Shown piece by piece: positions 1 through 64,000 of a stretch of DNA of 64,000 nucleotides. Below the pieces are notes generated by a model. It was not told the origin of the DNA. It made no database searches and was given only the letters and a program-made list of their open reading frames with translations. The translations under genes and the position numbers were made by a program. Position 1 is the stretch's first letter. The number at the start of each line of letters is the position of its first letter. The stretch comes from Tubulanus polymorphus (taxonomy: Eukaryota; Nemertea; Palaeonemertea; Tubulaniformes; Tubulanidae), in assembly GCF_964204645.1 (NCBI RefSeq), contig NC_134028.1:25704153-25768152 (forward strand), given 5' to 3'.

Positions 1-185
1 GAGAGGTCATTGACTTCTTGGGGAATTCACTTACCGTACTGTATCAATTGATTTGCGGCGAGGGAATTGCTGGCTTACAGTATGCAATTATCACAAGATT
101 CGGGTTCCTTCATTGGCTATTTACATCTATCTCCAATATCACGATCATAAATATAATCTATGAATAACGGGCTTTTATCGAAGGG

Positions 186-398
186 ATGGATATTCTAAAA
201 CGCGTTCTTTTCTTCATCTTAATTTTTCTCCTAATAGTGGGCTTCATGGATTATCTAATACATCATGACCCGCTCTGCATGGACCTAACGACAGTTGTTT
301 TCCACTTCATAGTGTCCATAGTTTTCCTTTTTTCCACTTGGGCCTATGTGAGGGAAACGAAAATCCAAGAATTCGTTTTTCTGTGTGCTTGCTATTGA
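186..398 (+). CDS. possible small membrane protein ORF (70 codons)
   Basis: An ATG-initiated frame in good start context (GGGATGG) encoding 70 residues, with an N-terminal hydrophobic stretch (VLFFILIFLLIVGF) and a second one (VVFHFIVSIVFLFSTW). No family is recognised. It lies alone at the left edge of the window, so it could be a chance frame in AT-rich DNA or part of a gene outside the window. Confidence 0.2.
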   Translation: MDILKRVLFFILIFLLIVGFMDYLIHHDPLCMDLTTVVFHFIVSIVFLFSTWAYVRETKIQEFVFLCACY

Positions 399-1492
399 AA
401 CACACCGACAAAGGGCATCTGCGATCCGTCATGTAAATTACTGTACTTTGAAAAAAACCAGATGGCTGGGAGAGGGAGAGAGAGTAAAACACACAATGTT
501 TGAAATCATAAACTGGTTTTTTATTGAGTAAAGCTCAAGGAACTTCGATATATCACAAAATCGTACAATATTTACACCGACCAAAATCTCTTCAAGATAA
601 TTTCATTATTATATATACGTAATCTATAGACATATGTTGTTATAGCTACCATGAACATTTATCACAAAATTAATCAATATATATAATATCTATATATTCA
701 CTTTTGAAAGGTTTTTTTCTTTAAAGCCAGCCTTCAGATACATATAACGACTTAGATGTTATTACAACACAGTAGACTGTATGACGTCCTAATCCGGAAC
801 ATTGTCAATTGGCTAATTCGAAATTCAAGAAAACGAAATCTTTTTGCTCGAAACGTTCTACATTTTCTACGAAGACCAGCTTTTAGGACGAAAAGTTAAA
901 CAACCGAAACTAAATAGATTACAAACACAAGACGTCATCGAGGAGACACGTGACATTTTGAAAAATTAACGAACCGCGCAATCTCTTCGTATGAAAAAAG
1001 AATCATCTAACAAGAACGCCCTAATACCGAGAACCGAGAACAATTCTACTGCGCATTTAACACGAAAACAAATTAAACAAGGGTTTGAATTATATCACTA
1101 AAAACTAACGTAATCATATTCATAAGCTGCCTAGAAAATCAATAGAGATTTACACGAAAGTTACACAAGAACGAACGAGCGTACAATGAGAGATACCCCA
1201 CGCCTTTTGAACAGTGAACACATGCAATGCATGACGTACATACATAATTATGTTATGCTAGCATGGGTGACTGAGTTAGATAAACATAGGTCATCTGTAC
1301 CTAACACAAATAGTCAAATGGTTATTGACAATTCATTAATATTCCAAAGCAGAAGCGTTTGAATCAATGATCAGTTTTGGGTTTTGAATTTTGGATGGTT
1401 TTTAAGATGTCAGATCCATGATTTTCTAAGTAATGTGCATTAACATCGTCAAATCCAGTTCTAAAGATAGATTTTCTATAAAGCTGGGTTCC

Positions 1493-1651
1493 GGGACGGG
1501 CGCAGGAAAACCCCTGTTAGCCTAACCGTGGTTAGTGGCTTATCAGTGGTTCGGCTAACTGGCTTAAAAGGCCACACGAAGACAATGGTTATAGCTAACA
1601 GCGTTTTCCTAACCACGGTTAGCGCTAACAGGGTTTTCCTGCACCCGTCCC
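1493..1651. mobile_element. MITE with about 43-bp terminal inverted repeats
   Basis: The left arm begins GGGACGGGCGCAGGAAAAC and reaches GTGGTTAG near 1536. The right arm from about 1608 is its reverse complement with very few mismatches, ending GCACCCGTCCC. The core is about 70 bp. The arms make this a strong hairpin former and explain the open frames called on both strands. Confidence 0.8.
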
Positions 1652-1758
1652 TGGATGATAGCTCGAAGAAACGACGACACATCATAACAGGCACACAGCA
1701 CGAGTTAATGTAAATATATAAACATATGACGGATGAATACTGGTTGTATGAGAAACAA

Positions 1759-1853
1759 CAGGTCGCTCATGAAGTACACCGCTCAGGTCACTCATGAAGT
1801 ACACCGCTCAGGTCACTCATGAAGTACACCGCTCAGGTCACTCATGAAGTACC
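1759..1853. repeat. 25-bp tandem repeat, about 3.5 copies
   Basis: Near-identical units containing CAGGTCACTCATGAAGTACA occur in direct tandem. Confidence 0.9.
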
Positions 1854-3277
1854 GTACAATGCTTCTTCGTAATACATCGTTATATTTTACCCATTTTTTC
1901 TATATATAAACCTTGGTGACAAGGTAGAAACTTCCCACAATACAAAATGGAAAAAATGTCCGAAAGGTATCTGTGAGCTAGTGGTTTGTTCAACCTTTTT
2001 GAATATATCCCTATTCAGTAAACATGACCTAAAACTGACACCAGGAAAATTGGTCAGACGTTAGTCTGAGATAGGAAATATAAGTGAGGATCACAAAAAT
2101 GATTTCGTTTTCGTCCGAGTTAGTCGAAAGTGTGAGTTGGCTGTGTCCGAGTAAGGTTTTTAACTGCAATCATCTAGTATTCCTGAAGATGACTATTAGG
2201 ATGAAGTTGTAATAGTCGGACTAGTTTTTCTATTTTGTATTGTAGGATATTTTACTGTATGAAGGCTTTAAGATGATTCTCACTGAATCTGTTATACACG
2301 AGACATAATCACAACACACGTTTGAAAACGTGATATCAGTGACAATATAATACACACATGTATATCGAATAAATTAAATATCAACAATTTATATACGGTA
2401 TTTATAGATGATCATTGAACTGCCAGAAATTGCTGTACTAAAATCATCGTGGGCAGCTACGCCTACACGCGCACACGCGTGGGAGGGGGAAGTCAGTTGT
2501 AATTAGTGAAGTTTCGAAGCTCATGTCATCAGTGAAATAAGATTCATAAAGCTTGCGTGGACTACGTACGAGTAATTCGGCGAGTCATTGCACGTGCTGT
2601 GCTAAATTCAGCGAAAATTGGTTTTTACTGATGAAATTCACCAAGACTGTCACAGTTAAAATTGGCCGAAAACTTGACACCTCAAGATCTAAAAAACCTC
2701 GCCAGAGGCCAATCGTGAAGGAATTGTCACATCCAAAAAGGTCGCTTTGATATCCACAAAGTCAATATATGGGGCACTACAGCACTGAAATATACCAATT
2801 ATCTTCATTGACAAAATAGATAAGGGCACTCAAAAAATTTGATGGACTCGTTACAAGTTTCATAAGTGCCACTGGATGCGCCGCTGCGCGCGTGTAGACG
2901 TAGCCTTTAATTCCATAATATTCTTCTATCGAATAAAACAATCGCTGAAATAGAGATATTCGCGACGTTTTCGAATTCTTATAAAATCTACACAAATTTT
3001 CAACATATTTTCCCCGTTCGTAAATACGTCTTCGATCTTTCTTTTTTTCAAACATCGGATATTTCTTATATACACACCATAAATAATCAATAATAGCAAT
3101 AGTCAATAATTATCAATACAAACACAACCCTTTTTACCCAGCATAAATAAACTGTATTTCTCTCGCCAGCTTTTTTTTCTTAAAGAGTAGTAGTAGAATA
3201 CTTATACACGCTATGTTCTGTTTTTTTTTTCATTTTCAAGATAAAAACGATCTTCTAACAAAATATACTGTATCATA

Positions 3278-3281
3278 CATA

Positions 3282-3374
<93 letters not shown>
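3278..3374. repeat. (AT)n microsatellite
   Basis: An almost uninterrupted run of AT dinucleotides of nearly 100 bp. The open frame across it (Tyr-Ile repeats) is an artefact. Confidence 0.97.
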
Positions 3375-3378
<4 letters not shown>

Positions 3379-3534
3379 CATTTATTTATTTATTTTTCAG
3401 TAACCTGCGACACTCACACGAGAGACGTTTATAAACAAATAGAGGACATTTTTGAAGAAGCGCAGACCTAACGGCTATTTACACACACTCATCTAAATAC
3501 GACGATCACATATCAAATATCGTCACAGAACTTT

Positions 3535-3828
3535 AGCCGCGATCAAACGGAGACGATTTGGCGCGAGTGAAATTTGGCCCGTGCCTAATTAGAGAGCGCA
3601 TTCACAAGTAAACCACTCACTCGATACTATACAATGCTCGAACAAAGCGAAGTGAGTCACTTCCCGGAACCAGTTGCAATTCAAACGCAATAATTTAGTT
3701 AAATTTCCGACATTTTTGGTTGGGCCAAATTTGGCATGTCCCGAACAAAGGGCCTCGCTGCCATCAGTGTGAAGGGTAAGCCCACGCCTAATCCGGCGTG
3801 GGTCAAAAATGCTCATACGATCGCGGCT
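3535..3828. mobile_element. short DNA element with AGCCGCGATC inverted termini
   Basis: It starts AGCCGCGATC and ends GATCGCGGCT. Internal pieces (AGAGAGCGCATTCACA, CACTCACTCG and GGCCAAATTTGG) recur in a second copy at about 37110-37515 and in fragments near 17140 and 35470. Confidence 0.75.
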
Positions 3829-4201
3829 TCTGTCACACCTGTACAATCAGCATTTCGAACCCGCTTCGTTTTCAAAAATTCAATCTCTCAAAAACACATC
3901 ACATTTTAACGTTTCTCTCAAAAGCAGCGTTTTCACAGACATCGCGATTTCATCAGATCGAGCAATAAAATAACAACACCGACTAATCATAAATAAAGCG
4001 GTGATTGGATTTTTCTCTCTATGCCAGCTTACGACGGATCACCGAACAAACATGATAAATATACATACATACCGTACATACACGGAGCAGCGGATAATAT
4101 TTGAATATTTTTCAATAAAACATCACACGATACCAGCCTCCTTAATATCAATTTTACAATCTAGGTCAAATACCCAGTTTCAGCCTTTAGCAGAAAACAA
4201 C

Positions 4202-4203
4202 AT

Positions 4204-4239
<36 letters not shown>

Positions 4240-4240
4240 A
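4202..4240. repeat. (ATC)n microsatellite
   Basis: About twelve ATC trinucleotides in a row. Confidence 0.97.
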
Positions 4241-4294
4241 GCTCCATTTGAACGAAAATCAATATGCATTCATGTTAAGTTATGATATTTTTGT

Positions 4295-4370
4295 CAGGAG
4301 TTACAGGTCCCCGTTACCAGGAGTTACAGGTCCCCGTCACCACGAGTTACATGTTCCCGTCACCAGGAGT
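4295..4370. repeat. 23-bp tandem repeat, about 3.3 copies
   Basis: Units of the form CAGGAGTTACAGGTCCCCGT plus three bases, with a few substitutions in the third copy. Confidence 0.9.
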
Positions 4371-5744
4371 TTTCAAGGACAAGTCAATTTAAAGCGCGAG
4401 TACGACGAAAAAGGGTGAGAAGTGAATATAATGACGAAGCCCTTTTTGATCAAAATACGGCACATTTTACGGTCCTTTTGGACGACGCGAAGCTAGCTGA
4501 AATTTCTGAGAGGTGAAACTTCGAAAAAAAGGCACTTTTAAAACCATGGCGTATTCAACTGAACATTCATAGCGACCGAGGGACGAGGAGTTAATGCTCA
4601 AATTCAATTTCTAGCAATAATTGTAGCGGGTAATTTCGATAAAAAGCTTTTAGAATCACTGAATATGAATCGCGTGGTACAATGAAATTCGCTACTAAAA
4701 TCTGAATACGCCGCGATCTTTTTTCATACAGAAGATACAAAAAACATTTGTTTCATCCAGGACCGCCACGGCTCAGCGTATTTTTGTCAAGGGTGACTCA
4801 TATCACACTGATACCGATAATGATTAGGTAGTAGACTACGACGCACGTTCAAATATATATCTGCGTAGAAATCTAAACAATAAAATGTAGACCTTAGCAC
4901 ATATTTTTCGAGACTTTAAGATCACCTGGGCCAACCGACCGACCGAGCGACCGTCTGGGCGCGTAAACAACAGGTTACAATAACAATTTGATAATAATTC
5001 GCAATAACGGGAATTCTAGCTCACCGCGTGACCAGACAGTCGGACTTTAAACGCGCCGTTATTTCGAGACACAAGGTCGAATCGCGTTCACGGGAAAAAA
5101 ACAAACGTTAACTTCGACGCATTTAACGCTCATCACGAAACATTAACTCATTTTTAGATATACAGAGTACGAGCTTATGAATCTAGACTCTTTAGGTACA
5201 ATTTCAGGGCAACTTTACATTTTAGAGGGTGTTTTGGCACCCCCCGCTGCCTCCCCTTGAATCCGCCCGAGACTGGACTTCGAAAATAGTAGTTTAAATC
5301 GAAAATGAATAAGAACTGGTTATGATTTTCAGAGTAATTTCATTATTTTGGTGGTAAATGAGAGCAGAAACTATTCTGAAATAAAGTAGTGAAGTCTGGG
5401 TTCCCGCGCAGAAAATGTTTTTGTTCCGTCTTTCGATTACGTATGAGTACGTGATCATAGTTTCAGGGTGTTTGATATGCAATTTATTGGCCTCGTTTAC
5501 CAGAGCCGTGTTGCAATTTGCAAACAATGTAACTTTAAGTGTCACCCAAGGTTGCAATCAAGGTAAACTTTGAACGCTACATGAAAACTAATCACTTCGA
5601 ACAATCACGCACCGCCTACATCCGAAAACAACCGACGACTTTCAAATCTTCTAACACGCGTGACGGTTATTAAAATCATTTTTGAAGTTTTTTAGGCTAG
5701 GTTACGCCGTTAGTTTTTCTCAAATCTTATTAACAAGTTTTTCG

Positions 5745-6107
5745 ACAAGGTCTGTACAAATCGGTTATTCCTGGATATAAGGAGTTTTCAAGAAGAAAAT
5801 TTCATATCTCAAAGAAGTGTCTGCATCACTTTTATATCCCAATTACAGTAGACTCCTCCTAAATCCGTTAACGATACCTTAACAATTCAGTAACCGCCTA
5901 ATTGGGTATAAAAAAATTCAGGTCCAAACTGTACTGATTTAGTCTAATGTACAACTACAAACAAATTTCTGCTTATTTCTCAAAATTGAAGGAGTTTCAA
6001 AGGAGTTTCAGGCATTTTGTTTGAATAAAATGAGTTTAAAGCAACCTTCATAAACACTCTCTGTTTAGAAGTAGTTTTTAAGTAATCAAGGATTCGTACA
6101 GACCCTG
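5745..6107. mobile_element. MITE of the CAGGGTCCCTAC family (hAT-like termini)
   Basis: A diverged copy running from CAAGGTCTGTAC to GTACAGACCCTG. The interior shares GGAGTTTTCAAG, AGTAGACTCCTCCTAAATC and AAATTGAAGGAGTTTCA with the copy at 41305-41689. Confidence 0.75.
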
Positions 6108-7431
6108 TTCCATGAACTATCGCAAATTTATGAATTTCGAAAAACGTTGTCGCATTCGTTATCCGTATCAGACACGTAACAATGACGGAATTCAATTTGG
6201 TCACCGGCCAAATTCGCAACGCCACAAAGGGACGATTTCATGAATACAAATAAAATATCAAGCGCGTCACATGAAACTCAGTCGCAGAGGAAACAAACAC
6301 GAAATACGGCATTAATCATGTATAATAACATCACGGAGATCAAATTTCAAAACAGAACAAATAAATAATTCAACTATCATCATTAAATAGGACACAACCT
6401 CGTATCAACTACCAATACGTAAGAATCATTCCATTTTGAGACGAGACGCTTAAAACCGACATTTTCAAAATCAGCGGCAATGGAAAAATACAGTAACTCT
6501 CGCCTCACTCAGACATGTCCAACTCAGACTTTTGACTAACTTGGACAGAAATGTATTCTCCAATCCTAAACTCGAACATCGCTTAAACCTGGGACGAGTT
6601 CGGCGAGGTTTACTGAATTTTCTACGTTTTTCGATATTCAATTACCACGGTAACCGTGTTGTCAGATGACACGCGATTAGTTCTCGAAACAATTCACTAA
6701 TCTCTAGAATGTCGATTCGCTCGGTTTTATCGTCTTACGGACACAAACAGACACAAACAGACGCAAACGATTGTTGATTTCATTATATACTTCACTCAAA
6801 AAGTCACCCGCCAAACGTCGAACGCAAATACACACGCACGTTTCCTAGCAACAGTATACACGGCAACGATGCAATAAGTCTTCCCGAGCCCGACGACGAC
6901 GACGACGTAAACAATTCCTCGGTAGAAGAAACACTCGCGACGCAAGTAAAAAACGTCAACTAGGAAATAAGCGCGTCATTCGTTCGGCGAAAAAAAATCG
7001 CGTAGGATTCGCGTAAAGAATGAAGAGTCCGTAACCGTTATTTAATTCACAAGAAAAAATCAGCAGGATTATAAATAATCGAAATGTCAACGAAAGAAGC
7101 TTTGCGCAGAAGAAACTATGTACATATTTTTTCACCATTCAGACTGTGTCGTCTCTACTCGCGCTACTTCAATCCTTCCTAAACATACCACGACAAATAT
7201 CGAGATAAATGTCATTTTTATGTCGCAAATTCTAGAGTTGGTTTCCATGAATGCCTGCGATGGCTGGAAGTAAACCGCGGGTAAATTAGCAGCACGGAAC
7301 TTGCGCGTTAATAACCGGCTTTAAATCGTGAAATTTTTCCCGGTTCCCACAGTTTTCAACAGGTCCTTAATTTCTCACTGAGTTGAACCCATGACCTGAC
7401 TTGCTAAGTACACAGCGAGCTCACGATTAGC

Positions 7432-7830
7432 TCAGCCTCCTGGTACTGACCTCTCAGCCTCCTGGTACTGACCTCTCAGCCTCCTGGTACTGACCTCTCA
7501 GCTTCCTGGTACTGACCTCTCAGCTTCCTGGTACTGACCTCTCAGCCTCCTGGAACTGACCATTCAGCTTCCTGGTACTGACCATTCAGCTTCCTGGTAC
7601 TGACCATTCAGCTTCCTGGTACTGACCATTCAGCTTCCTGGTACTGACCATTCAGCTTCCTGGTACTGACCATTCAGCTTCCTGGTACTGACCATTCAGC
7701 TTCCTGGTACTGACCATTCAGCTTCCTGGTACTGACCATTCAGCTTCCTGGTACTGACCATTCAGCTTCCTGGTACTGACCATTCAGCTTCCTGGTACTG
7801 ACCATTCAGCTTCCTGGTACTGACTGCTCA
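7432..7830. repeat. 22-bp minisatellite, about 18 copies
   Basis: Unit CAGCTTCCTGGTACTGACC plus three bases, with two variant classes (CTCAG near the left, CATTCAG through the centre and right). It lies about 220 bp beyond the stop codon of the DOK7-like gene, probably in or near its 3' UTR. Confidence 0.95.
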
Positions 7831-8049
7831 GTTTTGTGGCATTGACCACTCAACCTCCTGACAATGACCAGTCACTGAGTCGCTGTTTCCCGGCACTGAT
7901 GTGCTCAATGCTCAGCCTCCCGGCTTCACTCGAGCTCACTATTCAAACAGCTGCAATCAATCGGTTACGAAACGACCGTCGAATTATAACGCTGCCTTCG
8001 AGTGTACATAATATTATATGAAAACACCGGACGCCGCGTATAAAACATG

Positions 8050-9074
8050 TCATTGCGAACCGGACGACATACTACCAGCGCGACTACGTATCATACTAAC
8101 CGGCGTGATACTCTTACGCTCTTTCGAGCCGACCATCGGCGACGACGTCTTGCGTTCTTTCTTACGCGAGTTATCCTCGCGGAACTGCGCGTGTTCCTTG
8201 TTCGCTTTTTGCGCCGCTTTCGTCGCCGAATGATCGATCTGCGCGTACGACGTCAGTCCGTCTCGCGGAACTGTTCGTTTCACTTTACTACTACGCTTGC
8301 TCTCTTTCGACGACGACTGACCGCTGAGGTCGATATCCGCGTAGTTCAGTTGAGGTGAACTAGATAATAATTGTTTACCGTTCGTCGTCTGCTGTTGTTG
8401 CTGCTGCTGCTCCTTCGAGCGTCCCGGAGACAAATCCAATTCTGCATAGTTTAAAAGCGGATTAATCTGTTCTAAAGCTTGCGGACTGACGCCGAACTGA
8501 GGCGGCGTACCGGGCGGCGTATCCATCGTATTCATGTACATCATTTTCGGCGATTCGCGCACGTTCATGTAAATACGCTGATCGCCACCGGTGGCACCAC
8601 TGATACCGCCGCCGCGCTGTTGTTTATGGCCGCGCAACGCAGCCGCGACTTCGTGCGGAGATTTCGGCGAGTCGTTACCGTGACTACTGAAGTAACTGTT
8701 ACGCGTCGGCGAGCCGTTCATCTCCTGATCGAACGTGAAAACCGACGTCGAAGAAGTTGGCGAAATCGGAGTCGTCTGCGTGGAGTCCGCAGCTCCGGCG
8801 CCGCTGCCGCCGTTACAGTTCAAATCTTCGGCGAGTTTTTTGCGATCGAGTTTCTGGTATTGTTTACCGGACCGCGGTCGTAGAACAGTCGCCGCCGGAC
8901 TAGTCTTTAAGATGTCGTCTTGGCGACCACCGGCGTGCGCGTCGCTGCTACCGTGCGACGACAATGACAACGAGTCCATGTAATCACCGACGACCTCCGA
9001 CGACGACAACGCTCCTCGCGACTCGGCACCTCGACTCGTCGTATCGAATCCCGCGTGTCCGAATTTAGCCGCAT
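8050..9074 (-). CDS. DOK7-like gene terminal exon with YMN and YAxxD motifs
   Basis: Last coding exon, about residues 1213-1552, ending in the stop whose complement is at 8050-8052. Acceptor CTATTTTCAG sits just above 9074. The first two bases complete a GAT codon with the last G of exon 6, so the junction is in phase. It carries YMNV and YMNT (Grb2-type), then three spaced copies of a Y-A-x-[LI]-D motif (LNYAELDL, LNYADIDL, SYAQIDH) resembling the C-terminal tyrosine sites of IRS1, where SHP2 binds. A short polyglutamine run lies between the first two. The strong codon bias makes several long shadow frames on the plus strand. Confidence 0.82.
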
Positions 9075-12000
9075 CTGAAAATAGACGAGAGAAATCGATT
9101 ATATACGGACGCGATTAGACCCGCATGACGCGTAGTTAACACGAGCACGCATCAATTACAATTTGAAACCGTCGTGACAACCGATTACAACAATGATGTT
9201 CGATTCACATTTCATAATTCCTGGATGTAAAAATAGCACGAACAGGAAGCGGCGAAGGCGTTCAATGATAATCATTGGCCGTTCTATTTACAGTCGTGTT
9301 TATGTGGCCACTTCTATGTGATTTGCGTTATTCCAGGGTGTGGCAACTTTCCGCCTGTTTATAAATTCCCTGATTTTTCTTCTCATGTTATAACCCCGAA
9401 CTCCCTGAATAAATCCCGAAGAAATTCTTAAGTTTAAATGTTATAATTCATTCATATCAAGTACTGATAAAGAACACGTGGTCAAAAACAAAACAAATTC
9501 CCTGATTTTTTCTAAATTTGCCTTAAGTTCCTGAGTTTCACAGGTTGCCTGACTATTGTACGAGTAAGAGTTTTCCCTCATTTGAACTGCTGAGAATTCC
9601 TTCATGTCAAAAACAGTCAAATACAAAACACGAACATAAGCTTTTGATAAAATATACTAGCGATTTCAACAAACATTCTTAAAAACGTCAAAAATGCTAA
9701 TTTTTTCTTCATAATGTGGGATTTTACTTAAAACAGCCACATGCCCATGGAAACCGATCTATCAATCAATCCATTTATATCTCATAAATTATCGAAATAT
9801 TGCAGAAAAAAAGAAACAACGATGATTTTCATTTGAAAACCCACAACGCAAATAGACACGAAACAACCCTATAAATTTCATAACAGCCCAGACAATGACA
9901 ATATTTATACAATATGCAGGTGATCGAGATTAAATGTAGCTGGGTTTTTTTTCTTTCGTCAAAAAAATATTGTTTTCGCATGATAACAACTCGATGAAAA
10001 TAATATTTATTGCCGATAGACGGCGATAAATATGCAAAATAATCGACTTATTATCATCTTTTTCGAAAAAACAATAATGATGTCTACAAAATGTATATTT
10101 ATTGGCTTTTTAGTTCTGTCGCGAGCATAATCACCGCATAAAACAGTCGATTATAGTTGTTTTTCGCGGCTGTCGTCGATGTCACGGTAGTAACGATAAT
10201 TTCAAAACGTGATTTCCGAGAACGACCAGATAAAAGCTGTCGCTAATTCGGTAAGAATGGGGAAGCTTAAAATTCGAGCTTATAGCGCCGAGTAACAAAC
10301 AAAACGACGGTAATCTTTCTAATACGCGGTTTGACGTCAATTCATAGCAGTCAGGGCCGGAGACCGGCCGTTCCGAGAACCAGATACATCGAGATACCGA
10401 TCGGCTGTTGACAATTTCCGCACTCGAAAACCCATATTTGATAAACATTATCAAAGCCGATGCTAATACGCAATCTCAAACCCCTCGAGAATGACACCGG
10501 ACCATGACGTCTCAAACCCCTCGAGAATGACACCGGACCACTACGTCGACCATGTCGTCTACGATACGACTGATATTTCCCGTCTAAATGCTACTATGAA
10601 GAGGTTGTGCGGAGGTAAACGATCGCAGCAATACGTTCATCTCTCACGACTCCTCGACCGCCGATCATGATGGATAAGACACGTTTGATTATATACGTGT
10701 AAATCAGACGCCGCTGCTGCTGCTGCTGCTGCTGCTGCGAAATGACCGGTTTTACCACCACCACCGGCGAGCGACGACGACGAAAAAACCATCAATTTTA
10801 TTATACGTCGCGCAGCGGGAAGATCGTTTTCCAGGAAATACTGTCAAGACTAAGACGGATCGACAGCACGTATGATAGAGAGGACAATAGGTTATTTACA
10901 GGTTATCCTACATCTGTTCCACGCTGCACCTGCGGATTTAACTGATGCACGTAGCGGCGCCTTTATCATAAAAAACAACAACACATCCTTCCTAAACATT
11001 ATCAAAATCAGGGGTGAATCCAAGGGGAGGGTGCAGGGGTGCACACACAACCCCCCCCCCCCGAATATCAAGTCGCCCGAAATTAAGTGGAAAATATGAA
11101 CTACATAATATTATCTCATGCTTTAAGTCTAAATTTATGTTCTTCATACTTCTAAAAATGAGGTAAAGTTTTACGATGATCGGATGCAATTTCAATAATT
11201 ATATGATATGCCCTATTTTGGGGTCGAACCCCTCCCTGAATCAAACCCTAGATCCGACCCTGAAAATTGAACCTACGAAGCAAATATGATTCAAAAATTC
11301 AGTCGAGTCTCGAGTGTCGTAATCTATTTACTCATACTCATAACGTTCCCAATTTTGCATAACCGATTTAATTTACTCAGTTGTCAGAAAAATGATCATC
11401 GCACCTTGAAGCGAGTTCGACTGAAATAATCGATTTCAATATATAGATGTATCGTGAAATTCTAGTTTACGGTACACGCTGAAACTAAACAGCTGCGCAG
11501 AGAAATAATAATAACAGGCGCTTACTTCGTGCGGTAGCTGGTGTAAAAATGATGAATCCATAATAATGATCATCAATATTCACCGAACTGTCTCGTCCTT
11601 CGTGGACCATCGCGCCAAACATATCCAACATCAGATTACAGTTTTTCCGAATCCAACTGATTAAATTCTTCTCTTCGGCAAAATAGTCTAATATCCTCGC
11701 GTTGCGGCGTCGAGGTAGAGTATTACGTAGCAGCACTGACGACGACGAGGAGCTGGCAATCGCAAAAACTTGTTTATATAAACAAGTGCGTAAAATAGAT
11801 ATCCTGAACAAGTGATGGGTATAGAGAAAAAAAAACCCTGAATTGTTTGTTTCCGATTCGCTGAGTTTTCTTCGAAATCAATGAGGAGTATTTTTTCGCG
11901 TAATGCTTGATGGCATCGGCGTGGTGCACGCGCGCGTCAGCTCTACAGAAATATATCTAAGAAAATGTGTCCGGGTTTCGCGCATAACAACTGATAATGA

Positions 12001-15000
12001 CTGTCGAAATCGACGTCATTGACACATGGTGCACCCGGGTGTACGCATATCACATACAAACAGTTCATAGATCACATTGAAATACGAACCCAACCAATGA
12101 CAATCATCTACGACCCTGGATTTTTAATAATTAGGTCGCCATCGCAGCTAGCCGCTGATTAGCGCTAACATCTAAGTGCCCATATTACTGACCACTGTTA
12201 TTCTATTACGCATTCTGACTAATCAGCGGTTTTAATATTCATCAGAATATGACCGCTGTAGGGATATGTGTATATATACATATATATATATTTATCGGTC
12301 TGTTCTGTTCACCCACCGGCTTAATGACAATAGACCGAATGAACTCCCAATTTTAATATTCAAACCACCTGTTTCACGCATTCACAAATGCTTTTTCACT
12401 GAATTCTATATACATGTAGTATTTTTCAACTTTCAACTCATGAAGTTCACTTCGCGGTTGTAAGTAAAGCTGGAACCTAGGAGCAGATCGAGGAATTTTG
12501 GAAGGCAGGGGCCCGGAAGATAACGGAAGGGCGTTTTTCAGATAAACCAGCCAGCCAGCGGGGTCCCTCCTTCGGTAATAGATATCTTTGAGGATACTTA
12601 TGCGAGGATATTTGCAGGGTTAATGATCTTAGTCTTGATGAAAAAGGCAACCACAATGGACCCCTGAGACCAGCCGCTAAATCCACACCTGGGAACTTAG
12701 TATTCATTTGAGAGGGGATAGAGTAGAAACTCAATCAGGTGCCACGGATCCAGGCGTGTTCATGGTTCCATCGATGTGCATTCTTAACATTTTCCTGGTT
12801 GAAATTAGGAATAAAATATGTTCACAATGTCCCCATTTCTAAACTTAAGTCTTGGGGAGAAAATTCGAAGGTGACCCGGCTGAAAAAAGTGGCCGCCTGC
12901 GCCTCCTGCATCTCCTATGTCACAAGACCATCGAAAGTAGCCCTCGGATCCTGTCAAGAGTTTAAAATAAAGCAGACCTCAATTGCGTCTTACTATTTAT
13001 GCGAATATATGCAATTAGAACGACAATCAGCCGACAATCAGCCGGGTAGGTCCGGGTAGATCAGACCGCTGACCGCTGACGTGCTCTGTCCGTCTGGACG
13101 TCATGAAATGGTCAATTTCGTAGTAATCAGCGTCTTATATCTCAAGTGTTTACGACTTGGATACAAGCGCAAACTAAATAGAACAGAAGTTCAAAACCCG
13201 TATTAGAATATTATCGCCCTCCCTCCGAGGGGAATATGTGTAGAACTCAAAACAGTGTAATCACACCGCCGTACCCTGGATATACAAACCCCTTCTAACT
13301 ACTAGTACATATATTTATTTTCTGTTTTGTAATGAATCTATAGTATACTAGTACCAACACTCCGGCGCAACCCGAGCTCCATTTGTAAATATATCATTAC
13401 ACAGTATGCATATAGACATCGAACCAAATGGCAATGAACAAAAATAAAAAATACTGGAAGGCTGACAATTTTATACTCATCAATCAAAGTTCCCGAGGTT
13501 GCCATTGCTTGACTTCATTCCGTTTTCGTGGAAATAATGTGGCGATTAGGGCAGAAAAAAGTCAGCACGCAAGGTGAGAAATATCTTTGAAAACATCGGA
13601 ACGCAGTTGAGTACACGCAGTTGAGTACACGCAGTTGAGTACACAGTACGACCTGCCAAACAGTCAATCACCATATCAGGGACAAAAAAGCAAATTTTCA
13701 GGGTCACAACAAGGAAGAATGAAGAATCAAAAATAATTTTTAGAGAGACTGTAGAAATTGTTTCAAGGACAGCTATAGGTTTTCAATACAGCATAAAACA
13801 AACACCAGTTGGGACAGAGAGGTATTTTCAGGGACAGCTCTGTAGTATATTATATACTCTCTGACATCAATTACAAGTTCTAGTACGAACTAAATGAATC
13901 TAGGCTAAAAAACAGATATATCGACCTCCGATACGAAACAGTTTTCCAGAATTAATACGAGGGAAAGAACTCGCTCACAGTCGTCAGTTCCCGAGAATTG
14001 CACCTAATACTGCGTATATGGTGAAAGTCCTGTAGGCCAAATATGGAAAATTCATAAGATAAAACCCAAAGTCCGTATATGCATTTAAATACCGCACCAA
14101 GAGGGTTTAGTGATAATAAACTAACAACAACCGCCCCCACTGGTGCTATATCGGATACAACATCTGTCGTTATACTCACCAGTACGGTGGCTCCGAATGA
14201 CATCCAACGTGTTCGGCCGACGTTTAGGCCTCGTAGTGAACAATGTTCCCGAAGAACAGCCTAAAAACATCGTCAGGTGGAGCAGGCCCGGTTTACACTG
14301 ACTTTATAGATAGATCGTCACCACGGGTTTCAACCACGTTCATCTGAGAGATCGCGAACTCAGCCACACAGCTGTTACAATAACCACTATGTAAACAACA
14401 GCAATCCAGCCAATCAGCTCGCTTATTGTAGTGACAGATTGTCTGATGGCTAGTTCGACTTCACGCACACTTGTTTTGATATAAAAATGTAGGCCTTGTA
14501 TTCTGTGCACAGGACTGCTCTGCATCAATGACCTCGTTTAGTGAACCTCATTACGTGGACCTCACAGCGTGATCTTTGCAAAATGAACCTCGTAGTAAGA
14601 ACCTCATAGAATGAACCTCACAAAAGTGAACCTCACATAAGTGAACCTCACAAAAGTGAACCTCACAAGAGTGAACCTCACAAAAGTGGACCTCACAAGA
14701 GTGAACCGCACAGAGTGAAACTCACGGTGTAGGTCCATTTTGCTGTCCAGCCACAATCAGAGGCTGACTGCGCATAATCATAACTACAAACAAAATATCT
14801 ATTTCCGCTGAATAAACTTTACAGCCTAAATCTACGAGAAAAATCCTCCATATTTAATGACACTCGTTTAAAAATGATCTGTTTCAAACGGACACACAGC
14901 GAGTATGACGTAAAACAGCTTTCAGACGAATATCGCGCGCGGCAGCTGTAATATTCACTTCAAGGAGAAACTACGTCATCTACGACACAAAAAACAATAA

Positions 15001-18000
15001 TATCACACACGACACACGACACACGACACATGTGCGTGCACTATCAACAACCAAAACAATCTTCACATCAACAACAACATTTTTTAGAGATTTTTGTGAT
15101 GGTTGAAATCTGAATTTTGCTGGAGCGCAGAGTATGATTGAGTTCAACGACAGGGTTCAACGTATCAAGTTTTCAAATTCCTTTTTCACGACGGGAATTT
15201 CAAGACTTTTTCCTGATTCTTTTGAAAATTGACAAGATCCCCTGACTATTCCCACCAACCTTTTTGAAGAAATGAAAATTTCCTGACTTTCCCCCGATTT
15301 CCAGGCAAGTGGCGCCACCCTGACATAACGAGATCTTCATTGAGATAAATCTAGAATCTAAAAAGTTTGTGAGAATTACATGAACTGAATATCAACCACC
15401 TTAATTGATGAAAAAATTAATTTACCTTAAATAATGAGACCAGAACTGTTTTATTATCACCAGACAGAGTACCAGTTACCAGACTGGACAGAGTAAAGCT
15501 CAGATCCACAGAGCACCAGTTACCAGACTGGACAGAATAAAGCTCAGGTCCACAGAGCACCAGTTACCAGACAGAGTACCAGTTACCAGACTGGACAGAA
15601 TAAAGCTCAGATCCACAGAGCACCAGTTACCAGACTGGACAGAATAAAGCTCAGATCCACAGAGCACCAGTTACCAGACTGGATAGAATAAAGCTCAGAT
15701 CTACAGAGCACCAGTTACCAGACTGGATAGAATAAAGCTCAGATCTACAGCGCACCAGTTACCAGACTGGACAGAATAAAGCTCAGGTCCACAGAGTACC
15801 AGTTACCAGACTGGACAGAATAAAGCTCAGATCCACAGCGCACCAGTTACCAGACAGGATAGAATAAATTTCAGATCCACAGAGCACCAGTTACCAGACT
15901 GCGTATAAGTTGAACTGACACTGAATGAGAGTTGAGGTGATGTATCTAACGGCTTATCATTCATTTAGACGACTGACATCAACCTTGACTTCAGAAACAG
16001 AGTATATCTGGCGGCATGAGGAGGGCAAAATCAGGGCATCGTTGATTGGGCTGAATTATTCCACAAGGACCAGGCGAAGGTGGATTTAGGGATGGACTGG
16101 ATGGACTAGCCCACCCCTTTCAGTATTCGCATGTGCTTTCCAAAAAGTTCGGATGCAAAGAAAATTTTCAAAACACTTCATATAAATCCAAATGGCTTGT
16201 GATAGATGCAAGAAAAGCCCCTTCTTTCATGTGCAAAATCTTCAAAATCTTCTGGTCGGAAACAGAAACCCCGCAATTATGTTCTTGCAGTGCTCGCATC
16301 ACCAAATCTGCCCTTTTCAAATTAAGCACCCATATAAATTTTCAGGTCGACCCCCTTCAAAGAATCCTAGATTTGCTCATACCAGTCTAGTCAGAAGTAG
16401 TACGTAAATAAACTCCGCTGAAATTTTGCCCGACATTTTAAAACGAGAAACCAATAAAACTAATGTGGAGTGATTAGCGATTGAGAGTGCGCCGGGTTTT
16501 ACTTCGTTATCTGTAACGAGCCGTTTGTAGCTGAAGCTCACGTGTTAATTCAGCGTGTCGTCACATCTAGACACCGGGCCGACCGAGCTGCCAGTCTCTC
16601 ATTACAACAATTACAACCATCTTATGATCGAATCCGGTAAACCTTCCCCTCGTCGAATCCGGTAAACCTTCCCCTCGTCGAATCCGGTAAACCTTCCCCT
16701 CGTCGAATCTGGTAAACCTTCCCCTCGTTGAATCTGGTAAATCTTCCCCTCGTCGAATCCGGTAAACCTTCCCCTCGTCGAATCCGGTAAACCTTCCCCT
16801 CGTCGAATCCGGTAAACCTTCCCCTCGTCGAATCAGTAAACTATCGGTAATTGATATCTCGTGATGTACCGTGTAAGGGTGGATTCCACGATAGTAGCCA
16901 TCTTTTCAGTAAAGATGCACAGTTGATAGCGCGCTGTGATTTGAGAAACCTAGTCGGTGTTCCATATCTTATACTCTAATATTAAAGATTTTGACGACTC
17001 ATCTGCACCAGCGGGGATCATTTTCAGAACAGCCACACCCAGAACTAATGAATGATGGCTCAGTTTCAGCTACAGACTTCATATTCACTTTATGGATATC
17101 ACTACCAGCGTTAATAGATTTAAGAGTAACCAATACTATAGCCGCGATCTCACGGAGATGATCAGGCACGGGTCACATTAGGGCACATTTTATGCGGAAT
17201 TATGACAATGAAGTATAAGACGACGAGGCAAACTTTGCCATTAATTCCGGCTACCGGAGTCAGCAGTGAAGATCAAACAAGCTCTAAAAACTGAAGCCAT
17301 ACAAAATAGAATCACAGAGAATGTATCATCAGCTAAAAACATGTCCGCCCACTCAATCCGCTCACTCAATCCGCTCACTCAATCCGCTCGGCTCGCTGCG
17401 CCGGTGCAGTTAGCTAAACACAATGTCAAGGTTTACGACAAATACATAAGAAACCGTCGTGCAGGATGTTTTTACAAGCAAGCATCTTGTTTGTCATTAA
17501 ATAAAAGCCTGATGGAAAACCGATGTAGTCTCGCGTTTAGTCGCGGATTATCGCATTCGATGAGGTGATTTGTATTCACCGTATAATAGTAGCCCCTGAA
17601 CGCCTGCCGGCGCGCGCCAAGAATCGACACCGAATCAGAAATGAATCAAGAGTTACCGCGCTGTAAACAACATAACAACATTACCGATTCTCAAAACACA
17701 AGACATCCACGCGAAAACACTTCGATCTTTACCGGGAAGACCGGCCATAACCTTGAACCCTGATACTCGTTGAGCTAGTAAATGATTTATAGAAATCACG
17801 AAACTGTCGTTGCGCAATATTTCTCAATCTAATTCGGAGGCTGGTTCGTCTAATGACGGACTGCGTTAACCCTGAAGATGTGTCATTAAGTATTGTTAAT
17901 ACGACCGCACCGCGATTGATTGAAATATTCACCGATCGCTCGACGGGAAATGAAACGTCGAAAGTTCACGTTTCCGCGCTCGGCTCAGACGGATGTTTGT

Positions 18001-21000
18001 TACATTGAACGACATCAACTCATATCCTAACAAGATTACCATAACTAACTGACCGAACTAACCAGGAAATATCTCTAACTGCGAGAAAATATCGGAAACC
18101 TTAAAGAAATATTTCAAATCTAGAAGAAATAGGTAAAATCCAGAGGAAATAATCTTAAACCTCGAGAAAATGACTCAAACCTCGTGAAAATATCTCAAAT
18201 CTCGTGAAAATATCTCAAACCTCGTATAAAATCTCGAACTATGAGCAAATATCACAACTTTGCGATGAGATTGAACCTGATCAAACCTGATTGAGAAAAT
18301 CTCTCGAGGACAATCTATACCTTTTTTTTTCAAATAATGATCTATAGGATAAAAGAGTAAGACTGTGTACGACGCAGGGTCAAACAGTAGGAATATCGAA
18401 ACTAACACATCTACTTATTTTACTTACTCTCTAAAGACTAAAACAGATTCAAACGCTTGCTCTCAACAGGAATGATAGTTTTATAAGGTTCCAACTGTCA
18501 GTTTTCTACCCGTGGCGTGGCTAATACCGCAATGGATTAATCCACCTCTCCGCGCAAAGCCGTGGTCTCTTGATTATAAATCAGGTAGCCGGTTACAGTA
18601 AGCTGCTCATTTCTACAATAGCTGTAGATCACTTAATGAAGTTCGCTACTCACCAGGAATGTAGTGATAAGTGCGTAAAGGCTCGTGTATTCGCCGCACT
18701 AAGCACCGGTAGGTGAAATACAGGTGGATGTCTGATGATACTGCATTCCGATCAGAAAACCCTGCTACTGCTACTGAGGCCAGTGTTTACAATTTATATC
18801 ATCAAATAACTTTAACTCACTTGCCTTAGATATTTTTTGTTTTCAAATGAAAATAAACGTTTCAATGCCCGGGAGGGGGTCAGTTTCATAAGAAACGTGA
18901 AGAAAAATAACTGCTCTAGGATTTGTTAGTTATAACGTGTTTTCAAATTCCATAGTTGTGAGTTTAAAGTATAAATTACCGTTAGTGTATTTTCAATGAG
19001 TCAACTCAAAACTCAGAACTGCGTCAATGACACCCAAATTTACACTCTGTAAATTGAATTGCGAAAACGGATTTGTACCCAAAACTAAAGACCAATTCAA
19101 TAATCTGCTGACTTAACCGATGATGACTTCGACGCTTTCATGTAGCCTCTCATAATGCGGTGTATGATCCAGCCAAACAACATACCATCTATCCCTCAGT
19201 GCGATGTATCCATGTAATCACTTATTAGTTAAAATTAGTTAAAATAGTAATCAGTTAAAACTAATTAGTTAAAATCTTTTGTAAGATGGCAGCACCTGTC
19301 AAACTTCGCAAATATTAGTAAGTAATGATGATACAGCTCATCGGCGAAGGCAATGTAGCAGTGTTTGTCAGTTATAAAACAGACCGCGGTGAACTTATCA
19401 AATCTTCTCCAGCATTTCAGGGTATGAAACAGTGGCACCTGAAGGGTAAACCGCATTTAACCGCACTTAGAAGCAACAATTAATATCAAATCATTAAGAC
19501 TCGCATTTATGAATTTTTTCTAAAAAGAACGACGACCCACCTTTAGCTTTAATCTTTGTCGGCATCCAAACGGGTTCGTTATCTTCGGGAATAGTGACGG
19601 TCGTGCCGTGCGAACGACTCAATCTGAACGACGATCCTCCTGGACTACTGATCGGTATCGGATTCGATACGCTGTGCGATCTGCCGTCGGAAACATCCAC
19701 AAAATCGATTATCGCCGACGACGACGACGACGTACCCGGACAATGATAGCTCATCGAACGTTTTACGCGAGACGGTTTTTTCTTACTCGACTGATATGAC
19801 TTAGAACTTTGAATACTTTCGTTCGAAATAACGAGCGTCTCGTCGTCGTCATCGACGCCGCCGCTGCCGCTAGGGGGCGGTGTATTCGTTATTTCGCTGT
19901 CCGTGCTCTCCGATCGCGTTTTACGCGAGAACACATTTCGGGGAAGACTCTCCGAACGTTTATGCGTCGTTTTCGAGTTTTCGTCGGTCGTTTCGGCGGC
20001 GGTCGTCGTCGCCACTGACTTCGTCGCCTCGACCGGAGAAACGGCGTCCTCGCTGTCGGTGCTGACGTTGTCGTGGTTACGGTGTTTACGCCGGTCGAAC
20101 GAACTACGACGCATCAACCGCCGAAAGAACGTCGGCAATTTCGAATGTCGTTTGTTATCGCCGCCCCACGCCATCGATTTCGGCCGCGGCGATGACTTCA
20201 TCTTCGCGTAGCCGTGGCGTTGTTTGAAACGTTTCAGGTCGGTATCGGACTGCGTGACCGAATCCGTCGAATCGCTGTTTATCTGAGACTTGCTCCACGA
20301 TTCGTAGCCGGTTTCGATATTTTGCGCGTCGATGCAGCCGTCCATGCTCACCGACGGTTTCAACGACGAAAATATCATCGAGTTGTTGTCGTCGCTGTTC
20401 ATCAGCAGACGTAAACTATTCGACCTCGTGAACGTGTGTTTAATGCTGCTCGTTTTCGACTTGTCGTTAATCATTCCGGCCGAATTACAGCGTTTTATTT
20501 CCCCGCCGTGATTCGCCATCAGGAACTGAACGTAACTACCGTGCACGGGAAGTTTCAGGTCGCGAATCGTCGCTTCGTCGATTCCCGCCGAATCGAGTCG
20601 TTGCGACATCGTCGTGTGACGCGACACCAATTTCGAGCTGACGTCGATATCGACCGGATTCACCGAGATGATCGCCGTCGACGACAGCGACGATTCGGTC
20701 GCCGCGATTCCGCCGGACTTCGCGTCCGGTAATTTAACACACCCACGGCCGCTCATATCGATGTAGTCCGCGGAATCGTCGTAAATTGGCGGCGTTTTCA
20801 TCATGATGTAATCGCAATCGGTGGAATCAGATACGCTGGAATTATTTCGCGAATGAACGACTGAACTGGCGCCGCTGTATTGCGATAGATTCGTTCCGCT
20901 CATATCGATATATTCTTCGCTCGGATCGGTCGCGACGACTCTGATTTCGGATTTCGCGACCACTGGAACGCTTTCAGCCGTCGCTCCCGTCGTTTGACTC

Positions 21001-24000
21001 GCGACTTTCACCACTTTCGCCAACAAAGCGGCGCCGTCCGTCGTCGAACGACGCTGTTTACCACTAGGGGGCAGTTCTAAACACGACGCGCGATGATAGC
21101 CGACGTTCATGTAATCGGTCGACTGAGCAGATGACATATTCACGTAATCATTGTCACCGTTTGAATGTTTTAAATTCGTCGTTTCCGAGACGCCCGCCAT
21201 ATTTATATAATCGGATGACGAATTCATAGCGACGGTGATGTCTAACGTTTTACCACGACACGGCTGAACACGAACGGCCGTCGAGTTCAACCGATTCATC
21301 GCCGTCGCCGTCGGTTCAATATTCGCGTAATCGGCGAATAAACCGTTCTTCATCGACGCGACGAGGTGTTTCGGAATCGGTACGTTTTTATACGGCGACG
21401 AAATATCCGAACAATCGTCGTCATGGCGAGGAATATTCACGTATTCGCGGTTTGTTTTTAACGACTGCGTCGTCGCGGGAGGAGGAGGAGGAATGTTTTT
21501 GTAATCGTGTTCGCTCGTCGCGTCTTCCACGTGGAATCCGTACGTTATACACTTCGACGGAACGTTCACGTACGAATGTTTTTTCAGAATCGCCGATTCG
21601 TCTTTCGTCGACGATTCGTCGGGCGCCGGAACGACGACGTTCGACGCCGCTTCGTTTTCGACCATCTTTTTAATCGTGCTCACGTCACACATGTAGTCCT
21701 CGTCTTTGCCGTCGTATTTTGCGAGGTTAACGAACTCGAGAACCTGCGAGCCGCGTTTATTCGGACTCGGGTCGAGATTCGCGGCGTCGCCGATCAGCAA
21801 CATGCCCGACGGCACCGGGCACGCGATCGAAGCGACCGCCGGGCCCGACCCGCCGTCGTTCTCCTCGTCGCAGCCCGAATCCGGACTCGTCGACGAGAAG
21901 TTGCGATTGAAGCCCGGTTGTTGTCGGTACGAACTCGCAGAGGTAGAAGTCGTTCGTAAACACGCGTTGGAATCGGAACCGATAACCGCGTCGTACGGAG
22001 GAGCAATAGCAGACGCGGGTCGGACTACCACATCACAGATAGAATTCACGTAACCCGTTTTATTAACTAGATTAGCGACGCTGGTGGCGCCACCGCTAAC
22101 GCGTTTACGACTATGAGTTTTTTTACCGCGCGGCGGTAATTTCGGTACGTCGCGACCTTGACGTTCGATCGCGGATCCACGTGGCGGTAATTCCGGGGCA
22201 AGGGCGGCGTCGGTTGTCGTCGGTACGTCTAACATCGTATCCGAGCGTACGCACCGCGTTCCCGAGAAACTCTCGACGCGACGCGGGATACTCGGCGGAA
22301 CGTCGTACGTCGAGTACGCGCGGCGTTTATCCCAACCGTCGAGCGCCGACTGAGACGACGTCGCCACCGGGTGACTCGCGCTACGATCTCGCAACGCGTC
22401 CGAACGAAAGTTCAAATCTCCGTCGACCTCCTTGTTGTCGAAGTCTTTCACGCCGGGATGCGCCGGTTTGAAATTCTCTAATTGTTGACTTAGAGTCGAT
22501 CCTGAAATCAGATGAAAAAGACTTTCGATGTAGAATACCATCAAAACCTGATACATGAAAGATTGCGAATTATTCATTGAAAATTAAAACCAAAGAAAAG
22601 ATACGACTCGCACTAGAGGCCAGCAAGTTTTTTTCAGGATGTTTTGAGAAAATGCAAAAGCAATGAATTGTATAAGAGACATCTGTGTGGAATTCCCATT
22701 ACGATGAGTCCCTTTTATAAAATAAAGAGTCCACGGGGCTAATTTGGGGCAGGAACCAATGAAATATATTGACTTATAACCTTTTAGGTTTTTTCAAAAT
22801 TGAAGCAGTTTAATGAGTTAAGTATAATTAGTCAAACTCAGAGGAGTTGCGAGGTCTTTCGAGGTTTTGAGGAATTACATGATCTAGTATGAACTATGTT
22901 TGAATACTGCATACTTCTATTGACGGTGTGTCTATGAGGAGCCGATGATCGCGATGTTGAGTCGTGGTGTAGTTGACTACGACTTAACGTCGTTTCTTCG
23001 ATTCTGGCGTTTATTTCGTGAGCTTTATCAGTGGCGAACGCGTGAATACCAGAACCTACGAAATCAACAAAAAAAAACACAGCCGTTAATTTAGGATTAC
23101 GTGTATTAAGCCCAACGCGCACGGCATCGAGACAGAAAAAAAATTCTGTCGTTTTGCTGCTCGCAAATGTTCAACGCGCGCAACAAAAATACCTGTAGAC
23201 AACAGCTGTTTCACCAGTGAATCCTACGACAATAAACTCAGTTATTCACATTTATTTTAGTGTACGCCATGTGATGCAGCGATGCCCCCTGATTGGTTAT
23301 CAGTTTTTCGCTTAAGTGGATATTTCGCGAAACACAAATTGACCGACACACACGAGACGAAAAACGTTCTCAACGACACCAAACATTTTTTGCCCGATTC
23401 GCGAAAAATGACTGGCGTTTAGAGAAAACCCTTTTCTCCTGCTTAGTGCAATGGGCTTTAAAGCCCGACGCACACGGCAAAACATCGCCGAAACAGAAAC
23501 ACGTTTTTCGGAAATGTTTTTTGCTCGTGAAAAACGTTTTTCAGTTCAGCGTTTTTTGTTTTGCCTCCCCCGCACACGGCATAACAAAAAACATCGAAAA
23601 CGTTTTTTCACGTATATTTTTTTACGGTGATTAAATATTTTTTCTTTGCGCGTGTGTTGGGCTTTATCAACTGTGTTACCGTGAACTGAACTGATAAATA
23701 GTTGTCACGACCGGATATTTCCGAAAAATAAACTTCGTTATCAATAACAGCTCACGCAACCGAGTCATAACAACGATATAATTTCGATTAAATCCCGAGG
23801 CAAACTTCAGGACAATTTGTTTTTGCGTTTTCAGCCAGAATTAAATCTTACCACGCCGGATATTCAACGACCGATTCAGTTCGGGTTTAACGTTAGCAAC
23901 AATAGAATTGATTTAGATAATATAAGTGCAATCACTTCCTCATAAGTGGCTGCAAGAGCTGAGATTTCCGAGAGCCAAATGATACTTGTACGAACTATCA

Positions 24001-27000
24001 CTATTTCAACTATCATTCAATAGGAAGTTGCTGTCGTTACGATTTCTGTATTTTGCGTACGAACTATAAACATGGTTCCCACAGTTATATGAATTAAAGA
24101 TTCCCAAGTTTTTCCCAAGTATTTCATGGGTGATTTTTCAATTTTCCCAAATGGAAATGAACAGATATCATCATACTACAGTCCACATTTTAGCGGTGAC
24201 TGGTTGATCAAAAGGTGAGGGAAATCGCGAAACGTAAATGAATTTCCCAAACATTTCCCTGATTTGAGGAAAATTTTTCAAATTCCCAAATATTCCCAAA
24301 CCGGGAATTATCATTTAAAAATTCCCAAGTTTTTCCCAATTTCCCTGTTCTGTGGGAACCATGTATATATTTAACAAAAACTTTGCGTCATCCGCACACA
24401 GAGCGACCACTTCCCCCAATTTACAAATTCCCCCAGTTTTCCTGATTTTTCCATAGCCTAACAGAAAATTCCACGAGTGAATTTGAGGAATTTCTCAGTC
24501 CAAAATGTTAAGATTCATTCAATTTTCATTGAATCGCGAACTGATAAGAGACACACAGGCAATATCTGAATTCCCGGAGTTTTCTAGGTTTTCGTTAGAA
24601 TTTGTCAAATCGCTTTCCTTGATTTTTATGATTCCTCGAGTTATCCAGGTCAGTGACCAGCCAGCATACTCTGACAAAATCAATGAAAAAGTTGGCGATA
24701 AATATTCTATTACCGACCCAAGACAATTACTGACATACAACAGCTGTTCGCTGAAATGTTTGTCTTTGCGTATGAACACAATGAAAGAATCATCGTAATC
24801 CGCGTGATATTGATTTAACCGAGCGGGAGTTGTACCGAGCGGGCGTCGAACCGAGCGGGAGTTGTACCGAGCGGGCGTCGAACCGAGCGGGCGTTGTACC
24901 GACCTTTTCCACAGCGCGAACCACCTTCGAAACAGAACTTCTTTTCGATGACGCCGAACTTCTTCAAATCGCACAAATGCCACGACCAGAGCAGCTTCGG
25001 AGGGAACGACATCGTGAGGTAGAGTCGCTGGTTTTGAATATGCAGACGAACGGGACCGATCGTTAGTTTACTGTGACCGGGTACCCGTACTAACAATACC
25101 GCATATTCAACATCTATATATAAATATAACAAAGACAAACACGTTATATAAATACAGTTCACTGGAACAAAAATTCAGAAACAAATCGCAACTAAAATCA
25201 TGGAGTTCTCGGGAGAATCAGGAGTTTTAAAAGAGAAAATTTCTATGGAGGAATTGTCTGCATCACTTTGATATCCCAATTGTGGTAGACTACTCCTAAA
25301 TCGGTACTGTTTATCTCGGTAAAACCATTAATTCAGTGGTTTCGTAAGTAATAATAATAATAATAATAATATTAATAATGATAACAATTCCATTTTGTCA
25401 TATATGAGCATTATATAAGTTTTCTCATGACTGACACACAGTCTATATAACATAGATGACGGGATGTACGGAAAGCCATTGTCGGTTGTGAACCCAATGA
25501 CGCAAACGAAGCAAATCATTATCCATTACACTATCTAAACTCAGAAGCTAATTTGGTAACCACCTAATTGCGTAAAAACAAATCAAACTAACGTAGTTCA
25601 CAATATACAACCCACAAACTAGATATAACTGCCTATTTCTCATAATTGAAGGAGTTTCAGGCATTTTGCTCAAATTAAAAGAGTTTAAAACACCTTTAAA
25701 ACAGTTTGTTTAGACAGAGTTTCTAGGGAATCAAGCAGTCGTAAGGACCTTGCGTGATCAATCTGCCATGAATGACATGAAATCTTGAGCCTTTAAAAGC
25801 AGGCTTAAAAATATAATAGGCCTAATATATTCAGGGGTGGATTCATTAGGGGTGAGTAGGGTGTGCACCTCTCTTTTGGGGAGTGGTATTACCAGAATTC
25901 ATCTTTAGAAAATAATGATTTTAAATGCATGAAATGCCATCTAAAAGCATCCATTTTTCAAAATATTTTTGCGAGAGGACTTTGTTGGTCCACGTGGCTG
26001 CCACCTTTTCCAATTTTCTAAATTTGCCCTGATACTTTCATACACTGTTGTACATATACTATGTACATAAGAGTATGTACAAATTAATGTACTCTAAACC
26101 TCCCCTTACTCAAACTTGGCCAGCTCTTAGACTTTTGACTTAACTCGGATATAAATAAAAATCATTTTTTTCTGAGAATATTTTGATATCTTTAGGAGAA
26201 GTATTCGCAAATAGTAGCGATAGTCAGGTCGGCTATGTCTGTATTTTTTGATTTACCGTTTCCGAGGTATTTCTTGATTTTCTCCGTCCAAAATTCAATG
26301 GCGTCTTTCGTCGGGAAGGCGAGAATGAGAACGTGGTTTTGACAGATGATGCACAGAACGAACTGTTCCTTGTCCATCGGGAAACCCTGTTCGATCGTGT
26401 AGAAATCCTCATTCGGAATTGTCGCCGCAAGTTTATTCAAGTTGATGTTGTTGTTTCTTTCTGCGATGTCTTTGAATAAGATGACGTGAAGCCGATCTGA
26501 AAATACCAAAACGATCACCATTTTTTTGTGAGGACATTTTCAAACTCGAGTCTGTTTTAACTATTTCTAGCCATTTCAGGCAAATTCACCGGACTGACAC
26601 TTCAGTCAGTAAGGTGCTCCCTCCCGGTGCTAACAGCGCTGTATTTTGGATGAACGGATGATTAAATGATAAAAGGGCAAAAAAATACCTAAATATGACC
26701 ACAGTCACCCGAAAACCAGGTCAGTCAATGAAAAGGTTAATAGCAGCTGATTGAACAAATATCGTAGACCAGAATGAAAATAGTTTTCCAAAAATACAAT
26801 TTTGAGCGAGAATGGATCGATTCATGTCATGATCTGATATCATGAAATGTTCAACGTATTTGATATTAATGATGACAGGTTTGTTGCCGATAAGCTTGTC
26901 GTTCCTTTTATCAAATAAACCAGGTTCGAAAGTAATACATTCGAAATAAGAAATATTGTCAAATGAGGTAGGCGCGAGCAAATACAGTTGTGGGAGGATA

Positions 27001-30000
27001 ATTTTAATTTGCATACTACATGTACTGCAATAGGTTACACGTGATATATAGTTTATATGGTCACAGCTGGTACGGGAGCATATGTCTGCATACATGATAT
27101 CCAATAGAACCATGGTCGAGGATCGGGAGGACATCAGCTCCGCGACTGACGCAAGTTAAGCCTGAATGTGACCTTCAAACAATTTATTGCTTTAAATAAA
27201 TTTTTTTCGAAATTTCAGAGAATTTCTTTAATCCCAGTCTAGAATCAACAGACGTCAATAAAGCCTGAATGTGACCTTCAATATATTTAACGCTCGGAAT
27301 TAATTCTAAAAAAAAAAATTTTCTTATTTCCATTCAAGAGAAAACGGTCTCGAATTCAGGAATTTAGCTCCGGCAAACATACAATAAACCGAGCCGGTTG
27401 TTATTGGGTCAGTTGGAGTCGAGTTCACCCAGTTACCCGTATACCATATATAAACGGGAACGAAACCATTAAAAAAGAAACCGCTATTGATTTAGTTATT
27501 ATCTGCGTCTATTCATCACGGAACGACCCTGAGACTCGAGGAGGATTCTACCTCAAAAAGAAAAAAAAAGGATTCTCTCCATTATATACCCTTTAAATTT
27601 CGACGAAGAAAAGGAATTCTTCTCTGACAGCAACAAGTATTTGTCGAGGCCTCGCGGGGTTTTTATGCAAACCGCAGCTTGCCGGCCACGGCGAAATATA
27701 TGTCACCTCGACTTACAATGGCATTTTCAATTCGGTAATTTCTGGGTCCCGCTTTTCATCGACGGTTTACAAAAAAGGTAGAACTAGGCCAAATGGCCGT
27801 CTGCTATAGACACTCTACATCTGGCACTAAAAAATTCACATTAAACAATTCATTCAACATCGCATACAATATATATTCATACATAGCTATACATAAAATA
27901 AATAAGGCACTATAGGTTACTAGTGTATTTATTGTGTGTCATATCATCTCATTGAATTCTCCGAAAAACGAATAGATTATATTATTTGCGATTCGATGAA
28001 AGCATTCATAGTTTTATCAATCATAAAAAAAATCCATTCTAGGGTCCCTACTGATCAGTCATTCCCAGATATACAGGGTCCCTACTGATCAGTCATTCCC
28101 GGATATACAGGGTCCCTACAGATCAGTCATTCCCGGATATACAGGGTCCCTACAGATCGGTCATTCCAGGATATACAGGGTTCCTACAGATCGGTAATTC
28201 CTGGATATACAGGGTCCCTACAGATCGGTAATTCCTGGATATACAGGGTCCCTACAGATCGGTCATTCCCGGATATACAGGGTCCCTACAGATCAGTCAT
28301 TCCCGGATATACAGGGTCCCTACAGATCGGTCATTCCCGGATATACAGGGTCCCTACAGATCGGTCATTCCCGGATATACAGGGTCCCTACAGATCGGTC
28401 ATTCCCGGATATACAGGGTCCCTACAGATCAGTCATTCCCGGATATACAGGGTCCCTACAGATCGGTCATTCCTGGATATACAGAGTCCCTACAGATCGG
28501 TCATTCCCAGATATACAGGGTCCCTACAGATCGGTCATTCCTGGATATACAGGGTCCCTACAGATCAGTCATTGATGCTGTAGAATTAAACAAAAATATA
28601 TGTGGACTTTAACATTGGTAAGGGCTCACAGAGGGCTTTTTTACCCTATTAATGGCATTACTAGGTTAAAAACCAAAAACTGAGCTTAAAAAGTTTTTAA
28701 TCTGACCCTTATCCTTGTCAAAGCTGATCATAAAATTACTATTTTCAGAATGTCAACCAATCTATATCCCGCTATCTTCATTTCCGTAATAAACTATCGC
28801 GATACTAATAGGCCTTAATTAGGGCACCTAATATATCAGTTGACTCCACAGATTACCACTTTTATCTATATGATTTCTATACCAAACTAACCGGCAGGAT
28901 ATGCACGTTCAATCATTTCATTCCTGTCTGTGAAACATGCATGCCCATAATAAAAAAAAAGATTTAAATGAAATCCAGTGTTAGCTGTTATCTAGTAAGG
29001 CTGACACAAAAGTGAGACACTTTTTGGTAATAAGTAAGCGTTTTTAATCGTAAGGCAAAAATTACACTTTTCTGATGATTTAAAAAGGTATATGTAACAT
29101 AATGATATCATTTTAATGTAACGCAATGCGTGCCCATTATCAAATCATTACATTATTCCAGGGTTCGTAGTAGTAAAGCTGAGGCAAAAGTAAAGAATTT
29201 TTTGTACGTAACTTCCAAAAACGTTGGCAGCAATGAATATATTTACTTGTTAGAAAATGAGATTTGTTCCACTTTTGCGACTATATGGATTTTCAACTAT
29301 TTGAACTCCCTTAAATCGCTTATAACTTATCGATGTAAATGCGATGCATGCCCATAATAATGAAAAATAAATGTTAAACTTAATCCATGGTTTATGCAGG
29401 GTTCAAAGCAATAAAGGCTGGTACTGAAGTAAGGCACTTTTTAAAGGCAAAAGTGACATATTTTTTATGTTTTAATAGTGCAGCCTCGTTCTAATCCGCA
29501 ACATGGATCATCACAAACATATAATTGTCCATGTATGTATTTGTGGAGCAAATAAAATCTGAATCAAAAAAAAAAATAATTTGAGATGCCAAAAGTGAAA
29601 TTAAAGGTTCTATTAACGGTTTAGTTAAAGTAAAAGGAAGCTAAGCTTTTCGAAATTTTTGTGAAAAGCATAAGCAATTTTTAAGGGCCTTACAAGATTT
29701 ATGAAGTAAATCAGAAGCAATTTTCATGTATCTACATTCTCTGGTATCATGAAGCGAATCTGTTTTGATTTTCATTTAACTGGGCGCGAGACTTTTTCAG
29801 CAATTTATAGCATCTATTTAACAGCGAAATAACCAGCACTCTCCATCTCTATATCATATAGAGGCATGATGTAGATAATTAACGCAAGGTACATTTCATT
29901 TTCATGACCCAAAATATTGCGCGGTGTTGTTGTGCGTGTGTGGCATGCCTGAAATGCATCGATCCAAACTAACTTTAATACGGTGCCAAAACAGCGGTAT

Positions 30001-32217
30001 TTACTGAAGTTTCCAGCACAATTACAATACTATTCGGGTATATTATAACATATTTTCTATATATCAATTACAATTGTTCTGGCAGCGATCCAGCCAGACA
30101 CAAGACGAGAGAGAGAGAGAGCGTTCACATGTACACACACATACACACATACATATAACATAACCCTACAACAACAAAACCACGCAAATAACAATGAAAC
30201 ATTAGCACAATGTACTATCCCTGTACCCCCCCCCCCATACGCTCGCATGGTGATAGACCCTCACGCTAGCTAGACCATATTCTCCATATATATTCCCATC
30301 AGTTTCAGTTCCTTTTTTAATATAGCACAACTAGCAACAGATACAATCAACACGGCCACTTTCCGCCCATTTACAAATGCCCTGAGTTTATCCTGATTTT
30401 CCATGTGATTACTCAAAATTACCAGATTGAATCAGAGAAATGTCAAGGTTAAAAATGTTAAAATTCATTAATTTGTCATCGAATGACTTATTGATATATA
30501 GAGACACGTGGTCAATAGCATTATCTGAGTTTTCCAGGTTTTTGGTAAAATTTGTCAAATTCCCGATTTTTTCTTTCCAGACCAGTGGCAACCTGACAAT
30601 GCTATGCCCCAGTAAGCATGGCGCTGTGAACTGGGATACAGCTAAAATCAAGCTGTGTTTTAATGCAGGTGACCTGCAGCCTGCACCAAACGCCTTCAGA
30701 TATTTGATACAAATTAATCTGTTCTTGAAGGTTGCGTCACCCAGATTCCTGCTCGATACATTCTTATTTGAAAATCAGCTACGAATACCGGTACTTAACG
30801 TAGACATTTTATCGAAACACATTCTTAAAATTGATCATCCACATTTCAAACTGAAATGGTGAATATTAACCGTTGATGAAACACTCTGTAAGTAACAATG
30901 ATAGGCCTTGAAAAATCCTATACCTAGAAAAAAGAAAAATTTGTCCCAAAAAGTTTGCCTTCGACATATTTTTGACGAATGACTGTAGTACCCTAACCTT
31001 CATCTTCAGGATATATATATCGACACAAATCAACGATCAATCATCTCACCGATGATTTCTCGTAGGTCTAGTCAAAACATTTTTCGTTGCTGAAGATGAC
31101 TAATAGTCATAGTCATCTTCAGGAATGAAACGTCGAAAATCAGTCATCAAAACACACCTGAAGATGACTATTAGGGTCATAGTCAAAATGTCAAAAAAAA
31201 ATTTTTTCGGATACTTTCCAAGAGTGGAATTTTTCTTATTGAAATAATGAATGTCTTGAATGGGATGTGGGTTTGGCATGCCTGCAGAAGCGCAGGCAAT
31301 GTACACCTACTGGGTCCAGAATATTTGGGAATAACCTCGACCAGGAAGGTTGATTCAGTGCATTAAGATCACTTCTTAAAAACCTATGGACCGTGTAAAT
31401 TATTTCTAACCACATTTTGAGCTGAGTCATAAAACTTAACAATTCATAAATCAAATATGCTATAACTTAGTAAACAAGGGCGGTTCGTGAGGAGAAAATA
31501 TGACTCCTTGAAGACCCCAGCAATGTTATACGTGTAGGCCAGTCTATAAGGCATGTTGTGCTGTGCGTCAGGGTACAAATACGCCTACAATTCCATTAGC
31601 AAAACTTTAACTAGGCCTCTTTAAATGTGCCTATTATAAAAGCTTCAGGCTTAAACTATTGAGGTCACATGGAGAATTCAATAAATCAATTTTACCCTGG
31701 ATCTAAACCAACTTTATTTGCAAGCGATATAAAAATGATTATTTCCAGACTGGATCTAGCCAGCCACAATGCGATAGGCGTAGAGACCAGCTGATCTATT
31801 TATTAGCAAAATGATCGATGCATTGAAGATTTTGGCAGGGCTCGACTTCGGGTCAACTTCACTTTCGGTGCATTCAATCTTCTAACGTAAAAATCCAACT
31901 GAAAGAGGTTTCTACTCGAGTTTAAGAGAGAAATGTAACAGTGTGAGTTTAGGTAACGTCGCATATATATCGATTGCTGTGTGTCAGTAGTGTAGTATAC
32001 ACAGCAGTGGTGGGGTCGGTTCAAACTTACCAGCAACTGGAGACTGTTTTCTCACTACACACCACCGGGACCTCCACTAAAACGATACAGTTACACACAT
32101 ATTAACTTCTACTTTCATATTAAACTCATTTACTCGACATTCGGAAACGATTAGTACCTTTTTTCCGTCTCTATATTTCACAGGTCCTTCCACGATCGTG
32201 TTACTACGGTCGGCCAT
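8050..32217 (-). CDS. DOK7: DOK7-like adaptor with IRS/Gab-like docking tail (7 exons)
   Basis: Cytoplasmic adaptor. DOK7 family members bind and activate receptor tyrosine kinases (MuSK in vertebrates) through a PH domain and an IRS-type PTB domain. Exons read on the minus strand: 32158-32217, 32031-32076, 26257-26496, 24904-25089, 22915-23055, 19541-22501, 8050-9074. All junction phases agree and give about 1552 codons; human DOK7 is about 500. The start is the ATG at 32215-32217 in context AAGATGG. PH domain (about residues 8-112) includes VKYRDGKK, WRSRWCVVRKQSPVAD and the final helix with FWTEKIKKYLG. PTB domain (about 116-215) includes GPVRLHI, WHLCDLKKFG and FEGGSRCGKG; R174 matches the conserved DOK7 PTB arginine. 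The tail has a YDVP (Crk-type) site, LPPRG proline motifs, eleven YxN and six YxxM sites. The exon 5 donor (GTATGC) is the weakest boundary; an upstream GTAGTC is also in phase. Alternative family: IRS, but the head fits DOK7 much better. Confidence 0.85.
9334..9600. mobile_element. MITE fragment of the CAGGGTGGCCACTTTCC family
   Basis: Begins CAGGGTGTGGCAACTTTCC and contains AAATTCCCTGATTTTT, shared with elements near 24400-24662, 30351-30595 and 52996-53305 and fragments near 15175-15330, 47500-47840 and 54590-54780. Confidence 0.6.
10461..10545. repeat. direct duplication, about 38 bp, two copies
   Basis: CTCAAACCCCTCGAGAATGA followed by CACCGGACCA occurs twice back to back. Confidence 0.9.
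10708..10740. repeat. (CTG)n microsatellite
   Basis: About ten GCT/CTG trinucleotides in an intron of the DOK7-like gene. Confidence 0.95.
11010..11262. mobile_element. MITE with CAGGGGTGAATCC-type inverted termini
   Basis: The left end reads CAGGGGTGAATCCAAGG and the right end CCCTAGATCCGACCCTG, its approximate inverse. A related copy lies at 55721-55962, with fragments near 12640, 16080, 25833, 38484, 43946 and 48700. Confidence 0.7.
11526..11752 (-). other. candidate exon in DOK7-like intron 6, unrecognised protein
   Basis: An open stretch with coding-like codon use ending at a good donor (CGAA|GTAAGC). Possible acceptors are TTGCCAG at 11753 or GATATTAG at 11688. The translation includes AEEKNLISWIRKNCNLMLD and FGAMVHEGRDSSVNIDDHY. 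I do not recognise it. It might be an exon of a nested gene or a relic. Confidence 0.22.
13607..13643. repeat. 14-bp tandem repeat, three copies
   Basis: GCAGTTGAGTACAC is repeated in tandem. Confidence 0.9.
14180..14260 (-). other. candidate cryptic/alternative exon in DOK7-like intron 6
   Basis: An 81-bp stretch bounded by a GATGTTTTTAG acceptor and a near-perfect donor (CTG|GTGAGT), open in phase 0 for 27 codons (contains NVGRTRWMSFGATVL). It does not match the phase needed between exons 6 and 7 of the DOK7-like gene (phase 1), so inclusion there would shift the frame. It could belong to a nested gene. Confidence 0.2.
14340..14525 (-). CDS. possible single-helix microprotein inside DOK7-like intron 6
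   Basis: ATG-initiated frame of 61 codons containing an amphipathic stretch (SVREVELAIRQSVTTISEL) followed by a clear membrane helix (IGWIAVVYIVVIVTAVWL) and a short basic tail. No homologue is recalled. It lies within the intron between the last two exons of the DOK7-like gene, on the same strand. Only the open frame and hydrophobicity support it. Confidence 0.2.
   Translation of the reverse strand: MQSSPVHRIQGLHFYIKTSVREVELAIRQSVTTISELIGWIAVVYIVVIVTAVWLSSRSLR
14536..14728. repeat. 15-bp minisatellite (GTGAACCTCACAAAA)
   Basis: About a dozen units based on GTGAACCTCACAAAA, with spacing irregular at the left and regular from about 14590. Confidence 0.92.
15447..15900. repeat. 44-bp minisatellite, about 10 copies
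   Basis: Units start CACCAGTTACCAGACTGGAC and continue with AGAATAAAGCTCAGATCCACAGAG. Shortened units occur near the left end and around 15560. Every unit contains an AATAAA hexamer. Intron 6 of the DOK7-like gene. Confidence 0.95.
16626..16840. repeat. 24-bp minisatellite, about 9 copies
   Basis: Highly uniform units GTCGAATCCGGTAAACC plus TTCCCCT. Intron 6 of the DOK7-like gene. Confidence 0.95.
18160..18232. repeat. 20-bp tandem repeat, about 3 copies
   Basis: CCTCGTGAAAATATCTCAAA repeated, with more diverged upstream units from about 18060. Confidence 0.85.
19541..22501 (-). CDS. DOK7-like gene exon 6: long tyrosine-motif docking exon
   Basis: A single 2,961-bp open exon encoding about residues 226-1211 of the DOK7-like protein. 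Acceptor TGATTTCAG precedes 22501 and donor AAAG|GTGGGT follows 19541. Repeated motifs in order include YDVP, YVNS, YVNV, YKNI, YVNI, YKNV, YANI, YINM, YVNM, YMNV, YIDM, YIMM, YIDM and YAKM. By family knowledge YxN sites attract Grb2-type SH2 domains and YxxM sites the p85 subunit of PI3-kinase. The densest cluster is about residues 530-810. The rest is Ser/Thr-rich low complexity with basic SRS-type patches. GC content is visibly higher than in the flanking introns, as expected for coding sequence. Open frames on the plus strand opposite this exon are shadows of its biased codon usage. Confidence 0.85.
23106..23667. mobile_element. composite inverted-terminus element next to DOK7-like exon 5
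   Basis: The left end has TAAGCCCAACGCGCACGGCA and the right end GCGCGTGTGTTGGGCTTTA, approximately inverse. A second junction, GGGCTTTAAAGCCCGACGCA near 23455, suggests two abutting or nested copies. Confidence 0.55.
24071..24363. mobile_element. MITE with perfect 14-bp inverted termini
   Basis: Starts CATGGTTCCCACAG and ends CTGTGGGAACCATG. The inside is rich in TTCCCAAGTTTTTCCCAA and its inverse. It sits in intron 5 region between DOK7-like exons 4 and 5; a fragment of a similar end appears near 7340. Confidence 0.8.
24400..24662. mobile_element. MITE copy, CAGGGTGGCCACTTTCC family
   Basis: Contains GCGACCACTTCCCCCAATTT at the left and CCAGGTCAGTGACCAGCC at the right, with the family core AGTTTTCTAGGTTTTCGTTAG. 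Degenerate ends. Confidence 0.55.
24822..24900. repeat. 16-bp tandem repeat at the exon 4 donor of the DOK7-like gene
   Basis: Five units of ACCGAGCGGG(A/C)GTTGT or ACCGAGCGGGCGTCGA, ending three bases from the exon 4 boundary at 24904. The exon's frame runs on through the array, as Arg-Pro-Leu-Gly-type repeats. Confidence 0.9.
25350..25376. repeat. (TAA)n microsatellite inside a MITE
   Basis: TAATAATAA run with one ATT interruption. It lies inside a degenerate CAGGGTCCCTAC-family copy spanning about 25190-25752, absent from the copy at 41305. Confidence 0.8.
28036..28570. repeat. 34-bp minisatellite built from a MITE terminus, about 15-16 copies
   Basis: Unit CAGGGTCCCTACAGATCGGT plus CATTCCCGGATATA. 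The first 12 bases are the terminal inverted repeat of the MITE family at 41305-41689, and the following bases also match that MITE's left end. Intron 2 of the DOK7-like gene. Confidence 0.92.
28920..29420. repeat. three diverged direct copies of a roughly 200-bp unit
   Basis: Each copy has GCATGCCCATAAT (or GCGTGCCCATTAT), a GTAGTAAAGCTGA-like segment and CACTTTT, starting near 28935, 29125 and 29343. Divergence is high. Confidence 0.6.
29440..29578 (+). mobile_element. probable LINE 3' end with poly(A) tail
   Basis: The sequence ends TGTATTTGTGGAGCAAATAA then AATCTGAATC and a run of A residues. This AATAAA-TCTGAATC ending is typical of truncated non-LTR retrotransposons. No reverse transcriptase remains. 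Confidence 0.5.
30351..30595. mobile_element. MITE copy, CAGGGTGGCCACTTTCC family
   Basis: Starts near CACGGCCACTTTCCGCCCAT and ends CCAGACCAGTGGCAACCTG, an approximate inverse. Core includes CACGTGGTCAATAGCATTAT and TTTGGTAAAATTTGTCAAAT. Confidence 0.65.
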
Positions 32218-32400
32218 CTTGGTCCCTGTTTCCGGTTTCACCAGTGTTCTCGGCGGTGATTGGCTGAAAATACTACAAACCTAATTTAGTATGTACGCAC
32301 AATTATGTAAACAGAAGCACGTGACAAGCGTCGGATCTGACGTATATTACGTATAACCTTGTGACGTGTTTTAAACGTACACCCACCGTGGGAATTATCG
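32218..32400 (-). promoter_or_regulatory. probable DOK7-like promoter region
   Basis: Directly upstream of the DOK7-like ATG there is an ETS-type core (TTCCGG near 32230) and, about 40 bp upstream of the ATG, an inverted CCAAT box (GATTGGC near 32259). Two TGACG-like half sites lie near 32339 and 32361. These are short motifs, so function is tentative. Confidence 0.35.
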
Positions 32401-33730
32401 ATTTAACGTCGGAGTCGCGATGCGTTCCAACGTCATACGTTCGTTTCTGTTAGTTTTTTTTTTAAGTACGTTCATTTTGTTTGCAAAAAGAATTTTCTCG
32501 CAGAAAATATTTATACACTGTGCATGAATTTTTTTCTGACATGATTTTTGTTCCTGTTTTAATTTATTCTTGGGGATAACCATTTTAGAACTCGTGGCCA
32601 CGTTTCATTAACGGTACTTCGACCATAATATGGGGTACTTCAGAACCAGGTGCTGACAAAATCAATTGTTTGTTTATCTGTTGGGCACTACCGTACTAGA
32701 AGAGTTTTGAAAAGGCCGAGACATAACCGATTATTGATCAAGACATTGCCCGACTAGGCAAATCGAAAATAATCAAAAATTACAAAATTCGATAGATTTT
32801 AGCATCCTTGGGAATCAGAATCCCGCGCGGGCGGTTGGCACACAGCGTTGCTATCTACAATTATAGGAACTGAGATCTCCGTTTTTAGCTGTGGGCGGCG
32901 GCCTCTTGAGATCCTTCTTAGGTTTTAGAGTAATAGGTCCCGGGTGAATGATAGAATCTTATGGATTAATTGATACAGAATAGAATATGTTGCTTATATC
33001 TTTACGAGAATATGCCTTATTCATAGATTGTTGAATATTCAGTTTAAAGTATACGTGGTTCACGCAGGAAACGATCGAAACCCATAGTAACGAAAGTTGT
33101 CATCAATCGCGAATGCCAGACTGAGGTGCCTGGTTACGAAGACTGAGGCTCTTACACGGCTGAGCTTACTCACGGCCATTATGGGGAAAAAAGGAAGTTG
33201 GATATGGGGGCGTGGAAAAGGTATATTGATTATGCTTTTTATGACGGTTTATATAAGATAAAAGCTTTGTAATTTGAAGTCATAGTCATGCGTCTATTAT
33301 CTTCAAAAGATCCTTACGGGGAATTTGTAAATTATCACTTCCCTGATCTATACATCCATTAGTTCTGACCCAGGCGGAAGCCTGAGAGTTGCGAATAATG
33401 GTTATGTCTGAGAACGCACTCTTGCGAGCGCCGCTGGCCGAAGCCTATCGCCCGACAGTTTTGGGGTCCTCCCCCGAGGAAAGTTTGAAAATCTCAAAGC
33501 TTTCTAGATGCATTTCCAAGGCCAATCTAAGTGACAGGGCCTACTGAAAAATTGAAAAAACCAAAGGGAATCAAATTGTTTGGGATAATCAGTGCCCATG
33601 GACAAATTTGTAAAGCATTTTTCGTTGACAAAAAATAGCGGAATGCAGGATTTTGCTAGCAAGTGCACCTCTTGGGTACGGGCCCTGTTATAAGGTCAAT
33701 TGTTTTAAATGTCTGACAACAACATAATTC
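32218..33730. other. intergenic region between DOK7-like and coiled-coil genes
   Basis: Apart from the DOK7-like promoter region I see no exon here. A first exon of the coiled-coil gene could be hidden in it, because that gene's first visible exon has an acceptor-like start. Around 33360-33670 the sequence looks like degenerate repeat. Confidence 0.5.
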
Positions 33731-36573
33731 ATGTTAGATACAATCCATGGATCAAGAAGTGATGCTCCGACGCAAGCCGTGCAATATAAAGAAACGATAA
33801 AAAGACTCAGAGACGAAGTTAGTGAGCTGGAAAATCTATACTCGGATATGAAAAGAAGATTAAACGAAAGGGCCAACACCGTCGAAAGTATTGTCACAGA
33901 ACGCGATGAGTTGAAACAAGAAGTTATCGATAAAAGTTTCCAATTAGAAAATACTACCCGTGAAATGAAACTGCTAAGTGAGGACTGTTTGCAATTAGGA
34001 ATGACGGCCGAGCGTTTACAGGAAGCTATCGATACAACTGATTCGAGAAAAAAGGAACTAGAAGAAAAAGTCATCGAGTTCGAGAAAAAAGAAATTAGAA
34101 GCCAAGATAAAATTTTGAATTTGACGCTTCATCTTGAGGCGGCCCAGTCGCAAGTACAGATGTTGCAGCATCAGTTCCAGGACGGAGTCCTCGCGGAAGT
34201 GACGAATCTCGTCGCCGTCAATAAACGCAACGACGAAGAATTCGTACGAAAAAATGTGGAAGGATTTCAGAATTTTGAGAAGGTGCTCGTCGACGCGACG
34301 GAAGATGTGCGCAGAGTTTCAGCAGCGTTGCACTTTGGTTGGAATGACATAAAGAAGTTGATCGCTGAAACGAGAGCCGAGGAACACGAGGGACAGGAAG
34401 TACTACAGTCGAAATTCTCTGAATTATGGAATACAGTTCACGGTACGTAAATCGTTATAGACTTCCTCGAATATTCAATCTTCGTATCTCAAGTAAAACT
34501 TCGGATTGAATTTTCATTCTGATAGTTCGTGTAGGCAGTTTTTTAAATGGGCCAGGCAGAAATAAGCGAATGTGGTACCTAGACCGGTTGCGCCATGGCG
34601 AGGCCATCAACTTGACGAATACAAATGATTTACATGTATGAATATTGTAGTATCACTGTCAATCACCGATGTACTTATCAAATAAACTATATACATTATT
34701 TCTGATTATTTAGATCCCAGGTACATGTATTTCAAAGAACTTTTTATTTACGTTTCTGCCTCGTCTGTATAATAAGCATTTGTTTCGTCTATTTGATGGC
34801 GTCGGGCAGCCATAGATCTAACCATAGACTCCATAATGAATTCGTTTAAGATTACATACTTAAACAGCCTACAGTCAGAATCAAACATCCTCAAATTGAA
34901 ATCCCTTTGCTAAACGCACCAACGGTGTCAAACCAGTTATTTTCGAACAACAGCGTGTTAGAGAATCCCTCGAAGGCGAACCAACTAATGTATAGAGCAT
35001 CGTCTCATTTTCAGAAAAGACAATATGTGGCCCCGAATTAGAAGATAAACTGGCGTTGAATGCTGGGTTAAGTGAAGCCTTGGTGCGTCATAAAGAACGT
35101 ATATCCGAACTCAAAGAAAACTACAGATTGGTTTTCAAAGAGAACGAAATGCAGCTGGAGAAAATTACCGGACTACAAGCGACAATCGACCGAATGACTC
35201 GGTTAAAGGCAGAGAAAGCCGCGCTGGAAAAAAATCTGATGAATAAATTAGATTCGTCCAACACGGAGGAACAACGCCTGAATCGAGAAATTGAAATTTT
35301 GAAGGGCCAAGTTACTTCTCAAAAATTAGATATTGGTACGTAAGAAATAGAGAGTCACATCGAAAGTGAATATCTGGCATTAGTTTGTTGTACCCCCTCC
35401 CTAAGTATAAAAATTTTCAACGCGCATCATATCAAAAATACATAAAGATTCTTTATGTATTTTTGAAAACGGTTGTCCCGGATCTAATCCGGCATGGGCC
35501 AATATTTGGTAGAAATGTCACCATTTCGACATACAGAACATCCTCCCTAAATCCATATTACGGGCCTAATTATCTTTTTGAGATGGCATATCATGGTCAT
35601 TTTTGACAGCCGATGTGGAACTCGAGAAAAACTTGAAAGAAAGCGAATTGTCGCGTATTCGTGAAGATCTAACCCGCGAACGAGTAACGGGCGAAACGTT
35701 GAAATCTCAATTGGACAAACTTGCGTGCAACTTGAAATCGGAGAAACTCAGGGCAGGTAAATATCATGGCACGCGAAGACAGCGAACTTTCCGTTAGTCT
35801 TATGCGTTTTGTTTTTGTTTTTCATTTGTTATCATTATGCGGGCATATTTTATTGGAAATCAATGCCTAATCCATTCTGTCTAAAAATGTATTGAAGATC
35901 TTCAGAAATCTCATCAAATACTTTCTGTGTAGCGCCCCATATTGCAGAAGATCCGTTCAAAATTACACTCAAAAACACCCGATATGATCATGATGGCCAG
36001 TTGTCATGGGTAAGATTTGAGATCAGTCATATTAAGATAGCCGATCTTAAAGCGTAAAACCATTAGAGTCTAATGATTTGATGCCACTTTTCGATTTAGG
36101 CTCCAAGTCACGTCTGGGCAACTGGCCGTCGGATAAAGCGTTTTTCAAAAGAAATCTGTTTATTTCCAGTTCGGTTAAAAAGAAACGTTTACGAATTCTG
36201 TTCGAAGATGAGGGCGAGTTTTACAGCAATGTCCGCGAACCTCAATTCGGAAAGTAGTCGATTACTGTTAGAATTCCAGCGCGCGCAACAATCTCTCGAC
36301 CAGTACGAAGATTGTTTTCATCGTAAAACGAGCATCGATGATCTGAACGTTGAAAGCGATGATAATCGAACAGATGATTCCCACCAGCAGCAGACGGCTT
36401 GTGGTCAACAACAAACAGCCGCGGAAAATTGGACAAAAGCGGGTTACCAAAACAATCGCCCTCCAGTAGCTGCATCAATGTTCGCTAATGTCGGTAGTAC
36501 ATCAGAATTGTCCTCAGACTTTGATCCAGACGATTGTGTCACAGATACTAATACATTTGTTGTTACCGATTGA
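33731..36573 (+). CDS. uncharacterised coiled-coil protein (4 exons seen; 5' end uncertain)
   Basis: I do not recognise this gene. Exons: 33731 (or acceptor at 33738)-34442, 35015-35335, 35610-35756, 36170-36573. All three joins have strong GT-AG sites (CACG|GTACGT, TTG|GTACGT, GCAG|GTAAAT) and matching phase 1. Starting at the ATG at 33731 gives about 527 aa. That ATG has poor context, and a TGTTAG acceptor lies directly behind it, so an upstream exon may exist and the first residues are uncertain. Exons 1-3 are heptad-like and charged, rich in E, K, L and Q, consistent with long alpha-helical coiled coils (roughly residues 15-400). The last exon ends in an acidic, Gln- and Ser-rich tail with VADP-like disorder (TDTNTFVVTD at the end). 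No enzyme motif, membrane helix or signal peptide is visible. It could be a cytoskeletal, centrosomal or tethering protein. Confidence 0.7.
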
Positions 36574-36595
36574 AATAAATGAATATCGTATTCGA

Positions 36596-36847
36596 TTAGA
36601 TTCTCACATATGACGCACGCATGCATCGTCTGTATAGGCGGAGCGTTTCGCCGACCTTTGCAGCAGACAATCTTATCGCAGAAATCAGAATGACCATCCT
36701 TTTTATATCCTCGTTTTCCACGAAATATGAAACCACTTTTTCCGTTTCCCAGACGTATTCTATGACGCAAGCACCGTCTGGAAAATACAACAACTCTCGA
36801 AACGTGGGCAGCGCACCGCCGCCGTCGTTGGGTCGGAAAGAACGCAC
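36596..36847 (-). other. possible terminal exon of an unidentified minus-strand gene
   Basis: An open frame of 83 codons just past the 3' end of the coiled-coil gene, in the opposite direction, with protein-like composition (FRELLYFPDGACVIEYVWE, then a basic tail SYVRI). It starts only with GTG, so it would need an upstream exon; a possible acceptor (TTATTTTTATCAAG) precedes it. No partner exon was found and no family recognised. Confidence 0.2.
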
Positions 36848-37109
36848 TTGATAAAAATAACGACTGATAATATTTTTGCAAAGATTTCCTGTTATTTATT
36901 GAAAGCATTAGCTTTTAGTACAGGGTTATCACATTTCCATAAATAATTATCATTTATACCAAAAAATATCATAACATTCGAGTTATCAAGTGACAGATAG
37001 AAACATCCATTTACACTATTAGTTAGTAGTGTGTACGTACAGTCTATTGTTCAAACCATAGAAAAACAATACAACGCGCTGAGAGAAGATAAGAGAACGG
37101 TAAAATACT

Positions 37110-37515
37110 AGCAGACGGGTCGATTTGGGCCGGTTCGAACCCCAGTCAAATTGGAGAGCGCGTTCACACATTAACCACTCACTCGTTCACATGCTGTTGC
37201 TAATGGTCACTTCCAGAGAACCAGTTCGGATTCACACGGATTAATTTGACCAGGGCCCAGTTTCACGAAAAAGTTTAAGCCTAAAACGGTTAAGTTTGAA
37301 TTGTCCTCATTGAAAACATGAAGTAACCAAAAAGCAATTTCACCAAACATTATTGAGTTAACTTTTTTTGTGAAACTGGGCCCAGTACTAACATCTGAAC
37401 CGTGTCAAGTCAAACAGGCACGGAACCTTTCGACACCTGTGTGAACGGTAGGTCGGGGCCTCATCAGGCACGGGCCAAATTAGGTCCATGTCAAAACGCT
37501 TGTGCGATCGCGGCT
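37110..37515. mobile_element. second AGCCGCGATC-family element, interrupted by another MITE
   Basis: The right end GATCGCGGCT and internal segments (AGAGCGCGTTCACACATTAA, CACTCACTCG) match 3535-3828. Its left end is degraded. A different inverted-repeat element (37253-37383) is inserted in the middle. Confidence 0.65.
37253..37383. mobile_element. 131-bp MITE with GGGCCCAGTTTCAC termini
   Basis: Perfect 14-bp inverted ends: GGGCCCAGTTTCAC at the left and GTGAAACTGGGCCC at the right. A fragment GAGCCCAGTTTCAT lies near 38317. Confidence 0.85.
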
Positions 37516-39384
37516 ACCATCATCACCACCACCACCATAACAGTAGTAGAATGGCAGTTGTAATTGTAGTCTATTACTAGCGAGAACTTTCGGACAGAAA
37601 ATGTGTCCGGATAAAAGTTCAGCTATGTGTGTGTCGTTGCTGCATGCCTCTTTTACACGAAGAAAGAAAATATTAACGCCGGACAACCACCGCGAACGGA
37701 GCGTAAAGCAAATATTGTCAATAGCGTAACCTTATCAAATGTAATCAAGATTCATTCTTCAACTAATTCCATTAGTGGCAACGTGTTTTTCCAACAACAA
37801 GGCATAGCATGTGACATTTACAAATAACAAAATGCAATGAAACCTGTTACAACGAAACCCCAGGGATCGTAATTCTTCATTTGCAAATATAAGGCAGTTC
37901 ATTAAGTGTCTAATCTTGAAGCAAACCGCCAAGACAGTGGCGCGCGCGTGCTCTGAGCAGACTACTTCAATACTTCAAAGAATCCCTTTTTTTCATCTGG
38001 TCGGATTTAATTTCCTGTTAGTAAATTAAATCTATCTGCTGAGCGAAACTGGTCGTCGCTTTAATCCGAGACGAGATTTCTATTAAAGAGAAAGGCAGGA
38101 AAAAACCCTACCTAATTGATGACCTTTCTTAATATGTGACGCATACGCCTCGAAATATTCTTCGACTTATTGTTTTTAAAGAATTTATAGCGAAAAGTTG
38201 ATCCCCTGAAATTCATCAAGAATGCAGTGACAACTCGTTTACGGAATTTTTCCAATAAAACCAAAGAACTTCAATCAAGCCTTCGCAGTTAGATTCTCGA
38301 ACCGGAAATTAAGACCAGAGCCCAGTTTCATTTAAAGTCATAGACGTTTTTGACATCCGAACATTTCAAAATGTATTCCTCAATAAAGTTATATCCCACA
38401 ATACAAAAAGAATGATGGGCCTGAAAAGATCTCCTTGAGTTGGTAGATAATTTCAACATTTTGACTGACTGATATTCCAGGTGTGGATCCAGGGGATGGG
38501 TTGCTTTTGGTACTACAGCACCCCCTATCAAAATTACACTCCTAAGTATATGCTACATTTTAAACACAAGTCAATCAAGCAGTGCCTAAAACGCTCAGAA
38601 AATAAAAAATAATTTTCACGATTTTATGGGGGACGAGCAGCTGAAACTTTGAGCGCAGGCCTTTGAAAATCCTGGATCTGCCCCATGAAGTCATCTTCAG
38701 AATAGTCCAATATTCCCGATGATGACTATCATCATATAGTCAAAACATTGAAATAAATTACTAATTTTCCTTTTCGGACAAGTCATTCTTTTTGAAATGT
38801 TTGATTTCACTGTATCATCGTTTGAACACGGACTCAAAGAGCGTTTCACCAAGACCAAGAATATTCCTCAATGCTCGTTAATATTTTCGTTCATTAAAAA
38901 TCTCATTCACATCTCTATGCAAGATAAACTAAATTGCACATGATAACAATTATAAACTATATACATGCAGTAAATACTTACACATCTATATTCTCGAAAT
39001 AGCAATAATAATATTAAGATTTATGAATTAATATTTTACCTCGCATAACGACCGGCATAGTGGAAAATTACTGCCGCGTCGCTAAATTTCATAATTAAAT
39101 TACAAAATTAACATCTGTTAGCTTTTTTAGTCTTCTTCGTAAAAATACATGATAGTCATTGTTTGTACAAGTTAGAAAACATTAAAATAATTATCAATGA
39201 TTTGAAAATCGAACATTCATTCGTCGAGCTATTTTCAGTTAAATTTAAAAAAAAAATAAATAAATAGGTAAAACATGCAAAGCCTAGAATTCTACATGGC
39301 CGCAGTTCGTGAATTTTATTGACAAAGTAGTAGCGTTATCATGTACAGTAATGTCTCAGAAATATCTGACCTGTAATTCTGAGA

Positions 39385-39462
39385 TCCTCCCCTGACGCGG
39401 ATTCAAACCTGATGGCATCGAGACTTGCCACGGCACCAAACGCTGCCCGACTAGCCCAACAC
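39385..39462 (-). repeat. tRNA-like (SINE head) sequence
   Basis: On the minus strand a B-box-like GGTTTGAATCC lies about 50 bp downstream of an A-box-like TAGTCGGGCAG, with tRNA-like spacing. It does not fold convincingly into a functional tRNA by eye, so a tRNA-derived SINE head is the better reading. Confidence 0.35.
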
Positions 39463-40257
39463 AAAGTTCTACACGCACAGCTTAGATGATGTCATTATTA
39501 GCCAATCAGAAATCCTGTTTTATTATAGACCGAGTTTTTCCAGTTATAGTTTGTGAAATTTGCCTTGGCAAATATTTTCATGCGACAAACCTGTTCACCC
39601 GGTCTAGCGTGACAGGGTTTTGTGCCTACTCGAGTCTAGTGAAGCAGTCAGGTTCCACCGAGGGAGGATGTAATTTTGAATGTTGAACTAAAACATCAAA
39701 GGCAGAATTCAGGAATGAGCGAGGTGCTTGCCTATATACATTCAATTTCACAACCGTTTTTTATGCTTCAAAAAAAAAAAAAAAATAATATTGGTCAGAA
39801 GAGTCTCTCAAATTTCAAACTAAAGCTTAACATTTTGACGACAAAATATTATTGTAAGTAAGAATTATTTGAAAATCAGAAAAATTTACCATTGAAGCTT
39901 AAAATAACAGCATTTTTTTATGAAGGCGTCAACAGACATTTAGACATCAATTTTCATTGAAAAAACACATGACGCTCGCGAAACGACGCTCACCTCGGGC
40001 AGGTGTAAGAAATGCAGGGCTGCTTGTATTTACAGAGAAATGTTCATGCGTAAGTAGTTAAAATTATTTCAGAGATAGTTCGGAAAGAACCGTTAAGAAT
40101 CGAGAGAAAATATTACATTGACGAGTTTACTATGGTTCTGTTATCGTTTGTACGTTACGCTAATTGCGCTATTATGACACATCATCGGTAGCCAGAGACC
40201 GTTCAAAGGGTTCGCTTGAATAGACACGTGTGCTGCTTCGACCGTTCAAAGCATCCC

Positions 40258-40545
40258 TTAACCCTTTCAGTGCCGACTAATTAATGATAGGAGAAAGTGC
40301 TAGAAATAATTTCAGTATGTTTAGAAATCCCCCCCCCCCCGTGAGCTGAATAACGGGCATACCGCTTTAGTGCGGGGTATCATTAGCTACTAATATTTGA
40401 CAGGTTCTGCCATCTTTCAAAAGGGATAAAAAAACTATTAAGTAATCAATAACATCGATACACCGAGATGCAGTGTACTAGCAAAGTGAAACACCGATTT
40501 ATACACCGCATTGAAGTGTAGACGTACTATAACCAATAGGGTTAA
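40258..40545. mobile_element. TTAA-flanked MITE, CCCTTTCAGTGC family (piggyBac-like)
   Basis: TTAA then CCCTTTCAGTGC at the left, AATAGGG then TTAA at the right (right terminus diverged). The interior has palindromic ACACCG...CGGTGT pieces shared with the other copies. Confidence 0.75.
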
Positions 40546-41304
40546 GCTATGAATTTGAATTTATGCCTAACACACGCGTGATATTCAGCGTTTAGCTAGA
40601 TTCGGACTCCAGCTATTTGCTAGTACAATCAATCCATACTCGATTTTGATTTTTACTGATGATGAACGATACAATACTCAAACTTATTCACTGCGCCACA
40701 CTCTACGGCAAGCAAAGGACCATCGCTGCACTTTTACAGAGCTAGGAGTGGATTTATTATCAAAACTGATCGAGTTATTAGGTTTGGCCCCAGACGTACT
40801 TGTTACTGACTATATTATCGAACCCTTATCAATGATAAAATACTGAATACAATCAAGGGTTATAGTTATACATAACGAGGTAGGTCGCTACAAGTGACAA
40901 GATCAAACGAACGAATGTAGTTCTGCAATTCAAAATAGCAGCCTGATTTAGATATGGGGCTTTCTACTTTGAAATACCTTACCATTTAAGTTTGGCAACA
41001 TAGTTAGGCACCTATGTAAAAGTTGATTTTTCCGATTTTGTGCGCGAAATATCTTAATTTTCCAAAAACTTTAGGAAGTAAGATAAAAGCTCTACGATTC
41101 ATGGATTAGGGCAGTTGGCAGTTAAATACTTAGATTATCTAAATGGAAAAACGCATTGTCATCTGAACTGGCATTTAGTTTCTAAATAGCTCTATCTACT
41201 GGCCGGAGATCCGCAACTTTCCAAATACAAAATTCCATAAAAACTTCTTCCCGACAAAAGTGGACGGAAGAGGCACCATGGTTTTATTCCTCTGCGTATG
41301 AAAT

Positions 41305-41689
41305 CAGGGTCCCTACGGATTAGTCACTCCTGCGTATAATGAGTTTTCAAGAAAATTTCAAGGAAGCGGCCGTAGGACTTCCATATCCCAATTACTGTAG
41401 ACTCCTCTTTAATCGGTACGGTTTATCTCGGTAAAACCGTTAATTTTGGTGTTTTTGTAAGCAACTTTTTATCCTTAAATTCCTTAACTCATTTTCTAAT
41501 TTGCAACCGCCTAATAGGGTAAAGACAAATCCAAACTGTACCAATTTAGGCATAGTTAACCGTGTACGAACTATAAAAAATTTTCCAATTTCCTATTTTT
41601 CAAAATTGAAGGAGTTTCAAACACCTGCAAAAACATTTTCCATTAAGAAGTTTTTTTATCTAAGGAATCAAGGAGTTGTAGGGACCCTG
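41305..41689. mobile_element. best-preserved CAGGGTCCCTAC MITE with target duplication
   Basis: Perfect 12-bp inverted termini, CAGGGTCCCTAC and GTAGGGACCCTG. Both flanks carry GAAAT (41300-41304 and 41690-41694), a likely target-site duplication. CAGGG termini recall hAT elements, although those usually duplicate 8 bp. Confidence 0.82.
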
Positions 41690-42541
41690 GAAATATTTTA
41701 ATGTTTTGGTCATGATAATCGAGCTTGTTTTGGTCATGATAATCGAGCTTGCATCCGAATGACTAATTCCAAACTAACTACTGTACTGCCAAATAGAACT
41801 GGCAAACAATAACTACCCGGGTTATTCTATAATTACTGACCCCCCTTTTCACCCCAAAAAATAATTCTTTTTCAAGGATTTGAGAAAACTGCTCACAATA
41901 ACAAACAATGATTGTATTAGATACAAAAAATAATTTTACACTAAGAGTGTGTTCGACGCTGAAGAACCGCTGTAAGTTAATATCACATGACAATACAGAG
42001 CTCAAAAACATCACCTCGAATTTCATCACAAACAAAACGCTTTAAAAAAGTTCTTCCATGTTCATTTCGTACTTAAATGTTTACGAGTAGGAAGCAAATT
42101 TTTTTGACAATACTGCATTGTTCTAGCAAGCGCTTTTTTGTCAGCCCATATCAGTTAGGTTAAATTTCATAATCACTTAAGTTAGAATAAAGGCGAGTAA
42201 ACTTTAAGGGTAAGGGTTATGGCCAAATATAAGGGCTAGGGTTGGAATATGGTCGAGAGCAATAAATAGTTAAAACTTAAAGATTTCCAGCTCAGCTACA
42301 ACGAATAATCTAGTGAAACAACATTCCACAAGATCCTGATTTTTAACTAATTCTTCTACGATTGGTACTTTCTTTAATTTTCTTAGAATCCACAACCTTA
42401 GAGCGCATTTGTAATGCTGCCGGTAACCGATTAAAATAAGCTATAGGCAAAATCGCGTTTACTAGAATAACGCCCTATTGGCAAAATATCCACTTCCTTG
42501 AAAAAAATTTGATCGTCGCCACTTGGTGGCCGCGTAATTCT

Positions 42542-45052
42542 TCAGTGAAGCATCAACATTTCGAGGTTATTCTGTAAAATCGTGTCCTTCACCGCCTGGA
42601 ATACGAACTGGATATTCTGCGTGTCGATCGCCGTCGTGAAGTGATGAAACAGCGGCTTCGAACGTTCGCGGCGCACGTTGTCGAACATGTCGACGAGAAA
42701 ACTCTGCACGTCCTCGAGACAACGCGAATCGTTCTGAAACTCGGGGAAATAGTCGCTGATCGACGTACACTTAATCTTCGTCTCCAACAAGTCCGTTTTG
42801 TTCAGGAAAAGAATTATGGAGGCCCGTTTGAAACATTTATTGTTCACGATCGTTTCGAAAATGTTACACGATTCGACTAAACGATTGACTGTCCGGTCTT
42901 CCATGAGGACCTGATCGAATTCGCTAGACGCCGTTACGAACAGTATCGACGTTACGCCCTCGAAACACTGATACCATTTTTGTCGTTGCGATCGTTGTCC
43001 GCCGACATCGATGAACAAGAACGGAACTCCGCGAATGTCAAAATTATGTTCTTGGATGGTTTTGGTCGCCTTTCGAGCGTGTAGTATATCCAATTTTACT
43101 GGTAAATATCCCTAGAATTTAAAAAAAATTGATTTTATAATTATTAACCCTTTCAGTGCTGACTAATTAATACCCTATAGCGCTGGAGATAATTTGGAAA
43201 TTTTGAAAAATTCCACCCTAGTGTGTTGAATAACGGGAATACTACTATAGTGCGTATACACCGCGGTGCGGTGTATCGTTAGTTACTAATATTTCACTAT
43301 GTTTGACAGGTACTGCCATTTTTCAATAGAGATAAAAACTAATTACATACTAGCAAAATCCATCACCGATTTATACACCTTACTGCGGTGTAGACGCACT
43401 GAAAGGGTTAACCACTTGAAATCGTAAGATCGGCGTAGTAACGAAATCACACGATTCAATGATTTCAGGGCCGTTATAACGGACTATTTCAATATTTTCA
43501 TCGACTTTTCAGTTCAGTCATGATCATGGGGTTTATACAAGTACTCGATCAAAAATACAACAATCGGTCAAAGTCTGATATAAGTCCTAATTATATACAC
43601 TACCATAATCCTAACCAATTCATACGTGAATACACAGCGTTCATACTCTTATATTGTTAATCGACGATTTGAACAGTTTTTTTTTCAGAGGGGTTCAAGG
43701 AGAAAATGTAAAATTCATTAATGACGATACATAGGCTCGTTTTGTACTTATATCTGACTTCGTCCAAACTATGTATTTGAACTGTTTTGCCAGTGATACG
43801 TACCTTACTGCCAATTCTCTCTAGATTATCAAGAAAATACTTTATAGAATCACCCTAAAATCAATAAAATCAAAAAGTCAATTATCGTAAACGATGTTCA
43901 GTAAAGTAGACACTAGTTTGATCGGATTCCGACTTGAGCGCAGCAGGGGCGGATCCAGTCCCAAATCCAGGGGGTAGCACTTATTCAAAAGGGAACATGG
44001 ATGAATTGTAAACCTTTCGGAATTTTTGGCACAGCGGATACCCCTCTCTATCTCCGCCCTCTGCCTCTAATCAGACAGTGGACAGATCTTTCTGTCTCCA
44101 ATCAGACAGCCCCGAGCTGTCTCCAGACAGCGCATACGCACTCTGTCTCCAATCAGACAGTGGACACATCTTTCTGTCTCCAATGAGACAATGAATACCC
44201 CTTCCCCTCTGTCTCCAATCAGACAGCCCCGAGCAGTCTCCAATCAGACAGCGCATACGCACTCTGTCTCCAATCAGACAGCGGACACATCTTTCTGTCT
44301 CTAATCAGACAGTGAATACCCCTTCCCCTCTGTCTCCAATCAGACAGCCCCGACCTGTCTCCAATCAGCGCATATGCACTCTGTCTCTAATCAGACAGCG
44401 GACACATCTTTCTGTCTCCAATCAGACAGTGAATAAATACCCCTTCCCCTCTGTCTCCAATCAGACAGCCCCGAGCTGTCTCCAATCAGACTGCGCATAC
44501 GCCCTCTCTCTCCAATTAGACAGCGGATACCCTCTGTCTCCAATCGGACAGCAGTTACTCCTCTCTGTCTCCGTTGTTACTCACCAGTTGATATTCTCGT
44601 CGGCGATCGAATGCTATTTGAATAGCGCTGTCTTTCCACAATTCAACAATCGCAGGCACGTATTCGTTAAAACCATCCTCGTGTAACTGTACGTTATTTT
44701 CATACGAGAACACGAGTTTCGCGTGTTTCTCGTTATCTTCGTTGCCCCACGGTATATTCAATTTAGCCCGAGCATCGATGAGAACCTTTGTACCTTTGAC
44801 GATATTTCCATAAACAGTCGTTTTGAACGATTTTCTGGCCTCTTCGTTGTAATCGGTCCCGTGTATTATTCGCATTTGCTTTAGAAATGTACTTTTGCCA
44901 CTTTCTCCCGTTCCTAATAATAGAATTTTTATCGTTCTACGGAATAATTGCTTCTGTTTGGCGATGTCTTTGTCGATATCTTTGCTGCGAGCGCGCTGTT
45001 CTTTCTCGTAATCGGTAATACAACAACTGAAAATCCTACTCAAGTCCGCCAT
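42542..45052 (-). CDS. GNA12: heterotrimeric G protein alpha subunit, G12/13 class (3 exons)
   Basis: GTP-binding alpha subunit at the inner plasma membrane. The G12/13 class couples GPCRs to RhoGEFs and RhoA. Exons: 44585-45052, 43804-43854, 42542-43111, all phase 0, with donors CTG|GTGAGT and AAG|GTACGT; 362 aa, slightly shorter than the human members (377-381). Motifs: P-loop GTGESGKS at 47-54, switch I ARKATK with the conserved Arg186, switch II DVGGQR with catalytic Gln212, NKTD at 277-280, and TTAIDT near the C terminus. SQRQKW and NIFETIVNN are typical of G12/13. There is no Gly2 for myristoylation, but Cys10-Cys11 could be palmitoylated, as is usual for this class. The protein ends in LMLH where vertebrate G12/13 end in MLQ; this tail contacts receptors. 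It reads closer to G alpha 12 than 13. It is divergently transcribed from the oligopeptidase gene 301 bp away. Confidence 0.95.
43145..43411. mobile_element. TTAA-flanked MITE, best copy of the CCCTTTCAGTGC family
   Basis: Lies in G alpha intron 2 (between exons 2 and 3). TTAA on both sides, with CCCTTTCAGTGC at the left and GCACTGAAAGGG at the right: perfect 12-bp inverted repeats. Confidence 0.85.
44050..44572. repeat. CTGTCTCCAATCAGACAG palindromic minisatellite at the G alpha exon 1 donor
   Basis: About 20 copies of CTGTCTCCAATCAGACAG, an imperfect palindrome (CTGTCT/AGACAG), separated by variable spacers that themselves repeat in a higher-order pattern (CCCCGAGC, GCGCATACGCACT, TGGACACATCTTT). 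The array ends about 12 bp from the splice donor at 44583-44584. Confidence 0.93.
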
Positions 45053-45353
45053 ATTGTCTCACTACCCCGCCCGGGCGATGACGTCACGCCCCGAGCTGAA
45101 AACACCGGCTGTGGCAGTTGAGGATTTCGCACCTGGCAGTCGAGGATTCAAATTCAATTCATAAACTTTATTGGTCGTTGAGTGTAATTTACATTATTCA
45201 CGAAAGAATGACCGATATATACATTTCATGAGAAATATTTTGACAATTATGATTTTTGATTAATTAGGCCTATTTTTAGACGATATTTCGGGATTTTCCT
45301 GTGGCAGTTAATCCCAAACAGCAGTTTTGTTCCGCGACATGAAGTAAAACAAA
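45053..45353. promoter_or_regulatory. bidirectional promoter between G alpha and oligopeptidase genes
   Basis: The two ATGs face away from each other with 301 bp between them. Close to the G alpha start there is a GC box (CCCCGCCC at 45065-45072) and a perfect palindromic CRE (TGACGTCA at 45079-45086). The G alpha side is GC-rich and becomes AT-rich towards the oligopeptidase start. No TATA box is obvious. Promoter function is inferred from position and motifs only. Confidence 0.6.
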
Positions 45354-48300
45354 ATGGCAGCCTCCATTCTACGCGGCTTCGGGCCGAAAAATTACTGCAA
45401 TAAAATCCCGATTTTCAGTAGTTATACAACTCGAAATGCCTCCGGTGGTAACTCGTACTATGTATTGTAAGTGTGTTAAACATTTACGACAATTTTTCTC
45501 ATCTCAGTTCCGCCAAAAACTCAGCAGGCGAACGCTTTCATAATCATTTTTACTTACACAATAAATTCAAAATAACTTTATTGTTCCGGCTAACGAAGTA
45601 AGATAACGCGAAATAGACACATACAGTGTGTAATATACAAGGGACACAAAATTAAGTCATACGCTTCTTTTTTTAACTTTTTCCTGCAAAAAATTCATTT
45701 TATTTGGAGCTCAATTCTATACAGCATAAGTCATATAGTATTAAAGACGACTTCAAGAATGCATGAATAATATTGTCTCATGCCATTTTTCAGACACTCA
45801 TAAATTGGTCTCTGTCCCTCTCCTCAGCTCAGTGTATGTTTCTTTTCAGACTTCCAGAAATACCACCAGATACACCAGAAACTAATCCAATTATGAGAAC
45901 AACTGAATTACCGAAATTCAGCGCGATAACTCCTGAGAAATCAGTCACCGGATGTGCTAAACTATCTATAGAATATGAAACACAGTTGGGTGATATTCTA
46001 GAAAAAATAAAAGGCAGGGCATGTGGAATATACATCAAGTCGAAGCCTTAAAATGTTTTTATTTACTTAATATTCAATCGTGATTTCATCGCCATTTTTA
46101 GATCCATCCTATAAGAAAACATTTTCATCGGTATTCGAACCTATTGAGAAGATATCTGCACCTTTGAACTTTGCGTGGAGAACTGTGAAACATCTGAGTT
46201 GTGTTAAAGGTAAAAGTGGCTTTCGCGAAGCTTTTCAAAGGGTAGGTTCACTTAAAAACGTTATGTTTGAATAATGCTCTCGATAATGGCTTTTCTTTTT
46301 ACTTGGAGTACGGATCCGTCACTTAGAATTCTGCAAAAAAATCATATAAAAAAAATTTATATTAAAAAGAAAGGAAAAAATTTTTATATGTCCCCATCAA
46401 TTGAGGGATTTTCGATCTCATGATTTTCATTTTTCCCATCATTTGAATCGAATTCATCACAATTTTCATTCCTTTTTCAGAGATTTTCATGTGGAGAATA
46501 ATATATAAATGATAAGAACAAATTTTTTAAAAAAACTTCCTGTCCCCTTCCATTTTGAAACGCCTATGATAAAAAATATTTTTCTGATTTTTTCCCTTTG
46601 TCTCCCATTTATTTCTTTCAAAAATCCGTACTCCAGGTAATAAAAAAATCCTATGTTAGTTGATTATTTTCTGTGATATCCTAGGTTCATCCTCAAGTTG
46701 AGCGAGCTAGGAATGAAAGATGGATCAGTCAATCGCTGTACAGCGCCGTTAAAGTGTGTATCAACTCTCTCGCACTCAATATTTAATCTCTGATTTAAAC
46801 TTGCGTATATATTTTATCTTTTCTTTTTTCTAGGAGATCAACGCCGATTCCGAAAGTTTAGACGAATATCAAAGACGCCTGGTTAAAATGTATTTGATCG
46901 AAGGAAAACTGAACGGTATAAATCTGTTTGGCAATGACAAAAAACGATTCGTTGACACTCTGAAAAAATTATCAGAAGGTCGAAGCCATTTCAAGTGAGT
47001 TGATAGATATTCATTTGATTTGATTTAATGATGAGCAAAACCGACAGTTGATAATTTAACAATTCATTCTGACAGTTTCGAAGTTTTGGTTAAACTTCAT
47101 CATCAGAGAAAACAAAATAACTTAGAGTTATAATAGTTTAATAGTTTAATAGTATAATAGTTAAAATGTTCATCTGAAAGACTGAGATTAATATCGGTTT
47201 ACCTGTCATTTCATTTGAAGATTTTATTTTCTGTTTCTTATTCATATAACCTATCATATTATTTCTAACAATTAGGCATCCAGCATCCTCCTCTATTTTA
47301 TTACATCGTAGACAGTATGGTGAAAATTGTATTATCTTCGTGTTGTCTAAAATTGTGAATTTGAAAATTTGCAGGAATAAAGTGATGATTTGTGGCTATC
47401 AATTCGTACACAATGAAACCGACTTTGGAAAAGTTGCTGAATTTCCCCGACACATAATTAGCCACCTAGCACGAGACAAGTGAGTATCGTTGTCGATTAC
47501 ATGAAAAAAAAAACTGGGAATCTTACTTGGAAATCTGGGAATTTTCATTTTCTTTAAAAATGTCTGGGAATTTCGTAAAAAGCTTAAAATTAGGAAAATA
47601 TGTTGAGATTACGTGTAAAATTCAGCAGTTTCCATCTAATTCTTACATATTTGACTGTGTTAATTGATTTGACTCTTATCACATGGCGTCAGGGAAAACA
47701 ACATGTCAGGGAATAAGGAATAGTCAGGGGATTTCATAAAAAGCTAAAAATTAGGGAAAAGTCAGGGAAATTTGTTGAGTTGTTGGAGTTTCTGTTTATG
47801 TGATGTTAGTCATATTTGACTGTGTTAATTGAAAAAAAAAACTTACTTATCAGGGAAAAAGCAAGTCAAATAAAAAGTATCTCTAGGAATGCGTTGAAAC
47901 ATGTTTAAAGATTAAACGTTCTTTATTATTTCTCTTAGAAACAATCCGAGCCGTGGACCGTGGCAGATGACGCTGCAGCCGACCGTTTATCAATCCTGTC
48001 TGGAATATTGCAACGATCGAATAACTCGCTGGAATCTGTGGAACGCTTTCAATAACCGAGCGGCGCTCTCGCATAACGATCAACAGCTGGCGAATTTCAA
48101 GGCTATCGAAGAAATACGCACTCACAGGTCCGCAAAAAATCCGAGTCGAATTCGGCTCGTTTGACATTTTGCGGTTTGTTTATCGCTGATATTTCGTCTG
48201 TATTTGTAGGAGAGACATCGCAGAAATTCTCGGTTATTCAAACTTCGCCGAGATGTCGATGGAAACGAAAATGGCTGGAAATGTTGAGAATGTATTGAAT

Positions 48301-51300
48301 ATGATAGACAGGTGCGTAAACTCAGTACGACAAACAGCACTTTATGAACGTTGTCTATACCGGATTTACAATTTACGGCTATTATTTATGCACTAGGATT
48401 CAGGCTGCATTTTAATGATATTCCACGACCACCACTGGGCTTGTTATGAAACATACTTTAAGCTGATTAAGAAGCTCAAAACAAGTTAAACCCTCAATCC
48501 CTGCTTTGATTAACAGCTACAACGAGTGGGGTCCAGAAGAAAAGGGTAAAGCAGCCATGTCAAAGACCACTGGGGGTCCCACCCCATCCTCGGTATTAAG
48601 ATTAAAGATGCAAATTCTAAGAGGATTAGTGTCTTATTTGCAGGTTTTAACTATATCTGTCTTGATAAAAGGGAAGCCTCAGTGGGAAGGTAGGGGTCCG
48701 GATCCTTGAAACCACCCCCTAAATTTGCCCCTGTACAGCCAAATGGATAACTCGTCAGTGTGGAAACTGATAGAATTAAAAAGTCATGACTTATCCAATA
48801 ACGACTTTGCATTAGAAATACTAATTGAGACTTAAAAATTTGAGATGACTTAGTGATATGATTAGTCATTTGATGATAGGTTATTTGAGTTTGACTGTTC
48901 ACGCATGAGGATTCAAGCTAAAGCCCCAAATAAACGTCAGATGGCCATGAAAAATCCATTTCAGTCTTGCTAAACTTGAAATATGTTTACTGTTTGTAGA
49001 TTGAAAACCGAATTCCGTGACATCGCTGGTGAAGAAATGAGTAAACTGCAGACATTCGCAAAATCCGAAGGGTTTCCTCACACGTTGGCCATGTGGGATA
49101 TACCTTACTGGCGAAGACGTCAACAGCAACACTTATACAAGTAGGTTTTCTAGAAACAAGAAATCCAGCAAATGCAAATAACACAATTTCAGGGAATGTA
49201 AAATAGATTTATTCATCAGAAGACAACTAAACAAAAACAATGCCTACCATTATTCTTTAAACCTATGACATAGAGTACGAATTCCTGGATTCAGTTCCAA
49301 ATTTCCTTATAGAACCACCAAACTAACGGTTTAAAGAGAAAACCGAGAGTTTTATGGGAATGCCACTATAGTGCGTCTACACGGCGCGGTGTATCATTGG
49401 TTACTAGTATTTCACTATGTTTGACAGATGCTGCCATTTTTCAAGAGAGATAATTACTAATTACATCAATACACCGCAGCGCGGTGAACTAGCAAAATCC
49501 ATCACTGATTAGTACACCGCACTGAAAGGGTTAAGTTTGAGCGTTCAATTTTTTCATTACCGTCGAGTTTTTGTATACGTAAAAATACGGATGTAGAACA
49601 ACTTGAAAAGACTCGATTACTTTACACAACGGGTAGAGATACAACACGAGACGAGGCGGAATAATCGTAATACACGACTGCACAATCGATATCGGCACGA
49701 AACAAACAACGAAAATCATCAGTAAAACTAGCGACCGCTTGAAAACGACTTTCAACGAAAATATGTCTTTCGGACGGGCGTCGAACGATCCGGAACGCAC
49801 TGTACTCGGTATCGAATTCAGACGATTCGGGATGAGGAATTCGGTGCTGCGTTGTTGTAGCTGTTCGTTCTCCTCGTTGATTTGTGGATAGACGGCGCTG
49901 GCGTCGTCGTTCGACAGCCAGTTATTGTGTAATACTCGGTGTTGTTTTTCGCGCGTCGTCGTCGTCGAACTCGCGTCTTGTTTATTGGGAAGCGACGGTC
50001 GTATTATTCGTATCATTGGCTTCGTATTGTAGACTTTACACGTCGATTCGTCGTCCATCTGTCTGACGCCGTCATCCGTCTGCGTGCTGATACTCACAAA
50101 TTTACGTTTCTTCAAGCGTTTATTTTGTTTATGTTGTTTCGGTCGCGGAATAAACGAAGTAGGTTTCTTAGCGTCCGATTTCGCGTTGCCGGTCTGCGGG
50201 TCCGATCTTACGTCGCCGGTCGACAAGCTCAATCTCTGCGGGCGCTCCGTGTTTTTCCCGTCGCTAATCGGCGGTAGCGGAATGTGTTTCCAATGATTGC
50301 TGAATTGTTGCATCATCCAGGATTCGACGACCCCGGTCCGCGAAACCTGCGAGTCCGACAACGGTCCGTTTATTTCATCGACGTACGAATATTTCTGTTC
50401 GAGCGGCGACGAGTTATTATTGCGAGAATTCGCCGACGTCCAGCTGTATCTGCTGCTTCCCGCCGAACTGTTCGATGAAATCAATTGCAATTCCGATTTG
50501 TGATCGTCGTCTTGAGACTGAGCGCTGCTATTCGACGAACCGTCGTCTTGCAGATTCAGAGGCGTCAATCGTCTTCCGCTAATGTTGCTGCTGTTCAGGC
50601 TTGTTTCTAGCGCGCTCGGCGACGGGTCGGTCTTCTCGAATTGCGACTCGTATCCGTCTGCTGTATTGGTATTCGACGATAAGCTACTTCTCGCCGCTTG
50701 TCGTATTAAACGGCGTACACGCGTCTGCCCGCGCCGCCTCTTCTTCTCGTACGACGCCAACGACGAATCCATCTCCGACGTCGCCGTTGTTATATCTCTT
50801 TCTGACATGGCAGACGCCGTCGAAGCGCGCTGCGTCGATAATGACAACGATTTAAGCCAGACGTTTCCGGCGCTTCGTCGCGTGTGTCGTAACGGGTTCA
50901 ACATCGACGGTTCTAGCGGATCGGCGTCGTCTTTATCGTCGGTCTCGTACTCGGGAATCGTGTCGATCGAAAACACGCTGCACGTCGATAATTTACCGTT
51001 GGCTTTCAGCGGCGCGTTTAATTCGAGTAGACCGCTCGATTGCCGAGACGTCGAACGCGTTTCGGAATTCGTAGCGCTGACGCGTGTCTCCGTTTTCATG
51101 TCAGCCGACGAACTGGATATAGAAGATATTCGCGGACTCGTCAGGTGACTGGTGGTCGACGTCGACGAAATTCGATACTCGGTACTCGACGAGGAGTAAT
51201 CGTGTGTCGCGGTCAGTAAATCGGTGATCGGTAATCGAGATTTCTGGCGTCGATCGGATTCATTTTTGACCTGTGCGACATCGGGATCGTCCATTAAACG

Positions 51301-54300
51301 AATCGGATTCAGTTCGGTAATTTGAGTCGGCGTCGCTGAATTTGTTTCGTTCGATTCGACCGAGTTTTCGATAGAGACCACTCGATTTATGACGTCCATT
51401 TCGACGGCGATCGCGACGTCGGATTCCGGCGAGATGGCCGCTATTTTCCGCGCGAGGAACAACAATCCGTGCGCGTATATTCCCGCGATCGCGATCAACG
51501 TCGAAAACGTCAGCGCCGGCGAATAAGCATCGGCGAATATCGAGAACGCCGTTTCGTGTTTCGTGTTCCAGATATTCGCGTAGCATATTTGCGTAAGAAC
51601 GTTGGAACGCGGCTGATCCAGCGACCGGTAGAATTCGTAGATCAAGTACGGCAAACTGAGCGTCCAGACGACCGCGAATATTCGAGCGATCGAACACTTG
51701 TTCAATAATTGTATTCGATCTTGTCCGAAAACGACGTAGATTTTACGTATTCGTTGACACGAGATACTGACAAGACAGACGTACGTCTGCAGTTTGCAGC
51801 AGTTCTCGACGAATCTCTCCAGCGAACATAAGATCGGACTGTTCGTCGCCATCCATGTTAGAAATATACTGATAGTACGCAGCGGAATTGCGAAACCGCT
51901 GATCAATATACAAGAAATGGTTAGACAAATGATTCCTTTGTGTTGTTTACGAATGTAACCTTTTTTGAACATTTTCGACGCCAGGTATATGTTCACCGTT
52001 AGACCGACGATGCATACTGTACCCATCACTACTGTTACGATTAGTCCGAGTATTAAGTTCACCATGAAATAGTTTTCGGTCATCGTCTGATTTGCCGATG
52101 CGCTGTTGCTGTTGTTCATTTTCATTTCGTTTTGATCGATTGAAGAACCTCTTTTCAACTGTTCTTACCTCAGAGAAGTGAGGTTGTTCGTAGTGTGTCT
52201 TGTTGAAGTTTATGTATCTAAGGATGTTACTAATTAAGACTTCCTCTCGACACACGCAATAAGTACACCATTAGTATACGTCGCTGTATGTTATTCATGT
52301 GTCAGATCTATTAACAACTTTTTGACGTAAGCGTTTAAATTTAAAGTTTTGACTTTTCTTAAATTGCTACCTAATCAACTAAATCATTTGGATTCCTATT
52401 ACTACATCAACGATATTGCAGTAAACCGTGCCTTATTTGGACACGGCCATCTCGCGACTTTGGACGAAAAAAAAGAATCATATTCCGACATCCTAACATA
52501 TTTTCCCATCCTTTACTCGTCGTGCTTAGCCTATTTTGCCAGTTCCTGTTAAGCATGATTTACTGTAACTAAAATGTATTTTTGTATATTAAATGAGATT
52601 GAGCTGAAACTGATCGAATTAATTGTTTCATTTTCATGTGACTTATCATTTTCAGGGCGGATGAAGCTACAATTGCTCAATATTTTCCGTTTTCGAAAGT
52701 TTTGTCCGGTCTATTCAAACTCAGCGAAAACCTATTCAACATAAAAATCAAGGTAGCTTTAAATTGCTGATATGATGGGTGAAAATCTATTGAGAATTCA
52801 CTTGACTACATTATAAAATGAAAATTCTTCTTAATCCAAAGTTGTTGTGAAAAAGAAACATTTCGTAAACAGATTTACTATTAATGACTTTTATAGGACT
52901 GCTCTAATGATGCCGATTTATGGGATGAGAGTGTGAAATTGTACAATATTCATGATGCAAATGGTGAGTCATGTATTTGATTAAAAACTTTATGACAGAG
53001 TGGCCACTGGCCTGGAAAACCTGTAAAACTCGGGGAATCAGAAAAATCTCGCAAAAAAATCAGGGAAAACTCAAGGAATTTGACAAATTTTAGCGAAAAA
53101 ACCTGGAAATAACAGGTAATTTGGATAATGTTATCAACCACGTGTTTCTTTATCAGTATATGACACTGAAAAATGAATGAATTGTGGCATTTTGAACCTA
53201 AAAATTTCTCTTAATTCATTTAGGGAATTTTTTGTAATCACATGGAAATATTAGGGAAAACTCGGGGGATTTTGTAAATAGGTGAAAAATGGAGCCACCC
53301 TCCCTGTATACGAATTAATTTTGAAAGTTAACTTACAATTCTACGGCTTTTGGAATTATTTCTTATGGAGTAAGAGGAGTGTTTAATCAGCGAGTGGCTA
53401 ATTTGAAAATTGAATTATCATAAGGTGCTAAAAACTTGCCAATATTTATAATTCAGGGAGTGTTATCGCTTCATTATATATGGATCCATACGTCAGACTG
53501 GGAGAAAAGGCTGAAGGAACTTGGATGGACTGTGGAAGAGGTAGTTCCCTATTGATTTTGAGCATTATTTTGTTTCATTACTTGTCAACCCTTTCAGTGC
53601 GTCTGAAACCACATAGTGAAATATTGAAATAGTGGTATTCCCGTTATTCAACACACTAAGTTGGAATTCTTCAAAATTTTCAAATTATTTTCAGCACAAT
53701 AGGGTATTGTTAAGTCAGCACTGAAAGGGTTAAATCTCACAAAATTGTTATCATAGAATCCAAGCTGCAAAAACGTATAGGATAAAAAAACTGTTAATCT
53801 TGTTTTAGAGAGCAGTAATTTATACAACACAAAACCGATATCTTACTGGACGATGAATCTTCCAGCTCCGATTGCGGGACGATCACCGAATTTAACGTTT
53901 AAAGACGTTAAACTATTGTTCCATGAGGTTTGTTTGAATTACAGCCGCTTCGGGTTGTTTTTTTTCTTTTAGATAACATAGAGGACAGATTTTCAACAGA
54001 TACATTTCTAGGGGAAAGAGGAAAAACTTAATAGGAAAAAAAGCAGCTGAGCTAAACCAGCGGTCAAAATATCTTGTTTGAGGAGGGAAAATGTATTTGA
54101 AAATTTTGATGAAAAAAAAATGAATTTTCATTGAACAAAATAATACGTACAGTGTATGAATTAAGCTAAAATGACGGATGTTTAACAGTCCAGGGGTGGG
54201 GGGAAAATTTTTCAATTCATCCATTTTCCCATTTATTCAGAAATTTACTGCACCTTCATCCAAAAAGCCTTCAAGTTTTTTGCTGTTATTGAAGGATTGA

Positions 54301-55636
54301 AATCGTGATTTTTCAGTTCGGACATGGTTTACAGCAGATGTTGACGCAAATACCTTACTGCGATTTATCGGGTCAACGCAACGTCGAATGGGACGCTTTA
54401 CAAGTATGCTCGACATTCATGGAGGAGTTGCTTACTTTGCCGGACGTAATCAAATCAATCAGCGGTCATCAGGACACGAACGAAGTCATACCGGACGATC
54501 TTGTAAATGATCTATTGAAAAGTAAGTCGAGTGATGGCAGCTTTTTGTTTTCATTCATCAGTCATGGCTTCACTGTACAGTATGAAGTCAGGGAAAAGTC
54601 ATTGCATTTTCTTTAAATAGTCAGTCAAAAGCTTATTATTATTAAAGTAGATTGCCCTTATAATCAAACAGTTTCTTGTATATTTTATGTATTAGACTGT
54701 TTTAATTGATTGAATTATTAGCAGATCAAGTCAGGGAAAACAACTTAATTCAAAAGCAAATCAGATAAAATTGGCCGCCCTGAATAATGTTGTAATATAT
54801 TTCATAGGTGAAGCGCACATGACGACATACGACCTGATGAGACAATTATATTTCAGTGCATTAGATATGGAGATGTATATAAGGTATATCGATGTCACAA
54901 ATAAAATCGAATCACAAATAAAGTGCAATCTTTAATTTGAATACATATGATTTTTCAGTAAAGATCACTGGCACGATATAATGACGCGTGTTTGGAGGGA
55001 GTTTATGCCTGTAGAATTGGATAAGGATGATAATCATCCGTGTTCACTGACTCATATATTCTCCGATCAATATCCGGCTGCTTATTACTCGTATAAATGG
55101 TCTGAGGTAAATATCGCGTGTGAACCAAAATATCTGATTCGTCACGACTTTTCAAAATCCTTTCATTTACCTGTGAGGTACTATAGACTTGAGAGCTTGT
55201 ACTTCTGAATCTAGTTTACCTTCGAAGTACTTGGGTTGTTTTTTATAAGGGGGTGGGGTTCCGACCCAGTATACCCTCGCTATGGGAATATGAAGACATT
55301 ACATTAGTAACTAGTTTGTGTTTGAATGATTATAGATGATATCTGCCGATGCATTCGAAGCCCTTATTGAAAGTGGATGGAATGATAATGAGAAAGTACT
55401 TGCCAAAGGACAAAGGTGTGTATTTTCTGCAGTATAGGGATTCCGGGTTCAGATGAACCCAACAGACTCGAGTCTCATTGTTTCTTATCTTCATTTCCAG
55501 ATTCAGGGAAACTTTCTTATCACTAGGTGGCGCTGTACCTGCTGGTGAAGTTTTCCGTCGTTATCGAGGTCGCGACCCGTCATTGGATGCGTTAGTCAGA
55601 AAGTATCAAAAGCTCTCGAAGGACTCGTCGAGTTGA
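45354..55636 (+). CDS. oligopeptidase A-like M3-family metallopeptidase (18 exons)
   Basis: M3 peptidases are zinc enzymes that cut short peptides in the cytosol or organelles. Exons: 45354-45466, 45850-46013 (or 46022), 46102-46241, 46685-46753, 46834-46994, 47375-47479, 47939-48127, 48210-48311, 49000-49140, 52656-52752, 52897-52963, 53457-53540, 53809-53927, 54317-54521, 54808-54883, 54959-55106, 55336-55415, 55501-55636; about 731 aa with all phases matching. The order follows bacterial OpdA and plant oligopeptidases. HEFGH (516-520) is split between exons 13 and 14. HIF and the tyrosines of QYPAAYYSYKW (643-658) match the active-site loop. The first about 37 residues are basic and lack acidic residues, suggesting a mitochondrial presequence. 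Odd point: the third zinc ligand Glu is Gln546. THOP1, NLN and MIPEP are less similar, since WDAL and YYSYKW are OpdA-type. Confidence 0.9.
46297..46643. mobile_element. MITE with TTACTTGGAGTACGGAT termini
   Basis: The left end TTACTTGGAGTACGGATCC and right end AATCCGTACTCCAGGTAA are approximately inverse. It sits in intron 3 of the oligopeptidase gene. A related copy lies at 57722-58112 in DPH7 intron 1. Confidence 0.65.
49340..49534. mobile_element. CCCTTTCAGTGC-family MITE at the GPCR stop codon
   Basis: The right end GCACTGAAAGGG followed by TTAA (49531-49534) is intact, and the interior matches 43145-43411 closely. The left terminus is lost or diverged. The GPCR stop codon TAA lies within the TTAA target. 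Confidence 0.75.
49531..52125 (-). CDS. orphan class A-like GPCR with giant third intracellular loop
   Basis: Intronless, 864 aa from the ATG at 52123-52125; an in-frame TTG upstream is not a credible start. Seven hydrophobic segments can be read: TM1 beginning at YFMVNLILG, TM2 IICLTISCILISGFAIP, TM3 ending SCQRIRKIYVV, TM4 IFAVVWTLSLPYLIYEFY, TM5 FADAYSPALTFSTLIAIAG, TM6 SLVLLMIFVVCFVP, TM7 VVLHPYFYVYKN. A Cys before TM3 and one in loop 2 could form the usual disulfide. Rhodopsin-like hallmarks are present but altered: CQR replaces D/ERY, CFVP replaces CWxP, HPYFY replaces NPxxY. The loop between TM5 and TM6 is about 550 residues, Ser/Thr-rich and low complexity; the C-tail is only about 15 residues. 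It lies inside intron 9 of the oligopeptidase gene on the opposite strand. Ligand unknown; I cannot assign a subfamily. Confidence 0.8.
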   Translation of the reverse strand: MKMNNSNSASANQTMTENYFMVNLILGLIVTVVMGTVCIVGLTVNIYLASKMFKKGYIRKQHKGIICLTISCILISGFAIPLRTISIFLTWMATNSPILCSLERFVENCCKLQTYVCLVSISCQRIRKIYVVFGQDRIQLLNKCSIARIFAVVWTLSLPYLIYEFYRSLDQPRSNVLTQICYANIWNTKHETAFSIFADAYSPALTFSTLIAIAGIYAHGLLFLARKIAAISPESDVAIAVEMDVINRVVSIENSVESNETNSATPTQITELNPIRLMDDPDVAQVKNESDRRQKSRLPITDLLTATHDYSSSSTEYRISSTSTTSHLTSPRISSISSSSADMKTETRVSATNSETRSTSRQSSGLLELNAPLKANGKLSTCSVFSIDTIPEYETDDKDDADPLEPSMLNPLRHTRRSAGNVWLKSLSLSTQRASTASAMSERDITTATSEMDSSLASYEKKRRRGQTRVRRLIRQAARSSLSSNTNTADGYESQFEKTDPSPSALETSLNSSNISGRRLTPLNLQDDGSSNSSAQSQDDDHKSELQLISSNSSAGSSRYSWTSANSRNNNSSPLEQKYSYVDEINGPLSDSQVSRTGVVESWMMQQFSNHWKHIPLPPISDGKNTERPQRLSLSTGDVRSDPQTGNAKSDAKKPTSFIPRPKQHKQNKRLKKRKFVSISTQTDDGVRQMDDESTCKVYNTKPMIRIIRPSLPNKQDASSTTTTREKQHRVLHNNWLSNDDASAVYPQINEENEQLQQRSTEFLIPNRLNSIPSTVRSGSFDARPKDIFSLKVVFKRSLVLLMIFVVCFVPISIVQSCITIIPPRLVLYLYPLCKVIESFQVVLHPYFYVYKNSTVMKKLNAQT
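52996..53305. mobile_element. MITE, CAGAGTGGCCACTGG...CCACCCTCCCTG family
   Basis: Starts CAGAGTGGCCACTGG and ends GGAGCCACCCTCCCTG. It contains several inverse copies of GGGAAAACTC/GAGTTTTCCC. Intron 11 of the oligopeptidase gene. Confidence 0.65.
53585..53733. mobile_element. short CCCTTTCAGTGC-family MITE
   Basis: Left end CAACCCTTTCAGTGC, right end GCACTGAAAGGGTTAA, 149 bp; an internally deleted copy in intron 12 of the oligopeptidase gene. Confidence 0.8.
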
Positions 55637-56232
55637 TCCTCAACGTCATTAGACTGTGATATTATTTCTATTGAACGAACTGTAATATGACAATGACGAT
55701 GACATTATGTAGTTATTTGCGGGGGCGGATCTAGGGCTGAAATATAATTTAGTACTAAAATATCAGGTTGCCCTGAAATTCTAATAAGGTAGAAGAAAAA
55801 TATTAAACAGATACCTAAAAAGTTTAAATTCATAAGCTTGTATTTCCAAAAATGATTTAATTGTTTCTGATGACCTTTTTTTCAGGGTGCCATTCAATTA
55901 TATGATGTGCCCTATTTTGGTGGGGCACCCCTCCCTGAATCAGACCTTAGATCCACCCCTGATTTGGATAGAGTAAATTCCAGCAAATGGAATAATTGGT
56001 AAATGTAGAATGACAAAATGGCACTTTCTCGTATTCCATCATGTTGATATTTTGTAGGAAACATAGATGAAGTGGTTTTTATGTCTAATCAGATGCAAAC
56101 TTGTTGAATGAATGAATATAATTTGTGTGTGTCTATAATATTAACAGATATTTGTTGTTGGTAGGTTTTTTCTCGGGTTCGTCGGTTACAAACATATCGA
56201 AATCAAACACCGGTGTGAATTATTATTAGTTT
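55637..56232. other. shared 3' region between oligopeptidase and DPH7 genes
   Basis: About 600 bp between two convergent stop codons. It contains a GGGGCGGATCTAGGG-type MITE (55721-55962). No coding potential is visible. Confidence 0.6.
55721..55962. mobile_element. MITE with GGGGCGGATCTAGGG/ATCCACCCCTG termini
   Basis: Left GGGGGCGGATCTAGGGCTGA, right CCTTAGATCCACCCCTGA, inverse to each other. The interior ATGATGTGCCCTATTTTGG is shared with 11010-11262. Confidence 0.78.
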
Positions 56233-58323
56233 TCATGTGTCTTTATTCCACGACCATAAACACAAAAGTTTATCATAAAACGAACACGAAGCTATCACAT
56301 TATTCTCGTCATCGTCTGCATTCGCAAACATCCAATCTACGCCGTATGCTATAGATTTGTGATTCATAAACGACGCAACGATTTTCTGTTCTCCACAGAT
56401 ATTGTTACAATCGAGGATATGAAAGCCGTTGTACATGCAAGCTGTTAGAAGATACGATGCATGTGTCGGGTGCCATTTCAGACGCCAAACTCCACCCCCG
56501 ACATTCGTATCGCTCAAAGGTTGTTTCATTGTTCGTGTGTCCCAAATCAATACGTGTTCATCGTAGCTGAAATTAGACCATAAAATGGATGTTGTCTGCC
56601 ATTTCTCGGTTCTTTCAACTGCCAATTAAAGGCAGGTTTCAATTGATAGCATTCTGGTTTAAGGAAAGAAATTCCAGATTACAAACTCTCTATTGGACAC
56701 TTCTATCAGGTTCACAGACGCTTTTCCAGAATAGGTAGTGTATTCTGGTCAGAAGAGCACCCGGTATTCCAGAATAGGTAGAGGTCAATCGAAACCTGCC
56801 TAAATGATCTCTGAACCCTTTATTCAATATTTACTAACCTGCCAGTGCAAAGTATGTTCTCATTCATCCAATTAGACTGTATGCTACAAACGCCCATATC
56901 ATGACTGAAGAAAAGTGTTACGAGATAAATCTTGAAATAACGGTAACTACCAGTAATGAAGCAATAGTGAAGTTCTACTCACTGCTTTTTGGTAAAGATC
57001 GGTCGACTACAATCGGTCCTCGTGTCCCAGCCTTTGAATTTTGTGTCATCTCCACCTACATACATATAAAATAGTAAACTCTAGTTCCGCTAAGTCATTC
57101 AACGCATTGGGTTTATCTGAGCTAGAAACATTACCTGAGTATATGATATCATTGTTCCAGTAGTCAAATGCTGATATCCAAGATTCAAAATCATGTGCAG
57201 TCCACTGTTGTACAGTTTTCACAGAGCTCTCAGAAATCTGTGCGACGCCTACATTTCCACTTGAATTACTGTAACTGAGTTTTGGTGCTTCGCTGAAAAT
57301 CATATTGACTATTGAGTAAGTGAGCTATAATTTTGAATATTACAAGTTTTCGGTATGTCGAATTTACCTGTAATATTTCCTATTGGACCAATCTAATGAC
57401 GTTCCCATGCAGTCATCACCGATTGAGCATGATTGCGTAATCTCGTCAAGTTTTCCGTCAATCAGAGCGAAAATACGCAGCTCGCCGGCTGAATTCACAA
57501 TTCCTAAACCGGCTGCGTTATCTTTTAATTCTTTAGGTGACCATTTTATATCAAAGATTCCTGGTAATGTAATATTCATCACTTCTTGAAGTTCAGAATT
57601 CTCATGCCGGTACAAAACAAGTCCTCCCAGCCTATCATTCTTTGATTTTTCTGTCTGGAAGATTATGTAAGATATTGTGAATACCCGGTACATGGCCAGT
57701 AGCTCTTAGGCCTTTTCTTGATTACTTGGAGCACGGATATAAAAAAAATGGTAAGGTGCAGAAAAAATATTTTGTATTAGGCATTTCAAAATGAAAGAGA
57801 ATAGGAAAATGATAGATTATTTTAATTATTTGAGCATTTTCTACATAAAACCTCGGAAGGACTGCAGAAAAGAAAATACAAAAGGACTGAAAATTGTGAT
57901 GAATTTGATTCACATGATAGGAGAAATGGAAACTTTTTGCAAATCGCAATATTCAAAATCAACTTACAAGTTACTACTTAGATCGAAAATCAAGATTGAC
58001 ATTACAGAAATACATTTTTTTGAAAGATTGTGATGAAAACACAACATGGGACTGAAAAATCTTTTTTTTTAAATTTGATGTTTTTTGCAGAATTCCGGGA
58101 CCCAAGTCCGTACTCAAAGCATTTCAAAAAGGCCTTAACTGGAATCTGCAATTACGTGGATTTCTATCCTTACCACACTGGATTCCAATTCATATAGACC
58201 GCAGGCGAGGTAACTGTTTTGACTGGCAATAGGACACCATTCAACAGAGTCTGCACACAAATCAGTATTCAGCGAATTCAATATTTTAATATTAGGGGTA
58301 GAGATGTTCTCACTATCATCCAT
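56233..58323 (-). CDS. DPH7: diphthine methyltransferase DPH7 (WDR85), 6 coding exons
   Basis: DPH7 is a WD40 protein that removes a methyl group from methylated diphthine on elongation factor 2, the step before final amidation to diphthamide. Exons: 58174-58323, 57368-57654, 57135-57292, 56983-57055, 56839-56904, 56233-56566; phases agree and give 355 aa. That is shorter than human (about 450), mostly from shorter loops. Diagnostic stretches: [12 protein letters not shown] and YLACGLYEL near the start, [51 protein letters not shown] and [11 protein letters not shown]. The ATG at 58321-58323 lies two bases behind a good acceptor (TTGTTTTTCAG), so the 5' UTR is probably split by an intron. It converges with the oligopeptidase gene (stops about 600 bp apart). 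A MITE copy sits in intron 1. Confidence 0.92.
57722..58112. mobile_element. copy of the TTACTTGGAG MITE in DPH7 intron 1
   Basis: Left TTACTTGGAGCACGGAT and right AAGTCCGTACTCAAAG match the ends of 46297-46643. Confidence 0.55.
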
Positions 58324-59218
58324 TACTGAAAAACAATTTGGACGTTTTAAGACCGGAGATGTCTACATGTATTAGGAAAGAAATGCATGGAATCCAAAAA
58401 TCCTTTAGAAATAAAAGCTTAGAGAATAAAAATATCTTCTGACTAAAGTTTATTGTATGAAATAATGAAAGTACATATAAAAGAGGATCTGCATGAACTA
58501 ATAATAAACTATTCTACCTCGTTTTCGTTAATGCATTTTGACAATGTTGAGAATAAATACATGATTAACCAAAATCAAATTTTCTTTTGATATAATCAGC
58601 CGGATATGACATGAAACAAAATTACATCTAGAAGTTTATGCCACACAAACTGAAAATCGTCATGATTACCATTAAAAATTGATATCATAAAAACCCTAAT
58701 TTCAGGCTATTTTTAGATAACAAGAAAAAACATTTAAGTTGTATAGTATACAAGTTGAAATTGCAGTCGTGGTGATCCATTTACATGAAAATCTATAGAT
58801 TTTAACACTTTCTTTTTTGGCAGGTTTCCATTGAATGTATACTTTTGTAATGTTTAAGAATAGTTTTTCTGGATCACAAGCTTTCTAACAGCTGCATCAA
58901 TCAGGTTTAAAGATAGAGTTGTTTCAGACTAAGAAGAGTGCAAGTCTATACTGCTCGAAACAAACGCGCAAGAAGAGAATTCCAGAATTGGTAGAAACCA
59001 ATCAAAACCTGCCTCAGTCACCCCTGCAAGCATCACGGGCAATTCACCCCTCACATTAAAGAATTATTCAAAAACATTAAACAGTCATTGATCTGAAGAT
59101 ACAGATTAAACTGCATCTGATCATTGATTAATGTTTTATCCGAGTTTGGCTGTATAAAAATCTCGACATCCATGATTCGTCGATCAGAAAATTTGAATCC
59201 GTTAAACTCTGCGCTGGC
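58324..59218. other. non-coding region between DPH7 and CDK2AP1
   Basis: AT-rich. It should contain the DPH7 5' UTR exon and promoter (an acceptor lies directly before the DPH7 ATG) and the CDK2AP1 3' UTR. No further exon is visible. Confidence 0.5.
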
Positions 59219-59575
59219 TCAAGATCTCGCGCTTCTTTCGCATTCCATTAAACACTCGCGAACTAAAATCCTCGCGTGGACGATACCTCGTTTTAAACGC
59301 TCCGAGGAACTCTTACTACCCGAATACGTCGGTCGAATGTCCTTTCCCATCTCCTCGATCACCGACAGCAACTGCGCGTATTTGCTCTGATGCTGCTGCT
59401 GTCGGCCGAGGTGTTGCGGAATTTGTTGCGTCATCGTCGGTATCGGTAAACTCATCGTTTGAGCAATAGGTGGCGGCGTGTTCCTGATGTCGGCGGTATC
59501 GAGACCGCGAGGCGTTCCCGGATTACTGATCTGCGGCGAGTTACTCGCCTCCATATCGTCTTTATACGAAGCCAT
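59219..59575 (-). CDS. CDK2AP1: CDK2-associated protein 1/2 (DOC1)
   Basis: Small nuclear protein. CDK2AP1 (DOC1) is a subunit of the NuRD chromatin-remodelling complex and was first described as a CDK2-binding growth suppressor. Single coding exon, 118 aa, start at the ATG at 59573-59575 (MASYKDD). A TTG four codons upstream extends the frame but lies between an acceptor and the ATG. The C-terminal half is the conserved dimerising helix region: [53 protein letters not shown]; human CDK2AP1 is 115 aa. The N-terminal half is Pro/Gln-rich and disordered, with a TPRG motif. A consensus acceptor (TTTCTGATTTCAG) 15-16 bp before the ATG shows that the 5' UTR continues in an upstream exon that I could not locate. 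GET4 starts about 1.3 kb away in the opposite direction. Confidence 0.92.
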
Positions 59576-60885
59576 CGTCGGAAACAAACTGAAATCAGAA
59601 ATCGATTAATCATTCCATAGAACAAAAAACAATTAGATTCAATCAGGTTTCGATCGAACGTATTCAGGTTTAGGAATAGAAATTCAAAATAACAAACTCT
59701 CTACCGGCCTCTTCTACCAGGTATCCTATTCCGTTTTAGGGTGTGACTGCAAGTTTAGGTCACGTTTTTGCTATGACGCTAGTGTAATTGAGGACTTGGG
59801 TTATGGTTATGTATAACCACATGGTTGCATGTATAATCAAATTTAGGGATACCGAAAATAAGGCTTAGTGTCTTGAAGGCGAGAAGAGAGCCAAGAGGGC
59901 AGGGGTTAATAGGCTTAAGTTCAACAGGGTGGGTATTAAGGGTAAGACTATAAGTAGTAAAATAGTAATAGTTCCATAAATTGCCTGATGGCTCCGGTAG
60001 ATAGGGCACTGCGCTAGTAGGCTATCCACTAATTGCGTGATCGAAGACAAATTTTCGTGGTTTTGTTTTTTAGAATGTTTTAAGTACAGTGTTGCCAATA
60101 CTGTGGAAACCAGGATCGGGTACCGGCACTGGTAGGTACGTGTCTTATGTACATTCACAGTTACTTTTTACAAGAAGGCCTGTTTCTATGTTTCTTAATG
60201 TTAATTTACGGCAGGCAGCGACAGCTTTGAACTTACTTTGAATCAATAAATATCATCAAAAATCAGCTAAAAATTCAATAAAGCATCGAAACATCGAGTC
60301 ACCGAGAAAAATGTGAAATAAATTGCATTGATTTTGCCATTGACATTTGCTTTGATTTTGAATAACGTGCAATTAAATCAGACCGTTTAGAAGAATCAGT
60401 ATTCATTCAAACGGCAGATTTATTATCATTCTACATTCTATAGCGATTAGAATTACGGTATTTCTGTTAATCATTGACATTTCTGTAATTATTTACCTGC
60501 AATTAGGCCTAATGCTGATTGCAACTTTGTGGAGACAAAACCGAGTTAGCGGATATTTGCCGTACTTCAAAGCCCATATGACGCACTTCCTTCGGTGGTT
60601 CTAAATACCGACCAAAACCGTCCAATACTTCGTCCTTGAACGTTCACTTGCCAGTGATTGTTTCAATTACCTGGAAGGTTCGAATCCGCATAATACCTAC
60701 TGAATTTTTCGCCTTAATCCCAAATACAACGAACGAAGAAACGTAACTTTTCTGAATTAAAGATTATCCTATAGAACTCAATTGAGAATTATTTCTATAA
60801 TGAGGTTCTTTTTGACGTTACGTGTATTTTTCGTTTTTACGTGACAGTAGCTAGCGGTAAATAGCTGTTGCACGACTGAACCAAG
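59576..60885. other. divergent region between CDK2AP1 and GET4
   Basis: It holds the CDK2AP1 5' UTR intron and both promoters. Near 60840-60885 the sequence becomes more GC-rich just before the GET4 ATG. No other gene is seen. Confidence 0.5.
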
Positions 60886-63585
60886 ATGGCGGACAGCCGG
60901 CGAGATCATCGAGGAGTTAGCAGAGTTTTAACGAAATTACAGTCGAGTATTGAAGCTGGGAATTATTATGAAGCTCATCAGATGTATAGAACGCTTTATT
61001 TTAGGTGAGACCACACATTGATAACTCATACGTCACACTAATCAAAATAGTTATGGAATCGAAACGAAAGAGAATCTGCTAGAGGAGAGGGCCGGGGCCG
61101 GGGTAGTCAGTAACCTGTCTGTGGTTTAGTTTCACGATCGGATATTTTCACAAACCACAGTCAGGAATGGGAAGGTCATTTTTGTATGAAATCTTCGTCA
61201 GCCAATTTGACTGACGAGTAATTTGCCTGGCATTTCATTGTCTCTTAAGATATCCGTCAAATTTTTGTTGTAATCGACGCACAACAGATTCGTAGTTTGT
61301 CTGATACCTATAACACCTCACCTGACGATCTTAATCCATGTGCAAATCGGCCGTAAAGTGAGAGTAAATTTCCGTAGAGTCAACAGCTGCCATTTTGAAA
61401 ATTACTGGAGGTGCTGGCACCTGTGGACTGAGGCCAGGACAACAGCACAAACTAACGAAGCGAAACGACGAAATTGAAAAATATTAAGAAATCAACACTT
61501 ATTCACATTTTTCTTTTACCAGAATTCATTATTTCATTGTTTATAATGGAAAACACGAAGATTTGAAATATAGGTTGGAAAACCATCAAAAATAAAAATT
61601 GTCGTTTCGTCTTGAAAGTTTTATCTAAATCCTTGTAGGTCCCCTTGTCTTATCATGCCACATGTGCAATACAGAGAAATGGCGGCCAATGGCGAAATTT
61701 GTAAGGAAATTAATTAATTTCTCAAAATAATGTTGATTAATCACTCGAAACATACATAGACTTGGATTATTTCGAAAGCTACCTGTGTTAGTTTGTGAAT
61801 TAAGCCATTAATTGTGGACTGAAGTGGATAGAAAGTATATTTTTGAAGTGTTACTTTTTTCAACCGTGTTTTGGTCCTTGTCATCCCTAACGTTGGTATA
61901 AGCCCATCCGATTATAAAAAGCTTACCACCAACGATTAGGTAACTAACTAGGGCCGGGGGAGTTTGTTCTGGACTGATATAGTATTTTCTGTGTTCGCTG
62001 TTATGCTGATTTGTTCACAGGGACTTGTCACAATTGATAGTGAATGAATAAAACCAATATCAATGACCAGAGGTCCACTATCCCTGTTTAATATAAAAAT
62101 TATATTATTATACAGTTGCAGGGATACTGCCTACTGGTACCCCCATCATTGGTCTCATCCATTATCAGTCGTGACAAGTCCCTGTGGATTTGTTGTGGCT
62201 GATTTTGGCCATATTTTGAAAATGATAGCAGTTAAACACGCAATCTCTACTAATCCTTTTTCATTAAGATAAAGCCTGATGAGGCCATGTGAAAATTAAC
62301 TTACTGTATTAATTTAATGCCTCATTTTAAAACCAACAATGTTTGGCGACATATGGTTTTTACTAAAAATGAATCACCAACAAGTTTTACTTTTACGTAC
62401 TCTACTAAACCTCTGGGATTTTTACAATTATTTAATGATATTTTTTGTATGTGATTAGGTATAATGCGCAGAAGAAATACGCGGAAGCGATAGATTTAAT
62501 CTATACCGGTGCCTCAACTTTATTAGATCACGGCCAATTTGAAAGTGGAGCAGATCTGGCTATGCTACTTATAGAAATTCTTAATTCTGCGAATATCCCG
62601 GCATCTGATCAAACGATCGGTAAGAAGAGAATCTGGGACGTTTATTCCATTGTTGTTGTTTCAAACTGCTGCCATCTTTATCCTTGTTGTTTAATTTTTC
62701 CAGATAAGCTGATATCGATTCATAAGAAAATGGAACAGAATTCTCAGGATCGTATGAACTTTGTAAATTCTGCTGTCAGATGGGCGCGGAGCGCTGACGT
62801 GCAACAGTGCCAGGAAGCAACGGCGTTACATAAACGACTGGCATTTACTCTTTGGGAAGGTGAGGAGCTATCCCACTTGGTGCGATGAGCATCAATCCTT
62901 AATCGGTCAAAATCAGTTCATTATCAACTTTAAAATAAATCTTTTATTGTCCCAAATTGATGCAAATTATACATAGGACTGTGAAATGAATGTACGGGGC
63001 TTGTATTTTCTACACAGTGGTTTAGTTAAGTTTTCACTATTACTGATCAATTTGTAACCCTTACTGTGCGGTGTAGAAATCAGTGATGGGCTCACAGTGT
63101 ATTGATGTAATTAGTTATTAGTTTTCATCTGTATTGAAAGATGGTAGCACCCGTCAAACATAGTGAAATATTAATAACTAATTGTACACTGCATCGCGTT
63201 GTGGACGCTGTGAAGTGTTGTGCCCGTTGGGTTGGAATTTTTTTAAATTTTCAAATAATCTGCAGCATTTTTGGGTAATATTAATAAGCACTCAAAGGGA
63301 AATTGAACACAGAAAACCGAGTAACTTCAAACTAACTTTGCAGATCCTTGCTTGCCACAAGTGGAATCCCCGATTGCTGCAGTACTTATATATCAATCTC
63401 TTTTAACCTTTCATTTTGCTGATAAATTGTTTCGCAATTTCAACAGAGAAGAATTACGTCGATGCGAGGTATCACTTCCTACATTCGACCGATGGAGAAA
63501 ACTGCGCTGAAATGTTGATCGAATACCACGTTAAAAAAGGGTTCCCTTCGGAAGTAGATTGTTTCATCGCGCAGGCTGTTCTTCA
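60886..63585 (+). CDS. GET4: GET4/TRC35, 5' part (4 exons; continues past the window)
   Basis: GET4 (TRC35) forms the BAG6-GET4-UBL4A complex, which hands tail-anchored membrane proteins to GET3/TRC40 in the cytosol. Exons in the window: 60886-61004, 62459-62619, 62704-62859, 63447-63585. Every junction has a GT donor, an AG acceptor and compatible phase; the last donor (CTTCA|GTAAGT) leaves the frame open, so the remaining exons lie beyond 64000. The start ATG is in context AAGATGG. Recognisable pieces: the alpha-solenoid beginning with [14 protein letters not shown], then [62 protein letters not shown] and FIAQAVLQ, which closely follow animal GET4. 191 codons are complete here, about 60 percent of the usual length. 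Confidence 0.95.
63056..63240. mobile_element. degenerate CCCTTTCAGTGC-family MITE in GET4 intron 3
   Basis: Left end TAACCCTTACTGTGCGGTGT and the interior AAGATGGTAGCACCCGTCAA (inverse of TTGACAGGTACTGCCAT in other copies) identify it. The right end is unclear. Confidence 0.6.
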
Positions 63586-63666
63586 GTAAGTGTTATACTA
63601 CCCACAGTCAGTTAGACCCATCGATTATCCACCACCCTCGGTATTCCACTCAGTTTCCTCATTTCA

Positions 63667-63903
63667 CAGGGTCCCTATGACTCCTTGGATTCCTTAAAAC
63701 GTCCTTCTAAATAGTAAATGCTATTAACGTTGATTGATTTTTAGCAAAATACCTGAAACCTGTTCAATTTTGAGAAATAGGCAATCAGATGTTTTTAGTT
63801 GTATTAATAGTAAACTACATGTACGTCTAAGTAGGTGTTGAAATTGAAATTTTCTCCTTTATAAATGCTTATATTCGGGAATGACTGATTTGAAAAGACC
63901 TTG
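63667..63903. mobile_element. inverted, shortened CAGGGTCCCTAC MITE in GET4
   Basis: Starts CAGGGTCCCTATGACTCCTT, the inverse of the right end of 41305-41689, and ends GGGAATGACTGATT...GACCTTG, the inverse of its left end. Confidence 0.65.
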
Positions 63904-64000
63904 TTACGTGAATTTAGTCAGTTATTGGTTACTTTGATTAACCGCCAACACTAACATTGGTAGATGAATTGACACTATAACGTGACTGTGCAGTAACAGT

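Follow-up and report, generated by a model that had tools for sequence, protein, structure and literature searches.

In the palaeonemertean worm Tubulanus polymorphus, a single gene is predicted to encode a DOK7 orthologue in which the PH-PTB head is followed by a docking tail of more than 1,300 residues. In vertebrates, DOK7 is a small muscle protein that activates the receptor kinase MuSK from inside the cell, and its tail is only roughly 290 residues long. What, then, would a DOK7 with so long a tail do? Our preferred reading, to which we give a probability of roughly 0.6, is that the protein docks on a MuSK-type receptor with its head and uses its tail to recruit Grb2, PI3-kinase and SHP2, the mechanism being proposed from sequence. 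The protein would thus probably be a DOK7 orthologue that works like FRS2 or IRS and yet is a member of neither family, and it may drive growth pathways directly through its tail.

Gene Structure

The stretch of DNA that was analysed, hereafter the window, is 64,000 nt long and corresponds to C4:25704153-25768152 in an assembly of 267.8 Mb and 77 contigs, from which COX1 is missing; coordinates of the gene are given as window positions. The DOK7-like gene lies on the minus strand from 32217 to 8050, and its exon-by-exon reconstruction gives seven exons and a predicted protein of 1,560 residues.

Exon 1, 32158..32217, minus strand: start codon, MADRSNTIVEGPVKYRDGKK, ends in phase 0; basis, Dok-7 alignment
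Exon 2, 32031..32076, minus strand: WRSRWCVVRKQSPVA, 46 nt, ends in phase 1; basis, Dok-7 alignment
Exon 3, 26257..26496, minus strand: remainder of the PH domain; basis, PF00169, Dok-7 alignment and hexamer score
Exon 4, 24904..25113, minus strand: start of the PTB domain; contains DLKKFG and FEGGSRCG; basis, PF02174 and Dok-7 alignment
Exon 5, 22915..23055, minus strand: end of the PTB domain, ends in phase 1; basis, Dok-7 alignment and hexamer score
Exon 6, 19541..22501, minus strand: tail exon of 2,961 nt, with nine of the eleven YxN motifs, all six YxxM motifs, LPPRG twice and YDVP
Intron 6, 9075..19540, minus strand: 10.5 kb
Exon 7, 8050..9074, minus strand: final tail exon, with YMNV, YMNT, LNYAELDL, LNYADIDL and SYAQIDH; stop codon included

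All six introns begin with GT and end with AG, their phases are 0, 1, 1, 1, 1 and 1, and the sole stop of the joined frame is its last codon, which ends at 8050. The stretches KYRDGKK, RKQSPVAD and FEGGSRCG are all present in the head, RKQSPVAD spanning the junction of exons 2 and 3. A preliminary description of this DNA had linked a DOK7-type head to a tail of over 1,300 residues through seven exons of compatible phases; on reconstruction we arrived at the same borders, junctions and motif counts, and the tail comprises 1,328 residues (233-1560). The observation of a DOK7-type head joined to a long docking tail is therewith confirmed for the predicted protein.

Identity of the Head

Among solved structures, the head matches mouse Dok-7 best (3ml4; 190 residues, E 8.8e-38); the runners-up in the same comparison are FRS2 (3.2e-5) and DOK2 (2.3e-4), and the nine matches at E 10 include no IRS. 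In a phylogeny of the PTB domain (13 rows and 99 columns, mouse being the one vertebrate DOK7, with five of ten inner branches weak), the head is paired with mouse DOK7 at 99/97, both on long branches, rather than with FRS, with DOK1-6 or with IRS, which forms its own pair at 100/100. PF02174 recognizes the PTB domain at residues 127-208 with 39.5 bits (cut-off 22). PF00169 gives 22.7 bits for the PH domain, under its cut-off of 25.1, although the PH region does align to Dok-7.

Exon borders were compared as well. The borders of human DOK7 that lie before intron 5, which we take to be c.54/55, c.100/101, c.331/332 and c.532/533 and which make its exon 2 46 nt long, agree with the borders found here in both aligned codon and phase. 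Human DOK7 intron 5 is located at c.652/653 and c.190 (codon 64) belongs to exon 3 (PMC10117378); intron 5 of the nemertean gene is likewise in phase 1, and the position aligned to codon 64 is likewise in exon 3.

At the level of single residues, the conservation is partial. The basic residues of the phosphoinositide site of DOK7, K18/K20/R22 (PMC4961371), are retained as K20/R22/R24 in the Dok-7 alignment. R54 of DOK7 has no clear counterpart in this alignment, and human G64, which is mutated in patients with CMS, is aligned with a threonine. The arginines of the phosphotyrosine pocket of DOK7, presumably R158, R159 and R174, are aligned with K166, K167 and R182 of the head, so that the charge is retained while two of the arginines are not. 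It is to be noted that all but one of the 12 other rows of the PTB tree keep the RR of the pocket, and that the KK replacing it stands in the DLKKFG encoded at 24904-25113. This replacement may alter the dependence on phosphotyrosine. An AlphaFold2 model of the head from the single sequence had a mean pLDDT of 38.1 and was left out of the conclusions.

As judged from these comparisons, the PH-PTB head is that of a DOK7. Could the gene instead be a canonical IRS, or an IRS duplicate whose head has diverged? The tail is rich in YxxM and has IRS-like sites at its C-terminus, as such an origin would predict, but the PTB tree places the head with DOK7 outside the IRS pair, IRS is missing from the nine structural matches at E 10, and a canonical IRS is present at another location of the genome. 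We find this origin scarcely credible, and an IRS duplicate was rejected on these head matches, the 99-column tree and the separate IRS gene.

One Gene or Two

Are the head and the tyrosine-rich exons parts of one mRNA? They might be carried by separate mRNAs, one for a short DOK7 that ends shortly after exon 5 and the other for a docking protein made of exons 6 and 7, either separate or read from an alternative start. The joining in one mRNA is itself a prediction, intron 6 is as long as 10.5 kb, and the frame of exon 6 is open on both sides, with in-frame ATGs upstream as far as 22583, and it meets a stop downstream shortly beyond 19497.

A coding score based on hexamers, for which other genes of the genome served as training set and exons 6 and 7 were left out, speaks against these extensions. 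Per hexamer, exon 6 scores +0.75 and exon 7 +0.74. At the acceptor of exon 6 (22501), the score is -0.31 just upstream and +0.83 just inside, past the donor at 19541 it is -0.09, and at the acceptor of exon 7 (9074) it changes from -0.05 to +0.89; both extensions of exon 6 thus look non-coding. Since the score is about zero for exon 2 (-0.14) and exon 4 (-0.02), these two exons are supported by Dok-7 homology together with splice signals.

Additional exons were sought by scanning AG-GT intervals that have a pyrimidine-rich acceptor and a length of 45 nt or more, with up to six candidates listed per stretch searched. None of those listed for the gap from exon 5 to exon 6 scores above zero. In intron 6, the best two candidates listed are an Ala-rich stretch (total 43) and a tandem repeat (37), followed by one of 16, as compared with 250 for exon 7, and additional exons in this intron were rejected. 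Scans of introns 2 and 4 are not independent because parts of both served as non-coding background for the score. As for polyadenylation signals, neither AATAAA nor ATTAAA occurs within 2 kb downstream of the read-through stop of exon 6, and one ATTAAA is found about 1 kb downstream of the stop of exon 7.

Searches through the 267.8 Mb of the genome give, among the best-scoring candidates, no second copy of exon 7 other than exon 7 itself and no second copy of the head. Seven matches were obtained with the head, of which five are the window gene, one is the PTB domain of the worm's own FRS (7e-4) and one has an E of 0.92; a duplicate of head or tail elsewhere was discarded accordingly, as far as the best-scoring candidates go. 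With compatible splice phases, non-coding extensions, no listed scan candidate above zero before exon 6 or near exon 7 in intron 6, and no polyadenylation signal within 2 kb of the exon 6 read-through stop, separate mRNAs seem very unlikely. Most simply, the PH-PTB exons and the tyrosine-rich exons form a single gene, and their joining in one mRNA is predicted.

Docking-Protein Genes Elsewhere in the Genome

A search of the genome for PTB domains gave 12 matches, among which a single IRS gene and a single FRS gene are recognized. The canonical IRS is encoded on contig C8; its PTB domain matches IRS1 at 4.9e-33, and its open frames carry GDYMDM, SGYLDM, EGYFDM and LNYASLDL...QYADIDF. A true FRS2 is encoded on C1 (L002:1390-2835) by a single exon that starts with MGCSYS, matches FRS2 at 9.6e-34 and ends with an FRS2-like C-terminus, YAMIDF...RKTRHSS. 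True FRS2 has been proposed to be lost in annelids and molluscs (PMC7260276), and the nemertean gene bears on this claim.

The DOK family has further members here, namely a DOK1/2-like one on C2, which matches DOK1 at 5.8e-15, and a DOK4/5/6-like one on C3, which matches DOK5 at 4.8e-23. On C7, a PTB docking gene that has diverged (L006, L019 and L020; C7:15294000-15313800) matches DOK1 at 3.3e-5; IRTY replaces IRRY in it, and its tail has the sites YIDT, YIET, YMKI and YTEL. One more of the PTB matches, L001, resembles talin by eye.

Because this genome has canonical IRS and true FRS2 genes of its own, the DOK7-like gene is not a stand-in for either of them. This modifies the earlier suggestion that the protein merges the roles of DOK7 and IRS: the combination of a DOK7 head with a tail enriched in motifs for Grb2 and PI3-kinase stands, while a merging of roles in which this gene replaces IRS is not supported, given the worm's own IRS on C8.

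Tyrosine Motifs of the Tail

The tail has 35 tyrosines. YxN, the Grb2-type motif, occurs 11 times as compared with a mean of 1.76 in shuffled tails (none of 5000 shuffles has as many), YxxM, the PI3K-type motif, six times as compared with 0.92 (1 of 5000), and Y-[VIAMS]-x-[VILM] 14 times as compared with 2.16 (0 of 5000). YxxP, the Crk-type motif, occurs twice, one of them being YDVP, which is what chance would give (mean 2.17). The eleven YxN and six YxxM motifs counted in the preliminary description are therefore correct in number, with the reservation that YINM at 664 and YVNM at 685 satisfy both patterns, so that the distinct tyrosines are 15 rather than 17. The pattern YA.[LI]D is present three times (LNYAELDL, LNYADIDL and SYAQIDH), all in exon 7, with a shuffle mean of 0.017. 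These counts support a significant enrichment of Grb2-type and PI3K-type motifs in the predicted tail, it being understood that motifs themselves do not show phosphorylation or binding; direct scaffolding of PI3K or Grb2 by this protein would be the inference from them. Exons 6 and 7 match no Pfam or NCBIfam family at E 1, and exon 7 has no relative among solved structures (best E 6.5).

Is the tail akin to those of FRS2 and IRS? There are two YA.[LI]D sites each in the FRS tail of this worm and in the last exon of its IRS, and none (0 each) in the tails of the DOK1-like gene and of L006 on C7. The ratio of YxN to YxxM is 11:6 in the DOK7-like tail, 5:1 in the FRS tail and 0:2 in the last IRS exon, taken alone. 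In its motif make-up, the predicted tail thus resembles FRS2 as much as IRS. Alignment of the last tail exon with the FRS tail gives no significant similarity (58 of 1000 shuffles score as high), nor does that with the last IRS exon (291 of 1000); an unrelated GPCR loop used as control gives 112 of 1000. The FRS C-terminus, used as a genome-wide query, matches only itself. Because similarity over the tails is not significant and cross-matches in the genome are missing, the claim of kinship is limited to motifs, and common descent of the DOK7-like, FRS and IRS tails is possible.

A MuSK-Type Receptor and a Proposed Mechanism

A candidate partner is encoded in the same genome. At C2:5520326-5526980 (L033, L034 and L027) there is a MuSK-type receptor, the kinase of which matches MuSK at 1.9e-107, as compared with 1.4e-78 for TrkC and 3.7e-70 for ROR1. 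Of six pieces of this gene compared with Pfam, five are matched, as kinase, kringle, Fz and two Ig domains. A separate ROR gene elsewhere on C2 (L028) matches ROR1 at 6.2e-124 and MuSK at 3.4e-88. In the juxtamembrane region of the MuSK-type receptor, LRRNVIYHK is aligned with LHPNPMYQR of MuSK, followed by LNPKLDYLEYPRNNI as against LNPKLLSLEYPRNNI; NVIY thus keeps the asparagine and the tyrosine of NPMY, and the proline of NPxY is absent. With regard to other members of the pathway, an agrin-type NtA domain is found on C7 (L035, C7:784185-784511; 1.2e-21) and a weaker second one on C6 (2.7e-4). Rapsyn_N has no match in the genome at E 0.001, and introns may split this domain of 80 residues.

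Considering the KK pocket together with the lost proline of NPxY, the receptor partner or the dependence on phosphotyrosine may differ from those of vertebrates. One might imagine a DOK7 orthologue that serves another NxxY receptor, such as ROR, Trk, ALK or the insulin or FGF receptor, as a general substrate of the FRS2/IRS kind, and the abundance of non-Crk sites in the tail would suit this as well as the KK replacing RR and the NVIY replacing NPxY. We think it unlikely, as a MuSK-type receptor is present in the genome, including its juxtamembrane block, and the head matches DOK7 across the entire PH-PTB unit.

On the preferred reading, in which the partner is the MuSK-type receptor, the PH domain would anchor the protein at membrane phosphoinositides, and the PH-PTB head would bind the juxtamembrane N-x-x-Y of the receptor. 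Vertebrate DOK7 brings about dimerization and activation of MuSK (PMC8277574), and the nemertean head might pair and activate its receptor in the same manner. The activated receptor would then phosphorylate the tail, where YxN sites would recruit Grb2 toward Ras/ERK and YxxM sites p85 of PI3-kinase, and Y298 might serve as a Crk site. SHP2 is bound by comparable C-terminal sites in IRS1 and FRS2. In Gab1, sites of this kind bind SHP2 (BTAM; PMC2747914), and the C-terminal NYAxLDL and YAxID sites of the nemertean tail may likewise recruit and open SHP2 (Corkscrew). The set of effectors would be much wider than that of vertebrate DOK7, and the receptor adaptor would double as the main effector scaffold, much as FGFR relies on FRS2 and the insulin receptor on IRS.

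Comparison with Known Docking Proteins

How does this protein stand among known ones? With vertebrate DOK7, it shares the PH-PTB head, the basic residues of the phosphoinositide site, the phase of intron 5 and one Crk-type site, YDxP. The differences are a tail of 1,328 residues as compared with roughly 290, and a KK pocket as compared with RR. Vertebrate DOK7 has two main Crk sites (PMC8277574), whereas 11 YxN, 6 YxxM and 3 SHP2-like sites are counted here. FRS2 and FRS3 have in common with it a YxN-rich tail and a C-terminal site of the YAxID type, and their PTB is the second-best family for the head; their myristoylation signal at the N-terminus, however, lies directly before the PTB domain without PH, while the nemertean head has a PH region aligned to Dok-7. 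The IRS proteins (IRS1 and Chico) have the PH-PTB arrangement, YxxM sites and C-terminal sites of the LNYxxLDL and YxxID types, but the PTB domain of the DOK7-like protein is not an IRS one by sequence or tree, and IRS is a separate gene on C8. Gab and DOS proteins share a PH head, p85 and Grb2 sites and the paired SHP2 sites (BTAM; PMC2747914), but they have no PTB domain, which the DOK7-like protein has (PF02174, 39.5 bits).

A further group to be compared has no settled family. In 2020, PH/PTB proteins retrieved by FRS2 searches were reported as "Frs2-related" from Mollusca, Annelida, Cnidaria and Placozoa, and they were assigned to the Dok/IRS/Frs2 superfamily, none of whose families proved to be a convincingly closer relative (PMC7260276). 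Given this report, the words "undescribed system" of the preliminary description are too strong. The DOK7-like protein shares the PH-PTB docking design with them, a likeness of description and not of sequences. It could simply be one of this class in lophotrochozoans and cnidarians, a long tail being usual for invertebrate DOK7 and the mechanism the same as proposed above. Such proteins being reported from four phyla (PMC7260276), FRS2 being the second-best family for the head, and FRS2-like sites being present in the tail, we give this putative identity of those proteins with DOK7 a slightly better than even chance. We found no description of an invertebrate DOK7 tail or of a long-tailed DOK7 in the open-licence literature, which is not proof of absence. 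If they are the same, DOK7 may supply a family name for the unplaced "Frs2-related" proteins (PMC7260276).

That one genome has a long-tailed DOK7 together with a MuSK-type receptor and an agrin-type NtA domain allows the origin of the pathway to be put to the test. Did MuSK-DOK7 begin as a common growth-factor pathway leading to Ras, PI3K and SHP2, and was it cut back later for the building of synapses? It may be imagined, as a tentative scenario that we lean against, that MuSK-DOK7 predates vertebrates as a unit of receptor and scaffold, and that a DOK7 of IRS/FRS2 grade, with sites for Grb2, PI3K and SHP2, was cut down to two Crk sites as the vertebrate neuromuscular junction was specialized. 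If so, the YA-x-[L/I]-D sites that DOK7, FRS and IRS share in this genome would be what is left of one docking tail ancestral to the PH/PTB superfamily.

Other Features in the Window

The window also contains an apparently intronless open frame of 877 codons on the minus strand (49534-52164), which on inspection resembles a seven-helix receptor whose third inner loop comprises about 500 residues and which has no Pfam match at E 0.01. A G-alpha gene (42545-45058) lies near it. In the DOK7-like gene itself, intron 2 contains a 34-bp tandem repeat at 28041-28573 (15.7 copies, 95% matches), and further tandem arrays are located at 14599-14725, 15459-15901 and 16628-16841, and at 24817-24902, directly at the donor of exon 4.
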